From Sipunculus nudus (lineage: Eukaryota > Annelida > Sipuncula > Golfingiida > Sipunculidae), in NCBI GenBank assembly GCA_026874595.1, contig CM049317.1:11070382-11134381 (forward strand): a stretch of 64,000 bases of DNA. The letters run 5' to 3'. Each line of letters begins with the position of its first letter. Positions within the stretch are counted from its first letter, which is position 1. The notes under the pieces were generated by a model. That model was not told the DNA's origin and did not search any database. It saw nothing but the letters and a program-made list of their open reading frames with translations. The position numbers and the translations under genes are program-made. Positions 1 through 64,000 of the stretch are shown here, in pieces.

Positions 1-1240
1 GGTAAAAAATATACATCAGGTTCAAATCTGTGACCAAAGACTGATACGGTGCCCAAATTTCATTATTGAAAATCTGCCATACTGGAGATCTAGTGCAAAC
101 AGAAAATGAAAGGAGAAAGTGGACAAAAATTTTAAACATTTTTTTAAATTTGAAACTTGTTTTCCACTGTGATGGGACCTAAGCTAGCCCATCCACCAAA
201 CATTTTCAGACAAATATGGAGAAGGAAATACTCATCAATCTCTATAAGCTAAGGTGGAAGGTTAAAAAGGAGGGTATCTCCGAGGACCCTTAATGGCAGG
301 GAAGGGAATGTGGCTGCAAAGGTTCAGCTCTAAAACTTATAAACAACGTTTTCTTCCCAATAATTCTTCAAAGTCTGTACATATGACCATAATCGATACA
401 TTCCAACATCTGAAATTTCAAGAGGTAGGTCGGGGTAGGTACTGCTTAAGCCTCCGCATGTGCCAAGGCCATTACTCAACTTTTTTTGTACCTAATGTTG
501 GATGGTCCACAGAGTTTGGTCAATCAGTTCCCATGAAACTCAAACCAACAACCATTGGAAGAATCTGACATGTCAGGCTTTGCCTGAATTTTTTATGACC
601 TGATGTGTTAAATTGAATTTTAGGTAATCTGTCAGGAGACAAGAATAGCTGAATGTAGGTCACTTGATCACTCTAGTTGTACAAAATGGCCACTGACATG
701 GTTATACATAGGTGTGGATTGGAAACTAACCAAATCAGGAATGACACAGTGCAAATCCTCACCAGCTGAATCTACTGCAGATTCCCAAAATATCAGGTAG
801 TGGGACCACAGCATGAGACAACTGAAACCATGTTCACAAAATCAGAGAAAAGCTCCAGAAATTTAAAGCTACTTGCCCTTTAAGCAGTTCCTTCACTATA
901 ACACCAGGCAGACAACAAAAATGACATACATAAATACAATGGAACCCTGCATTCTGACCACCCCAACAATTGTTACTACCTCACAATTTTGACTAATCTG
1001 CTTGGTCCCGAATATCATTTAGGTAACTTAGAATTTCACTAATATGACCACCCCCCAAATTACAACCACTTTGTTCAGTCCCCAAGGTTGTTGTAATTGT
1101 GGGGTTCAACTTTTATGAAAATTACACTTTACATTATGTTTAAATTAGAATCATTTAATACAAAAACATGGTTATACAAGATTTTCGGGCAAAAACACCA
1201 ATAGCAGACCACAGTTTGCTGTTGTCATTTGAACACTCAC
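1..1240 (-). other. BMPR2-like intron 3 (partial)
   Basis: This is the intron that follows exon 3 of the receptor gene on the minus strand; it runs off the window. It opens with a consensus donor, GTGAGT, at 1240-1235. I searched both strands for the expected next exon (juxtamembrane and transmembrane segment, then kinase) and found no hydrophobic stretch bounded by splice sites. The sequence is AT-rich and looks unique, with no recognisable transposon. The kinase-coding part of the gene must therefore lie to the left of this window. Confidence 0.7.
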
Positions 1241-1414
1241 CAGATGTTGTGACTGCTGGAGGTACAGGGCCAAAGAACACTGTGGTCGCATTAAGGTTAC
1301 ACATGTGGCCGGTACAACAACAGAAACTTGTGCGGTTGCTCATCTTTTTGGTTCCGGATGGTTTTCCTTCACAGACATTCTTCTGACACGAGTTCTTTGG
1401 AGCTGTCCAGCAAC
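1241..1414 (-). CDS. BMPR2: BMP receptor type II-like, exon 3 (C-terminal half of ligand-binding ectodomain)
   Basis: This 174-nt exon encodes the second half of the extracellular activin-receptor domain of a type II TGF-beta/BMP receptor serine/threonine kinase. The translation begins with QGCW, which in the family follows the central beta strands. It ends with the diagnostic run FCCCTGHMCN, the knuckle of packed cysteines seen in BMPR2 and ACVR2 (FCCC....CN). Two N-glycosylation sequons (NRT, NAT) follow the family pattern of a glycosylated ectodomain. The acceptor is a TTGTAG at 1420-1415 and the donor is G|GTGAGT at 1241/1240. The exon starts and ends in phase 1, and the reading frame is uninterrupted across the join with exon 2. 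Known role: with a type I receptor it binds BMP/GDF ligands at the plasma membrane and phosphorylates the type I kinase. ACVR2 is the alternative; the spacing and phases fit BMPR2/wit better. Confidence 0.87.
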
Positions 1415-2339
1415 CTACAATTATTAGACATATGTATTACAACCTGACTTGGTGGTGAGAGGTACATGTTTTATCCTTGGTTATTTTGCTTTTCTGACAG
1501 CAAATTATGCAAAAAATACAGATTTTTTTTTATATAATTTTGTGGCAACACCAAAGAATAATCCATGAAATTTTATTCAGCTAATCTTAATGATAAATTA
1601 TAATTCAAAGGATTCTTTCCCATTATGATATACGGCTATTAGCTGTTGAATGATTTTGGGTGGGTTTGTTCCTAAGAAGACATGGGATGTGGTTGCTGCA
1701 CACTGACCATTGTGTACAAACCACAGTTTCATGACAATCCTGGTGTAAGTTTGTGGAGATCTCTGACTACCTGTCATTTAATACAGTTTATATTCAGAAA
1801 CAACTGACCAGTGCTTGCACCTGGTGTTTAATTCAACAAAAATTAGGTTCAAACAGTTCTTGACTCTAGAAATTCAAAGTTTCATCTTTATTGTGAGGGT
1901 CAACATATATTTTAGGAAATGGCATGGAAAAATTCCTTGACAAGTTATTATAGGAAACCTCCCCAACAAAAGTCCGAGATATAAATGAATGCACAGCTTC
2001 CTATCCTTTTTATATTGTATCCTGGTATCAACCAGGCCCGGTGTCTACTAATCCCCCCTGCTCGGTCATAACACCAAGGAACCCCCTAAAGAGGCACTTG
2101 TATGTGAGTGATACCCAGCTCTGGGGCACAGCCTTCCACTTAAGCCTGCAGAGCGCTCACCCTGGGTTGGGCCCCGACCATGAAAAATCTCACTGCTTAG
2201 GCTGAGATTTGAACCCATGATCTCTCGGCTTTGAGTCCTGCGCTCTACCACAGAGCCACAGAAGCCAGTTCTGAGCCACAGAACAGGACCACATTTTAGT
2301 GGTTTCAAAGGTGGAGGAGGTATACAAGTTTTAATGTAC
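1415..2339 (-). other. BMPR2-like intron 2
   Basis: This 925-bp intron separates the two ectodomain exons. Donor G|GTACAT is at 2340/2339 and acceptor TTGTAG ends at 1415. It is phase 1. Its donor-proximal part carries a reverse-oriented tRNA-derived SINE about 70 bp from the splice donor. The rest (1415-2014) is AT-rich and shows nothing recognisable. Confidence 0.8.
2015..2268 (-). mobile_element. tRNA-derived SINE, copy 1
   Basis: This is one of three related copies in the window; the others are at 17934-18210 and 24457-24737. Read on the minus strand it starts with a tRNA-like head: TTCTGTGGCTC, then GGTAGAGCGCAGGACTC as box A region, then a B-box-like GGGTTCAAATCTC. A conserved body follows, with GTGAGCGCTCTGCAGGCTT and a tail ending ACCAGGATAC-like. 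A partial second copy of the head start (TTCTGTGGCTCAGA) lies at about 2266-2284. No LINE-like tail was recognised, so the partner LINE is unknown. Confidence 0.8.
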
Positions 2340-2588
2340 CTTGGTATCGTATAATGGGCCGACTCAGATTGTGCGGATCAGCTTGCCAGGCGGTGTAGCA
2401 GTAGGCCGCATCACGGTTACACTGGACCGTCACATTGTCAGGCATAATGGTGCCAGGGGTCTCGCTGTTTGACAAAGGTGAATGCCAGTCCGAGTGGGGG
2501 TCCCCCTTGTTCAGGTTGGATGCGGCGTAAGCACCATTACTGCCCAGGTAGGCACAGTACAGCAAGTCACGTGACTGGCTCAGCACAC
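2340..2588 (-). CDS. BMPR2: BMP receptor type II-like, exon 2 (N-terminal half of ligand-binding ectodomain)
   Basis: This 249-nt exon encodes the mature N-terminus of the receptor ectodomain. The first structural cysteine is in LLYCAYLG. A long polar loop rich in N, S and P follows, and then VQCNRDAAYCYTAWQ, which matches the C.....CY..W motif of BMPR2/ACVR2 ectodomains. Two N-glycosylation sequons (NVT, NLS) are present. The acceptor is TTCTTTCAG ending at 2589 and the donor is CAAG|GTACAT at 2340/2339. With exon 1 the join makes a glycine codon (G+GT), and with exon 3 it makes another (G+GT), so both junctions are phase 1 and in frame. Human BMPR2 exon 2 is 171 nt, so this exon carries roughly 26 extra codons, mostly in the loop between the first cysteine and VQC. 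It acts extracellularly in ligand binding. Confidence 0.87.
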
Positions 2589-5500
2589 CTGAAAGAATTA
2601 AGAAACAAAATGTTGATATGTTACCGTAACAACCATAAACTGTAACTCAGCTAAACATAATCATACATTTTCATTCAGAGCTGTCCTAAATTGATACTGA
2701 TGAATAGTAAAGAGGTTGCAGTCTGTGATTGGTCATTTGAGTAGGTCTATGAAAATTATCTGAATTTTCACTCTTGCTTTCCTTTAACACTATTGGCCCT
2801 CTAGACCTTGGCACTCTGGACCTATAGAATTAACATCTGATATCTGAATCAATACACTTGTTCTCAGTGAACATGTAAACATTCCACTGTTACAGTTACA
2901 TCAAAATACCTAACTCTCATGTCATGGATTGGCTGTGCAAAGAATTTTCATAGAAAGTCATTAAGTTCTAATAATTTGTCAAGTTGCAATGTTGTAATTT
3001 TTAATTTTTCTTCTTTTACAATCCACTGTTTAGCATGACCTTAATAGGATGGCAACATGCTCTGGTTCAGTGATTCATAACTTCTGTTTTGATATTTAAT
3101 TTTTCATCATGTTCTTCTACTACTTCATGTGATCTACAGAAATTAGTATATAAACTGTACTTTGTAGATGAAGTAAAACTTGAAGTACACATTTAGAGAG
3201 GATCACATGCAGGCCCTCAAACCCTAGATGCAATATCTGACAGGTCTTGGTAATTTTGCAGAGACTGAGTGTGTATTATATATACAGACAAACTATACCA
3301 CATGGTCTACTTCTGTCAAATACACTTACCCAAAGTACATACTTGTAAACAAAAAGACGTTCCACTCTGATATTTTTTTCCATACAAACTCACACACTGA
3401 CACACTTGATACACATTTAATACTCTGGAACCAAGGTTCAATCTATCATAATGTCAGACAACAATACTTGATATCCAGGGGTAGAAATTTGTCATACAAC
3501 ACCAGTAGTGTCTGAAGAGTCAAATGTCCATCATACGGGCCACTTCGTCCAATTATCTGTCAATGGTTGACCACATGACCAAGTGGGTGTGGCAATACTT
3601 GACAGATTCTAAATCAAGTTATACTATAGATCTAACAAACATTGTGATTTCACAATGCAAATTAGAATCCAGTTAAGTTCAGAACCTGACCGGTTTAAAT
3701 GTCTTTAAATTCATTAGGTGAGACTAAAATTTCTATCAAAGTAAACTGGCAAACTTTGGATGCTGACGGACTGATAATGGATGGTACTAACAAGAATAAA
3801 CCTTAAAAGTTGAAAATTAATTTAGTAAGAAATATCATAAATTGGGAAGATTTTCTGGAAGATTTGTGTTCAGTGGAAATTGATTTAAAGGTACTTGTCA
3901 GGACTAATATGTAGGATAAACCTATATTAAAAGCTGTGTAATATATTTGAACATCTGGGCTTTCTTTTGCTCCTTTGTATCGAAATCAGGCAGTCAAATG
4001 AAATTAAAACAGTAAATTAAAGGGAGGCTCTGAAACTAAAATCCTAGCCATTATAACATGACCAACAAAGGGTGCAGGGATCCTCTTTTGAAATCATTCC
4101 ATCATGTTTGGTCCTAACTTTATTCAACAATGAGGCATTTGCTGCCAATAAAAGTGTAACCTTAGAAGTACACATAAAACTGAAAGCACATGAAACTCTG
4201 AAAAGACAATGCATACCTTCCTATATTAGTGCCCACTGGTGTAATTGGCCGTATCTGCACCATGTTTGCATTAATTGGATATTACTATGCATAGATACTG
4301 GTTTACTTTAGAAGCCAGGTAGCACACTTTGTGTCTCCACTGCAGATTGCTTTACAAAAGCTTAAATCAGTTTATTCAATAAATCATGAGTTTGCTGTCC
4401 ACACTTGGTTGTTTACTTGATTTACTATGCTGCAAAAGTGTGGTTTCACTTGAAGTATTTGGTCAAAAGGAAGCAACACTGGCCCAATGCAGACGAGAAA
4501 AAGCTTTGCCAGAACGCACTAGGAACTTGTTAACTGTAAACTGGACTAAAGTAAACTGAACTACTTTAAACCATCCTTCAAGCAGACTTCAGTAAACCAA
4601 ACTGATTTGGATTTGTGGTTTAGTGCAGTTGCAGAGCAAACCAATTCAGGATCCAGTTAATTTTCTAGTGTGAATATGGCCTTTGGTAAAATAAGGCTGC
4701 TTTTCCATGTACTTGGCTGTTTCTGCTGCGCAGCAATCACATGCGTTTGCCACGCAGCCAGTCCTTTTCCTATAAGCGGTTTGTATGTTTGCAAAGCGGT
4801 AGTCATATGCCCTTCTCACCCTGCAACACAGAATCAAAGACGCATGGACAGCATGGGTACAAGAAAACCCCACATGTGACATTGTTTGGCAGAATTCTCA
4901 TTTGTTTGCTGTGTATGCAAACGCACAAATCCAACATGGCTGGATTCCCAAACTGACGCCGCATTTTCCGCACAACAATCACTCTCATGGAAATAGGATA
5001 TTGCTTTTTAACTTGCTGGATTTTCCAGCAGCGTGGGTATGGCAAAACACATATATGGAAAAGCACTCCAATTTGTGCAAGTCTACTGAATTCTACTGCT
5101 TCTCCAGTCATACCATCATCGCAATAAATATTGATAACTGATCAGCAAAACTGCATGAGCCGATCCTCAGTTCCAGTCCTGGCATAATACATTTATTTTT
5201 CTGTCCCTTTACACTGTGCTTAAAAAATACAGTTCTTACAGGTAACACTAACTATAAGTGACACCATCAATCAAAGTTCCCTTTGTACTTCCATCAAGCT
5301 ACTGTCACTATAATATATACATACCTACATGTAAAGGTCAGGGATCACTCACCTGGCCGCATCACTGGGTTCATCAAGTGCTTGCTCTTTCATTTATAGG
5401 CTGTGTTAATGAAATCATGCAGCTCTGCTCAATTATATAATTATATACTACTCTTGCTGTTTATATAAATGTAATACAATAACTTTCTCAGGTCACTTGG

Positions 5501-6134
5501 TGTACAAGAAACAGTCACATTCAAGTCCTTGATTCAAGGAGGAGTGATGTGTATAAAACCCTTCTACATTTAGAACAATTACTTGAGGATCAAAATATAG
5601 ACTATGGTAAAATGTATAATATTACAGGCCTTGATTCAAGAGCTTATAAATGTCTTGATGGGCCCAAGTTTCATTATTTAAGGCCTGCTTTCAAGCAGTA
5701 ATTCTGAACATGTACAAACTTTTATGAAATCTAAGGCCTTGATATATGAAGCAGTTTTTGATTAACAAACCCCTTGCTATTCAAGGAGTTCAAGGATTTT
5801 TTTGTTCAAGTAATTCATTCTTGGTAATTTTACTTTTTCTCTGTTTAGATTAACTCATGTTTATGCACACACGTGGCATGAAAATCACTCTTCAATTACA
5901 TCTCGTCTTGTGTTCGTTTTATGGTAAACAATTCCATACATGTGGTGATGAAGAAAACATTAATATAATATATAAACCTTTGTGAAAGTATATATAATAT
6001 TACAGTTATAACAAAATTAGTTATAATGTTTAAACTGTATAATACTGAATGATGAATATTTTGCCATTTTTTATCCCTGCCTGTGAAATATACCTGAATG
6101 ACCTGTCATGGTTAAAAATTGACTTGGTTTTCAA
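2589..6134. other. Intronic sequence, mostly unique; possible MITE at about 4690-5070
   Basis: This stretch is AT-rich intron without a supported gene. Between about 4694 and 5068 there is an imperfect inverted repeat: GGCTGCTTTTCCATG at the left edge pairs with TATGGAAAAGC at the right edge, and GCTGCGCAGCAA on the left echoes TTTTCCAGCAGCG on the right. This suggests a decayed MITE of about 370 bp. Short overlapping open frames inside it are on both strands and look incidental. Confidence 0.35.
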
Positions 6135-7125
6135 ACAAGGGACCTATGGGTCACTGTGCTCAGCTGACGTTAAACTTGAAGGTAAAAATCTAAAATAATA
6201 TCTAATGGAGATAAAGTGTAAGAAGAAGAGGTATTAAGGCCATGGTTGGTTTATATGATTGGTTTGTATTGATGAGCAAGAAATTGTTGCAAAAAATATT
6301 TTGTGACCTGACCATGTGTTTCCTAATGTTGAAACTAAAGCATGTGAGCAGTTTGTGAACAAATGATCCGTACTATTACCATGATCATTAGTTGGTTTTT
6401 CGATTAACTGTTGACATTTCAGTAGTTTACACATTTGTTCAATTGAATCTATTTTTTTTGTATAATATATATTATTAAATATATATGTATTTTTTTATGA
6501 AATGTATACAGTTGAAATATAGCTAATTAACAACATAAAACAGGGCAAACAAAGCCTGATCTCAAATTCTGCTGAGGCAGGAAAATAATGAACAAATGTT
6601 TGTATTAAATCCTGATTTTTTTATCACATCAATTATTTTCTAATTTAAGTTTATATTTCTATACATTTCCAATTTAACATATATATCTGAATATAAAAGT
6701 TGATTCATAATTCTCAATTGCATCATCATAAATCTCAATCACGTCAGATAACACCACATCATGCATACAAATGTTAATTTATTTTTTACCACAAAAATAT
6801 ATCTTTTAAATCTGCAAAACAATAAATATCTAAAAATAATACTTGATTTAGATTTCACAATTTTTAATTGTGTCTTTATTTATCCATAATGTGCTTCATA
6901 TTTTATAATAATTTAAGGGTTCATTTATATTTGTTAAAATCATTTAAAAGAAAAATTGATTTCTTTAAAAATGCTACATTACACAACATTGCATCTTCTG
7001 GATTACACCTTGAATTATTTTTTCAAGGAAAGTTTTTGCATATCGAAGTGGAAACAGCATTACAATTAAGGAGATACAGTGAAAACAATAACAATTACTG
7101 CATAACACTTGGTGGGTTGGGTTTG

Positions 7126-7157
<32 letters not shown>

Positions 7158-8047
7158 GATTGGGGTGGTGATATGAGAATAACTGTACACCTGTCACAGC
7201 AGGGGATCTCCCCCAGTGACTGTAACAAATCAGAAACCCTGGCATAGCTGACTTCCAGTGACCTGGAGTGGGACCCTGCATCTGTAATCAAAGCAAGTGA
7301 CTACAGAAAAAAAAAATCAATGACTAGCTTAATTTTCAAGCTTTTATTTTCAAATTTCAGATTTAGACAAACTAAATATTTATGTTTACATGCTGTGAAA
7401 ATTAAATCAATGGTGCTTACAGGAAAAAAACGTGCCATGGTCAAAGTTGGGCAAAATTTAAGGTACTGATTTTATTTTTATGCTAATAACTTAAAAAAAT
7501 TACAAAATTCAGATCTAATTTTGGGTAAACAATTGAATCTTAATTAAACATAGTTATATACTTGAGAAAATAGACTCTAGTTTCAAAATTTTTCATGTTA
7601 AGTGAGATATTATTTTTCCTGATTTTTTACAAAGTCCATTATGTTTGGGCCCATATCTTAAAGAATTTATACTTTACAGACTTAATTTCTGGCATGTACA
7701 TAGTAACTATATAGAGGAATATTTATGGTAAATATGAGGGAAAACAGATGAGTCGTTTTGATATTAGGTAGTCCTGAAGTGTGAAAATAGGATTTTAATA
7801 AAAAAATGAGGTTTTTCCTTAATTTCTCAAAGGAACAAAGTCGCAAAGACCCAGTTTTCGGCTTGGTAGGAGATCTTGGGGACATCTAACATTATGCTGA
7901 ATTTTGGATTCCTAGGTCTTACGGTTTCAAAACGTGCCACATCTACGGACGGACGGACGGACGGACGGACGGACAGACAGACGGACGGACGACGGACAAT
8001 GGACCACGACTATAGCTCAGATGACTTATAGTCAGCTGAGCTAAAAA
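6135..8047 (+). mobile_element. Helentron-like non-autonomous element, family H, copy 1
   Basis: This copy is about 1.9 kb. It begins with the 5' signature GGGACCTATGGGTCACTGTG followed by GCTCAGCTGAC. It ends with an (ACGG)n microsatellite at 7947-7990, then CTATAGCTCAGATGACTTAT and AGTCAGCTGAGCTAAAAA. The 5' box GCTCAGCTGA is the exact reverse complement of the 3' box TCAGCTGAGC, a subterminal inverted repeat as reported for Helentrons and their non-autonomous relatives. The tetranucleotide tract plus right flank also fits the bivalve pearl elements. A 30-nt G run lies at 7127-7156. No transposase is encoded. It is nearly the same along its whole length as copy 2 at 30319-32222. Confidence 0.75.
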
Positions 8048-9593
8048 TGATTACCACAACTGATTGGAGGTTACCTCCAGAAGTGTTCTAGATCATATGC
8101 CTGGAGCCTGCACACTCAGTACACAAACTCAGCCCGGCAAAAAGGTGTGTGCAGCACGAATAAGCTCTGGAGACACTAGCTAGGCCCGGAAGCCTAATAA
8201 AAAGCCTCCACACGTAACCTGCATGTCTACAGATGTTTGTACAAGGTCGTACTAGAGGAACAACGATCTTGTGTAAACGTCTGTGGTTACCTTGAACTAC
8301 TAAGTGTACGGGAACCTATCTGAGCTGTTTATACCACTTTAGTTTAAAATACTACCATCTATATATAGATAAATATATTAAATTTTGTATTATGATATTT
8401 TAAAAGAGTAACACTGTGTAGTCCCCCAGTGTTTTTCTCAGCTGAGTTATTATTGGTTTAAGTAGTCAGTTATAAATTGTTACAATGGTAGTGCTAGATC
8501 TTACAGCAGTCATAAATTATTTAAAGCTAGTGTATTTAGTTTTACCATACAAATGTTATTTTAAAACAAGTACACTGGAAAATAGGACAATGACCTACAA
8601 AAACTCTGCCTTAATAATCAACCATGATCATGTTATCAATTCATTAAAAGTTTTCAAGAGGAAGTATCACCCACATGAAAAATTGTTTTTGATGTATAAC
8701 AATTTACTCTTTTAAATCAATGAACAGTACAATTAATTACCTACTGGTGTACAGGTTTTGTTCACAAACATTTGTTAACACTTTTGCAGGCAGGCAATGC
8801 CTGACAAGAAATATATTCATCAGCTGATCCTGGAAACCAGAGGCACGTGTTCCTTCATTTATTATTTTCAATTTTTTTTTATGTGGAGGTATTATTTTAA
8901 TTACTGACACTATTACCCAAAATTATTAATAAAAATTTCCAAGTTAATTTCCTACAGCTCCACCAGGACTATTCATTTATTATAAATATCAATTCATGCC
9001 CCAAAAATAATTTTCATCACTGGATGTAATATATCTCCAGTATATATTACCATATAATGTAGCAGTAGCAGTGGTTTCATCAATGATATGATGGTATTTC
9101 AGGATTCTCTGGGTAAATTTAATGTCATTCTTATGATGTTAAAACAACTCATCGCATTTAACTACACACTGGGCTTGGTTCCAACAGCCATGACAAGTCA
9201 GAGCTAAAAATAGCAAACCACTTAAAATAAATCATTACCATCATTCACTTCACTTGCATGTGAGCTGATCTGATGCGTCTTATGAGACCACCTTGTGCGG
9301 GAGAAAGAGCCATCTGTTTTAGACATTATCTGGTGGCCAAAAAACACTGTGCTAGGGTTGAAATAAACAGGAGCCTGCAGGCCAAATGCTGGTGTTTACA
9401 GAAATTCCTTGCTACTTTTACCAGTAACTGACCCCTTGGGCCTGTTAAACATTTATCTATATTTCTATTAACTCAATCTGCTTCCTAGTTTTTATACTGA
9501 ATATTGTCATCTGAAAACTATCAATAATGGTATACATTCTTGAAAAAGCTGCTGATAATCGATTGCTTTTTTATCAGAACAAATCAGTTTAAA
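8048..9593. other. Intronic sequence without recognised features
   Basis: AT-rich intron between two transposons. Apart from the hairpin listed at 8215-8290, no splice-bounded coding segment or repeat family was recognised here. Confidence 0.5.
8215..8290 (+). other. RNA-like hairpin, possible small-RNA precursor
   Basis: A 24-bp stem (8227-8250 with 8263-8286) closes a 12-nt loop. Five positions differ from perfect complementarity, and all five are G-U wobbles if the plus strand is transcribed; on the minus strand they would be A-C mismatches. A further 5-bp helix (GTAAC with GTTAC) extends it beyond an asymmetric internal loop. Length and shape resemble a pre-miRNA, but the strand is antisense to the receptor gene and no promoter was identified. 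A decaying inverted-repeat transposon is the main alternative. Confidence 0.35.
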
Positions 9594-11311
9594 ACTAGAT
9601 GTGTCGGAACCACACGAATGCCCCCGCCTGGGGCAAATTAGAAACATTTGTAAAATTTGAAAAATTTTTTAAGTTCAGGAGGTGTCTAATGGTCAAAAGT
9701 AGGTCAACAAGGGCAAAATGCAAACTCGATCTGTAACGGGTCATTATCAAGCAGCACACCAAAAATCATTCCAGTATATGCTGGCATTGTAAAAAAAAGT
9801 CCATACATGTGCATTTTCCATAAAAATTTCTGTCTTTCATGAAATTTTTTATGTTTAGGAGCTGTAAAACAAAAGTAGGTCAACCAGGACAAGCGCGAAC
9901 TCGATCTGTAACTGTCATTATCTGCCCACTCATAAAAAATTAGGGTGGTATCTGCAGGCATTGAGGAAAAAAAGTCAGTACATATGCATTTGTTATGAAA
10001 ATTTCTATTTTTCATCAAACTTTCTATGTTCAGGAGCAGTCAAATGGTCAAAAGTAGGTCAACCAGGACGAAACGCGAACTCGATCTGTAACTGTCATTA
10101 TCTGCCCACTCATAAAAAATGAGGGTGGTATCTGCAGGCATTGAGGAAAAAAAGTCAGTACATATGCATTTGTTATGAAAATTTCTATTTTTCATCAAAC
10201 TTTCTATGTTCAGGAGCAGTCAAATGGTCAAAAGTAGGTCAACTGGGACAAAACAAGAACTCGATCTGCAACTGGTCATTATCTGCCTACACACCAAAAA
10301 TCAGGCCCGTATCTGCAGGCACTGCGAAAAAAAGTCCATACATGTGCACTTTTTTATGAAATTTTCTATGTTAGAGCACCGTCAAATGGTCAAAAGTAGG
10401 TCAACTGGGACAAAACGCGAACTCGATCTATAACTGGTCATTATCTGCCTACACACCAAAAATCAGGCCAATATCTGCAGGCATTGCGAAAAAAAGTCCG
10501 TACATGTGTATTTGTCATGAAATTTCTATTTTTCATGAAATTTTTTAAGTTTAGGAGCCGTAAAACAATCAAAAGTAGGTCAACTGGGACGAAACGTGGA
10601 CTCGATCTGTAACTAGTCAATATCTGCCCACACACCAAAAATCAGGCCAATATCTGCAGGCATTGCGAAAAAAAGTCTGTACATGTGTATTTGTCATGAA
10701 ATTTCATATTTTTCATGAAATTTTCTATGTTCAGGAGCCGTAAAACGTTCAAAAGTAGGTCAACCGGGACGAAACGCGAACTCGATCTGTAACTGGTCTA
10801 TATCTGCATACACACAAAAAATCAGGCCAATATCTGCAGGCATTGCGAAAAAAAATCCGTACATGTGTACATTTGTCATGAAAATTTCTATTTTTCATGA
10901 AATTTTCTAAGTTTAGGAGCCGTAAAACAGTCAAAAGTAGGTCAACTGGGACAAAACGTGAACTCGATCTATAACTGGTCATTATCTGCCTACACACCAA
11001 AAATCAGGCCAATATCTGCAGGCATTGCGAAAAAAAGTCCGTACATGTGTATTTGTCATGAAATTTCTATTTTTCATGAAATTTTTTAAGTTTAGGAGCT
11101 GTAAAACAGTCAAAAGTAGGTCAACCGGGACGAAACGTGGACTCGATCTGTAACAGGTCTATATCTGCCCACACACCAAAAATCAGGCCAATATCTGCAG
11201 GCATTGCAAAAAAAAGTCCGTACAACTGTTTGATTTCGAAATGACGGAAGGACGGAACGAGGACATGGGTAAAACTATATGCCCCGGCCACTTTGTGGCG
11301 GTGGCATAAAA
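9594..11311 (+). mobile_element. Helentron-like element with ~180-bp tandem core, family C, copy 1
   Basis: It starts ACTAGATGTGTCGGAAC and has TGCCCCCGCCTGGGGCA within 40 bp of that end. It ends ATGCCCCGGCCACTTTGTGG and then GGCATAAAAA. Both ends therefore carry TGCCCC paired with GGGGCA (the last arm is slightly decayed in this copy). The core is a tandem array of about eight units of roughly 180 bp, each with AAAAGTAGGTCAAC, ACTCGATCTGTAAC and TATCTGCAGGCATTG. The second copy is at 44607-46094. No coding capacity was found; the open frames translated through the array are repeat artefacts. Confidence 0.75.
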
Positions 11312-12240
11312 AGACACCCAGGGGTCTAATGTTCACTCTCTGAATTACTGTGCATGATAAGAAAGAAAAGGTGAATGTGAAAATATAATTCATTACTTTC
11401 CAAGTGGACAGTGTCCTATTGCACAAGATTGCAGAGTGAACGAACTAAAAATGTGAAAAAGAAATGGGAAATGAGAAAAGGATGAAAATGGGAAATGAGA
11501 AAAGGATGAAAAATGGGAAAAGAGAAAAGGATGAAAAATGGGAAATGAGAAAAGGATGAAAAGGATATAGATTAATCAGAAGACAAAATTTGAAGTTCTG
11601 AAAAGGCATCATCCAGAAACAAATTTTACTGAATTTATACTCATTTTATTTCCCTTCCTTCAAGGAATTGTTTTCTTTGATATGAAACCCAAAATATTAA
11701 TACTTAAAAGCCTGCAAAAGTAGGTCACCACAGGTGGTGCCACCTGCAGGTCAGAATCATTTAGCAGTCACTTGATCAATATTTCTGTGAACTTTGAAGC
11801 TGAAGGCTGCAGCAGTTCCTAAGATAACTGCAAACAGACAATACATCATGTATGGAAACACATCAAGTTGTCAAATTTTGTGATCAACACAATTTGAAGT
11901 TCCATGGCACAGACATCGTCTTGAAAATAATTTGACTGAATTTATGCTCATATTATTTCTCTTCCTTTCAGCTATTATTTACTTTGATATGAAAGCCAGA
12001 ACAAGTGCTAATACTTTATGACATATCTTGGAAAAAGCACCATTACAGCCTGCAGAAAGTAGGTCAACACAGGTGGCTCCACCAAAAGTTTATTTTTGCA
12101 TGTTCATCCCATGATCAGTAATTCTGCAAAGTTTCATGAAGGTAGCTGCTGTGGCTGTTGAGATATTTGGTAACAGATGGTGGACTGTAGACAGGACAGT
12201 GGATGCTGCGATGTAACATAAGTTCACAGAGTGAACTAAT
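11312..12240 (+). mobile_element. Helentron-like element, family G
   Basis: It directly abuts the 3' end of the preceding element. The 5' end reads ACCCAGGGGTCTAATG followed by GTTCACTCTCTGAA. The 3' end reads AACATAAGTTCACAGAGTGAAC and then TAATC. The 3' box TTCACAGAGTGAAC is the reverse complement of the 5' box with one mismatch, the same subterminal inverted-repeat layout as families H, C, E and F. A shorter internal 3'-end-like sequence (GCAGAGTGAACGAACTAAAAA region) at about 11430-11450 suggests a nested or shortened copy. A purine-rich tandem repeat lies at 11449-11560. Confidence 0.55.
11449..11560 (+). repeat. Polypurine tandem repeat, ~28-bp period
   Basis: About four units built on ATGGGAAATGAGAAAAGGATG, almost entirely A and G on the plus strand. 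Units differ by one or two A residues. It lies inside the family G element. Confidence 0.8.
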
Positions 12241-15200
12241 CATATCACTCCACTTACACTGACTAATGTCACACCAATCCTAATTTAAATTTACAGTACA
12301 AATTGTGATAATGCTAACTACAATACCAGGTATATATATGTAAATGGTTGTCCTGTTGAAAAGATCTAACACCTGACAGTGTAGCCTTATAAATTTAAAC
12401 TGTTCTGCCCTTGCTGCACTCTATGATTAACAGGTATTAATGGGGCTACAGCAGAGCTTACCTGTATTTGTACTTGTTCACAGGTGTTTTTAGGGTAAAT
12501 ATAGAGCAACATACCAAAGATAATTGTTTTTATTGCAAATGCACTTACCTACAGTAAAACAATTAAAGGTGATTAAATACTACCTTATCAGTATTTATAT
12601 GCCACACCTGTATGACTGGTAGCTGTTTATTTCATGATTGATATATTTATTCTTCTTTTCTGAGTTCTTATGTGAGACAGACAGAGAACCTTCTACCCTT
12701 GGACACCTCCTATTGTTGATATTCATGAGCTATAAGTCAATTAAATTTAATTAAATTAAATATCAGTGTTTTGGAGATTTCATGTTATATAACATGGTTT
12801 ACCAGTTTCCAGGGCCACTGAAGTTGCCCTTCTGTTCTGATATTTGTGAATGGGAAATAATTAGGCAGTGAATCACTCAGGAATAAGATGCCTCATGAAC
12901 TCAAATACATGTACAGGAGGGTCCTGGGATGTTGCATAGGAACTTGTAAACAAATTAGTTATCATAACTCTGAAAACAACCTAATCAGCAACCTAATTTG
13001 TGCATGGTATTGGAACTGCAGTACTTCAAAATGATGAAATCACAAATTTTGGTCTCAATAAGCCTTCATTTCACCCACAGAAAATTATGGTAACTTTTTC
13101 TGGTTGAAGCCTTACGATTATATATGTTCTGTTCAAAAACGAAAAGAAGAGACAGTCAAATAGATGAAATTTATGGCTGGGCATGGACCCATCACTGTAT
13201 GTCAGCATGACTGAGAGTCAGCCGTTCATAATGCTTATGAAAAAATAACCTTTACAGGTGAATAATTTATTTCAATCTAGCCTTGACCACTAACTAAATG
13301 GCAGATGACCAAGCCACATCTGTGGGGTATGAATACCACACACCTAGCATCATGCTATATAAATACGGTCCCCTAACATATGGCGATATTAGACTTGGCA
13401 TGGGCTGTCTGTTCAGACCAAGAAGTTAAAGCTATTGATCCACCACTGATCTCGTTTCAATCTTCCTCTGCCATGCTCCCGAGGCTTGCATTCATCCTGA
13501 ATTTTTTTTTTACGTTGCCATAGTAACCAGTATCTACAGCACCCCTGGGAGAAAGGCTGTCAATGCAAGAAAAGCCTCCTCCACCTCTTCCTCTTACGAG
13601 ATAAAAATGCCGTGGAAACAGCATGCTGAGTGAGCTGAAGCCCTCTCCAGGTTCCATGCCAAATAACAGGGTTGAAAAACAGTCCCCTTACAAAGTGCAT
13701 TTCCCGAACTATTCCTGTATTAAGTATATTCACTTAGCTTTATTAACATAATGATAATACAAGTGCTAGGAATGTTTTGACCTTTATTCCTAGACATAAT
13801 ATTGTTCAATGTGACGCAAGATATGTGTTATTCCATTCTTAACAAGATGTTTTGCTTGTTATCATATTTTTCTTAATGGAGAAGTAACTGGCTCGTAGGG
13901 GGCACTGTCTTCTTAAGACAGTTGAAGGTAACTGTATGATAAGTAAGTTATTATTCAGCACCTTACATATTCTTATGCAGGGAGAAACTAGAAGCCACAA
14001 CCTGTAATTGAGACACTTGAGTAGTTCTTTAACACTCTATAAAGATTTCATTGTTTTGCCAAGGTGTTGGTTGAAATTGAACCATGGATCCTCCACAAGA
14101 TCACATCTAACTCCTGGCTAATTAATTATATTTAAATACATTTTCTGTAAGATAATTTATTAATTGGTCATATTAATTTTCCTTGAGATAATCTATATTT
14201 TTCAACCAAGATTTTTAATTTAAACTTTTTTGTAGATAAATTTTGATATTGCTTCACATTTTTCTCAAACCATATTTTTTAAAGATTTTAGTTGATAAAA
14301 TTGAAAGTTTAGAGTTAATATGCTATGCATTTAGTGATCTGGCAAAGGCTTCACCCCAAAGTATAGACTTTGATCAAATGTTAACAATCCAATAATTACT
14401 CATAAAAAAAATCATTCTCTTATAGATTAATAAATCATACATCAACAACACATTTAATAAAATACAACAATAAAAAAGTCTGTCCACCCATTTACCATTT
14501 TTTATGCAAAACTGAAAATTTTAGTCTTAAAATATATCTCTTCATACAATAAATTTTGAAAATGGTCATTCAATTAAAGGTCCCTAAAAACAAATGAAGT
14601 TTGCTACATACCACAACACCAGAAGCTGTTGTGGTATGTAGCAAACTTCATTTACTATATTATAAATGATCATTAACATAAATTTACACAAATATAACGG
14701 TACAAGAGAAAACTACAAAAAAAAGGAAAAAAAAGTAGTATGATGAATGGGTGCTGGTCCTTGGATGTGGTTTCCTGTAGAAACCGCATTTGTATGTCAT
14801 AACAATAAGTGAACAAAAGCCTGCACTCACTCTGTGAGAACTCATTTGTTTCAGTATCCCAAGCTAATGTAGATAGTAACCAGTGAAACCATAATATTAA
14901 TATGGTGTACCAGACAGGGCCAATTTTAAACTGGACCATCTGGCACTCAGGCACTATACATATTATGAGGATGAAGGTAATGATATATATATCTAAAATG
15001 GTACTGCATCAAAAACATTCTATGCAACACTGAATGAGAAATGAGGCAGAACTCTGGTCTGTCTGACAGAGACCAATTACTGAGTAACAAGTTCAAATGT
15101 TAAATTCTTTTGCCTGTGATGCTTGTACTTCAAAAGCTGAAAATAAACACAGTCATAAAGAGACACCGCCAGTGCTCATCAAATATGCCAAGTATTTGAA

Positions 15201-17933
15201 CAAAGTGGTGATTAAATAATTTTTTTTTTCATTTTTGATTTTCAAGGGTCACAGGACTGTTCTTGGCATTATCAACCAACTAAACTATGGATATACCAGA
15301 GTTAGTGATTTCAGATTGAGAACATTTTGGGTACATCAATGTTTATATTTCTGAAGTAAGAAACTTGATATTTCTACCTTGAATGGACACAAAGAGTATT
15401 ATTTGAGAAAAAATAGAACATAGCTTTCAATCAATAACTTTAATGTTGAAAAGACTCAATTTAAGTATATACTGGTATATATGATTATGACATGTAATTG
15501 ACAGGACTAATGCTAAACCAATGATACTCTACACTCAATACCAAATAAATAAGGTAATTTCAATCAAATTTTCAAATCTAATGCTAATACCTACAGTGTA
15601 AAACTATAAGGCAAAATTTGTTTATATAACGAGCGATGACACGTCTACTATGACAGCACTTTGATGAATGACAAATGTAGACAGTGGGTGTCTATAGAAA
15701 CCAGCCATCAAAATAAACTGATATAAAAATTCTTTCTCTCCATGTGCCATCTCCCTATACAATGATCTGTTTAACTGTTGTAATATGATTTTGTCATTTG
15801 CTGTTACCAACAAGCAGTATAGCTTATGTTATTTCCGTTGTTATGTGAATGGGAGGGCAGGAGAGGGTGAGGTGACAAATATGACTGTGATATTCTTACT
15901 GTATCAAGTATTTAATTTCTTATTAATAATATAATTTTGTGGGTTGTATGTATTTTTAATGTTTCAGTTTTAGGACTATTTATATAGTGTTTATAATGGT
16001 GTTTGGTAATTTTATGACAATGATAATGTTTTTTCTCTTTTTTATTGATGTGCGGATATAATGTAATTTTCTCCAAAGGGATTAATGAAGTATATCATAT
16101 CTTATCTTGCATCAAAACTGGCACCGCCTGATTACATATTATCTTTGTCAAAAATGGAATGTACTCTTCAATTTCATTGGAGGGAAGAAGCATATCAATC
16201 ATCAATAATCTCTCTGATAATTAACTCATACCAAATCACTGATAATCTGCCCAAATTAACCGCAATACAAGCAAACAAAAAATACCTTTAAACCACCAGC
16301 TTAATGCTGTGCCCTTGCACTGCCTCACAAAACATTTGTTTGGTCTGACCTTGGAAGCATTTGAAACGCCCCAGCCCAGACAACTGCACTTTTTTGGTTA
16401 ACGTTTCCACTTGTGTACAGGTCTGTTAGTTATCAACAGCAACCAAACTGGAGACTGAAAACACATCAAAATGGCTGCTCGATCAATTCCTTGTCCCAAC
16501 AACAAGCCCCGACCATCTTGTAATCTGTGTATGGGGCCCAAGGTTATCTGATAACAGGGAAGCCTTGAGAAATTTAGGGTCTCTTTGAGTAAAATCCAAA
16601 GTATCAGTGGGCACTACTACACCCCATGCACGGCACAGTTGCCTCTGCCAGTAGGGTACATGCATTCATTCCTGTTTGTGTGTGTGTTTGCATGTGTGGG
16701 TTTGTGTGTACGTGTTTGTTCACAATATATCTCATGCTTTTCAAATGGAATCTCATGAAATTTTCAGGGCATTTCAGGAAAGGGCCAATGAAGAATCAAT
16801 GAGATTTTGGTGTGGGTCCGGCTGGTGATCCGGGTCCAGGAAGGACTTCAGGAATATTCACAATGTGCAGTCTCCACCCTGACACTGAATGACATGCATG
16901 ATTGAAAACGAGAATATGGGCCAAATAAGTGAATGCAAACACCCAGTGGGGAACTTATGCACAAATTAGCCTGGGATATTGGGTCAATAAGTTAATGAAA
17001 ACACAGGTTCGTGAACTGTGAGGAGCCTTAGAATGGATTGATGATCCATTCTTATAACTTCAAGTCAAATATTGATTCAATTTTTTCCTTTTTAGTAATT
17101 AAAATCTCCTTTTAATTAAAAGCAAACATTTTATCACAACAGATGTTAGTAATTCTCAGCAATGTAGTTTTCCCTAAGTTTATTTTTTTCATTTTTTTTC
17201 TATTATTTCTGTATAAATGGAATTGTCTAAAGGCCAATACTGAAACAAGACAATGCAGCATGCTCTGTCAAATTTTACAGCTCTAACAGGCCTTCAGGGT
17301 CATATATGCAAAAACGAATAATAAATACAAATTGGTTAAAAATTTTTTACATTTTATTCAAGGGTTTGCAATTCAATGCAATGATTATTCAAAACATATT
17401 GGCAATTTGACAAAGGCAATTTGCACATGACAAAAAGACCATCTCCCAAAATGGTCTGCAACTTTTGTGTTTTGCAAAGTTTCAACTTTAATTTTTGCAA
17501 AATATGGAACATAAGCTCTTGCTTTTCACTAATTAGAGGATATATGGCTTGATTTAAGTGCACAGTTTGTGACTGTTTTAGTGTTTCAACATTTCGTCTT
17601 GAGGACCATAATCAGACACAATCTGGTGAACAATGGAAGTAGTTATTAGCAGCACAGGTGTGAAATAACCATGCAACCTTGACTTCAGGCAGAGGAGAGA
17701 GAAAGCCTGTACTAGAGAACAGACGCCTGATGGACAAATCACTGGGCTGGATACAAGGCACCAAGTGCCAAGCAATCGCTGCTCATATTCTGTAAAAGTG
17801 TAATATATGATTCTCATAGCTACTGGGAAGAAATACTGGAGAGTCTAGGATGTCATTACTTATTATGAAGTCACACAGCATCTTTGAGCAACCCAAGGGG
17901 AGGATATATGTGTCAAATTTTGTAAGATAAACC
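12241..17933. other. Intronic sequence, mostly unique
   Basis: This is 5.7 kb of AT-rich intron. It contains a perfect 27-bp inverted repeat at 14592-14653 (listed separately). At about 16675-16860 there is a dispersed repeat fragment, TGTTTGTGTGTGTGTTTGCA then TTTGTTCACAATATATCTCA, which recurs at about 24311-24455. No exon of either gene, no splice-bounded coding segment of known family, and no full-length transposon were recognised. Confidence 0.5.
14592..14653. repeat. Perfect 27-bp inverted repeat with 8-nt loop
   Basis: Arms 14592-14618 and 14627-14653 are exact reverse complements; the loop is CCAGAAGC. The left arm begins AAATGAAGTTTGCTACATAC. Complementarity stops abruptly at both outer edges. 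No target-site duplication was seen. It could be a very young foldback, or a hairpin RNA made from either strand, including the receptor pre-mRNA. Confidence 0.85.
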
Positions 17934-18210
17934 ATCTTCTGTGGCTCAGGGGGTAGAGCATAGGACTCAAAGCCGGGAGATCACGAGTTCAAATCTCAGG
18001 CGAGGCAGTGAGATTTTTCATGGTCGATCCCCACCCAGGGTGAGCGCTCTGCAGGCTTCATGGGAAGGCCGTACCCAACAGGCATGTTTCACTCACAAAC
18101 GAGTGCGCCTTAAGGGGTTCCTTGGTGGAATGACTCAATTATCTGGAAGATTACACAGCCAGGACCTGCAGGTGCAGTAGTCACCTGGCCTGGTTAACAC
18201 CAGGATATAA
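17934..18210 (+). mobile_element. tRNA-derived SINE, copy 2
   Basis: Plus-strand copy with head TTCTGTGGCTCAGGGGGTAG, B-box-like GAGTTCAAATCTC, shared body GTGAGCGCTCTGCAGGCTT, and tail ACACCAGGATATAA. It is not a functional tRNA: the acceptor ends do not pair, and the unit continues about 200 bp beyond the tRNA-like part. Confidence 0.8.
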
Positions 18211-18304
18211 CATGAGAGAAAGGGTCTGACACTGCCATGTCATGTAGTCCGAAATCTGAATGGAATTCTGCAGATGTACATATACTTAGTTAAGCTACCA
18301 TTAT

Positions 18305-18917
18305 ACGAGTGACCCAGGGGTCATGTCGCTCAGCCAACTAGGAAGACATTCACAAAAGGAATTTTATCATCTCACTGCCAAACTTTATAGATGGATCTCA
18401 ATCAAACTGAAGCTTAGCTCAGAGGATATGGGTAACAGAGACCTAATTTCAGGTTTTCATGGACCTCACTGAATGTTAAATTAGAAGATTCTAGGATGAA
18501 TGGTTACAATTTGTACCCTGTTAATGGATGACTGCATCTTTGAGGGTCTCAAAATATAGTAAAAAAGCGTAAAATTTCGAAAAAAAATCCAGGTGGTGCC
18601 ACCACTGATGAAACACTCCAGGATGAAAATGCATGCAAAGAATCATGGTGATAAATTTATTAGTTGTTCAAATACCGAAACTTTTTTACAAATTTTTAAT
18701 TATTCCAGGGATGGGACTTCTCAGTCCTATAGCTCAGAGGATATGGGTAACAGAGACCTAATTTCAGGTTTCCAAGGAGATTTTTCATGGACCTCCCAGG
18801 ATGTCAAGTTAAAAGATTCTAGGTTCAGTCGTTATGATTTGTGCCTGGTTAATGGAAGGACGACGGACAAAGAGTGATCACTATAGCTCAGATGACTTTC
18901 AGTCAGCCGAGTTAAAA
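18305..18917 (+). mobile_element. Helentron-like element, family H-related short copy
   Basis: About 0.6 kb. The 5' end reads GTGACCCAGGGGTCATG and then CGCTCAGCC. The 3' end reads CACTATAGCTCAGATGACTT and then CAGTCAGCCGAGTTAAAA. Internally it has two units with ATATGGGTAACAGAGACCTA, the same module as the large arrays at 48-52 kb, and one degenerate palindrome AGGTGGTGCCACCA. The 3' terminal box is partly decayed. Confidence 0.65.
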
Positions 18918-18971
18918 TTGGAGGCAGTTATCTCTAGACAACAACAAAAATTTAAAAATAAATAAATAAAA

Positions 18972-21359
18972 ACAAGGGACCTATGGGTCACGACGCTCAG
19001 CTGTTATATATGATAAAAAAATATTATTTAGAAATGAGGCACATGCTGGTTTTGTGTGGTAATAAATATAAATATATAAATGAAATATAACTGATATGAT
19101 TATTAAAATAATATTAAAGAATATATTCATGAATGCATTCATGAATACATTTTGAAAGTATTTGCACGAGTATTCATATATTTTCATTTTTACCTGAATT
19201 CCCATTCTTTATGCAAGAAATTTTATAATGGAGTACAAAATCATATTCGTATTTAAATACAATTACAAAGTATTTGCACCATGTCTGGAATTTATTCAGT
19301 TTTCACCAAACAATGATGTTGAGAATCCAGAATATACCAAATTCACACATGTAAATAATGATCATAAGTATCTGGTGTTATGGCTTTTATTTATATTAAA
19401 AATAACTAAAAAATTCATTTTGGACTAATTTCACATCAATGTACACACTAGACTCAGCAGGAATCTTGATTAATATTATCAACTGCATCTATGTCTAATT
19501 TCCTTCATATGATCCCTAATGATCAGTAATGAATAATATGATTTACTTCTTTATCATTAAAATTGAACTGAAAAATGCCATAGGTGACTGCATGGTGTTA
19601 TTTGGAATATGTGACATTCTACCCATCGATACAAGATTCTTATATCATCAGTAACTGCAAGTTAATTTCCTGTTATTATAAACTAACAAATTCCTTTTCT
19701 ATTTTTCTTTAATTTGTTATTAAAAACCAATAAAAGTTTATTAATTTATTGTTTTTTGTTATGTTCTTGGTTAAAACTACTAGATGAGTTGGGTTGGACA
19801 CCTGGATCAACTGTGGCTGGCCATAAGCTGCCTGGATTCCATGTATGCCTCGCCTCAAGCGTGCATAATTTGATGAAAGGTCAACAAGGTCAACATACAG
19901 GTGACTCAAGAGGGGCTGGAGAGAGCCAAAGTCTGACAGGGTCTCATAAAAAACATTAATAAAAGCTACAATTTTTGGCCAATTTCTTTCAGCTTTTTTA
20001 AACTGAAAAGCTGAAATGCTTATGTGTGCATGATATGAAAATTATATCAACAGTGCTCACGGGAAACAAACGTGCCATGGTCACAGTTGGGCAAAATTTA
20101 AGGTACAAATTTTATATTTATACTAAATAAAATATGAAAAATTCAGAACTAATTTTGGGTATTCAATTGAATCTTGATTAAATAATGTTACATCCCTGGC
20201 AAAAAAATCTCTAGCTTCAGCAATGCTCTTGTTAAGGGAGTAAATATATTTCTTGATTTTTTACAAAGTGCATTATGTATGGGCCCATAACTTAAAACAA
20301 TTACACAATACTGACATCATTCTGGCATGTGCATAGAGAATGAAAAATATGTATATTATTTATGATTAAAGTCAGATCAGTGGTTTTGATATTAGGCAGT
20401 CTTGAAGTGTAACAATGGGTTTTTAATGGAAAAATGAAGTTTTTCATTAATATCTCTAATGTCCTAGTGACCAAATTCTTGGCATGGTACGGCATTTTGG
20501 AGACATCTAACTGTATGCAGCATTTAAGGAACTTAGAGCTGAAGCTGGGGAGCTGAGCTCTTGCAAACTGCATAACACTAGCTTGATGTAAACAATATGT
20601 TACATGGTGCTTGAAAACTTGATTAAAATCTACAGTTTTTGATCAACTGGTTTCAGATTTTTGGTGTTAACAGTTGAAATGCTAACAAAAACAGGCTGTG
20701 AAAATTAAATCCACAGTACTTACAGGAAAAAAACGTGCCATGGTCAAAGTTGGGCAAAATTTAAGGTACCAATTTTTTATTTTTATTAATATTTAAAAAA
20801 ATTTAAAAGATCTTCATCTAATTTTGGGTATACAATTTAATTTTGATTAATTAAAGTTATATTACTGGAAAAAAGGTCCATAGCATTAACATTTTTTGTG
20901 TTAAGTGATCAAATATCTTTTCTGATTTTTTACAAAATGCATTATGTTTGGGCCCATAACTTTTTTAAATTAAATAATACAGACATAATTTCTGGCATGT
21001 ACATAGGAACTATATAGAGGAATATTTATGGTAAATATGAGGTAAAACAGATGAGTGGTTTTGATATTAGGCAGTCCTGAAGTGTGAAAATAGGTTTTTA
21101 ATAAAAAATTGAGGTTTTTCATTAATTTCTCAAAGGAAAGAAGTTGCAAACACCCAGTTTTCGGCTTGGTAGGAGATCTTGGGGACATCTAACATTATGC
21201 CGAATTTTGGATTCCTAGGTCTTACGGTTTCAAAACGTGCCACATCTACGGACGGACGGACGGACGGACGGACGGACGGACGGACGGACAGACGGACGGA
21301 CGACGGACAATGGACCACGACTATAGCTCAGATGACTTATAGTCAGCTGAGCTAAAAAT
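18972..21359 (+). mobile_element. Helentron-like element, family H, copy 3 (two internal modules)
   Basis: It starts GGGACCTATGGGTCACGACG then CTCAGCTG, and ends with a long (ACGG)n tract at 21249-21303 followed by AGTCAGCTGAGCTAAAAA. It shares its 3' half with the copies at 6135 and 30319. Unlike them it carries two successive versions of the internal module beginning near ACGTGCCATGGTCA (about 20040-20600 and 20690-21240), so the module has been duplicated or the other copies lost one. Confidence 0.7.
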
Positions 21360-21561
21360 GGTAGCAACTGCATACAGGTTATTCTGTTTATATCAACATG
21401 TTTAATACAAGTGATGGGACACGTAACTAATCCAAACACATTCTACAAAGAATCTGGAAGCAAGTTGGAGAAACTAGAGGTTTGCAAAGGGCAATTTTCA
21501 ACTAGTAGTCTATCAATTTTTGCACATATATGCCATAAAGACCCTAGGTAACGTGGCTTAC

Positions 21562-21668
21562 CCATTTGTCAACACTGCCATGTTTACCAACACTGCCATG
21601 TTTACCAACACTACCATGTTTACCAACACTGCCATGTTTACCAACACTGCCATGTTTACCAACACTGC
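21562..21668 (+). repeat. 18-bp minisatellite, about 6 units
   Basis: Head-to-tail units of AACACTGCCATGTTTACC with one variant unit (ACTACC). Because the period is a multiple of three it is open in one frame (FTNTAM repeats), which produces a spurious open frame. Confidence 0.9.
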
Positions 21669-21754
21669 AGCTTGCAGATATACAAGCTCATACAGAGTTA
21701 TTATAAAAACTTTACCAGAATAAACCAGAGTTCATTAACATACAGAGTGCAGAG

Positions 21755-23518
21755 TACCGTAAAGAAACGCATATACGTCGAGAAATTTGTGCCCAAAAAA
21801 TTAATCCAAGAAAGAGGAGTCGACTTATGTGCGGGTCTAAGCCTGAGAGGCTAAATTTTGCACGAACTTAGTCAAACTGCCGGCCTGAGTGTCTTTACTA
21901 ATCGATAACTAGATATCCGTTTCCGGTGAAGTCAGGTACACAAGTCCCCCTTTCGGTCAAAAATAGTCTAATTAGGTTTCCAAATATTTTCTTTTTCAAA
22001 TTTTGACCATTTACGCTGTTCTTTCATTTAGATAATGCAGTATATTAAAATGTTTGCAATTTACATGGTTGATGACAACCAGGAAATGACCCACGTCTAG
22101 CTATAATGAGCTTCATTCACGGGCGAGCAAGTACGAGTGCAAGAGGCACAGGTATTGCGTAATCAGTTGGGATTTTATCCAGGGGCCTGTGTATTTGACA
22201 TCCAATTATGTTAATACAGTATTTCCCCACAAAAACATTGGTGCATGCGTAAGTTTGCAAACATGTAAACGGTAAAAGCCTGTGGGCCGTGGTATCTGAC
22301 CTACAGACAGGTGACAAATGGCTGATTACAGCACCGATTAGCGATCACTCGGTACGGGGATGGCTGCCTGTCCCAAGAAGCCCAAAACTAGGTCACGCTG
22401 TACCTTTGTACTTACACGAGGGGGATATTATCACTCCGTTCGGAAGTTCCTACTTAAAAATCACCCCAAATCGTAGTGAATGACTGCGGCCCTGAGCAAA
22501 GCTCGGGAAAAAATAGACCCAAGTTCAACCTGACATCGATATCACTTTGAACAAACGAACACAAAACCTGCAAAACTTAGTCAAAATTAGTACTCCACAG
22601 AATGTGAAATATATGATTCATTCACGAAAACTTTCGTCAAAGAGATAGTAAAACGGAGTTTGATCAAAGAACAACTGACGTGTTGTGCGCGTGTTGCCCT
22701 GGCTTCCGTGCTCTCACTCTGCGGTTCGTTATGCTGGATACCTACGCTGCATATATGCAGTTATATGGCATGTAATTGTTCATTAGTGCGTCCGTCTGTG
22801 GAGGCAAGAAAGACCGGAGTTAATTATTTTGAATAAAACTGTTGTTTACAGCCTTGTGTTTTCTCAAAATGTATAATAAAAATCTCTGATAATAAAATTC
22901 CTGCCCTTGATCCACGGATATGACCAAGCTGAGGACAGCTTACACTGTCACATGGCCTTTTCAGGTGACTCGCTTGGTCCCAACTTCGCGCGTTCTTTTC
23001 AATTTAGAATATATAAAATGTAGAGAAGTCTACGAAAATCCTGTTTTAGTAACACGCTTAAATAGTCATGTTTTTATTGATATCTGACACAAACAATCAT
23101 TAGAAGTTTAAAATAAGTGAGCAATGACGGAAAGTGTGAGAAATCCTTGGCTGTTCTATTATCACGCACCTGCCGATTTTGGGTGTCAGACGATCTTCCT
23201 TTCTGCAAAATACTTAAAAGTATCGACCTGTTATGTTTATTAATCATAGAGTCTTTATGATGCCCAAAAACTTTAAATAGATTGCACAACAAAACAAATG
23301 ACATTTTTACAGTTAAAAAAAAAATTGGAGTGGTATGAATGTAAAAAACGAGTGGCCAGTCATACAATTCACCTTTCCCCAGTGGCCTGTCACACTACTC
23401 TTGATGGTCATGTATGCTGCTTCAGACCTGTTTTGACCTCCAGAATGGCTTGAAAAAATTTTTACCTGATATTTACCCTGAAAATTTATACTCGACTTAT
23501 ATGCGAGTTTTTACGGTA
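21755..23518. mobile_element. DNA transposon with ~28-bp TIRs, TA ends, no transposase
   Basis: The left end TACCGTAAAGAAACGCATAT and the right end read in reverse, TACCGTAAAAACTCGCATAT, match with few differences, and both continue into GTCGAG. The ends begin and finish with TA, in line with insertion at TA dinucleotides as in Tc1/mariner or pogo-type elements. The 1.76-kb interior has several short open frames but none resembling a DDE transposase, so this is non-autonomous. Its interior is richer in CpG than the surrounding intron. Confidence 0.65.
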
Positions 23519-24456
23519 AGCCAGGAATCACAAACATTCTCAAGGAAAGGTATGTGAATAGCTGGCTTTAAGCTCTGTCAGAAAGTTAAATAACAACCTG
23601 CCTATAGGCCCTGAGGGGTGACTGACAAAAGGCAATCTGTATAAATCAGAAAAATTCAGCTGAGCCAAAAATGATCAGGGGCTATAACAGACAGGGACAA
23701 GCATAGCATGCAAGCGACCTGTCACTAGTTTATAAAGTATCAGTGGCACCAGCAAGAACACACACACGTCTAGACTCACCATGTAAACAGTCTGAATGGG
23801 TCTTTGTATGACATGTAATGCTGCAGACAGGGCCCTCTAAAAACAGTATGTACTAAGATATCCCCTGTCATTTTTTACTAGCTGATTGCCATAACAAATC
23901 AAATAGACAAAACTTGCCAACCATGCCAGGTAGCTTAACAACTGATAATACACCACCAAGCACTAAGAGCCTGCTTGTTATGTCATGCATTATATAATTA
24001 TATTCCTGTATAATTTACTAATCAGGACACACTGTTGCAATATTTAAGAATACTTGAACTCCGAAAAGCAGGTTATGTTTCCCCGTTTGTCTGTTAGATA
24101 ATACAAAATTATTAATTAATGTTTTATTTCAAAGAAACTTTGTTGTTGAGTGGGACAAAAGCCAGGTAAGATCCTATTATATTTGCTGCAGATACTGATA
24201 ATTTTTTTTGGGGTGGGGGGGGGGGGGGGGGAGTTTAGGGTTTTCAAGTAGGATTGGTTACAAGTCTTGGCAAGGGCACTGACTTCTTCTCAGTGCTATC
24301 CTAGTTGGAGAGTATGGTTTCATCCCTGTTTGTGTGCCTGTATGTTTGTGTTTGTTCACAATATAGCTCATGCAACCACGAACATCAATCTTAAAAAATA
24401 TTCAGGGTATTTAGGAAATGGGTCAATGAGAAAGCAATAAGATTTTGGTGTGGAAC
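23519..24456. other. Intronic sequence with dispersed repeat fragment
   Basis: AT-rich intron. A G-run of about 16 lies near 24215-24230. At about 24311-24455 there is a second copy of the dispersed repeat seen at 16675-16860 (TGTTTGTGTTTGTTCACAAT). No gene was seen. Confidence 0.5.
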
Positions 24457-24737
24457 CGGCTTCTGTGGCTCAGGGGTAAAGCGCAGGACTCGAAGCCAGG
24501 AGATCGTGGGTTCGAATCTCAGCTGAGGCGGTGAGGTTTTTCACAGTCGGCCCTTACCCAGCGTGAGCGCTCTGCAGGCTTAATGGGAAAGCTGTGCCCC
24601 ACAGCCGTGCAGCACTCACATATGAGTGCGTCTTTAGGGGGTTCCTCAGTGTAATGACCCAGCAATGGGGATGATTACACACCCAGGACCTGCAGGTGCG
24701 GTAGACACCGGGCCTGGGTGACACCAGGATACAAAAT
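24457..24737 (+). mobile_element. tRNA-derived SINE, copy 3
   Basis: The best-preserved head of the three: GGCTTCTGTGGCTCAGGGGT and the B-box-like GGGTTCGAATCTC, with body GTGAGCGCTCTGCAGGCTTA and tail ACACCAGGATACAAAAT. It ends immediately at the 5' end of the family F element at 24738. Confidence 0.82.
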
Positions 24738-24881
24738 AACAAGGCCTACAGGCCTAATGCGAACCTGTGCATATGGATATACACCATATATATGAACAAT
24801 GCAAGTACTAAACATTTTGAACCAGAAACAATACACAAACATCACTGCTGAAATTCTGGCATGGGTGCACACATCACAAAA

Positions 24882-26630
24882 ACTAGAATACGGGTAGTCG
24901 ACAAGCGACTACTTGTATCCGCCAAAATCAGAGAAGGACGGGTGAAGTAAGGCATGGATTGAGTGGCAAGGGGATATAGAGTTACATGTGTTAAATATTA
25001 GAATGGATCTCTGCCACATAAACATGATTGTAGGTGGCGCCACCTGTTATTTGAAACTATCCAAGATATATACACAAGCAAAATTTGATGTGGAAAAGTC
25101 AAACCACTGTAGAGATATGAGTGATTTTATCCCACAGCAGACAAACAGATGGACGCTGTGCAAAAATGGCTGCAGGTTGCCCCACCATTTTTGTGTATGT
25201 TTTAAAGCTATCCAAGGGCTTCATTTGTGTAAAAAAAAATTCCTGATTGGTTGAATGAGTCCGGAGATATAAGCATGGATGTCTACAGCATGAATGTGAA
25301 TGTAGGTGGCACCACCTGTCATAAAATCAAGAAAGCTATGCGGGATGTATAAGCATGCTGAATTTCAGGTAATTTGGTCAAACCACTGCAGGGATATGAG
25401 TGATTTTAACCAAAGGCAGACAAACAGATGGACGCTGTGTAAAAATGGCTGCAGGTGATGCCACCATTTTAGTGAATGTTATAAAGCTATCCCAGGGCTA
25501 CATTTGTGTAAAATTTTTTTCCGGATCGGTCAACCGGTTCCCGAGATATATGGGTTTATGTGTGGAGCGTTAACGTGAATGTAGGTGGCGCCACCTGTCA
25601 TAAAATCGAGAAAGCTATCTAGGATGTATACGCATGCCGATTTTTAGGTGAATTAGTCAAACCACTGCAGAGATATGAGTGATTTTAACCCCAGGCAGAT
25701 GAACAAATGGACACTGTGCAAACATGGTTGCAGGTGGCACCACCTTTTGTTGTGTATGTTATAAAGCATTCCCAGGGCTACATTTGTGTAAAAAATTTTT
25801 CCGGATCGGTCAAACGGTTCCCGAGATATAAGGGTTTATGTGTGTAGCGTTAACGTGAATGTAGGTGGCGCCACCTGTCATAAAATCGAGAAAGCTATCT
25901 AGGATGTATACACATGCCGAATTTTAGGTGAATTAGTCAAACCACTGCAGAGATATGAGTGATTTTAACCCCAGGCAGATGAACAGATGGACACTGTGCA
26001 AACATGGTTGCAGGTGGCGCCACCTTTTGTTGTGTATGTTATAAAGCTATCCCAGGGCTACATTTGTGTAAAATTTTTTTCCGGATCGCTCAAACGGTTC
26101 CCTTGATATATGGGTTTATGTGTGGAGCGTTAACGTGAATGTAGGTGGCGCCACCTGTCATAAAATCGAGAAAGCTATCTAGGATGTATACGCATGCCGA
26201 ATTTTAGGTGAATTAGTCAAACCACTGCAGAGATATGAGTGATTTTAACCCCAGGCAGATGAACAGATGGACACTGTGCAAAAATGGTTGCAGGTGGCGC
26301 CACCTTTTGTTGTGTATGTTATAAAGCATTCCCAGGGCTACATTTGTGTAAAAAATTTTTCCGGATCGGTCAAACGGTTCCCGAGATATATGGGTTTATG
26401 TGTGGAAACAGACGCACAAACGGACGCTGGGCAGAGACGAAAGGTCAGAGGTCAAGGTCACTTGGTTAGGCACCAGTTCACATGTGACCCGATAATTTGT
26501 GTAAGTTTCGGAAAAATCTATCCAGTAGTCTCAGAGGAGTTCTCCGGAAACGAACGCGGCGGCGGCGGCGGCGGCGGCGGAACCCGGTCAAAAACATAGT
26601 ATCCGCAAAACTTCGTTTTGGCGGATACAA
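24882..26630 (+). mobile_element. Helentron-like element with 280-bp tandem array, family E, nested in F
   Basis: The 5' end is ACTAGAATACGGGTAGTCG followed by TTGTATCCGCCAAAAT. The 3' end is a hairpin, GTATCCGCAAAAC then TTCGTTTTGGCGGATACAA. The 5' box GTATCCGCCAAAA is the exact reverse complement of the 3' TTTTGGCGGATAC. The core is a tandem array (unit starts near 25301, 25581, 25861 and 26141) with an exact 280-bp period and two GGTGGCGCCACC-type palindromes per unit. Family F copy 2 shows the unoccupied version of the insertion point. Confidence 0.75.
26555..26581 (+). repeat. (CGG)n triplet repeat
   Basis: About nine CGG triplets near the 3' end of the family E element, in an otherwise AT-rich region. 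Its place corresponds to that of the (ACGG)n tract in family H. Confidence 0.95.
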
Positions 26631-29217
26631 TTATTGTAGGTGGCACCACCAGTCATGTATACAACAAAGCTATTTGACATGTACACATATGCCCAATCTC
26701 AGGCTGATATATCAAATTCTTCTGTAGAATTAAGCAGGCAAATACACTTTGCAAAAGTCATTGTAGATGGCGACACCTGTCTTGTGAACGAGAAAGCAAT
26801 AAAAACACATAGACAGGTCAGAATATCAGGCCAATACATCAAACTTACCTTGAGTCTGATGCTAGGGGCTGACCAGGCTTAGGTGAGAAAGGCTGTTGCC
26901 CCGAGTGTACTGCGACAAATTACTGGCTCAGGCTACTGCACTGAGTGAACTCTTGACCTGCACCTGGCTAGACTGAGTGAATTTTTGACCTGTACCTGGC
27001 TGCACTGAGTGAACTCTTGACCTGTTGCATAATCTGAAACAGTTGGCAGTCTGCTAAAGCAATAAATCAATCCAGGCTGACCTTTTGCCTATTGCAAAAT
27101 CTGAAATAGTAGCATCACAATTGCATAAGCTCACAGATTGGCTCCATATGCAGCCCTGAGGGGCATGACACCCATGAGGTGATCACATGATACTCATGAG
27201 GTGATCACATGCTACGCATGAGATGATCACATGCTGCCCATGAGGTGATCACATGCCTTGTGCTTGGCTGCACTGACTGAACTGTTGACCTATATTCTGC
27301 TGCTCTGAATGAACTCTTGATCTGTTGCCAAATCTGAAACTGTTGGCAGTTTCTCAACCTATTCAAGAAACGTACACAATCTTGGCCTGTTATGTAACTG
27401 CTAAAATTTATCCAACACAAACCATTTGAACAAACTTGAAAGGGCTCGCCTCTGGGATCATTTCTGTATATTTGGACAATTTGGCTGGACTGTTTACACG
27501 AAGAAGACTTTTACAAGTTTTTTTCAGCTTTTTCCTTGTAAAATCTAAGTAAATGCAGATAGCAAAAATAAGATGAATCTATCAACATTTGATATGTGAC
27601 GGATAATTGCATAACATTTGGGGATGGTAGCTCCTGCTATTCCTGAGAAATTATGAGTTAGTGTACAGATGATATGTAATATCATAAATCTACTTTTTTA
27701 AAAGCTTTTAAAAACATTCTTGTCAATATTTTCAATAGATAACCTGAAATCTAAATGTCTAGAGGCATGATGTAATGGATGCTGATAAACTGGTGCTAGG
27801 CTAGATGTATCTGCTTCACACAGCTAACATATTTGGTAAAATGACTCAATTCAATCTTTTTAATTCAGCCAAATTCATTTTTTGGAACCATAAAAGACAA
27901 TTATTATAAGAATGATTCAGGGAATTATTCTTGCAAAATATTAAACACATTGGCCTCAGTATCATCATCAGTCGAAAAACGTTTTGTAGGTTTATAACTC
28001 ATATGGGAAAATACAACAAATGGCAAAGTTCAGCTTCACATAACTCAGCCAAAAATCATTGAATCAAAACCATTTGAACAAACTTGAATTATCAACATCT
28101 AAGGATAATTAATGTGTGAGATTTAAGAATATGGCCCAGTGGTTTTTGAGAAGAAGATTTTTGTAGCCACTTAGCTAACATGGGCTGTTATGGCATATGA
28201 CTAAATTCAGCTTCCAATAACTCAGCCAAAAGTCACTGAACTGAGACCATTTGAACAAACTTGAATTATCAACATCTCAGGATAATTAATGTGTGAGATT
28301 TAAGAATTTGGCCCAGTGGTTGTTGAGAAGAAGATTTTTGTAGCCACTTAGCTAACATGGGCTGTTATGGCATATGACTAAATTCAGCTCCCCATAACTC
28401 AGCCAAAAGTCACTGAACTGAGACCATTTGAACAAACTTGAATTATCAACATCTAAGGATAATTAATGTGTGAGATTTAAGAATTTGGCCTAGTGGTTTT
28501 TGAGAAGAAGATTTTTGTAGCCACTTAGCTAAAATGGGCTGTTATGGCATATGACTGAATTCAGCTTCCCATAACTTAGCAAAAAGTCACTGAACTGAGA
28601 CCATTTGAACAAACTTCAGAAAGCACTACCCTAGGATCATTTCTGTGCAATATTAAACAATTTGGCCAAGAAGAAGTTATTTGTAGCTGTCAGTGTGATA
28701 CGGACACTGATGACCCCGTACAAAAAAGGCCAATGCAGGTGGCGCCACCAATACCTCAATTTCAGATATGACTCATGTGACCAACATTGGCATAAAATTT
28801 TGTGATGATAGCTCCAGCCGTTTCTGAGATTTAAATTTTAATATGCTTTTTTGCACAGTTAACAAAGTTCAACCTCCTGTAACTCAGCCAAAAATCTTCG
28901 AACTGGAACCATTCGAACAAACTTGAGAAAGATTGTTCCAGGGATCATTTCTGTGAAATATTGGACAATTTGTCTGGACAGTTTCAGAGAAGAAGATTTT
29001 TAAAGTTTTTATAGCTTTTTCCCTATAAAATCTAAGGAAATGCAGTTAGAAAAAAATAAACAAAATCCGATATAGTTTTTTGGATGACTGAATATTTGCA
29101 TAAAATTTGGTGATGCTAGCTAATGCCATTTTTGAGAAAGCTATGGTTAATGTACAGACGACGGACGACAAACGACGGACGACGCCGCACCATCGCATAA
29201 CCTCACAGGTTCACTAA

Positions 29218-30318
29218 AAATGACAGGAAGCAAGTGCTACCACTTGTCAAGTAGTCCTAAACCGAAAATGGAAACTCTGCAGATGTACATACTTAGGTTA
29301 AGAATTAGATAAGTCAGCATTAAAAAAAAATGGAGGAGGTTACTTCCACCAAAAAAAAAATGGTTTTGGTGTAGATCCAGCACATGGTCTGGATCCAAGA
29401 ACAGAACCAAGGAATAGTCGCATATGTACAGTCATTTAGGGACAAATGAACCTGGGATATGGACCAAAAAAGTGAATGGTGGAGGCTTGTATTCATTTGA
29501 ATGCAGATTTCTAGTTTCAACTGTTAACTTATCAATATATTTCTGGTGCTGAAGCAAAAAGTCTCTGAACAGAAATTATGCAAAATATAAATGGACTGAA
29601 TCCATGACACATTTACAAAATTCAACTTCAAAACAATCATGCAAAAAGGATTACTTCAGCCCACATTTTTTGCAAAAATTTCAAAATATCTTTTCTTGTT
29701 GAATTATATAATATCAGTGTTCCAAAAGAATACAATTCACAAAAACATGTTTATTATGTTATTGTACTCCAGCAGATTATATGATCAGAACAAATCATCA
29801 ACAGGCCAATAAAACAATTAAAACAGGCTTGGACTAGATAAACACTACAATTAAAGTCTGTACGCTTTTATTCCACTCCTACTTGGCAACTGCTCTGTGT
29901 CAAGTACTTTGTGTTTATCTTTATACTGTAATCATTGTGGTCAGGGTTGGCAGTTTTATCCGCAGCTGGTTTAAGCCACTGGATAAATCCGGATTAATCC
30001 AGATTGGATAAAACAGGTTTTATCCAGTATTATTCAAAGTTTGGGTGTATATATACTGTCTTTGTAGTAGACATTTTATATTAAGTTTGGCTTTCCACTG
30101 TACAATAATACAATATTGATAAGAAACATTTGTGAATAGTTAACTGAATTATTAAGTGACCATATATTTATATATTAAACACAGTTTTTGTCTCAGATAG
30201 TGATGCCATGATCTTAATAACAATTTGGAAAACTGAAATTATTTCTCTTCTTTAGAGAGGTCAGTCAAAGTGTAACTTATTTAAACTTTATCATCTATTT
30301 TGTACATTTCACTATAAA
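29218..30318. other. Intronic sequence with TTTTATCC-rich repeat edge
   Basis: Mostly unique AT-rich intron. At about 29942-30045 it contains CAGGGTTGGCAGTTTTATCC followed by several GGATTAATCC/GGATAAAAC motifs. A matching cluster lies at 32970-33075 on the other side of the family H insertion. Confidence 0.5.
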
Positions 30319-33080
30319 ACAAGGGACCTATGGGTCACTGTGCTCAGCTGATGTTAACCTTGAAGGTAAAAATCTAAAATAATATAAAATGGAGATAAAG
30401 TGTAAGAGGAAGAGGTAATAAAGGCCATGGTTGGTTTATATGATTGTTTTGTATTGATGAGCAAGAAATTGTTGCAAATAATATTTTGTGACCTGACCAT
30501 GTGTTTCCTAATGTTGAAACTGTGAGCAGTTTGTGAACAAATGATCTGTACAATTACCATGATCATTAGTTGGCTTTTCGATTAACTGTTGACATTTCAG
30601 TAGTTTACACATTTGTTCAATCAAATCTTTTTTTTGTATAATATATATTATTAAATATGTTTTTTTATGAAATGTATACAGTTGAAATATAACTAATTAA
30701 CAACATAAAAAATGGCAAACAAAGCCTGATCTCAAATTCTGCTGATGCAGGATAATAATGAACAAATGTTTGTAATAAATCCTCATTTTTTTATCACATC
30801 AATTTTTTTTTTAATTTAAGTTTATATTTCTATACATTTTCAATATAACATATATATCTGAATATAAAAGTTGATTCATAATTCTCAATTGCATCATCAT
30901 AAATCTCAATCTTGTCAGATAACACCACATCATGCATACAAATGTTTATTTATTTTTTACCACAAAAATATATCTTTTAAATCTGCAAAACAATAAATAT
31001 CTAAAAAAAATACTTGATTTAAATTTCACAGTTTTTAATTGTGTCTTTTTTTATCCATAATGTGCTTCATATTTTATAATAATTTAAGCATACTGATGGG
31101 TTCAATTATATTTGTTAAAATCATTTAAAAGAAATTTGATTTCTTTAAAAATGTTACATTACACAACATTGCATCTTCTTGATTACACCTTGAATTACTT
31201 TTTCAAGGAAAGTTTTTGCATATCAGAGTGGAAACAGCATTACAATTATGGAGATACAGTGAAAACAATAACAATACTGCATAACACTTGGTGGGTTGGG
31301 TTTGCGGGGGGGGGGGGGGGGGGGGGTGATTGGGGTGGTGATATGAGAATAACTGTACACCTGTCACAGCAGGGGATCTCCCCCAGTGACTGTAACAAAT
31401 CAGAAACCCTGGCATAGCTGACTTCCAGTGACCTGGAGTGGGACCCTGCATCTGTAATCTGTAAACAAAGCAAATGACTACAATAGAGCCTCAAGAAAAA
31501 AAATAAATTACTAGCTTAATTTTCAAGCTTTTACTTCCAAATTTCAGATTTAAACAAATTAAATATTTATGTTTACATGGTGTGAAAATTAAATCAATGG
31601 TACTTACAGGAAAAAAACGTGCCATGGTCAAAGTTGGGCAAAATTTAAGGTACTGATTTTATTTTTATGCTAATTACTTAAAAAATTTACAAAATTCAGA
31701 TCTAATTTTGGGTAAACAATTGAATCTTAATTAAACATAGTTATATACTTGGGAAAATAGACTCTAGTTTCAAAATTTTTCATGTTAAGTGAGTAAATAT
31801 TTTTCCTGATTTTTTACAAAGTCCATTATGTTTGGGCCCATAACTTAAAGAATTTATACTTAACAGACTTAATTTCTGGCATGTACATAGGGACTATATA
31901 GAAGAATATTTATGGTAAATATGAGGAAAAACAGATGAGTGGTTTTGATATTAGGCAGTCCTGAAGTGTGAAAATAGGATTTTAATAAAAAATTGAGGTT
32001 TTTCCTTAATTTTTCAAAGGAACGAAGTCGCAAAGACCCAGTTTTCGGCTTGGTAGGAGATCTTGGGGACATCTAACAATATGCTGAATTTTGGATTCCT
32101 AGGTCTTACGGTTTCAAAACGTGCCACATCTACGGACGGACGGACGGACGGACAGACGGACGGACGACGGACAATGGACCACGACTATAGCTCAGATGAC
32201 TTATAGTCAGCTGAGCTAAAAAGCTAATCAACTGCAGTTCAAACATGTTTAGTTAAACAATCAGTGGTACCATAGAATATCATATATTCACAGAAAAACA
32301 TTTATTCTTACATCTGGGAGAGATGTACATAATCCAGTTATATATTGCATTAATGACTTAAGATATACAGTGATATCAGCTGCCCATAATTGTGAGGGGA
32401 TGGCCTCTCAGATGCAAATGATAAAATGCTTGAAAAGCTATCTTGCCCAAGTTGGTTTCTCTGAATGTGGGGTAGTAAGGTGATTGTCTTTTCATCACTG
32501 GTAATTAAAGGCATGTTTACACAAGCAGCAACAGTGGGCTACCCTTTGACAACCAGCCAGTTATGACAGCCTGAGAGGAGAAACCTCTGTTGGATTAAAG
32601 TCATTCAGGCATCCTCCTTCACAAGACTCTATAAGTTGTTGACAAAAGGCACCCTGTAAGCCTGTCCTGTGACTATTTGTAAATATTTGGTGGTTGAGGA
32701 TGATGCTATAAAGATGATATATCCTACTGAGAAACTGACTACTAGCCTGAAGCGTTACATAGAAGCACATGGACTGCTCCCCATTCTGGTGTGTGTTCAG
32801 CATAAGCTACAGTGGCTGCTGAGTGCTGACAACAGTGAAACATGAACCTGGGGGAAATTGCCAATTGGATATGAAACTTGAACATTGTTAATATATCAAT
32901 AAACCTTCTTAACTTATTTATCCAGATCAGCATTAATGTTAATTTAATTAAATTTTACAAGGCAATTCTTAGTTTGATCCAGTTTAATCCTGTATAATCC
33001 AGATAAAACTTGATTAAACCAGATAAAACCCAGTTTTATCCATTGTCCTGGATTAAATAAGTTTTATCCGGACTTTTGTG
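29942..33080. mobile_element. Possible hAT-like element with GGATAAAAC-rich ends, interrupted
   Basis: Both edges carry clusters of TTTTATCC, GGATTAATCC and GGATAAAAC in mixed orientation, and the left edge CAGGGTTGGCAG resembles a hAT terminus. A direct TTGTGGT occurs just outside the left edge and again near the right edge. The expected matching right terminus was not found, so the exact boundary and class are uncertain. The family H copy 2 sits inside. Confidence 0.3.
30319..32222 (+). mobile_element. Helentron-like element, family H, copy 2
   Basis: Full-length partner of the copy at 6135-8047, colinear throughout: same 5' end GGGACCTATGGGTCACTGTG then CTCAGCTGA, same G-run site (21 G at 31306-31326), same 3' (ACGG)n tract and end AGTCAGCTGAGCTAAAAA. 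Differences are scattered substitutions and small indels, so both are probably recent copies of one source. Confidence 0.75.
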
Positions 33081-35121
33081 GTGGGCTTTGTCACAAAACA
33101 AAATTCTCCTAATTGGTAATTTTAAACTTCAGATGTGTATAGTTCATTTATGTACTGTATAGATGTATTTGGTTTTTTTTTTTTGTAAACAAATCTTTCA
33201 TTTATCATTTTTTAAATATTTCGGTTATCCATGTGCAAAATATCAAGATTTTTCATTTTTTTAATCAGATAATCAAAATCTTGTTTCTACATCACTGAAA
33301 ATAATCAATTAAAATTCATCAGTGGTAGGCATTGGTTGTAAAACATATTCTATGAATGAAAGAAAATAATGACCAATGATCAATTGATAATTTTATGTAT
33401 TCTGTCCAAGTTCCATAATTCTGTAAAATATGCAAATATAGGTCAGCATTCACACAGACTCATTCAAAAATGTTATCACAGAAATCATACACTTTACTAT
33501 TTTCTTGACATTTACGTACATATACATGTATAATCAATTGTGATCGATTACACAAAGATGAAACCAAATTAATTGATTAAATCATAGAAAATGACCAAAC
33601 ATTCAATAATAGGGATTAATTGGCACAACGCTATTATAAATATATCTTTGGTACTGTCAGGAAGGTCTTACTTTATGCAGACCTTTGACTATCAACATTT
33701 TAATTGACAGTGGCACTACCAATAAATCATTGTTAAACACTCCTTTGCAGCATAGCCTCGGAAATGTCTGTTTTTTATTTGTGAAGTGTCAGGAAAATTT
33801 TCCATTTTCAAAAAAAAAAAAAGATCATGATTAACTTGTCATTATTTAGGAAATTTCAGTGTCTACCTCAGTGCCAAATATAAGAGAATACTTAAGTTTA
33901 ACCAGCATATGTATTCATATAGAAAATGGAACAGAAGCATGTATAGAAAACCCATGAAAGTTAAACTTGGCCAAAGTCAGGTACCTGTCACTTGCAATGA
34001 CTAAAAGTTGCTATCTTTAACCTTACATATCAGTTCACAATTATACAAATTACATCACTAATGAATAACAGCCAATACATGTACATGTACCATTAACTGG
34101 AAGTGGTGAGACAATGCTCTGTCTCTGTGATAAGGAGACAGTGTAACATACCCTGAGTGGATAATTAATTGACCACTGTTTTTGAACATAAAATATTTAT
34201 CACCTCTAAGTGCTAAAAACAAGAATAAATGATGATCTATCAAATATCCATCCTGAGCCAGTACCATTTATAAAAAGACTGCTCTTGGGATCCGAGATTA
34301 ATGTGCCTGTATCACATTATGTGGGTTATTATGATTTACAAACTAAGTGCTGAAGCAAGCACAAATGACATGTCTGCATGAACTATTCATGATTATGATG
34401 ATGAAATATAGGTAAGGATCTTATGATTCTAAGGTTAATTAGCTTTATGGACCTTACTCATGCAGTTTTGGCTCTTTGCTATAATGTTTGCCACCCAGCT
34501 TGTGACAATGACATGCAGATTTTAATGTGCATGGAAAATGGGGTGGAGGCTTTAAAAGGGAGGGGATGTTATACGAATGTATTTTGAGGACATAGTCCAG
34601 GTGGGAATGTATCTTTGGAGAGTTTGGTTAGGAATGGGAAATGTATTGTCTGATTCTAGATAGGAATTTCTATGAACACCCAAAAAAAATGCAAATTCCA
34701 ATAAGATTAAATAAACATTATGACTAGCTGAAGTTCCTTGTCATTCAGGTGTCTGCTACAAATGTTAATGATCAATTGAACATGTTCTACATGTTATGAC
34801 CTGTAGGGATATCCTACTATGATTTCAGGATTTGGGTGTGACCTGAAAAAAGTGTTCTTCCGATCTAAAGCTTTGCCATTACTCATCTACTTTGCCACCA
34901 AACTCCCTCTTCAGACTGATTCTCACCTCTGACTACAGGTACTGATCTATAAAGGCTTCAGATCTAATGCCCTATTGTTACAATGGTCAATATTGTTAAT
35001 AAATACATCAGAGGTACCTGGTCACATAGAAATATGACAGGGCAATTACATTTAATGAATATGGTAGCACAATCTAATTAGGGTGGCATCAGTGATATAC
35101 TTTATTAATCTCTACTCCAAC
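33081..35121. other. Intronic sequence, unique
   Basis: AT-rich promoter-proximal part of receptor intron 1. No coding segment, transposon end or RNA gene was recognised on either strand. Confidence 0.5.
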
Positions 35122-35650
35122 ACCCCTGTCCACCTATTTTTTGGTGATATTTCTTTCAAATACATTTTGTTTGCCACTACAAGTTAGCTTTTATCAAAGT
35201 AATATGACAATTGAAATATGATTATTTAAAATAGTATGAAATAAAAATATTTAATTTGCCACACCAGGATGGTGTTGAATTGTCTAGAATAATATGCAAA
35301 AATGATGGCATCAGTACCAAGTGGCCATACATCTGTTTATCCATAATATATAGTAGAGACATAGGTGTGACATAACAAACATATGACGTACAAATACCCC
35401 TGAGACGTCATCAGTATAAATAGTCAAGTTTATGTTATTTGAATTCGTCATTTCAGGTTGTAACCGATATGTCCCAAGACTGTACATCTTGTTCAGTCAT
35501 TTTTCTTTCTGAGTTAATCATATGAAATTCATACATGAGAGAGTATTTTTGTGCTGACAGATAATCGCCCCATTTGCCTGATTTGCCTCCAAAGTTCAGC
35601 TTTAATACATTGTTTAAAAATTATCACAAAAAATTAGGTGGACAGGGGTA
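35122..35650. mobile_element. MITE-like element with ~28-bp terminal inverted repeats
   Basis: The left end ACCCCTGTCCACCTATTTTT and the reverse complement of the right end, ACCCCTGTCCACCTAATTTT, match with small differences and continue into TGGTGATA/TGTGATAA. The interior is about 470 bp, non-coding and AT-rich. A target-site duplication was not clear. It lies in intron 1, less than 1 kb downstream of exon 1. Confidence 0.6.
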
Positions 35651-36073
35651 TCGAGCGGACTCAATAGTTTAGATCTCTAAGATAGAATTCATGTTAAGTG
35701 GGCTATCTAATCTGCCAGCCATGTAGTTGTATATATAATATAGTTATACTTTCAAGACTCAACCTGTACCCGACGTAAGGCTATGACGTTTGTTGTGCCA
35801 GACAGACGGGAGTCCAATATCTAGGTTTACTGTTGGGTGTTTAGACTATCATCGGCGGGTCATCATAACTATCCATATCAGCAGATGTCCTGAGGTGACC
35901 TTCGGACCCGATTTGACAGGTGACAGTCGACAGTGTGCCTGGTGACAATCTGCGACTGTCTGGCCGATCTCAAGTCGGGGGCACTCGAGGTCAGCTGGAT
36001 GGGGGGCTAGACCTATTATGTGCGGACAAACAGCCACCATATTGTGGAGACAGACACAAAATAAAACACTTAC

Positions 36074-36143
36074 CTGTTATATCGAGGCATATTATAAGAA
36101 CAAATGCCAGAAGTTGAGCCATATTACGTAAGCTAGCGGCCAT
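36074..36143 (-). CDS. BMPR2: BMP receptor type II-like, exon 1 (start codon and signal peptide)
   Basis: This exon encodes the start of the receptor and its signal peptide. Two in-frame ATGs exist. The upstream one (36143-36141) gives MAASLRN before the second methionine (36122-36120). From the second, MAQ leads into the hydrophobic core LLAFVLIICL. The longer form adds a positively charged residue ahead of the core, as expected of a signal peptide. The second ATG has the better context (A at -3, G at +4). An in-frame TAG lies upstream of the first, so nothing longer is possible in this exon. The donor ACAG|GTAAG leaves one base (G), which joins GT of exon 2 to make glycine, so phases agree. 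I extend the feature to the first ATG; the true start may be 36122. Human BMPR2 exon 1 also ends in phase 1. Confidence 0.75.
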
Positions 36144-36260
36144 TTGAGAGCCGCAAGCCGGGCAGATCTAGTCGATCCTTCTTTGCGCAAACATGGCTGG
36201 TACGAAGGGCTGGAACTGTGCTAGACTGATCACTTCAGATATAAATATCCAGATTTTCTC
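36144..36260 (-). promoter_or_regulatory. Candidate BMPR2 5'UTR and core promoter with short uORF
   Basis: Read on the minus strand, an A/T-rich GATATTTATATC at about 36238-36249 could serve as a TATA-like box. About 50 bp further is an upstream ATG (36194-36192) opening an eight-codon uORF that stops at TAG 25 nt before the first in-frame ATG. The local sequence is richer in GC and CpG than the intron. Promoter position is inference from spacing alone. Confidence 0.35.
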
Positions 36261-39200
36261 GTACTTTCCGACAGAAATAAGGGACAGCCACGGGTAAGAC
36301 ACACACAGTGTCCAGATGAAGTGACCAGGCTGTCCCTATCCTTAATTTTCACTGACCAGTGCCTCCTATATAGCTCAATTATCGCCGATCCAGTTATATT
36401 CACTAGACAGGCACCTAAAGGTCCCAGACTGGTCACGTGACACATGGGCGAGGTCGAAAGGTCAACGTCTGGCGCCTGGGAAAACGCATTTAGCTGTGGG
36501 GTGGCAGGTTCCAAGCAGGAATAATTAAATACAAACAAGTAAGGAAACAGGCGTTAAAAGTCATATTTGTCAACAAATCAACATTTTCATATACCATATG
36601 AACACAAATGATGTCTCATGAGTGATTTTCTTGATCTTTGTGGCGATATGTATGTGTAAACACAGACCAGACATATCGTTTCCACCCCTGCATTCTGAAC
36701 ACATGGAAGCTATCCATGGGATTCCCCTTTAAACCTTGACATGGGTGAATGCGTGCTGATAGGAATGGGGAGTTACAGCGACAACAAAAGCTTATCCTAA
36801 TCTGTTTAAGAGTACAATAAATTATACTGAACAACGTTTGTAAAGCCGTGGTATCCGATTACAACTGTGTGAATGATCTGGGTTTCTCCTACTAGAATTA
36901 TTTTGAAAAATATAGTGAAAAATATTGCTGAAATATTAATACCGAATTCATATTTGAGTCCTACTCGATCAGCTCTGTCAAGCCATGTGCTAGCAAAAGC
37001 GCAGTCACTGAGCAGGGTTAGTTTTAACTACAGGCCTCTAGCGCAATCAATTCTTATTTAATTTTTCTTTCTTGTTTTACATTCCCGAATGGAGGCTGAA
37101 TGTTTGGGCTAGGTTAGTCTGTTTCCTAAAATCCTATAGTTATATTTTCTGCTCAACTATGTAACTTTGTAAGCTAAACAGGACAAAATTATGTACTAAG
37201 ACATGCATAAATTGTCAGAGAGCACGTGCAATGAAGTTTTATCGAGGGAAAAAGAAAAATGGTTAAATATGAGAATAATTGTTACTCGATATAATAATTC
37301 AAAATTATATAAAAAATAATTTATGATTTGTTTTACTGTTAAATGAACCACTTAAAGTGCTTCAACGCGATAAAGACAATTAACAGTGTTTACGGGAAAC
37401 TATACCATTTTCTAAGTAATCGGCCCTTTAAGAAATAATAAATGATCGATATACCACCTCAATCCAACATTAAATTTACTTATGTCAATTCACGCAGGGC
37501 CCATAAAGCCGCCTTTAGTAATATGAACTTAATCTGGTGACAAAAACAAACAAACAATGCTGTTTTTAAATCTAAATCATAAAGTCTAAATATATAAACT
37601 TTAAAAGAATTTAAATATGTCAAATTCTCAGTGCTAATTAAAATAAAATACATCGCACAATAAAAACAGCACCCATCGTTAGAATTAAGTCCATTTCATC
37701 TTTTTTTTTTGGTGAATCAAGCTTATCTGTATCAGTATCACTCGAATAAACAGACACAAATAGCTGTCTATACATTAAAAATCAATAACGTCTATTTTTT
37801 TATTAATTTGTTTTATATGTTCATATCCACATAAATGTATAAAACGACATGGCATTTATCCCCCCCCCCCCCCCCCCTTTTTTTTTTTTTTTTTTTTAAT
37901 TGCTTTCTTTATATTTCTTACAAGCAGTGACACGTTTTTCTCTTCCAGACACGTTGATTGTATCCATGAAATCTACCAGTACCAAAATGCTCACTGGTCT
38001 TAGGAAATACAATCGATGCTTGCACTGTGGCTTAGCCGCACTCAGTCACACTCAAACAGAGATTCGCAATGGACTGAATGGGGTATAAATGTTGTCCATA
38101 TTTTTGTGTTCAGCGTAAACTTGCTCTGGCGTGATGCCTTGATCAAACACAACAACGGTTGGTTAAATTTGTATACTGTAGCGACTCTGTTACACCGAAG
38201 GCCGCCGGAGGCAATCCTGAATGCATTTAAAATTAAAATGTCGGATATTCTAGCTGTGTATGATTTTCTTTGTATTCATTCATACTGCCTATTTGCAGAA
38301 TTATTGTCACTGGGTTAAACATTTTGTAAGAAATGTGCGCCATAATGTAAAATCATACTGACCCTCAGCTAATACTGGTTTTACTCGCGCGTACAAACCA
38401 TACAACGGATAACCCGCTGGGTCACCGTTTCGGAGGAATTTCGGATTTTAGTACTTTTTTAGAACTGCCAAACTCTCCCTGTGTCATGTTCCGTTTCTGC
38501 TGATTTGGAACAAATCGACATGGACATATAGTTTTAGTAGTATATAGACAGATAGATATCGGGGAGTTAATATAAGGAGAAATGCAAGGGGGGGGGGGGG
38601 GGTCAACATGTGTTTTGCCTTGGCCGTCGTCTTAATCAAAACGTGTATATTTAGTTATATATTAAAAGAACCAGCGATATAAATTGTTTGGTTGGTGAAA
38701 TCAGAAAGAAGCTGGAATCTGGAAAGAACCTCTTGTTTAAGATTAGTTGGGTTTTGCTTTTATTTTACATGCATCATTTGGGATGTAATAAAATATCATT
38801 CTTTGTCGATTGACCTGAACACTCATTGAAAGTCGTAGCCGGTAGGTGTCGCCAGTATGGCGAAAATGGTCTGGTTTAATACCCGCATATTCAAATTCTT
38901 AGTACATGTATATAGTTGATCTTGTTGTATGTTCTTCTCTGCTGGCTGGAAATTATAATTACAAATACAGATAAATTAGAATACCGGTTTCTTGTGACGG
39001 GATTGAGCACATTTATGAAATGGTTTATTTTTGTCGAAAGGAGTCAGGATCGAGTAATGAATGCATTTTCATTCTTACTGAAAGTAATAAGCAGACATTT
39101 TCAGCTGTGGCCATTCCAGACAGGTTTCCTTGTGCAAATCAAGATGATAACACGACCCAGTCAAACGAAAATTTGTTGACACGGACGGCGCTAACACGAC

Positions 39201-39929
39201 CTTAGGATAATGTCAACCTCTTACCCTGTAATAGAAAATGTCACTCATATCATGCGCATGACACATGGAGTTAAATTCATAACCTTCAACTTAACGTACA
39301 CTATATATATACACTATAAAGGGATGAAATGTAACGCATGTTTCAGCTCAGACCCGCCCACCTGTCACATAATTTATATGTACACATTGTATGGTCTCCG
39401 ACGAGCACACACGTACACACACGAACCCCTTTTCCACCTTCTAGGTCCGCATTTGGATTTTTGAAAACCTATGAACGGCGAAAACCGTATAAGGTCCTCA
39501 ATTTGAAACCCGTAAAAAGTGTTACGGGGTCTTTAAAGAGACCCAAAACTGCCTACACACACGTCCACATGCACGCATCAACAAACAATACAGTGAAAGA
39601 AACAGAGGACAGTTTCCACAGATTTGCTTTACCCGTGAAGGTATAAAATTCTTATTTAACACTAATTTGAAAGTGGCGATATTGATATTACAGTATAGCT
39701 CTTATTTCACACTGAAACTTATAGGTTCAAATTGATTTATAACAGTATGTGCATCATCTCACGTTATTAGTTCATTTGGCTGTATTCGAAAGATTTTCAG
39801 CAAAACCATCCGGTACACGGGTTTAATCTTTGCAGTTCACCTGTGTTATACGTTGTTATGGTCCAGTGTGTCCGTAAACACAGTCCACGGGTGTCTGTTT
39901 ACCATAACAAGACTGTTAGTCCGAGCTTA
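36261..39929. other. Intergenic sequence upstream of BMPR2-like gene
   Basis: This stretch is mostly unique. A poly(C) run followed directly by poly(T) lies at 37861-37898. A G run of about 18 lies near 38587. A palindromic segment at about 39850-39915 (TTGTTATGGT paired with ACCATAACAA) may be a small MITE. Open frames of up to about 100 codons at 38016-38318 and 39338-39646 match no family I know and lack convincing splice or start context. Confidence 0.45.
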
Positions 39930-40530
39930 TAATAATAATCATATATAGTATTTATATAGCGCCAATTCTCCGATTGTCGGACTCACAACGCAATTCATAC
40001 ACACACATATACCCACATACAATTTCATGGAAATCTTTTCCCTGTGCCTAACCAAAGAAAAAAAATTATAGATATTAATTACCAAAAGCTTTCTGAAAGA
40101 GATACGTTTTAAAATTAGTATTAAGTGATACAAGAGTCGGTGATTTTCAGAGTGTAATAGGAAGTGAATTCCAGACTTTTGGGGTTAAGAAACTGAAGGA
40201 ACATTCACCGACTTTCATGTTACACTTTGGTACTTTAAGAAGATTTCCGCCAGCCGAGCGCAGCGTATACGCAAAGGCCGATAGGTTTTAATTTTTCTGA
40301 CAAAGATGATAGAAGTGAGCGATCAAAATGACGGTCAACAAAACAGCAATTTTGTATTGTACGCGGTACTTGACGGGAAGCCAATGGAGCTGTTTGAGCA
40401 GCGGTGTGACGTGGTCGGTCTTACGCTTCTTAAAAATGAGAAGCGCAGCATTATTCTGGACCATATGTAGCCGCGAGACCTGCTCTGCCGGTATTAAGAA
40501 AGAACTGAATTACAGTAATTCAGGCGAGAT
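39930..40530 (-). mobile_element. Decayed L2-type LINE, 3' end (RT C-terminus and tail)
   Basis: On the minus strand, frames read VQNNAALL, then TPLLKQLHWLPVKYRVQYKI, the conserved block after the reverse-transcriptase domain of L2/CR1-type non-LTR retrotransposons. Further on come TPKVWNSLPI and FKTYLFQKA, the family's final conserved motifs. Frameshifts and stop codons break the frame (for example after the LHWLPV block, and upstream of VQNNAA). It finishes with GGCGCTATATAAATACTATA, the tail typical of L2 elements. It is 5'-truncated, as is usual for LINEs, and non-functional. Confidence 0.85.
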
Positions 40531-42318
40531 ATTACACACAAGAAGAAATTAACATAACAATGAGAAAAAACATGAAAGAAGAAACTCGAAAGAAACACTG
40601 AAAAGCTTGATTCATGAGTTGCGCGGTACGTCCACAAGGTGGCGTGTGCGATATGTGTATGTTTTGCGCCCCTGACTGCGCCCGACGTCTGTAAATGAGG
40701 AAGCCAACGGTTTAAGAGCGAAAAATGGACAGATACCGTAATATTTTAATGATAATACACAATGCACTGTGTATAATTAACAAACCTGTATAGACTGTAT
40801 TTGCTGTTTATTTAATATACCTGGTATTTGAATAGGTCCCTTTTCGGTAATTGCATGAAAACTGCTTTTGAACACATCATACTAACTATTGTCATAAAAG
40901 GTGAAATATACTGAACAATGCATGCACTTCATTCAGGTGTACGCATTTTTGTAAAATTAAACTGTATAATCAAGGCGTATTTCGTTTAACTGAGTTAAGA
41001 ATATTTGCTTCATAAAAAATTATTATAAATGAGACGTTTTCTTTAACTACTGCACGTATCACTGATAATAGGCTACTGAACTGTTCTAAGTCACTGCGCC
41101 AATTACCCTGTCGTTCCCCGAAATCTCAGTTATATCTGTTTATATATCATCATCGAGGCTATAATTCACGATTAAACAACCATGTGTTAGTCTTGGTGCG
41201 GTTTGTTTGTTTCCAAGATAAGGGACTGTGCCAATGTATAGATAAATGACTGTCCCTGTATAGGCCTATAGTCACTAAGGTCGAAGGTATTCGTGTCCAG
41301 GGTACTGTGTTACTTTGTAACAAGTTAACATTTGAAAATACAGCTAGATAACCGGACGACCACAGTTATACATTCTTACAAAATTAGATTAAAATTAACA
41401 GTCTTTGCACCCAACGATGTTTTCAATGGCTTTTTTTTTTTTCCTTCATAAGGTCCGTACAAGGTCACTCGGGAACATCACTGCCCTCTTTCGGTAAAAT
41501 TCTACACTTCATGTTTGAGGTGAACTATAATAGACATTTATCCAAGATATAGTCACACCATTATACTAGTATATAATTAGCAACAAAACTAAAAACAACT
41601 AAAAAAATATGTAAAATAAATTATACATATAGAAAACTGAATAAATTAAAAAAAAAATGGTTAATAATCATAATATTTAAATGGATAAATAAAATAATTA
41701 AATAAAATTTTAGAAATTGTATTTATATACTAACAAATGAAAATTCTATCCACCAATCAATCCCTCCATCTATCGGAGATGGAGACCAAAATATACAGCG
41801 TACGAGCGATTTTTTGATTAAAAATAACTGATTGGGAAAATGTGTGTAAAATGTCTCCAACTTGCAAGAGGGATACAAAAATGGGCGACATTCCCTGAAA
41901 AGTTCATTTGAACAGCGAAACATTTTCTTGATATAGAATTCTTTATGGCCAAGCATACGTATTCCAAATCTTATTATTTTATCATATAACAAAACCACAC
42001 CTATGAAAAAAAATATTTATATAGATATAAATATTAATTAAATAATTATATAAAATATATATATATATAATAATTATATAAAATAGTTATATATTTATAT
42101 TCATTTACGTGAAATTCATGATACATTATCTAAAATTTAATTCTAAACATACATACATATACGCGAGCGTGTGCATTATTTGTTCAACATTCAGCTATAT
42201 ACGCCCCTGATTTTATATCAAAACATATCTGTCCGAAACAGAATGTGCACATTCTTCTTATTTGATTAGATAAGACACACAGACCCAGACTGAGACATGT
42301 AAAATGATATCTACCAGC

Positions 42319-42349
<31 letters not shown>

Positions 42350-42664
42350 ATGACCTTCGCATCTGAAATGGGTGAACACTGACCAGTAACCACTTATTAC
42401 AGCCCTATCTCCATGAATTTAGCTCAAGTGGAAATCACCTGAAAGATCTGAATGACCGGGTCTCCACGCGTCGGAACGCAAGCTAATTAGACTGTCGACT
42501 TTGGGGGTTGACATGTAGGGTATACGACCTTGGTCTGTCTAAAAGGCAGAGATGAAAGTAATACGGCAGTGAATGTAGTGTGCGTGCAGCCGAAAAAGCT
42601 ATTTATATATTCTGAACCTATATTTTAAACCAATTGATATACACATGTATATAGCACTGGTCAG
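40531..42664. other. Intergenic sequence, unique and AT-rich
   Basis: No supported gene. It includes an (A)25 tract at about 42319-42343 and long TA-rich stretches at 42000-42100. No transposon ends were recognised before 42665. Confidence 0.5.
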
Positions 42665-42720
42665 TCAGGAGCGGCTCCAGGATTTAAGAAAAAAAAAAAA
42701 AAAAAGGGGGGGGGGGGTTG
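42665..42720 (+). mobile_element. Possible hAT 5' terminus (partner end not found)
   Basis: CAGGAGCGGCTCCAGGATTT followed by poly(A) and poly(G) resembles the outer end of widespread hAT-type elements. No matching right terminus or 8-bp duplication was found, so it may be truncated. Confidence 0.35.
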
Positions 42721-43657
42721 TTCCAATACAGGAGGACTCATAATACTTAAATCATGTTGTTTCACACAGCTCACAGAATAAAGGTCATAGTGACATTATT
42801 TTGGAGGTCAAGTTAGACATTAAAAAGACTCCCTTTATATAAAGGAAGACATTTCAAGAGCCAACAGTTAAAATTTATGACCTGTCTGACTTTCTCGGTG
42901 CCCAAAATTAGGTTTTCTGCTCAAAGCTCAGAGAATATAGGTCACAGTGACCTATTTTCAGGATTCAAAGGAGACCTAATTAATTGTCAAGGACCCCCGT
43001 GGATGTCATATTAGAAGGTTCTAGGTCCATGCCTGCCATTTGGTGCCATGCCTAGGCTTTGGTCAAGTACATGTACTTGAACTTAAATACAAATATCTGA
43101 GTACTTGCCCTGTACTTGTACTTGGCACTTTTTACCAAGTGCAGTACTTGTACTGTACTTGTACTTGCCAAAAATGTACTTGAAAAATCAAGTACTAGTT
43201 AAGTACAAGATTAAAAAATAGCTTCTTACCATAAACACAGCATGAGGAAACCTTGTGATGTTCTGAACTTGTGATGTTCTTAGCACTATGACAGACTGAT
43301 AGAAATTTGTTTGCCAGCTAGATCTCTGTCATGAACTGCACACATTATAATCCTGAGGCTTGATACTAATAGGTGAACAAGTTAGTGACTAAATGGAGGT
43401 AATGGCAGCATGACCCGTGCGTAGATCTTCTGAGTAACCCTGTGCACCCCTCTAGGCTATAAGCCATGGTAATTGACTCAAATGAGTAGGTTTAGATTGT
43501 AATGAGTAAATTCTGACTTGAGTTTTCATAGCTGATGGCAGCAGTCTCTGTGAGCAGAACTTCTGAGAAACCCTGTGCACACCTCCAGGCTAATTAGCCA
43601 TGGTAAAGTGTATTTACTGCATTGTTAAGTAGCTTAATCTTTAAAACTTCAGAATAT

Positions 43658-43714
<57 letters not shown>

Positions 43715-44604
43715 GTTTATTATACATAATTAAAGAACATTCAGAACATTTTTGAGTGTTTTCTTTATCTGAATCAATTGAATGATAATAGTTCTTGTAC
43801 TTGTACTTAAGTACAGACCTGCTGTACTTGTACTTGTACTTAAGTACACCATTAAATTTCTATACTTGTACTTGTACTTGTGAGAAACTGAAGTACTTGT
43901 ACTTGTACTGAGTACAGACCCCTGTACTTGACCCAAGCCTGGCCATGCCCGACTCTACAGTTGCTCATATATTTGTATAGCTGCTTGCAGAATATAAATT
44001 ACTATGGCCTACTTTCAGGTTGCAAAGGAAATTTGTCCAGAAACCCCTTGGCTGTTGTGTTATAAGATTCAATGCCTAACAGTTACAAATTGTCCTGTCT
44101 GTCAGGTTGTTCAAAATCATGTTTCTGGCCAATTGCTCACATAATATAGGTCATCATGACCAAATTTCAGGTTCCCAAGAAAATTTAAATTTGCTCAAGA
44201 ATTAGTAGATTGAAGGGCTAACGGATTCAGTTTATGCACATCTGATTTCCGGTGTGCTCAAATCATGGTGTTTTTCCATAGCTCACAGAATATAGGTCAT
44301 AGTGACCTAATTTCATATTTCAATGGACAGTTATCTCCCTGAATGTCAAAATAGAAAATTCTAGGCCAAATGGATACAATGTGTGCCCTGTCTGACTCAC
44401 TAGGTGCTCAAAATCATGTTTTCGGCCAGTAGCTTGCAGAATATAGGTCACCATGACCTAATTTAAATTTTAAGGTTTCCGAGGAGATATGCCTAGGATG
44501 TACAATTTTCCTGGATGTAAAATTAAAAGTTCTAGGTCTAACGGTACAATTCTGTGCCCTGTTATTGTCTGGACTGCTTCAATTGAAGGTCTAAAAAATA
44601 AAGA
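42721..44604 (+). repeat. Degenerate ~190-bp tandem array (family H core type), interrupted by hAT
   Basis: Successive units share ATAGGTCACAGTGACCTA, TTAGAAGATTCTAGGTCC-like and TTTGTGCCCTGTCTGACT-like segments, the same module type as at 48-52 kb. Units are old and diverged. The element at 43053-43941 is inserted within one unit, between the TTCTAGGTCC segment and the following GACTC segment. No clear 5' or 3' element ends bound this array. Confidence 0.6.
43053..43941. mobile_element. Non-autonomous hAT-like element with GTACTTG subterminal repeats
   Basis: It is flanked by an exact 8-bp direct repeat, GCCATGCC, at 43045-43052 and 43942-43949. The TIRs TAGGCTTTGGTCAAGTAC and (right end reversed) CAGGCTTGGGTCAAGTAC match at 16 of 18 positions. 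Inside both ends GTACTTG is repeated many times on either strand, as expected for subterminal transposase-binding repeats of hAT elements. A (TA)n microsatellite lies at 43662-43712. No transposase is encoded. An open frame through the right-hand repeats is low-complexity (Y/S/T) and spurious. Confidence 0.78.
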
Positions 44605-44606
44605 AA

Positions 44607-46094
44607 ACTAGATGTGTCGGAACGACACGAATGCCCCCGCCTGGGGCAAATTAGAAACATTTGTTAAATTTTGTAAAATTTTTTAAGTTCAGGAAGTGTT
44701 GTATGGTCAAAAGTAGGTCAACAAGGGCCAAAGGCAAACTTGATCTGTAAAGGGTCATTATCAAGCAACACACCAAAAATCAGGCCAGTATCTGCAGGCA
44801 TTGTGAAAAAAAGTCCAGATATGTGCATTTTTCATGAAAATTTCTGTCTTTCATGAAATTTTCTATGTTCAGGATCTGTCATATGGTGAAAAATAGGTTA
44901 ACTGGGACGAAACGCGAACTCGATCTGTAAGTAGTCATTATGCGCCCACAGACCAAACATTAGGCCAGTATCTGTAAGCATTGCATTGCGAAACTAGAAT
45001 ATTAGCAAAAGTTGATAATCATTTATAAATTTAAATTGGGGAGGTATATACCATGTTTCATAACAATCCACCAAATGCTTCCTGAGAAATAAGCTCCTAA
45101 GTTTTTTACATCCTCACTGATGAAATAAAATTCCAATGGTGAATCCTTTTAGAGATATCCCGCTCACAAGGTAAAAGTTAACAGACGCGGAACGGACGGA
45201 CGGACGGACAGACAGATGGACAGACGGACAGCTTGGGTGACGACAATAGCCCATCAGCCTATGAGCTGAGGGCTAAAAACGGCTGTACATGTGTATTTGT
45301 CATGAAAATTTCTATTTTTCATGAATTTTTCTAAGTTTAGGAGCCGTAAAACGGTCAAAAGTAGGTCAACCGGGACGAAACGCGAACTCGATCTGTAACT
45401 GGTCATTATCTGCCCACACACTAAAAATCAGGCCAATATCTGCAGGCATTGCAAAGAAAAGTCCGTACATGTGTATTTGTCATGAAAATTTCTATTTTTC
45501 ATGAAATTTTCTAAGTTTAGGAGCCGTAAAACGGTCAAAAGGAGGTCAACCGGGACGAAACGCGAACTCGATCTGTAACTGGTCATTATCTGCCCACATA
45601 CCAAAAATCAGGCCAATATCTGCAGGCATTGCGAAAAAAAGTCCGTACATGTGTATTTGTCATGAAAATTTCTATTTTTTATGAAATTTTCTAAGTTTAG
45701 GAGCCGTAAAACGGTCAAAATTAGGTCAACCGGGACGAAACGCAAACTCGATCTGAAACTGGTCATTATCTGCTCACACACCAAAAATCAGGCCAATACC
45801 TGCAGGCATTGCGAAAAAAAGTCCGTACATGTGTATTTGTCATGAAAATTTCTATTTTTCATGAAATTTTCTAAGTTTAGGAGCCGTAAAACGGTCAAAA
45901 GTAGGTCAACCGGGACGAAACGCGAACTCGATCTGAGACTGGTCTTTATCTGCCCACACACCAAAAATCAGGCCAATATCTGCAGGCATTGCGAAAAAAA
46001 GTCCGTACAACTGTTTGATTTCGGAATGACGGAATGACGGAATGACGGACATGGGTAAAACTATATGCCCCGGCCACTTTGTGGGGCATAAAAA
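44607..46094 (+). mobile_element. Helentron-like element with 180-bp tandem core, family C, copy 2
   Basis: Same ends as copy 1: start ACTAGATGTGTCGGAACG with TGCCCCCGCCTGGGGCA, and an intact 3' hairpin ATGCCCCGGCCACTTTGTGG then GGCATAAAAA. Four core units (from about 45288) repeat with an exact 180-bp period and high identity. A separate small element is nested at 44994-45279. Confidence 0.78.
44994..45279 (+). mobile_element. Small Helentron-like element, family D, nested in family C
   Basis: It interrupts the C-family core after TTGCGAAA; the core resumes at GTACATGTGTATTTGTCATG. It starts ACTAGAATATTAGC, contains an (ACGG)/(GACA) tract at about 45190-45232, and ends with a hairpin region TAGCCCATCAGC then TATGAGCTGAGGGCTAAAAA. 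The host sequence on both sides matches neighbouring units, so the insertion is clear. Length is about 286 bp. Confidence 0.7.
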
Positions 46095-46587
46095 ATCCGT
46101 AAAAGCACAGATGGCTCCAACAGTTTTCATGACATGATGAAACACTCCATGCTCAATATGTATGGAAATAACATAGCCATCAATGTATCAGTTATTCTGA
46201 TACTGGAGCTTTTGTATCATATTTTTAATTATTCTGGGGGTACTTATGAGCCCCATAGCTCGGAAAATATAGGTCGCAGTGACCTTATTTGAAGTTTCTA
46301 AGGAGATTTTAAACAACCTCTGTGGGTGTTCAGAAAGAAGCTTCTAGGTCCAGCAGTTACAATTTGTGCGCACCGTCTGACTCACTGGGTGCTCAAATCA
46401 TTTTTTTTTTGGTCTGTAGATAGCAAAAATATAGATTATCATGACGTAATTTCAGGTTTACCAAGGAGATTTCCCTAGGACCTCACTAAGTAGTTTCTAG
46501 GTAAAACAGTTAAGGTTTGTGCCCCATTAATGTCCAGCCTGCTTCATTGAAAGGTCTCAAAAAGAGGAAAAATATGTGTAAAAATTA
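46095..46587 (+). repeat. Single degenerate H-core type units
   Basis: Two diverged units with TTCTGGGGGTACTT, ATATAGGTCGCAGTGACC-like and TTTGTGCGCACCGTCTGACT-like segments. They belong to the same module type as the arrays at 42.7-44.6 and 48-52 kb. No element ends were seen. Confidence 0.5.
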
Positions 46588-46905
46588 GAACAAGGCCTAC
46601 AGGCCTAATGCGAACCCGTGCAATGTGATATACATAAGGTATAATGCTTCCATGCTGGACTGATACTTTTCAAGTACATGTGTGACAAGTATATGTACAA
46701 TGCAAGCACTGAACATTTTGAACCTGAGTGCATGCACCAATTACACAAATATCACAGCTAAAATACTGGCATAGGTGCACAGAACACATAAATGAATGTA
46801 AGTGGCACCACCACTAACGAAAAAGGCATTAAAGATGTATGGACATGTATGGACAATTTCAGGCTTCAAACCACTCTTTGGCTATGTGCACAGATGCATG
46901 AAACA

Positions 46906-47040
46906 ACTAGATACAGGTAATCGAAAGCGGCTACGTATACCCGCCGAAATCAGAGTAATACAGGTGAAGTGAGGCATGGATTGAGTGGTAAGGGGAATAG
47001 AGTGAAATGGGTGTCTGCCACGTAAACATGATTGTAGGTT
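46906..47040 (+). mobile_element. Family E 5' end (partial)
   Basis: ACTAGATACAGGTAATCG then GTATACCCGCCGAAATCAGA matches the start of the family E element at 24882, including the following GTGAAGTGAGGCATGGATTG. The corresponding 3' hairpin was not found nearby; it may have been lost, or the boundary is blurred by the AGGTGGCACCACC units that follow to about 47460. Confidence 0.55.
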
Positions 47041-47822
47041 GCACCACCAGAGGCCAACACTGCAAATCACTCATGAAAAAAAGGGCATTAATTTATTCAA
47101 CAAAAACGGAAAGGTGAGTGGTGCCACGTGACTGATTTACGAGAAAATTTCCAAGATGGATGGACATGCCAAATTTCAGACCAATACCTTGTACTCCTGA
47201 GGTATAAGCAATTTTCACCAAAAGCGCATGTATGAATAGACACTTCAGAAAAACGATTGCAGATGGCACCACCAGTCTTAAGTACAAGACTGAGGAGTCC
47301 AAGATCTATGGATATGCACAATTTAAGGCCAATAATGCGAATCCCTCCCGAGAAAAGGGCATTTATTGATTAAAAAAAAAACAAAGGTAGGTGGCACCAC
47401 CTGTCTGTTTTTCGAGCAAACTTTCCAAGATGGATGAACATGCTTAATTTAAGAAATTTCAAATTTCAAGGTCTCTACTTGAAATAACTTTGAATTTAAC
47501 AGGCTTGCATTGACTTTTTAAAAATAATACAATCATCTTCCCATGAAAACACAACACCAAGCTGTTTTAGTAGTCAGACTGCAGCTCATAGGCCTCTTCC
47601 AATCCAGGCACTATGCCAAAGCTATTTTTTAGAGCTGACATCATCTTGGCTAATGGCAAAAATCCAGGCACTGGCAAATCTTGGTACTTCAGCCAATGGT
47701 CAACCAAGTCCTGCCATCTGTACATAAAAGTGGTTCCCAATTGAAATAACTTTGAAATAAATTTTCCCAATACAAAATGCTTTGCAGCTGACTTTTTATT
47801 AAAAAAAGAAATCGGGAGTATT

Positions 47823-50800
47823 AACAAGTGACCCAGGGGTCATGACGCTCAGCTGACCAGGAAGACATTGACAAAAGTAATTTTATCATCTGAATGTCAA
47901 ATTTGAATTAAATACTTTTTCCAAACTTGACCTTTTGTATAAAATCATCCAATATTCATTGGGGTACTATGGAGCTCTGTAGCATGAAGGATATGGGTAA
48001 CAGACACCTATTTTCAAGGTTTACAAGATGACTTTTCAGGGGTCTCCCAGCATGTCAAAAAATAAAATTCTAGGTCCAGTTATTATGATTTGTGCCCTGT
48101 TAACAAATCCAAATGTTTATTCTGGGGGGTATTTCAAAGCCGCATAGGATGAAGGATATGGGTAACAGAGATGTAATTTCAGGTGCACAAGGAGACTTTT
48201 CAGGGGCCTCCCAGCATATCAAGAAAGGAGATTCTAGGTCAAGTCATTATAATTTGTGCTCTGTTAACAGATGACCAAATCTTTATTCTGGGGAGTACTT
48301 CGGAGCCCCAGAGCATGAAGGATATGGGTAACAGGGACCTTATTTCGGGTTTCCATGTAGACCTTTTATGGGCTTCCCTGGAGGTGAGGACAGAAGATTC
48401 TAGGTCCAGTCATTATGATTTGTGCCCTGTTAATATATGACCAAATCTTTATTCTGGGGGGTACCTCAGAGCCCCATGGCCCACAGAATATGGGTAACAG
48501 GGACCTTATTTCGGGTTTCCATGTAGACCTTTTATGGGCTTCCCTGGAGGTGAGGACAGAAGATTCTAGGTCCAGTCATAATGATTTGTGCCCTGTTTAC
48601 AGATGACCAAATGTTTAAAGATCACAAAAGTAGAGAAAAAAAATCGTAAAAAATAAAAAAAATATAGGTGGCGCCACCAATCTCCAGAAATTGATGAAAC
48701 ACTCCATGATCAATATCCATGCAAAGAATCATGGTGATTAATGCATTAGTTGTTCAGATACTTGAGCTTTTGTATTAAATTTTGCATTATTCTGGGGGGT
48801 ACTTCAGAACCCCATAGCTCGAAGAATATAGGTCACAGTGACCTAATTTCAGGTTTGAAAGGAGAATTTCCATAGACCTCCCAGGATTTCAAGTAAGAAG
48901 ATTCCCGGTCTAGCGGTTACAATTTGTGCCCTGTTAACAGACAGACGCCTGGATGGCCGGACGGACGACGGACAAAAGGTGATCCCTACAGCTCAGATGA
49001 CTTTCAGTCAGCTGAGCTAAAAATTGAAAAAATACAGGTGGCGCCACCAGAATGCAAAAACTGATGAAACATTTCATGATCAATATCCATGCAAAGAATC
49101 ATGGTGATCAATATAATAATTGTTCAGATACTTGAACTTTTGTATCAAATTTTCCATTATTCTGGGGGGTACTTCGGAGCCCCATAGCTCAGAGGTTATG
49201 GGTAACAGAGACCTAATTTCAAGTTTTTAAGGAAACTTTTCATGGGCCTCTCAGCATGTCAAGAGAGAAGATTCTAGGTCCAGTTGTTACGATTTGTGCC
49301 ATGTTAACAGATGACCGCATCTTATGAGGTCTCAAAAATAGAGAAATAAATTCGTAAAAATAAAAAAAAAATACAGGTGGCGCCACCATACTGCAGAAAC
49401 TGATGACACATTCCATGATCAATATCCATGCAAAGAATCATGGTGATCACTGCAATAGTTGTTTAGATACTTGAGCTTTTGTATCAAATTGTCCATTATT
49501 CTGAGGGATACTTCAGATGACTTACAGTCAGCTGAGCTAAAAACACTTAATGGTCAATATCCATGCAAAGAATCATGATGATCTCCGTATTAGTTGTTCA
49601 GATACTTCAGCTTTTGTATCAAATTGTCCATTATTCTGAGGGATACTTCAGAGACCTATAGCTTGAAGGATATGGGTAACAGAGACCTAATTTCAAGTTT
49701 CCACAGGCAATCTTCATGGGCCCTTCTTGCATGACAAGAATGAAGTTTCTAGGTCCAGTTGTTGCAATTTGTACCCTCTTGATAGATAACACAGGTGGCG
49801 CCACCAGTCTGCAGGAACTGATGGAACATCTCATAATCAATATGTATGCCAAAAATCATGACCATCAGTGATGTAGTTATTGAGATATTGAAGTTTTTGT
49901 ATGAAATTTTTTACTTCTCTGGGGGGGTACTTTGGGGCCCCATAGCTCCAAGGATATGGGTAACAGAGACCTAATTTCTGGTTTCCATGGAGACTTTTCA
50001 TAGGTCTTCTAGTGTGTTGAGAATGAAGATTCTAGGTCCAGTCGTTACTATTTGTGCCATGCTAACAGATGACAGCATCCTTAAAGGTCTCAAAAATAGA
50101 GGAAAAAATCGTAAAAAATCGAACGATACAGGTGGCGCCACCAGTCTGCAGGAACAGATGACACATCTCATGATCAATAGTTATGCCACAAATCATGACC
50201 ATCATTCAAGTAGTTAATGAGATATTGAAGTTTTTGTATGAAATTTTTTACTTTTCTTGGGGGTACTTTAGGGCTCCATAGCTCGAAGAATATGGGTAAC
50301 AGAGACCTAATTTTGGTTTCCATGGAGACTTTTCATAGGCCTCTCAGTGTGTCGAGAATGAAGATTCTAAGTCCAGTCGTTATGATTTGTGCCACGTTAA
50401 CAGATGACAGCATCCTTAAAGGTCTCAAAAATAGAGGAAAAAATCGTAAAAAATCAAACAATACAGGTGGCGCCACAAGTCTGCAGGAACTGATGGAACA
50501 TTTCCTAATCAATATGTATGCCAAAAAATCATGACCATCAGTGATGTAGTTATTGAGATATTGAAGTTTTTGTATGAAATTTTTGACTACTCGGGGGGGG
50601 GGGGGGGTACTTTGGGGCCCCATAGCTCGAAGGATATGGTTTACAGAGACCTAATATCTGGTTTCCAAGGATATTTTTCATGGACCTCTCAGTGTGTCAA
50701 GAATGAAGATTCTAGGTCCAGTCGTTACGATTTGTGCCATGCTAACAGATGACAGCATCCTTAAAGGTCTCAAAAATAGAGGAAAAAATCGTAAAAAATC

Positions 50801-52097
50801 GAACGATACAGGTGGCGCCACCAGTCTGCAGGAACAGATGACACATCTCATGATCAATAGTTATGCCACAAATCATGACCATCAGTCAAGTAGTTAATGA
50901 GATATTGAAGTTTTTGTATGAAATTTTTTACTTTTCTGGGGGGTACTTTAGGGCTCCATAGCTCGAAGAATATGGGTAAAAGAGACCTAATTTTGGTTTC
51001 CATGGAGACTTTTCATAGGTCTCTCAGTGTGTCGAGAATGAAGATTCTAGGTCCAGTCGTAATGATTTGTGCCACGTTAACAGATGACAGCATCCTTAAA
51101 GGTCTCAAAAATAGAGGAAAAAATCGTAAAAAATCAAACAATACAGGTGGCGCCACCAGTCTGCAGGAACTGATGGAACATTTCATAATCAATATGTATG
51201 CCAAAAATCATGACCAACAGTGATGTAGTTATTGAGATATTGAAGTTATTGTATGAAATTTTTGACTACTCGGGGGGGGGGGGTACTTTGGGGCCCCATA
51301 GCTCGAAGGATATGGTTTACAGAGACCTAATATCTAGTTTCCAAGGATATTTTTCATGGACCTCTCAGTGTGTCAAGAATGAAGATTCTAGGTCCAGTCG
51401 TTACGATTTGTGCCATGCTAACAGATGACAGCATCCTTAAAGGTCTCAAAAATAGAGGAAAAAATCGTAAAAAATCGAACAATAAAGGTGGCACCACCAG
51501 TCTGCAGGAAGTGATGACACATCTCATGATCAATAGTTATGCCACAAATCATGACCATCAGTCAAGTAGTTAATGAGATATTGAAGTTTTTGTATGAAAT
51601 TTTTTACTTTTCTTGGGGGTACTTTGGGGCTCCATAGCTCGAAGAATATGGGTAACAGAGACCTAATTTCTGGTTTCCATGGAGACTTTTCATAGGTCTC
51701 TCAGTGTGTTGAGAATGAAGATTCTAGGTCCAGTCTTTACGATTTGTGCCTTGTTAACAGATGTTTACATTTTGAAAGGTCTCAAAAATAGAGAAAAAAA
51801 TTCGTAAAAAATTGAACGATACAGGTGGCGCCACCAGTCTGCAGGAAGTGATGGAACATCTCATGATCAATATGTATGACAAAAATCATGACCATCAGTC
51901 AAGTATTAAATGAGATATTGAAGTTTTTGTTTGAAAGTTTTTACTTTTCTGGGGGGTAGTTTGGGGCCCCATAGCTCGAAGGATATGGGTAACAGAGACC
52001 TAATTTCTGGTTTCTAAGGAGATTTTTCATGGACCTCCCAGGATGTCAAGTAAGAAGATTCCAGTTCTAGCGGTTACGATTTTTGCCTGGTTAACGG

Positions 52098-52135
<38 letters not shown>

Positions 52136-52197
52136 GGACGACGGACAAAGAGTGATCGCTATAGCTCAGATGATTTTCAGTCAGCTGAGCTAAAAAT
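47823..52197 (+). mobile_element. Family H-type Helentron-like block: one 5' end, three 3' ends
   Basis: One 5' end lies at 47823 (GTGACCCAGGGGTCATGACG then CTCAGCTGAC). Three successive 3' ends of the form CAGTCAGCTGAGCTAAAAA finish at about 49025, 49543 and 52197. The third is preceded by a (GACA)n/(GACGG)n tract at 52094-52150. The body is tandem modules with ATATGGGTAACAGAGACCTA and GATTCTAGGTCCAGTCGTTA-like segments. Two adjacent units near 48260-48590 are nearly identical with a 166-bp period. No coding capacity was found. Confidence 0.65.
49794..51960 (+). repeat. ~340-bp tandem array with dimeric higher-order structure
   Basis: Palindrome boxes mark unit starts near 49794, 50131, 50466, 50811, 51146, 51487 and 51834, spaced 335-347 bp. 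Alternate units are most alike: units at 50131, 50811 and 51487 share CATGATCAATAGTTATGCCA, while those at 50466 and 51146 share AATCAATATGTATGCCAAAA. The real repeating block is therefore a dimer of about 680 bp. Most box copies are GGTGGCGCCACC. Open frames of 63-101 codons recurring here are by-products of the repeat. Confidence 0.85.
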
Positions 52198-54467
52198 TAT
52201 TACAGATGAACATTGAATGCTAAATTATGATACAGATACATCTCACTGTTGGCAAATTCTTGAATTAAGTTGAGTATGGATACCATTTATTTATAATCAA
52301 AGTACAGCCGTCTTTATATAACCACAGAGAGCTGATTATTCATGGTCGTAACATTGCCTGGTATCATGAATGATTGATATCATAAAGCTAATTTTTATTT
52401 TAAAGCTTTTAAAAACATTCTTGTTAATATTAGCCACAGATAACCTAAAATCTAAATGTCTAGTGGCATGATATAATAGGTGCTAGGCTAGATGTAACTG
52501 CTTCACACAGCTAACACATATGGTAAATTGACTCCATTCAATCTCCATTATTCAGCCAAAAATCATTTATGTGGAACTAATAAAGACAATTACCATAAAA
52601 ATTATTGTTGGGATTGTTCTTGTAAAATATTAAATAAATTGGCTTCAGTGGCGTCAGTCGAAAAATGTTTTGCAAGTTTATAACTCATATAGGAAGATAC
52701 AGCAAACAGCTTATGGTCAGCTTCCCGTAACCCAGCTAAAAAGCACTGAAACAAAATTATTTGAACAAGCTTGAATTATCAACATCTGAGGATAATTAAT
52801 GTGTGAGATTTAAGAATTAAGCCCAGTGGTTTTGAGGAGAAGATCTTTGTAGCCACTGAGCTAAAATGGGCTCTTATGGCATATGACTGAATTCAGCTTC
52901 CCATATCTCAGCCAAAAGTCACTAAACAGAAACAGAAACTTCGGAAAGCATAACCCTAGGAGCATTTCTGTGCAATATTAAACAATTTTGCCATATGGTT
53001 TCAGAGAAGAAGTTTTGTGTAACCCTCAGGATGATACAGGCACTGATGACCCACGCACAAAAAAGGCCGATACAGGTGGCGCCACCAATACCTCAATTCC
53101 AGATATGACTCATGTGACCAACATTGGCTTAAAATTTGGTGATGATAGCTCCAGCCGTTTTTGAGATTGAAGTCTTAGTAAGCTTCTTTGGACAGGTGAC
53201 TAAGTTCAACCTCCGGTAACTCGGCCAAAAATCACGGGAACCATTCGAACAAACTTGACAGAGATTGTTTCTGGGATTATTTCTGTGACAATTTGGCTGG
53301 ACGGTTTCGGAGAAGACGATTTTTTAAGGTTTTTAAGCTTTTCCCCCATAAAATCAAAGTAACTGCTGATAGCCAAAAGATTAACAAAATCCGATAGAGG
53401 TTTTTAGATGACTAATTTTTTGCATAAAGTTTGGTGATGCTTACTCCTGCCGTTTTCGAGATAATACGGGTTAACGTACAGACGACGGACGCCGCCGCAC
53501 CATCGCATAAGCTTACAGGTTCGCTAAAAAATACAGGTGGCGCCACCAGTCTTCAGGAATTGATGAAATACTGTTTGATCAATATGTATATGAACAATTA
53601 TGGCAATCAATGTATTAGTTATTCAGATATTTGAGCTTTTGTATCAAACTTTTAATTATTGTGTGTGTGTGTGTGTGGGGGGGGGGTACTTTTGAGCCCC
53701 ATAGCTTACAGGATATAGGTCAGAGTGACCTAATTTTAGGTGTTCAAGGAGATTCTTTTTATTGACCTCCCTGGGTATTCAGTGGGAAGATTCCAGGTCC
53801 AGCAGTTTTGATTTTTGCCCTGTTAAGGGATTGACAGAAAGACTGGGCGATGGACAACAATGGCGGACCTAGCGGTTGCGGTTATAAAATTTGCCGCCCC
53901 TCTTTAGATAAAACTGGATTCAATTTACATATGCAAAAATGTATGGTCAATTTTCTTTGTAAAAGACAACACAATTATATCATGTAATTAACTGAAAGGG
54001 TATCTTTCACCATGGGTCTACGTTCACCCAACACTGAAGGGAAATTACCTCCTTGCTAATGAAAACCAAAAGATCTCTCCGACTCGTTTCAAACAATGAA
54101 TTTTTTTGCACTTCACGGAAAGGATAATCCCTGAATGCATGGAGAAAAATACTATTATATTGCAGGTTTACATATAATGTGGTGACGTAATTTTTCGTAT
54201 GCACACGATTTGTGACTAACAATAAAACTAACCATGGAAAGACCTTTTTTTTTGTGTGTAACTTATTTTTTATTTCAGAAACTAAACACAAACATCTTGT
54301 AACTTATAATTACACCTCTTTGTTATCGGATATATATACCTGTAATACTGCTTCTTTAGAGTTGTGCAGTGGCGTAAATTTATCTTCAAGAGTAGGGGGG
54401 GACTCGCAATAGGGGGGGGGGGGGTGACAGGCGTGGAGGGTAGTCAAAACTGGGATAAAACAGACAC

Positions 54468-54522
<55 letters not shown>

Positions 54523-54526
<4 letters not shown>

Positions 54527-55775
54527 AAGGCCCAGATTGCGTTCTGGACGGATCTAAGATCTGTCCAGCCCAAATTGTGATCGCAGTTCAGGCCTGCCAA
54601 AATTGCGATCACAATCCAGGCTGGCCAAATCTTAGATCTGTCCAGCCCAGATTGCAATCCTAAACTTGACCAGCCCATATTGCGATCCATGCTTTTACTA
54701 TCACAGGATAGAAACATTGAATGTTTTACCAACTCATTTAGTATTGCATGGTTCCATTTACCCATTATAAATACAATTATACTACACATAGGCAGTTAAT
54801 GGTATTTGGTTGGCACCAATCTGTTCAGCCTTGAAAATGGCGGTTGCACCAGTGCTTGAAGTGTGCTCCATCAACACTCTCCCCCTTTGGAAGTCTACAA
54901 TGGCAGCAATAAACAATATGGATCTCTGTACATGTTTCTCAGCTAAAATTTTATGTTTTAAAAATTAACACTGTGAGTCTACTTCTTACAAGGTGGATGA
55001 TAACAAACATCTCAAGAAAAAGAACTTATTTTTAAGCATTTTCAACAAGGGCTTAATAAAAGAAGCATAAAAATGCTGTGCAACTGCCAGACCTATAGAA
55101 ATAAGAGTGGATCTGAAATACTGTTTATTCATGTTATAAGGGGTTGCACTAAACAAAATGGTATACAAGGTATCAAACAGGATCTCAATGATTTGAGTTT
55201 GAAATATGACTTCTGTCATTCAAGATCATGAAATGGTCTATAACCCTTCAAGAGTACGTTACAAAATTGGGCCACTTTGTTGCATGTAACCCAGTGATTG
55301 TATATTATCCAATGCACTCATAAAATTACATGGTTATGCACTTATTATGTTTTTCATGTGTATAGTAGACAAATTTTGTGAAAGGTATTATAAAAACATG
55401 AATCAAAGAACACAACAATTTATATTTTAATATAGCTTGCTATAGTTATGAATCATATCAGTCAGATTTTTTAAGCACATGGAAAGAACACCAGGCACCA
55501 TGAATAGGTAACTAATTAATCAGACCAAATCCAATATGGGCTGGTCAAGTTTAGGATTGTAAATTAGGCTAAGATCTGTCCAGCCAAGATTGCGATCCTG
55601 AAGCAAGAAAGAAAGGATTACAATCTGGCCGGACTAAACTGCGCTCGTAATCTGGGCTAGACAGATCTAAGATCTGGCCAGCCTGAATTGCGATCGCAGT
55701 TTGGGCCGGCCTCAACTGCGATCGCAATTTGGGCTGGGCAGATCTAAGATCCGTCCAGATCGTGATCTGGGCCTT

Positions 55776-55778
<3 letters not shown>
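54523..55778. mobile_element. Foldback element inserted in a (TA)n microsatellite
   Basis: Inverted arms of about 168 bp (54523-54690) and 249 bp (55530-55778) surround about 840 bp of unique interior. The outer ends TGTCAAGGCCCAGAT and ATC...GGGCCTTGACA are complementary. The inner ends share 28 exact complementary bases beginning CAATATGGGCTGGTCAAGTT. The arms contain short internal repeats with GCGATC and GATCTAAGATC. Both outer edges run directly into (TA)n tracts (54470-54523 and 55779-55829), which suggests insertion into a TA repeat. No coding capacity was found. Confidence 0.75.
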
Positions 55779-55832
<54 letters not shown>

Positions 55833-55886
55833 CTTTTATTGTCTGTGTGACATATCAAATATATATCAATTAAGTATAAGGTTTTT

Positions 55887-57737
55887 AAACTAGGGACCCA
55901 TGGGTCTCGACGCTCAGCTGCATTTGTCTATAAGGATATATATGTTATGAGGTTTTCAAAATATTGGTCCTGTGATCAGTTTGAAGCCAACCTGTCTACC
56001 CAAACTGGAGTTATTACCCATAAACTGATTTGTGAATGGATGGGCCCTGTGATCTTAACCTTTGACCTTGTGACCCAAAACTCAAAAGGAAACTTCCCCT
56101 ATTGGCAGGTTCACCACATGTTGATGATGGAAGGATTGAGATGAAAAGTTTGGCTTAAAATGCATCCACAATCTTTCTAAAGTAGTGGGTCCTGTGACCT
56201 TGACCTTTGATCTCATGACCCCAGAATCAACAGTTCTTACTTTAGTGGTGGGCCATATATAAGTCAAGTTTGAAACCAATATTTCAAACCAAACTGGTGT
56301 TATCATCTGGAAACTAATATGTGGATTGATTGCCAACATGATCTTGACCTTGTGACCACAAAATCCATAAGTTACTTTCACTGTTGGCAGGTGAGCAACA
56401 TCTGGAAGATAGAATGTTTGGGACAGAAAATTTTGCTAAAAATACATCAACAATCTTTTTAAAGAAGTGGTTCCTGTGACCCTGACCGTTGGCCTTATGA
56501 CCCCAAAATCAAAAGGGTTCTTACATTATTGGTTGGTCATATATAAGTCAAAATTGAAACCAAGATGTCAATCCGAACTGGAGTTATCATCCAGAAAGAA
56601 ATATGTGGACAGATGGGCCCCTGTGAGGATGACCTTTGACCTTGTGACCCCCAAATCAATCAGTTTCTTCCCCTATTGGCAGCTCAGCTATAAGTGCAAG
56701 ATGGAAGGTTTTGGGTGAAAAGTTTGGCTTAAAATGCATCAACAATCTTTCTAAATAAGTGAGTACTGTGACCTTGACCTTTGACCTCATGACCCCAAAA
56801 TTGAACAGAATCTTCCCCAATTGGCAGGTTAGCAATATCTTGAAGATGGAAGGTTTGGGATGAAAAGATTGGCTTCAAATGCATATGCATTCTTTTAAAG
56901 AAATGAGTCACGTGACCATGACCTTTGACCGTTGGACCCCAAAATCCACACCGTTCTTACTTTAGTGGTGAATCATATATAAGTTAAGTTTGAAACCAAT
57001 ATGTCAAACTAAACTGGAGTTATCATCTGGAAACTAATTCGTGAACAGATGGCCTCTGTGACCTTGACCTATGACCATGTGACCCCAAATTTATTTATGC
57101 TCTCCCCATACTGGCAAGTGAGCTAAATGTGCAAAATGGAAAGTTTGGGATGAAAAGCTTGGCAAAAAATACTCTTTTTAAAAAAGTGACTCCTGTGACC
57201 TTGACCATTGACCTCATGACCCAAAAATCATATAGGTAATAATCATATTGCTTTAGTGGTGGGCCATAAGTAAGTCAAGTTTGAAATCTATGTGTCAATA
57301 CAACCTGGAGTTATCATCAGGAAACAAATTTGTGTGGATGGATGGATGGACAGACAGACAGACAGGGTGATAACTATATGGCATCCACTTGTGATCAATA
57401 AACACACCAGGTTTTAGGACACTAGATATAATTACAGCTCAGAAACTGACATGATTGTTGTCATTTTATAGTAAATAAAAATTTAAAAAATTTTCGTTAA
57501 AATAACAAAAAATACAGGTGGCGCCACCACTTTTCGGGAACTGACAAAACTAGTCATGGTCAATATTCACGGCAAGATTCATGACAATCCATGCATTAAA
57601 TATCAAGATATTGGAGGTTTTGTATTATATTTTTGATTATTCTGGGGGGGGGGGGGGGTACTTTCAAGCCCCATAGCTCGGAGGAAACAAAGCACCATTC
57701 CCATATCTCAGTTGACTTACAGTCAGCTGAGCTAAAA
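55887..57737 (+). mobile_element. Family H-type Helentron-like element with TGACCTTTGACC-rich core
   Basis: The 5' end reads GGGACCCATGGGTCTCGACG then CTCAGCTG, and the 3' end reads TTACAGTCAGCTGAGCTAAAAA. The core (about 55960-57330) is a tandem repeat with a ~290-bp double unit, each half containing clusters such as TGTGACCTTGACCTTTGACC. A (GATG)/(GACA) tract lies at 57336-57365. Near the 3' end a fragment with GGTGGCGCCACC (57518) has been added. The whole is inside the inner hAT. Confidence 0.68.
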
Positions 57738-59556
57738 AATAAGGTATATTTTTTAATTCTAAACCATTTAGATATAAATATTTCATAGTAAAATCATTAA
57801 TGGAACCAAGTCTATAATTCTATTTATTTATATATTTCAAATGAAATATATAAATATTATTCTCTGAATAGTGGGGGGATGATTACATGGACCATCCCCC
57901 CTTGCCAAAAAGTGTGGGGGGGGGGGGGGGGTTATATTGACGCCCCTGGAGTTGTGCAGCCGAAATTTATATCATGAGCTATATATGCATAGCAATTTAT
58001 TTTTTTAAAATAAAAAGTGAAATATTTGGATAAATTATGAAATAGGTTCAATTTCTTAAATTACTTTTTCTTAAATTACTTTTCCTCAAAGTGAAAAAAT
58101 CAGTTTAATTAAAGACTACATCAAAGCATTTTTTTCTTAGCTTCGTGCAATTTCATTTTAACATTGTTTTGCTTCTGCACTTTGTGCAATTTTATTTTAG
58201 AACTAATGATTAATCAGTAACCATTAAATTTAAAGTACCATATTTAATTCCAGTTAATTGTGTCAACTAAGAAGGCATATCATTATTGTTCATTGAAACT
58301 TTTTCACAAATACTGGTAGATAACAACTGGCAGTAAGTAGGCCTATAGTGGATTAGCTAAACAATCAATAATACAACAAAACCAGCAAATTAATTTTCAT
58401 TTCAGTTTTGAACTCTAGAGGTAGTACATGTACTGATATACTTTATACGTAGACTTATTTGGATTGGTTGGTACAGCCTCCTCCTCCGCCACCTTGGACA
58501 TTTATAATTGAAATATTTTACTTATACAAACACATCTCTCACCTTAAAAATAATATACCTAAGACACAGTTCTAAGTGATAGACTGGGATTAATCACTTT
58601 AAATAAATGGTCAGGTCCTATTAACACCAGTGGTGTACATACACAATGTAGTAGCATTTTAGGTAGTCATTCCAATGTTCAGGCTAGTGCAATACTTAGT
58701 ATTTTAACTTGACTATTGTATAATCGTTTTGAAATACGCAAGCAGTATTTAGGCGTCTTTCAAATAAGAGTTCAGTCTTTTAAAATTTAGGTCTTTAAAA
58801 TATGGCGGTATATTGGTGAATCCATGCAGGTATAGACATATATATACGAGGAAACTGAATTATTTTACTGTATACTTGAAAATACACAATATGTAACCCC
58901 ACACCATCCCAATGGAGGCACATCAGTCTTCAGGTTTAGTGTTAATCACTGGTTAATGGCTACGTACAGTTCTTCCAATGTATTGCCTTTACAGAGGTCT
59001 GCATGATTTCATAAGACTGGCCAGAAACCTGCTGACGTTGTGACAATTATGCATGAGCACTGATATTTTATTATTTCCTTAGGAACCTGTGTAAAAGGAC
59101 CATACGCGAGTCATTTGATCGATTCAGTTGTCAATTCAATAATGCATGGATTACCTTAATGGAACGAGCAAGATAAGCCCTCTGTATATCGGATCAGAGA
59201 CACATTATATAATTATATGAACATGAATATATCATGGTTCGGGAAACACAGCTGAAAACCACAAATCCAAACTGAAAAAAATCTTGATCAATTACAAATG
59301 AATTTGACCTTTCTGGTGAAGTCGTCATGCTACATCTCAATACTATACATATGCCCATAATCACAAAAATGCCGCCCCCCAAAACGTGCCGCCCGTGGCG
59401 GACAGCCTCCCCTCCCCCCCCCCCCCCCCCCCCCGGCGAACCACTGATGGATAAAAAGTGATCACTATGCCGACTTTCAGACAGCTGAGCTAAAAATTGT
59501 ACAAATTTATGTCCATACAAGTGCAAACAGCACAGTTCAACAATTGGTGATGGAAT

Positions 59557-59909
59557 TTTATTGTAATACATACAATATTTGTTTTTACACAAACAGTACT
59601 TTCACTTTTCTTTAATAAGTGTACATAATTTTAAGGGGAATCCACTTATAAAACATCGGTAGTGAAAAGCTGCATCTTTTCCTTTACAATCCATGCACAA
59701 ATAACAACAAGTGAAATTAGTCATGGTCCATTTAATAACCTTAATGAATATTCACACTAGGCCACATTTGTATTCAGTTCACTTATTATGATATATACAT
59801 GTATATCATTTCACTGTTTGATATTTAAAACCTTCAAACAAACAAGTGTTGGAAAACTTCCACTTCTGCAGCATTCATTGCAAATGATATTATCCAACCC
59901 AGTCCGTGA
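59557..59909 (-). other. NDUFA8-like 3'UTR with polyadenylation signal
   Basis: This follows the TAA stop at 59912-59910. On the minus strand an AATAAA lies at 59562-59557, about 350 nt after the stop, giving a 3'UTR of ordinary length. The transposon complex begins only about 60 bp further on, at 59497. The signal was picked as the first convincing AATAAA near the transposon boundary. Confidence 0.45.
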
Positions 59910-60141
59910 TTAAAGATGTGGGAAGCCAACAACCCTTGATCCGAGTTTCTTTGAATCTGGTAGTGGCACCTCATTGGGGTTTGGCGGATCTGGGGTCGGC
60001 TCGGGCAGGTTAAGATCGGGCTTAGGTCGCGGTCTGTTAGTGTTATGAACTCTGACCCGGGAGAAGTAGCCCAATTCTGGTCGTTCTTGGCCGAAGTTAT
60101 TGAGGATGCACTTATCAAATACTTCTTGGGATTCTATACAT
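59910..60141 (-). CDS. NDUFA8: NDUFA8-like, complex I accessory subunit, last exon
   Basis: This exon encodes the C-terminus of NADH dehydrogenase [ubiquinone] 1 alpha subcomplex subunit 8, a twin-CX9C protein of the intermembrane-space side of mitochondrial complex I. It completes a lysine codon (AA|A), then gives C-IESQEVFDK-C, the final CX9C pair. FGQERPELGYFSRV and NRPRPKPDLNLPEPTPDPP follow, closely matching the family's conserved RP(D/E)LG..S and proline-rich tail. The acceptor is ATTACAG at 60148-60142 and the stop is TAA at 59912-59910. The frame across the splice to the exon at 61136-61311 is open and phase 2. Proteins of this kind are imported and oxidised by the MIA40 pathway rather than by a cleavable presequence. 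Confidence 0.92.
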
Positions 60142-61135
60142 CTGTAATGATATGAAAACATTAATGAAGATATCACACGGTGTGTATTTACTAACTCTGG
60201 CCACAAACCCTTCATTTTAAATCAACCAAAATGTCATTTTAAGATAATATTCAGTGTTTAACAGTTATACTTGCCCACTAAACGGATCTGGATAAATAAA
60301 AATTCTGTATGGGTGAGTGCACTCATTTCAATAACTTGCCCCCAGTGAATGATTTTTACAGACAATTTATGCGGAAAATAGCAAGGGTAAATACAAGGTA
60401 TTACATACAGTGGTTGGCTTCATGTTTGAAAGGTTAAAATACCACAATTCTCACTTTTTCAGTGTTTTGAGAGGATTCCATTTTTGCGATCTCACATCAG
60501 AGTTTACTACACATAGTATATCCTTAATTGTACAAATTATTAATATGTTCACAAAAATCTTTACAATTTGAGAAGAACCTGTGTGCATCAAACATATGGA
60601 ACTTCTTGTTCATTACAGGAAGATAATGTAAAAGTTTTCATGTTGCTCATAATATAAATCGTTGACGTATATATAAGATGCAGGACACTACAACTATAAA
60701 TAATGTAAATGCGATGACAATGAGGCAACAGTATAAACAAATTTATCATGTATAACTTAGGCAACTTATTCACAAAGGTCTTATTTTTGTGAATATCGTG
60801 ATTCGAAAACATTGTGAACATACAGCCAGCCAACCACAGTAATTCATTAAGAGCACATATATGACGTCTTACTAGAAACCAAGTGTCACCTGTACCTCAA
60901 TATTACATTAACTGTGCCTTACAATGTTAGAAAGTATAAAAAATAAATTTCAGGGACTACTGGTTTTCCTGTGGTGGTCAATAAATTTTTTACTTTTTTC
61001 CTAAATATGTTTTTTTTTTGTGTTGGGGTAATCGCCTCCATTTATGAGTGCTTGTTTAACTAAGTACAATGTACATTTGCAGAGTTCCATTCCAGACCAC
61101 CTGACAGGGTCTTGCCACTCCTGAGGTTAACTTAC
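60142..61135 (-). other. NDUFA8-like intron (last)
   Basis: This 994-bp intron has donor AAA|GTAAGT at 61136/61135 and acceptor ATTACAG at 60142. It is phase 2. The sequence is unique and AT-rich; no transposon was recognised. Confidence 0.85.
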
Positions 61136-61311
61136 TTTGCCATCTTCATATCTCCTCCAGAATGGTCCAGACACGTCCAGTACTTGGTGAACTCTGTAGC
61201 ACATGTCTTTTTCACTTTATGCAGAAATTCCAACCCACACCTGGTGACCTCTTTGCCCTCGTTCAGACACTTTCGGGGATCCTTCTCCTCTTGCATGCAC
61301 AACATGAACTC
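61136..61311 (-). CDS. NDUFA8: NDUFA8-like, complex I accessory subunit, internal exon with CX9C motifs
   Basis: The 176-nt exon starts in phase 0 at EFMLC, after acceptor TTTTGTTCAG, and ends in phase 2 at AA|GTAAGT. Its translation [20 protein letters not shown] and onward is a near-direct match to the central part of NDUFA8. Cysteine spacing is C-x9-C-x9-C-x11-C-x9-C, the quadruple CX9C pattern of this subunit; the next gap, which crosses the intron, is x12 rather than the human x11. The motif YWTCLDHSG corresponds to the conserved YWTC.D..G. The protein's N-terminal part (about 40 residues in human, including the first CX9C cysteine) is not found in 61312-64000, so at least one coding exon lies beyond the window. 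Confidence 0.93.
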
Positions 61312-62858
61312 CTGAACAAAATAAAAAGGCTGCAATGAATTTTAAGAACCTAAATCTTTAAATTTATGAATTTATGATGATGTTAAGTATCTTTGAAAAT
61401 TGTATAAAAAATTAAATAGAGCTGGGAATCAAGAGAACTTAATATTGATAAAATCAGGGCTTGCTATCATGAGAATATTAATATCAATTATTAGCCTGCA
61501 TAAATAAGTTTAACAAATATTGATATTTTTACCCCACCAGAGATTGTAAACTTTATCTAAATAACCACACATGGAAGAAAAAGCTGTGTGGACTCTGCGG
61601 TGTGATAATAGAAGCACCATATCGTCCAAAGGAAACCTACAAAAAGCCCCTTTTAACATGCACTTATTTAAAATACTGTCTTTTACAATATTGCATTTTT
61701 TCATACAGATTACATTTCTGTGTACTGTGTCACTTTTTGAAGAGTGTAATTTTTTTCCAGTGAGTATTTGCCAGGGCCATCAATAATCTTATTATTCCTA
61801 TTGCTCTGATCAAGCTATATTGCTTTAAAAAAAATAATTCCAATACTACATTTTAACTGCATGTTACAATGGTTAAGATGAACACAACATAATTCTTTGA
61901 TCACATGCAATTAACTGAACAAAGATTCATTATTCCAGGATTAACTTTTCTTTCCTATTACAAATTTGCAATAGGTACAAAGCTATGTCACCAAAACTTC
62001 ATGGAACATGGCTTCTGATTAGCATTTTTCCAAAGAGTGTATTGGAGACCTGCCCAAAAGCTTGTTTAGAAAAGGTAAGCGTTCCTCATTATAGACAAAA
62101 ATTTGAAAAAAAATAAGCCAGCCTCTCCAGTCAGTGTTGTTTGAGGGCACCATCTCTCCTCAGCACAGCGGCCTCTATATGTTTGCAACTACATTCCAAG
62201 GGACCAGGGCAGGGAAATTTTTTCTGCAGCTGCGACAATGACATAGGTCACATGCTTTTGTTTATGCATGAAAAAAACGCCCTTGTCTCCAGGCATAAAT
62301 GCTGGCTGGGCCTTCTGCTGGCAGGTAGATTGAGAACTAACACGCCAGCTAGAGGAGGTTTAACACTGAAGGGAGCCATCCCCATGATCTGAAAGACTGG
62401 TGGAGTGGCTGTGGTGCAGGTCTCCTACACTGCACTTTTAATTTTACCAATTTTGTGCATTAAAACTATGATGCACTTCAGATACAGTATATTATTATTT
62501 AGATATAGTTATTAATCAACTGATATGAAGTTTTCATTTGAGGTTATGATATGGGTTCATCGCTTGTACTCTAAAAAGGGGGTTGGGGTAGCCCATAAGA
62601 ATGGACTCCTCAATTGCTTTTTTTTTTAGTGATCGACGCAATGTGGAGTCCATAGATTGCCCCCTGCAGTTAACTGTGATTATAACACTCCATACACCAC
62701 TGTGAGATTTAACATATATCCATTGATTAATGTGCAGTAAATCTACATGTATTGTATATTTGACCACAGAAAAACATGACTGTTCTATTCTCAGCAATAT
62801 TTTGCACCAAGGAAGTGAAAACATGAACATAATAGTAACAGGCCTAAAACATTAGAGA

Positions 62859-63393
62859 ACTGCCATCAAATGCAAGATGTCTACTGGGCTGTTTATGCTT
62901 CAGTTCTCTGGACAAATAAATCAGTTATTGATGTTACAGGTGCTCCATGCTTTCCAGAATGGTTAATTTTTATTACAGGTCCTTCGACATAATGTGAACA
63001 ATGGTATTTTCAAACCATAGGAAATATTTTCATTCAATTTCCTTTCTAAGTCTTGGGCTTAAAGCCAAAACATACTGGCACGAGCTGCACGTGTGCGGCA
63101 AAAATTGCTTCCCTATATAAGACAAAATACACTGGCGCAACTGGCAGGCATGCAGCACACACCTGGCCACATGGCGAGTTTCTATACAGGACTGCCACCA
63201 AATGCAAGATGTCTACCGGGGCTGTTAACGCTTCAATTCTCTCTGGACAAATAATATCAGTTGTTGATGTTACAGGTGCTTCATGCTTTCCAGAATGGTT
63301 ATTTTTTATAACAGGTCTTTTGACAAACAACATTATGTGAAAATTGGTATATTAAAACCATAGGAAATATTATTATTCAATTTCCTTTCTAAG
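62859..63393. repeat. Direct duplication (~195 bp) with ~140-bp spacer
   Basis: Copies 62859-63050 and 63191-63393 both run from ACTGCCAYCAAATGCAAGAT to ATTCAATTTCCTTTCTAAG, with scattered substitutions and small indels. The spacer is unrelated. An open frame crosses the second copy on each strand but is broken in the first. Confidence 0.85.
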
Positions 63394-63807
63394 AGTAACA
63401 GATCGTATCATGCTATAACCCCAGTTAGCCCTTTGGTGGGCTGGCGTTGCAACAGAAACCTGAAGCGTCGCCATCGGCGGCTATTTTGAAAATACTGCGT
63501 ACCTGCCGCGTGAAGTCTGCCTCCCGTGCTAGTGTTTTTTTGCCTTAAGAGTAACAGAGCAGGAGCGACTATAGAAGGCGGGCTTCAACATTATTGAACT
63601 AGCTAAAGAGGGCGATATGTTTGATGGGGATAGAAAAAACCGGGGTATAGTTTTTTGGGGGGGCAAACTTATATTGTACAAATAAAGACTGTTGAACACT
63701 GTTTGTGCCTTCTTATATGTTGTACCTGTGAATCTGACGTTCTGCTGCATCTGGAATGTGAGATAGAAATATCAATTATTAGTAAATAACATGCAATGAC
63801 ATTGTGA

Positions 63808-63872
63808 ATCAACGAGTCTCAAACCAGCGACCGCAAGCTCAGGTGTCCACTGCTCAACCAACAGCACCAATG
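63808..63872 (-). mobile_element. tRNA-like fragment, probable SINE head
   Basis: On the minus strand GGTGCTGTTGGTTGAGCAGT followed after about 25 nt by GCTGGTTTGAGACTC resembles A and B boxes of a tRNA-derived SINE. Acceptor-stem pairing and a proper anticodon arm are lacking. It is unrelated in sequence to the other three SINE copies. Confidence 0.3.
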
Positions 63873-64000
63873 AAGATGAGTTGAAAGCACCTAGAAATCC
63901 GAGGTATTTGAGTCTATTGTTGTAAAACAATGTGCTTGTCTGTCACGAGATGTAGCCACCGTTTATGAATTGAGTGCAGATCATGAATGAGAGTTGTGTA

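Follow-up and report, generated by a model that had tools for sequence, protein, structure and literature searches.

Probable non-autonomous Helentrons of several families, nested and in one orientation, in 64 kb of Sipunculus nudus DNA

Introduction

Canonical Helitrons (Helitron1) carry TC at the 5' end and CTRR at the 3' end, and they insert between A and T. For Helentrons, the rules governing boxes, hairpin, TT target and absence of duplication are described in PMC3627910 and PMC4067079. Helitron2 elements with ATIRs have a 5' box near the end within a hairpin, a 3' box ahead of a 3' hairpin, and a 5' T (PMC3627910). DINE-1/INE-1 and the mite HINE/Helentron elements are described with subTIRs, an IR, a 3' palindrome, a TT target, variable terminal Ts, a microsatellite and central repeats (PMC4067079). 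The Cg_HINE elements of the Pacific oyster combine 11-12-bp subTIRs, a complementary IR at the 5' end, a GTCY/GTCC microsatellite, satellite-like central repeats, a 3' palindrome and a T-rich target without duplication; several unrelated families are reported in one genome, with no autonomous partner linked to them (PMC7492417).

The Helentron, Helitron2 and HINE features above largely recur in the 64-kb stretch of DNA analysed here, whose full length is called the window; the 3' palindromes are visible in several families but seldom fold better than shuffles. The terminal design is already published for Helitron2/Helentron elements and HINEs, and the elements are further members of that group, not a new architecture. 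With a probability of about 0.93, they belong to several families of non-autonomous Helentron/Helitron2 elements (HINEs), and every one of them lies on the minus strand. Unlike the oyster elements, which occur in both orientations, they are nested and point one way; the likeness to Cg_HINE is one of description, not of sequence (PMC7492417). They also differ from Helitron2/ATIR elements as described in PMC3627910, in that the 3' hairpins are mostly weak and CTWGTT stands at most 3' ends. The mite 3' subTIRs lie ~38-60 bp from the end (PMC4067079); in four families of the window, 32-47 nt separate the start of the box from the end of CTWGTT.

Results

Delimitation and polarity

When the window was compared with itself, several families of interspersed repeats emerged, and the cores of many are tandem. 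Thirteen elements were delimited (six H, two C, one D, one E, two F and one G), which cover 24.2 of the 64 kb and several of which are nested (Table 1). H1a, which a structural scan also recovered, is 93% identical to 30317-32222, with unrelated flanks. Polarity was taken from the published design (PMC3627910, PMC4067079, PMC7492417, PMC5148889). Against this standard, the preliminary description had the 5' and 3' ends swapped: the ACTAGA/ACAAGG end is 3', and the CTAAAA end is 5'. It had also closed the stretch at 53530, whereas an H-type element, H3, lies beyond that point.

Table 1. Elements, repeats and exons located in the window
Feature	Position	Strand	Remarks
BMPR2/activin-receptor-type-II ectodomain-like exon	1241-1414	-	PDB BMPR2 E 0.0046; no Pfam match
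Probable neighbouring exon	2340-2588	-	by eye, from splice junctions and cysteines; no significant PDB or Pfam match
H1a	6135-8046	-	box near true 5' end 8032-8041; partner near true 3' end 6158-6167
C1	9594-11312	-	180-bp array
G	11313-12241	-	abuts C1 5' T-run; no CTWGTT; TT at 5' end; 14-nt boxes, one mismatch
H2a	18303-18917	-	diverged; own-pair box score 5; no CTWGTT
H1c	18973-21357	-	box match 9 nt
F1	24738-29219	-	inserted in SINE-like repeat; contains E
E	24882-26629	-	~280-bp array; inserted in F1; 15-nt exact end-box match
GGTGGCGCCACC repeats in E array	25033-26304		6 exact, 4 with 1-2 mismatches
H1b	30319-32221	-	from copy alignment, ends and structural scan
C2	44607-46095	-	inserted in older H2-like repeat; itself contains D
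D	44993-45279	-	287 bp, in C2 array; strong 5' hairpin; CTAGT 3' end; no 3' box
F2	46589-53531	-	inserted in H2-like repeat; two parts flank H2b
E2	46906-47048	-	E-type 3' end only; 76% identical to E; in F2
H2b	47824-52195	-	5' ends 52195, 49542 and 49022; single 3' end 47824
H3	55889-57737	-	H-type ends, different core; ~280-290-bp repeats

Terminal anatomy

Read on the minus strand, the true 5' end opens with a T-run of 4-6 T (TT alone in E and G) and continues with a box; most families also have a hairpin there, formed by the box and its downstream repeat. The end reads TTTTAGCTCAGCTGACTATAAGTCATCTGAGCTA in H1, TTGTATCCGCCAAAACGAAGTTTTGCGGATAC in E and TTTTTAGCCCTCAGCTCATAGGCTGATGGGCTA in D. 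A GTCC/GTCT (GTCY) microsatellite directly follows the 5' end in H1, H2b and D. The true 3' end carries the complementary box (absent from D and H2a), then a small palindrome, and then CTWGTT (CTTGTT or CTAGTT), which is found at 12 of 14 3' ends, the exceptions being G and H2a.

The paired boxes named in the preliminary description for H, E, F and G, together with the D end, are all present. In E, GTATCCGCCAAAA/TTTTGGCGGATAC lie at 24915 and 26616; in F, GCGAACCTGTG lies at 24759 and CACAGGTTCAC at 29204; in G, GTTCACTCTCTGAA/TTCACAGAGTGAAC lie at 11331 and 12223 with one mismatch; and the D box, GGGCTAAAAA, is at 45270. An exact F-box string at 17002 was dismissed, as it continues GTGAAC and no element is found there. 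Exact H boxes number three at 3' ends (GCTCAGCTGA) and eight at 5' ends (TCAGCTGAGC), one of the latter being a lone site at 23656. When the diverged H1c, H3 and H2a are included, the counts are nine at 5' ends and six at 3' ends. The excess of H 5' ends is real and modest.

ACTAGA had been said to open C, D and E on the plus strand, and it was found there (9594, 44607, 44993, 24882 and 46906); the motif by itself is common, with 17 plus-strand sites in the window. The CTAAAA or ATAAAA ends noted on that strand hold for most families but not for E and G, with their short TT. By eye, a spacer ATTAG between box and 3' palindrome is common to F and G, and GACCCCTGGGT is common to G and H2; the ends of some families therefore look distantly related.

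Box pairing and hairpins

Boxes were scored by comparing the first 28 nt of each 5' end with the last 48 nt of each 3' end. With one element per family, own-pair scores were 11 (H1a), 7 (C2), 5 (D), 15 (E), 9 (F1) and 11 (G), and the 30 cross-family pairs averaged 4.4 with a maximum of 7. The true pairing sums to 58, the unique best of 720 permutations; the next best reaches 55. The other eight end pairs scored 10 (H1b), 9 (H1c), 11 twice (H2b, counted twice for two 5' ends against one 3' end), 9 (H3), 8 (C1), 7 (F2) and 5 (H2a). Matching box lengths are 11 nt in H1a and H2b, 10 in H1b, 9 in H1c, H3 and F1, 7 in F2 and C2, 15 in E, 14 with one mismatch in G and 11 with one mismatch in C1. The boxes of D and H2a, at 5 each, fail to match their own partners.

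A structural scan, built from a T pair, an 8-nt box, a hairpin, a partner box and CTWGTT, used no family sequences. On the minus strand it returned six end pairs, five of H and one of E, two of the six having a 3' end in common; the plus strand gave 0. The control of 80 shuffled strand scans averaged 0.41 per strand, with a maximum of 2. The scan is not blind, since CTWGTT was picked after the ends had been seen, and C, D, F, G, H2a and H3 escape it.

Hairpins were folded with DNA parameters and compared with letter or dinucleotide shuffles. Strong 5' hairpins are found in H1, H2b, H3, C, D and E (z -3.4 to -7.8, letter shuffles); against dinucleotide shuffles, H1, E and D give z -4.8 to -6.7. 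The 5' hairpins of G (-2.5), H2a (-2.5) and F1 (-1.6) are modest, and folding against letter shuffles gave no 5' hairpin in F2 (z -0.1). The terminal hairpin reported earlier for D is indeed strong (z -4.8, dinucleotide shuffles), but it sits at the true 5' end and has no partner box at the other end. The 3' palindromes are visible in H, E, F, C2 and G, and none was seen in D. They are short, and folding seldom beats shuffles; the exceptions against letter shuffles are E (z -4.1) and C2 (-2.0). A dinucleotide-shuffle run gave z -0.8, -1.0 and -2.1, the last for the F palindrome.

Empty sites

For 14 candidate intervals, H3 not among them, the flanks were joined and aligned against the window, the ends of H1c and H2a being provisional. 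Five elements have uninterrupted copies: D in other units of the C array, E at the corresponding place in F2, C2 and F2 in H2-like repeats, and F1 in a SINE copy. The F2 counterpart of the E site aligns without a gap at the junction. The junctions of D, C2 and F2 differ by the T-run assigned to the element and by nearby T-rich sequence. The repeats compared for C2 and F2 are ~66-79% identical, which bounds these two sites loosely. The 3' flank of D contains one extra GCAATG-like unit that is missing from other C units; it is unexplained but one-sided, and thus not a target duplication. For F1, a gap-free alignment requires two further letters to be assigned to the element, which leaves a possible 2-nt 'AT' duplication.

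Insertion at the five sites was into TT or A/T-rich sequence without clear duplication, F1 being ambiguous by 2 nt. Empty sites, which the preliminary description had proposed as a check, exist for D, E, C2, F2 and F1. An interval at 49542 was discarded, as its joined flanks were matched by spanning themselves only, and for the other eight intervals the window contains no uninterrupted counterpart. The older H2-like repeat that surrounds C2 and F2 was searched for its ends, and no 10-nt partner box was found.

A shared internal palindrome

The palindrome GGTGGCGCCACC occurs 18 times exactly in the window, 27 times with at most one mismatch and 33 times with at most two; the corresponding means over 100 shuffles are 0, 0.05 and 0.56. 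Exact copies are distributed among E (6), H2b (8), F1 (1), F2 (1) and H3 (1), and one at 53536 lies in an H2-like repeat beside F2. Single-mismatch copies include two in G and one in H2a. Delimited elements contain 32 of the 33 copies; H1, C and D contain none. E and F units share some further similarity beyond the palindrome. Since many copies lie within arrays and E and F units are similar, independent origins must be far fewer than 18. A text search found no relevant mention of the palindrome in print, and such searches see sequences poorly.

Coding content and gene context

The window holds only one closed ORF of at least 150 aa, of 161 aa. All three frames were translated with stops as X, for the minus strand across the window and for the plus strand over 32.3-47.3 kb; in these translations Pfam gave no transposon domain, and no Rep/helicase gene was seen. 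Two matches in one frame, to LAP1_C and Oxidored_q4, fell below the cut-off and were taken as chance. Among ten ORFs, Pfam gave one weak match below the cut-off (FPL) and none for the receptor-like ORFs. Nothing in the window reached the gathering score in a search of 4227 Rfam families. The H 5' hairpin pattern had 0 matches in viral and bacterial/archaeal contigs, which says little, these being non-eukaryote collections.

The left end of the window contains BMPR2-like exons (Table 1), and the elements have the same orientation as these exons. The next exon of the BMPR2-like gene was not found in the window. An upstream intron of this gene may contain the elements, in which case they stand in the sense direction.

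Discussion

Alternative origins of the layout

The subterminal-inverted-repeat layout of Helentrons, which the preliminary description had recognised, is supported by the anatomy of the ends and by the five empty-site comparisons. Canonical Helitrons share the 3' palindrome and a CTAG-like end with C, D, E and H3. However, the present elements lack a 5' TC, their target is not the junction between A and T, their 5' hairpins carry inverted boxes and 12 of 14 3' junctions read CTWGTT; a canonical assignment was rejected on these grounds. It is very improbable that the elements are MITE-like, having imperfect terminal inverted repeats and depending on a DDE transposase for their movement. Such elements would also be short and non-coding with inverted boxes near both ends, and the possible 2-nt duplication at F1 would suit them. 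The boxes here, however, are subterminal and asymmetric, the 5' hairpins reuse the box, the ends otherwise differ, and D, E, C2 and F2 sites show no clear duplication. The combination of terminal inverted repeats and target duplication was not found at the five sites compared, with F1 ambiguous by 2 nt.

Chance inverted repeats chosen by eye from A/T-rich repeat DNA are an extremely improbable source of the layout. By our own estimate, 10-bp inverted pairs within a few kb are likely to be common in 64 kb, and neither D nor H2a has matching boxes. Nevertheless, the boxes lie at boundaries fixed by copy alignments and uninterrupted sites, the pairing is the best of 720, and the structural scan exceeds its shuffled control.

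Families, cores and a possible mechanism

The H-type ends enclose at least three cores, H1, H2 and H3, which share a box. The earlier proposal of one machinery acting on many cores is thus supported within the H ends but does not extend across families, whose boxes differ. Helentron families have been defined by at least 11 bp of identical subTIR (PMC4067079), and under this scheme the differing boxes indicate different Helentron families. Each family perhaps needs its own matching Rep, and separate Rep specificities across families are the simpler reading. H2b carries tandem repeats of 166 bp and 335 bp; it resembles a concatemer whose inner copies lack 3' ends, and it is read as nested in F2. 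PMC7492417 mentions tandem arrangements in which the inner elements are cut short at the 3' end. The excess of H 5' ends may reflect 3' ends that were missed or lost.

In the Helentron reading, a Rep/helicase supplied in trans by autonomous Helentrons would nick the 5' end, and one strand would be peeled off by rolling-circle replication. On appearing, the 3' box could pair with the 5' box and so open the 5' hairpin; this pairing, together with the 3' palindrome, would set the end of replication. A switch of this kind between 5' and 3' boxes has been proposed to end replication (PMC3627910). The single strand or circle would then join between T residues. Were 3' ends missed or lost, concatemer-like products such as H2b would result, and exchange of the interior between fixed ends would yield the different H cores. 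Work on the 3' hairpin and circles of Helraiser (PMC5876387) backs the mechanism for Helitrons generally, not for these elements.

One-way orientation

None of the 13 delimited elements lies on the plus strand (two-sided sign test, 0.00024). In nhmmer searches, every match to the nine element queries and the two end queries was on the minus strand, and a SINE control gave two matches in one orientation and one in the other. The seven GTCY runs likewise all occupy the minus strand. That strand has 736 T-runs of four or more and the plus strand 601, and an orientation test weighted accordingly gave 0.0004 (one-sided). These observations would suit entry into one strand left exposed at a replication fork or in a transcription bubble, an effect established for bacterial IS200/IS605 and described for forks (PMC5371812); the parallel concerns orientation only, not element type. 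Such entry is nevertheless unlikely to be the explanation. The evidence comes from a single 64-kb window that is not a random sample, and the orientation was noticed after the fact. Oyster HINEs occur in both orientations (PMC7492417), and nesting and insertion into resident T-runs make the events partly dependent. Copies in the opposite orientation may simply have disappeared, and a bias relative to the gene could reflect selection. More doubtful is a wider proposal, in which all six families enter one strand of a chromosome block by joining single-stranded T-runs laid bare at a fork or in a transcribed intron, the orientation records the direction of the fork or of transcription, and GGTGGCGCCACC, present in central repeats that otherwise differ, is a candidate common protein-binding site that aids the spread of repeats. 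The one-way orientation is a lead.

The shared architecture first noticed across unrelated-looking repeats can now be identified as the Helentron layout, with its polarity fixed and with nested empty sites in one window. No report of strand-directed insertion for Helentrons was found at the level of titles and abstracts in the open literature or in passages of PMC5371812, PMC5876387 and PMC4683698. If the one-way orientation holds genome-wide, strand-directed insertion of eukaryotic rolling-circle elements would become directly testable.

Shared Palindrome and Other Repeats

A 12-bp palindrome, GGTGGCGCCACC, is common, in exact or near form, to the central repeats of several element families. 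Across the window, 32 of its 33 sites (at most two mismatches) are directly preceded by CA or TA. Both ends of the longer inverted repeat listed below continue into an (AT)25-type run, and the whole looks like a separate TIR element within a microsatellite. The SINE-like repeat has a tRNA-like head, as judged by eye, and one of its three copies carries the insertion of F1, a family F element. The exon at 1241-1414 resembles the ectodomain of BMPR2/activin type II receptors.

Coordinates of repeats and exons in the window
Feature	Position	Details
GGTGGCGCCACC, exact or near	11733, 12072, 18592, 25033-26293, 28738, 48667-51824, 53075, 53536, 57517	
Inverted repeat	54473-55829	~181 bp; arms 92% identical
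Inverted repeat	14592-14653	62 bp; 90% self-complementary; outside delimited elements
SINE-like repeat	24453-24744, 17930-18213, 2005-2271	three copies; both orientations
Two exons, the second probable	1241-1414, 2340-2588	minus strand

Element Ends

The D element (44993-45279) has a complete 5' module and a CTAGT end without the 3' box; it may represent a copy whose end was set by a fortuitous 3' terminator. An extra GCAATG-like unit lies in the flanking sequence on the 3' side of D. A solitary H-type box, TCAGCTGAGCC, lies at 23656-23670, where the adjoining sequence differs; it is a possible degenerate 5' end. At 11309-11330, the end of element G coincides exactly with the 5' T-run of the C1 element, as if G had used the T-run of resident C1 as its target.
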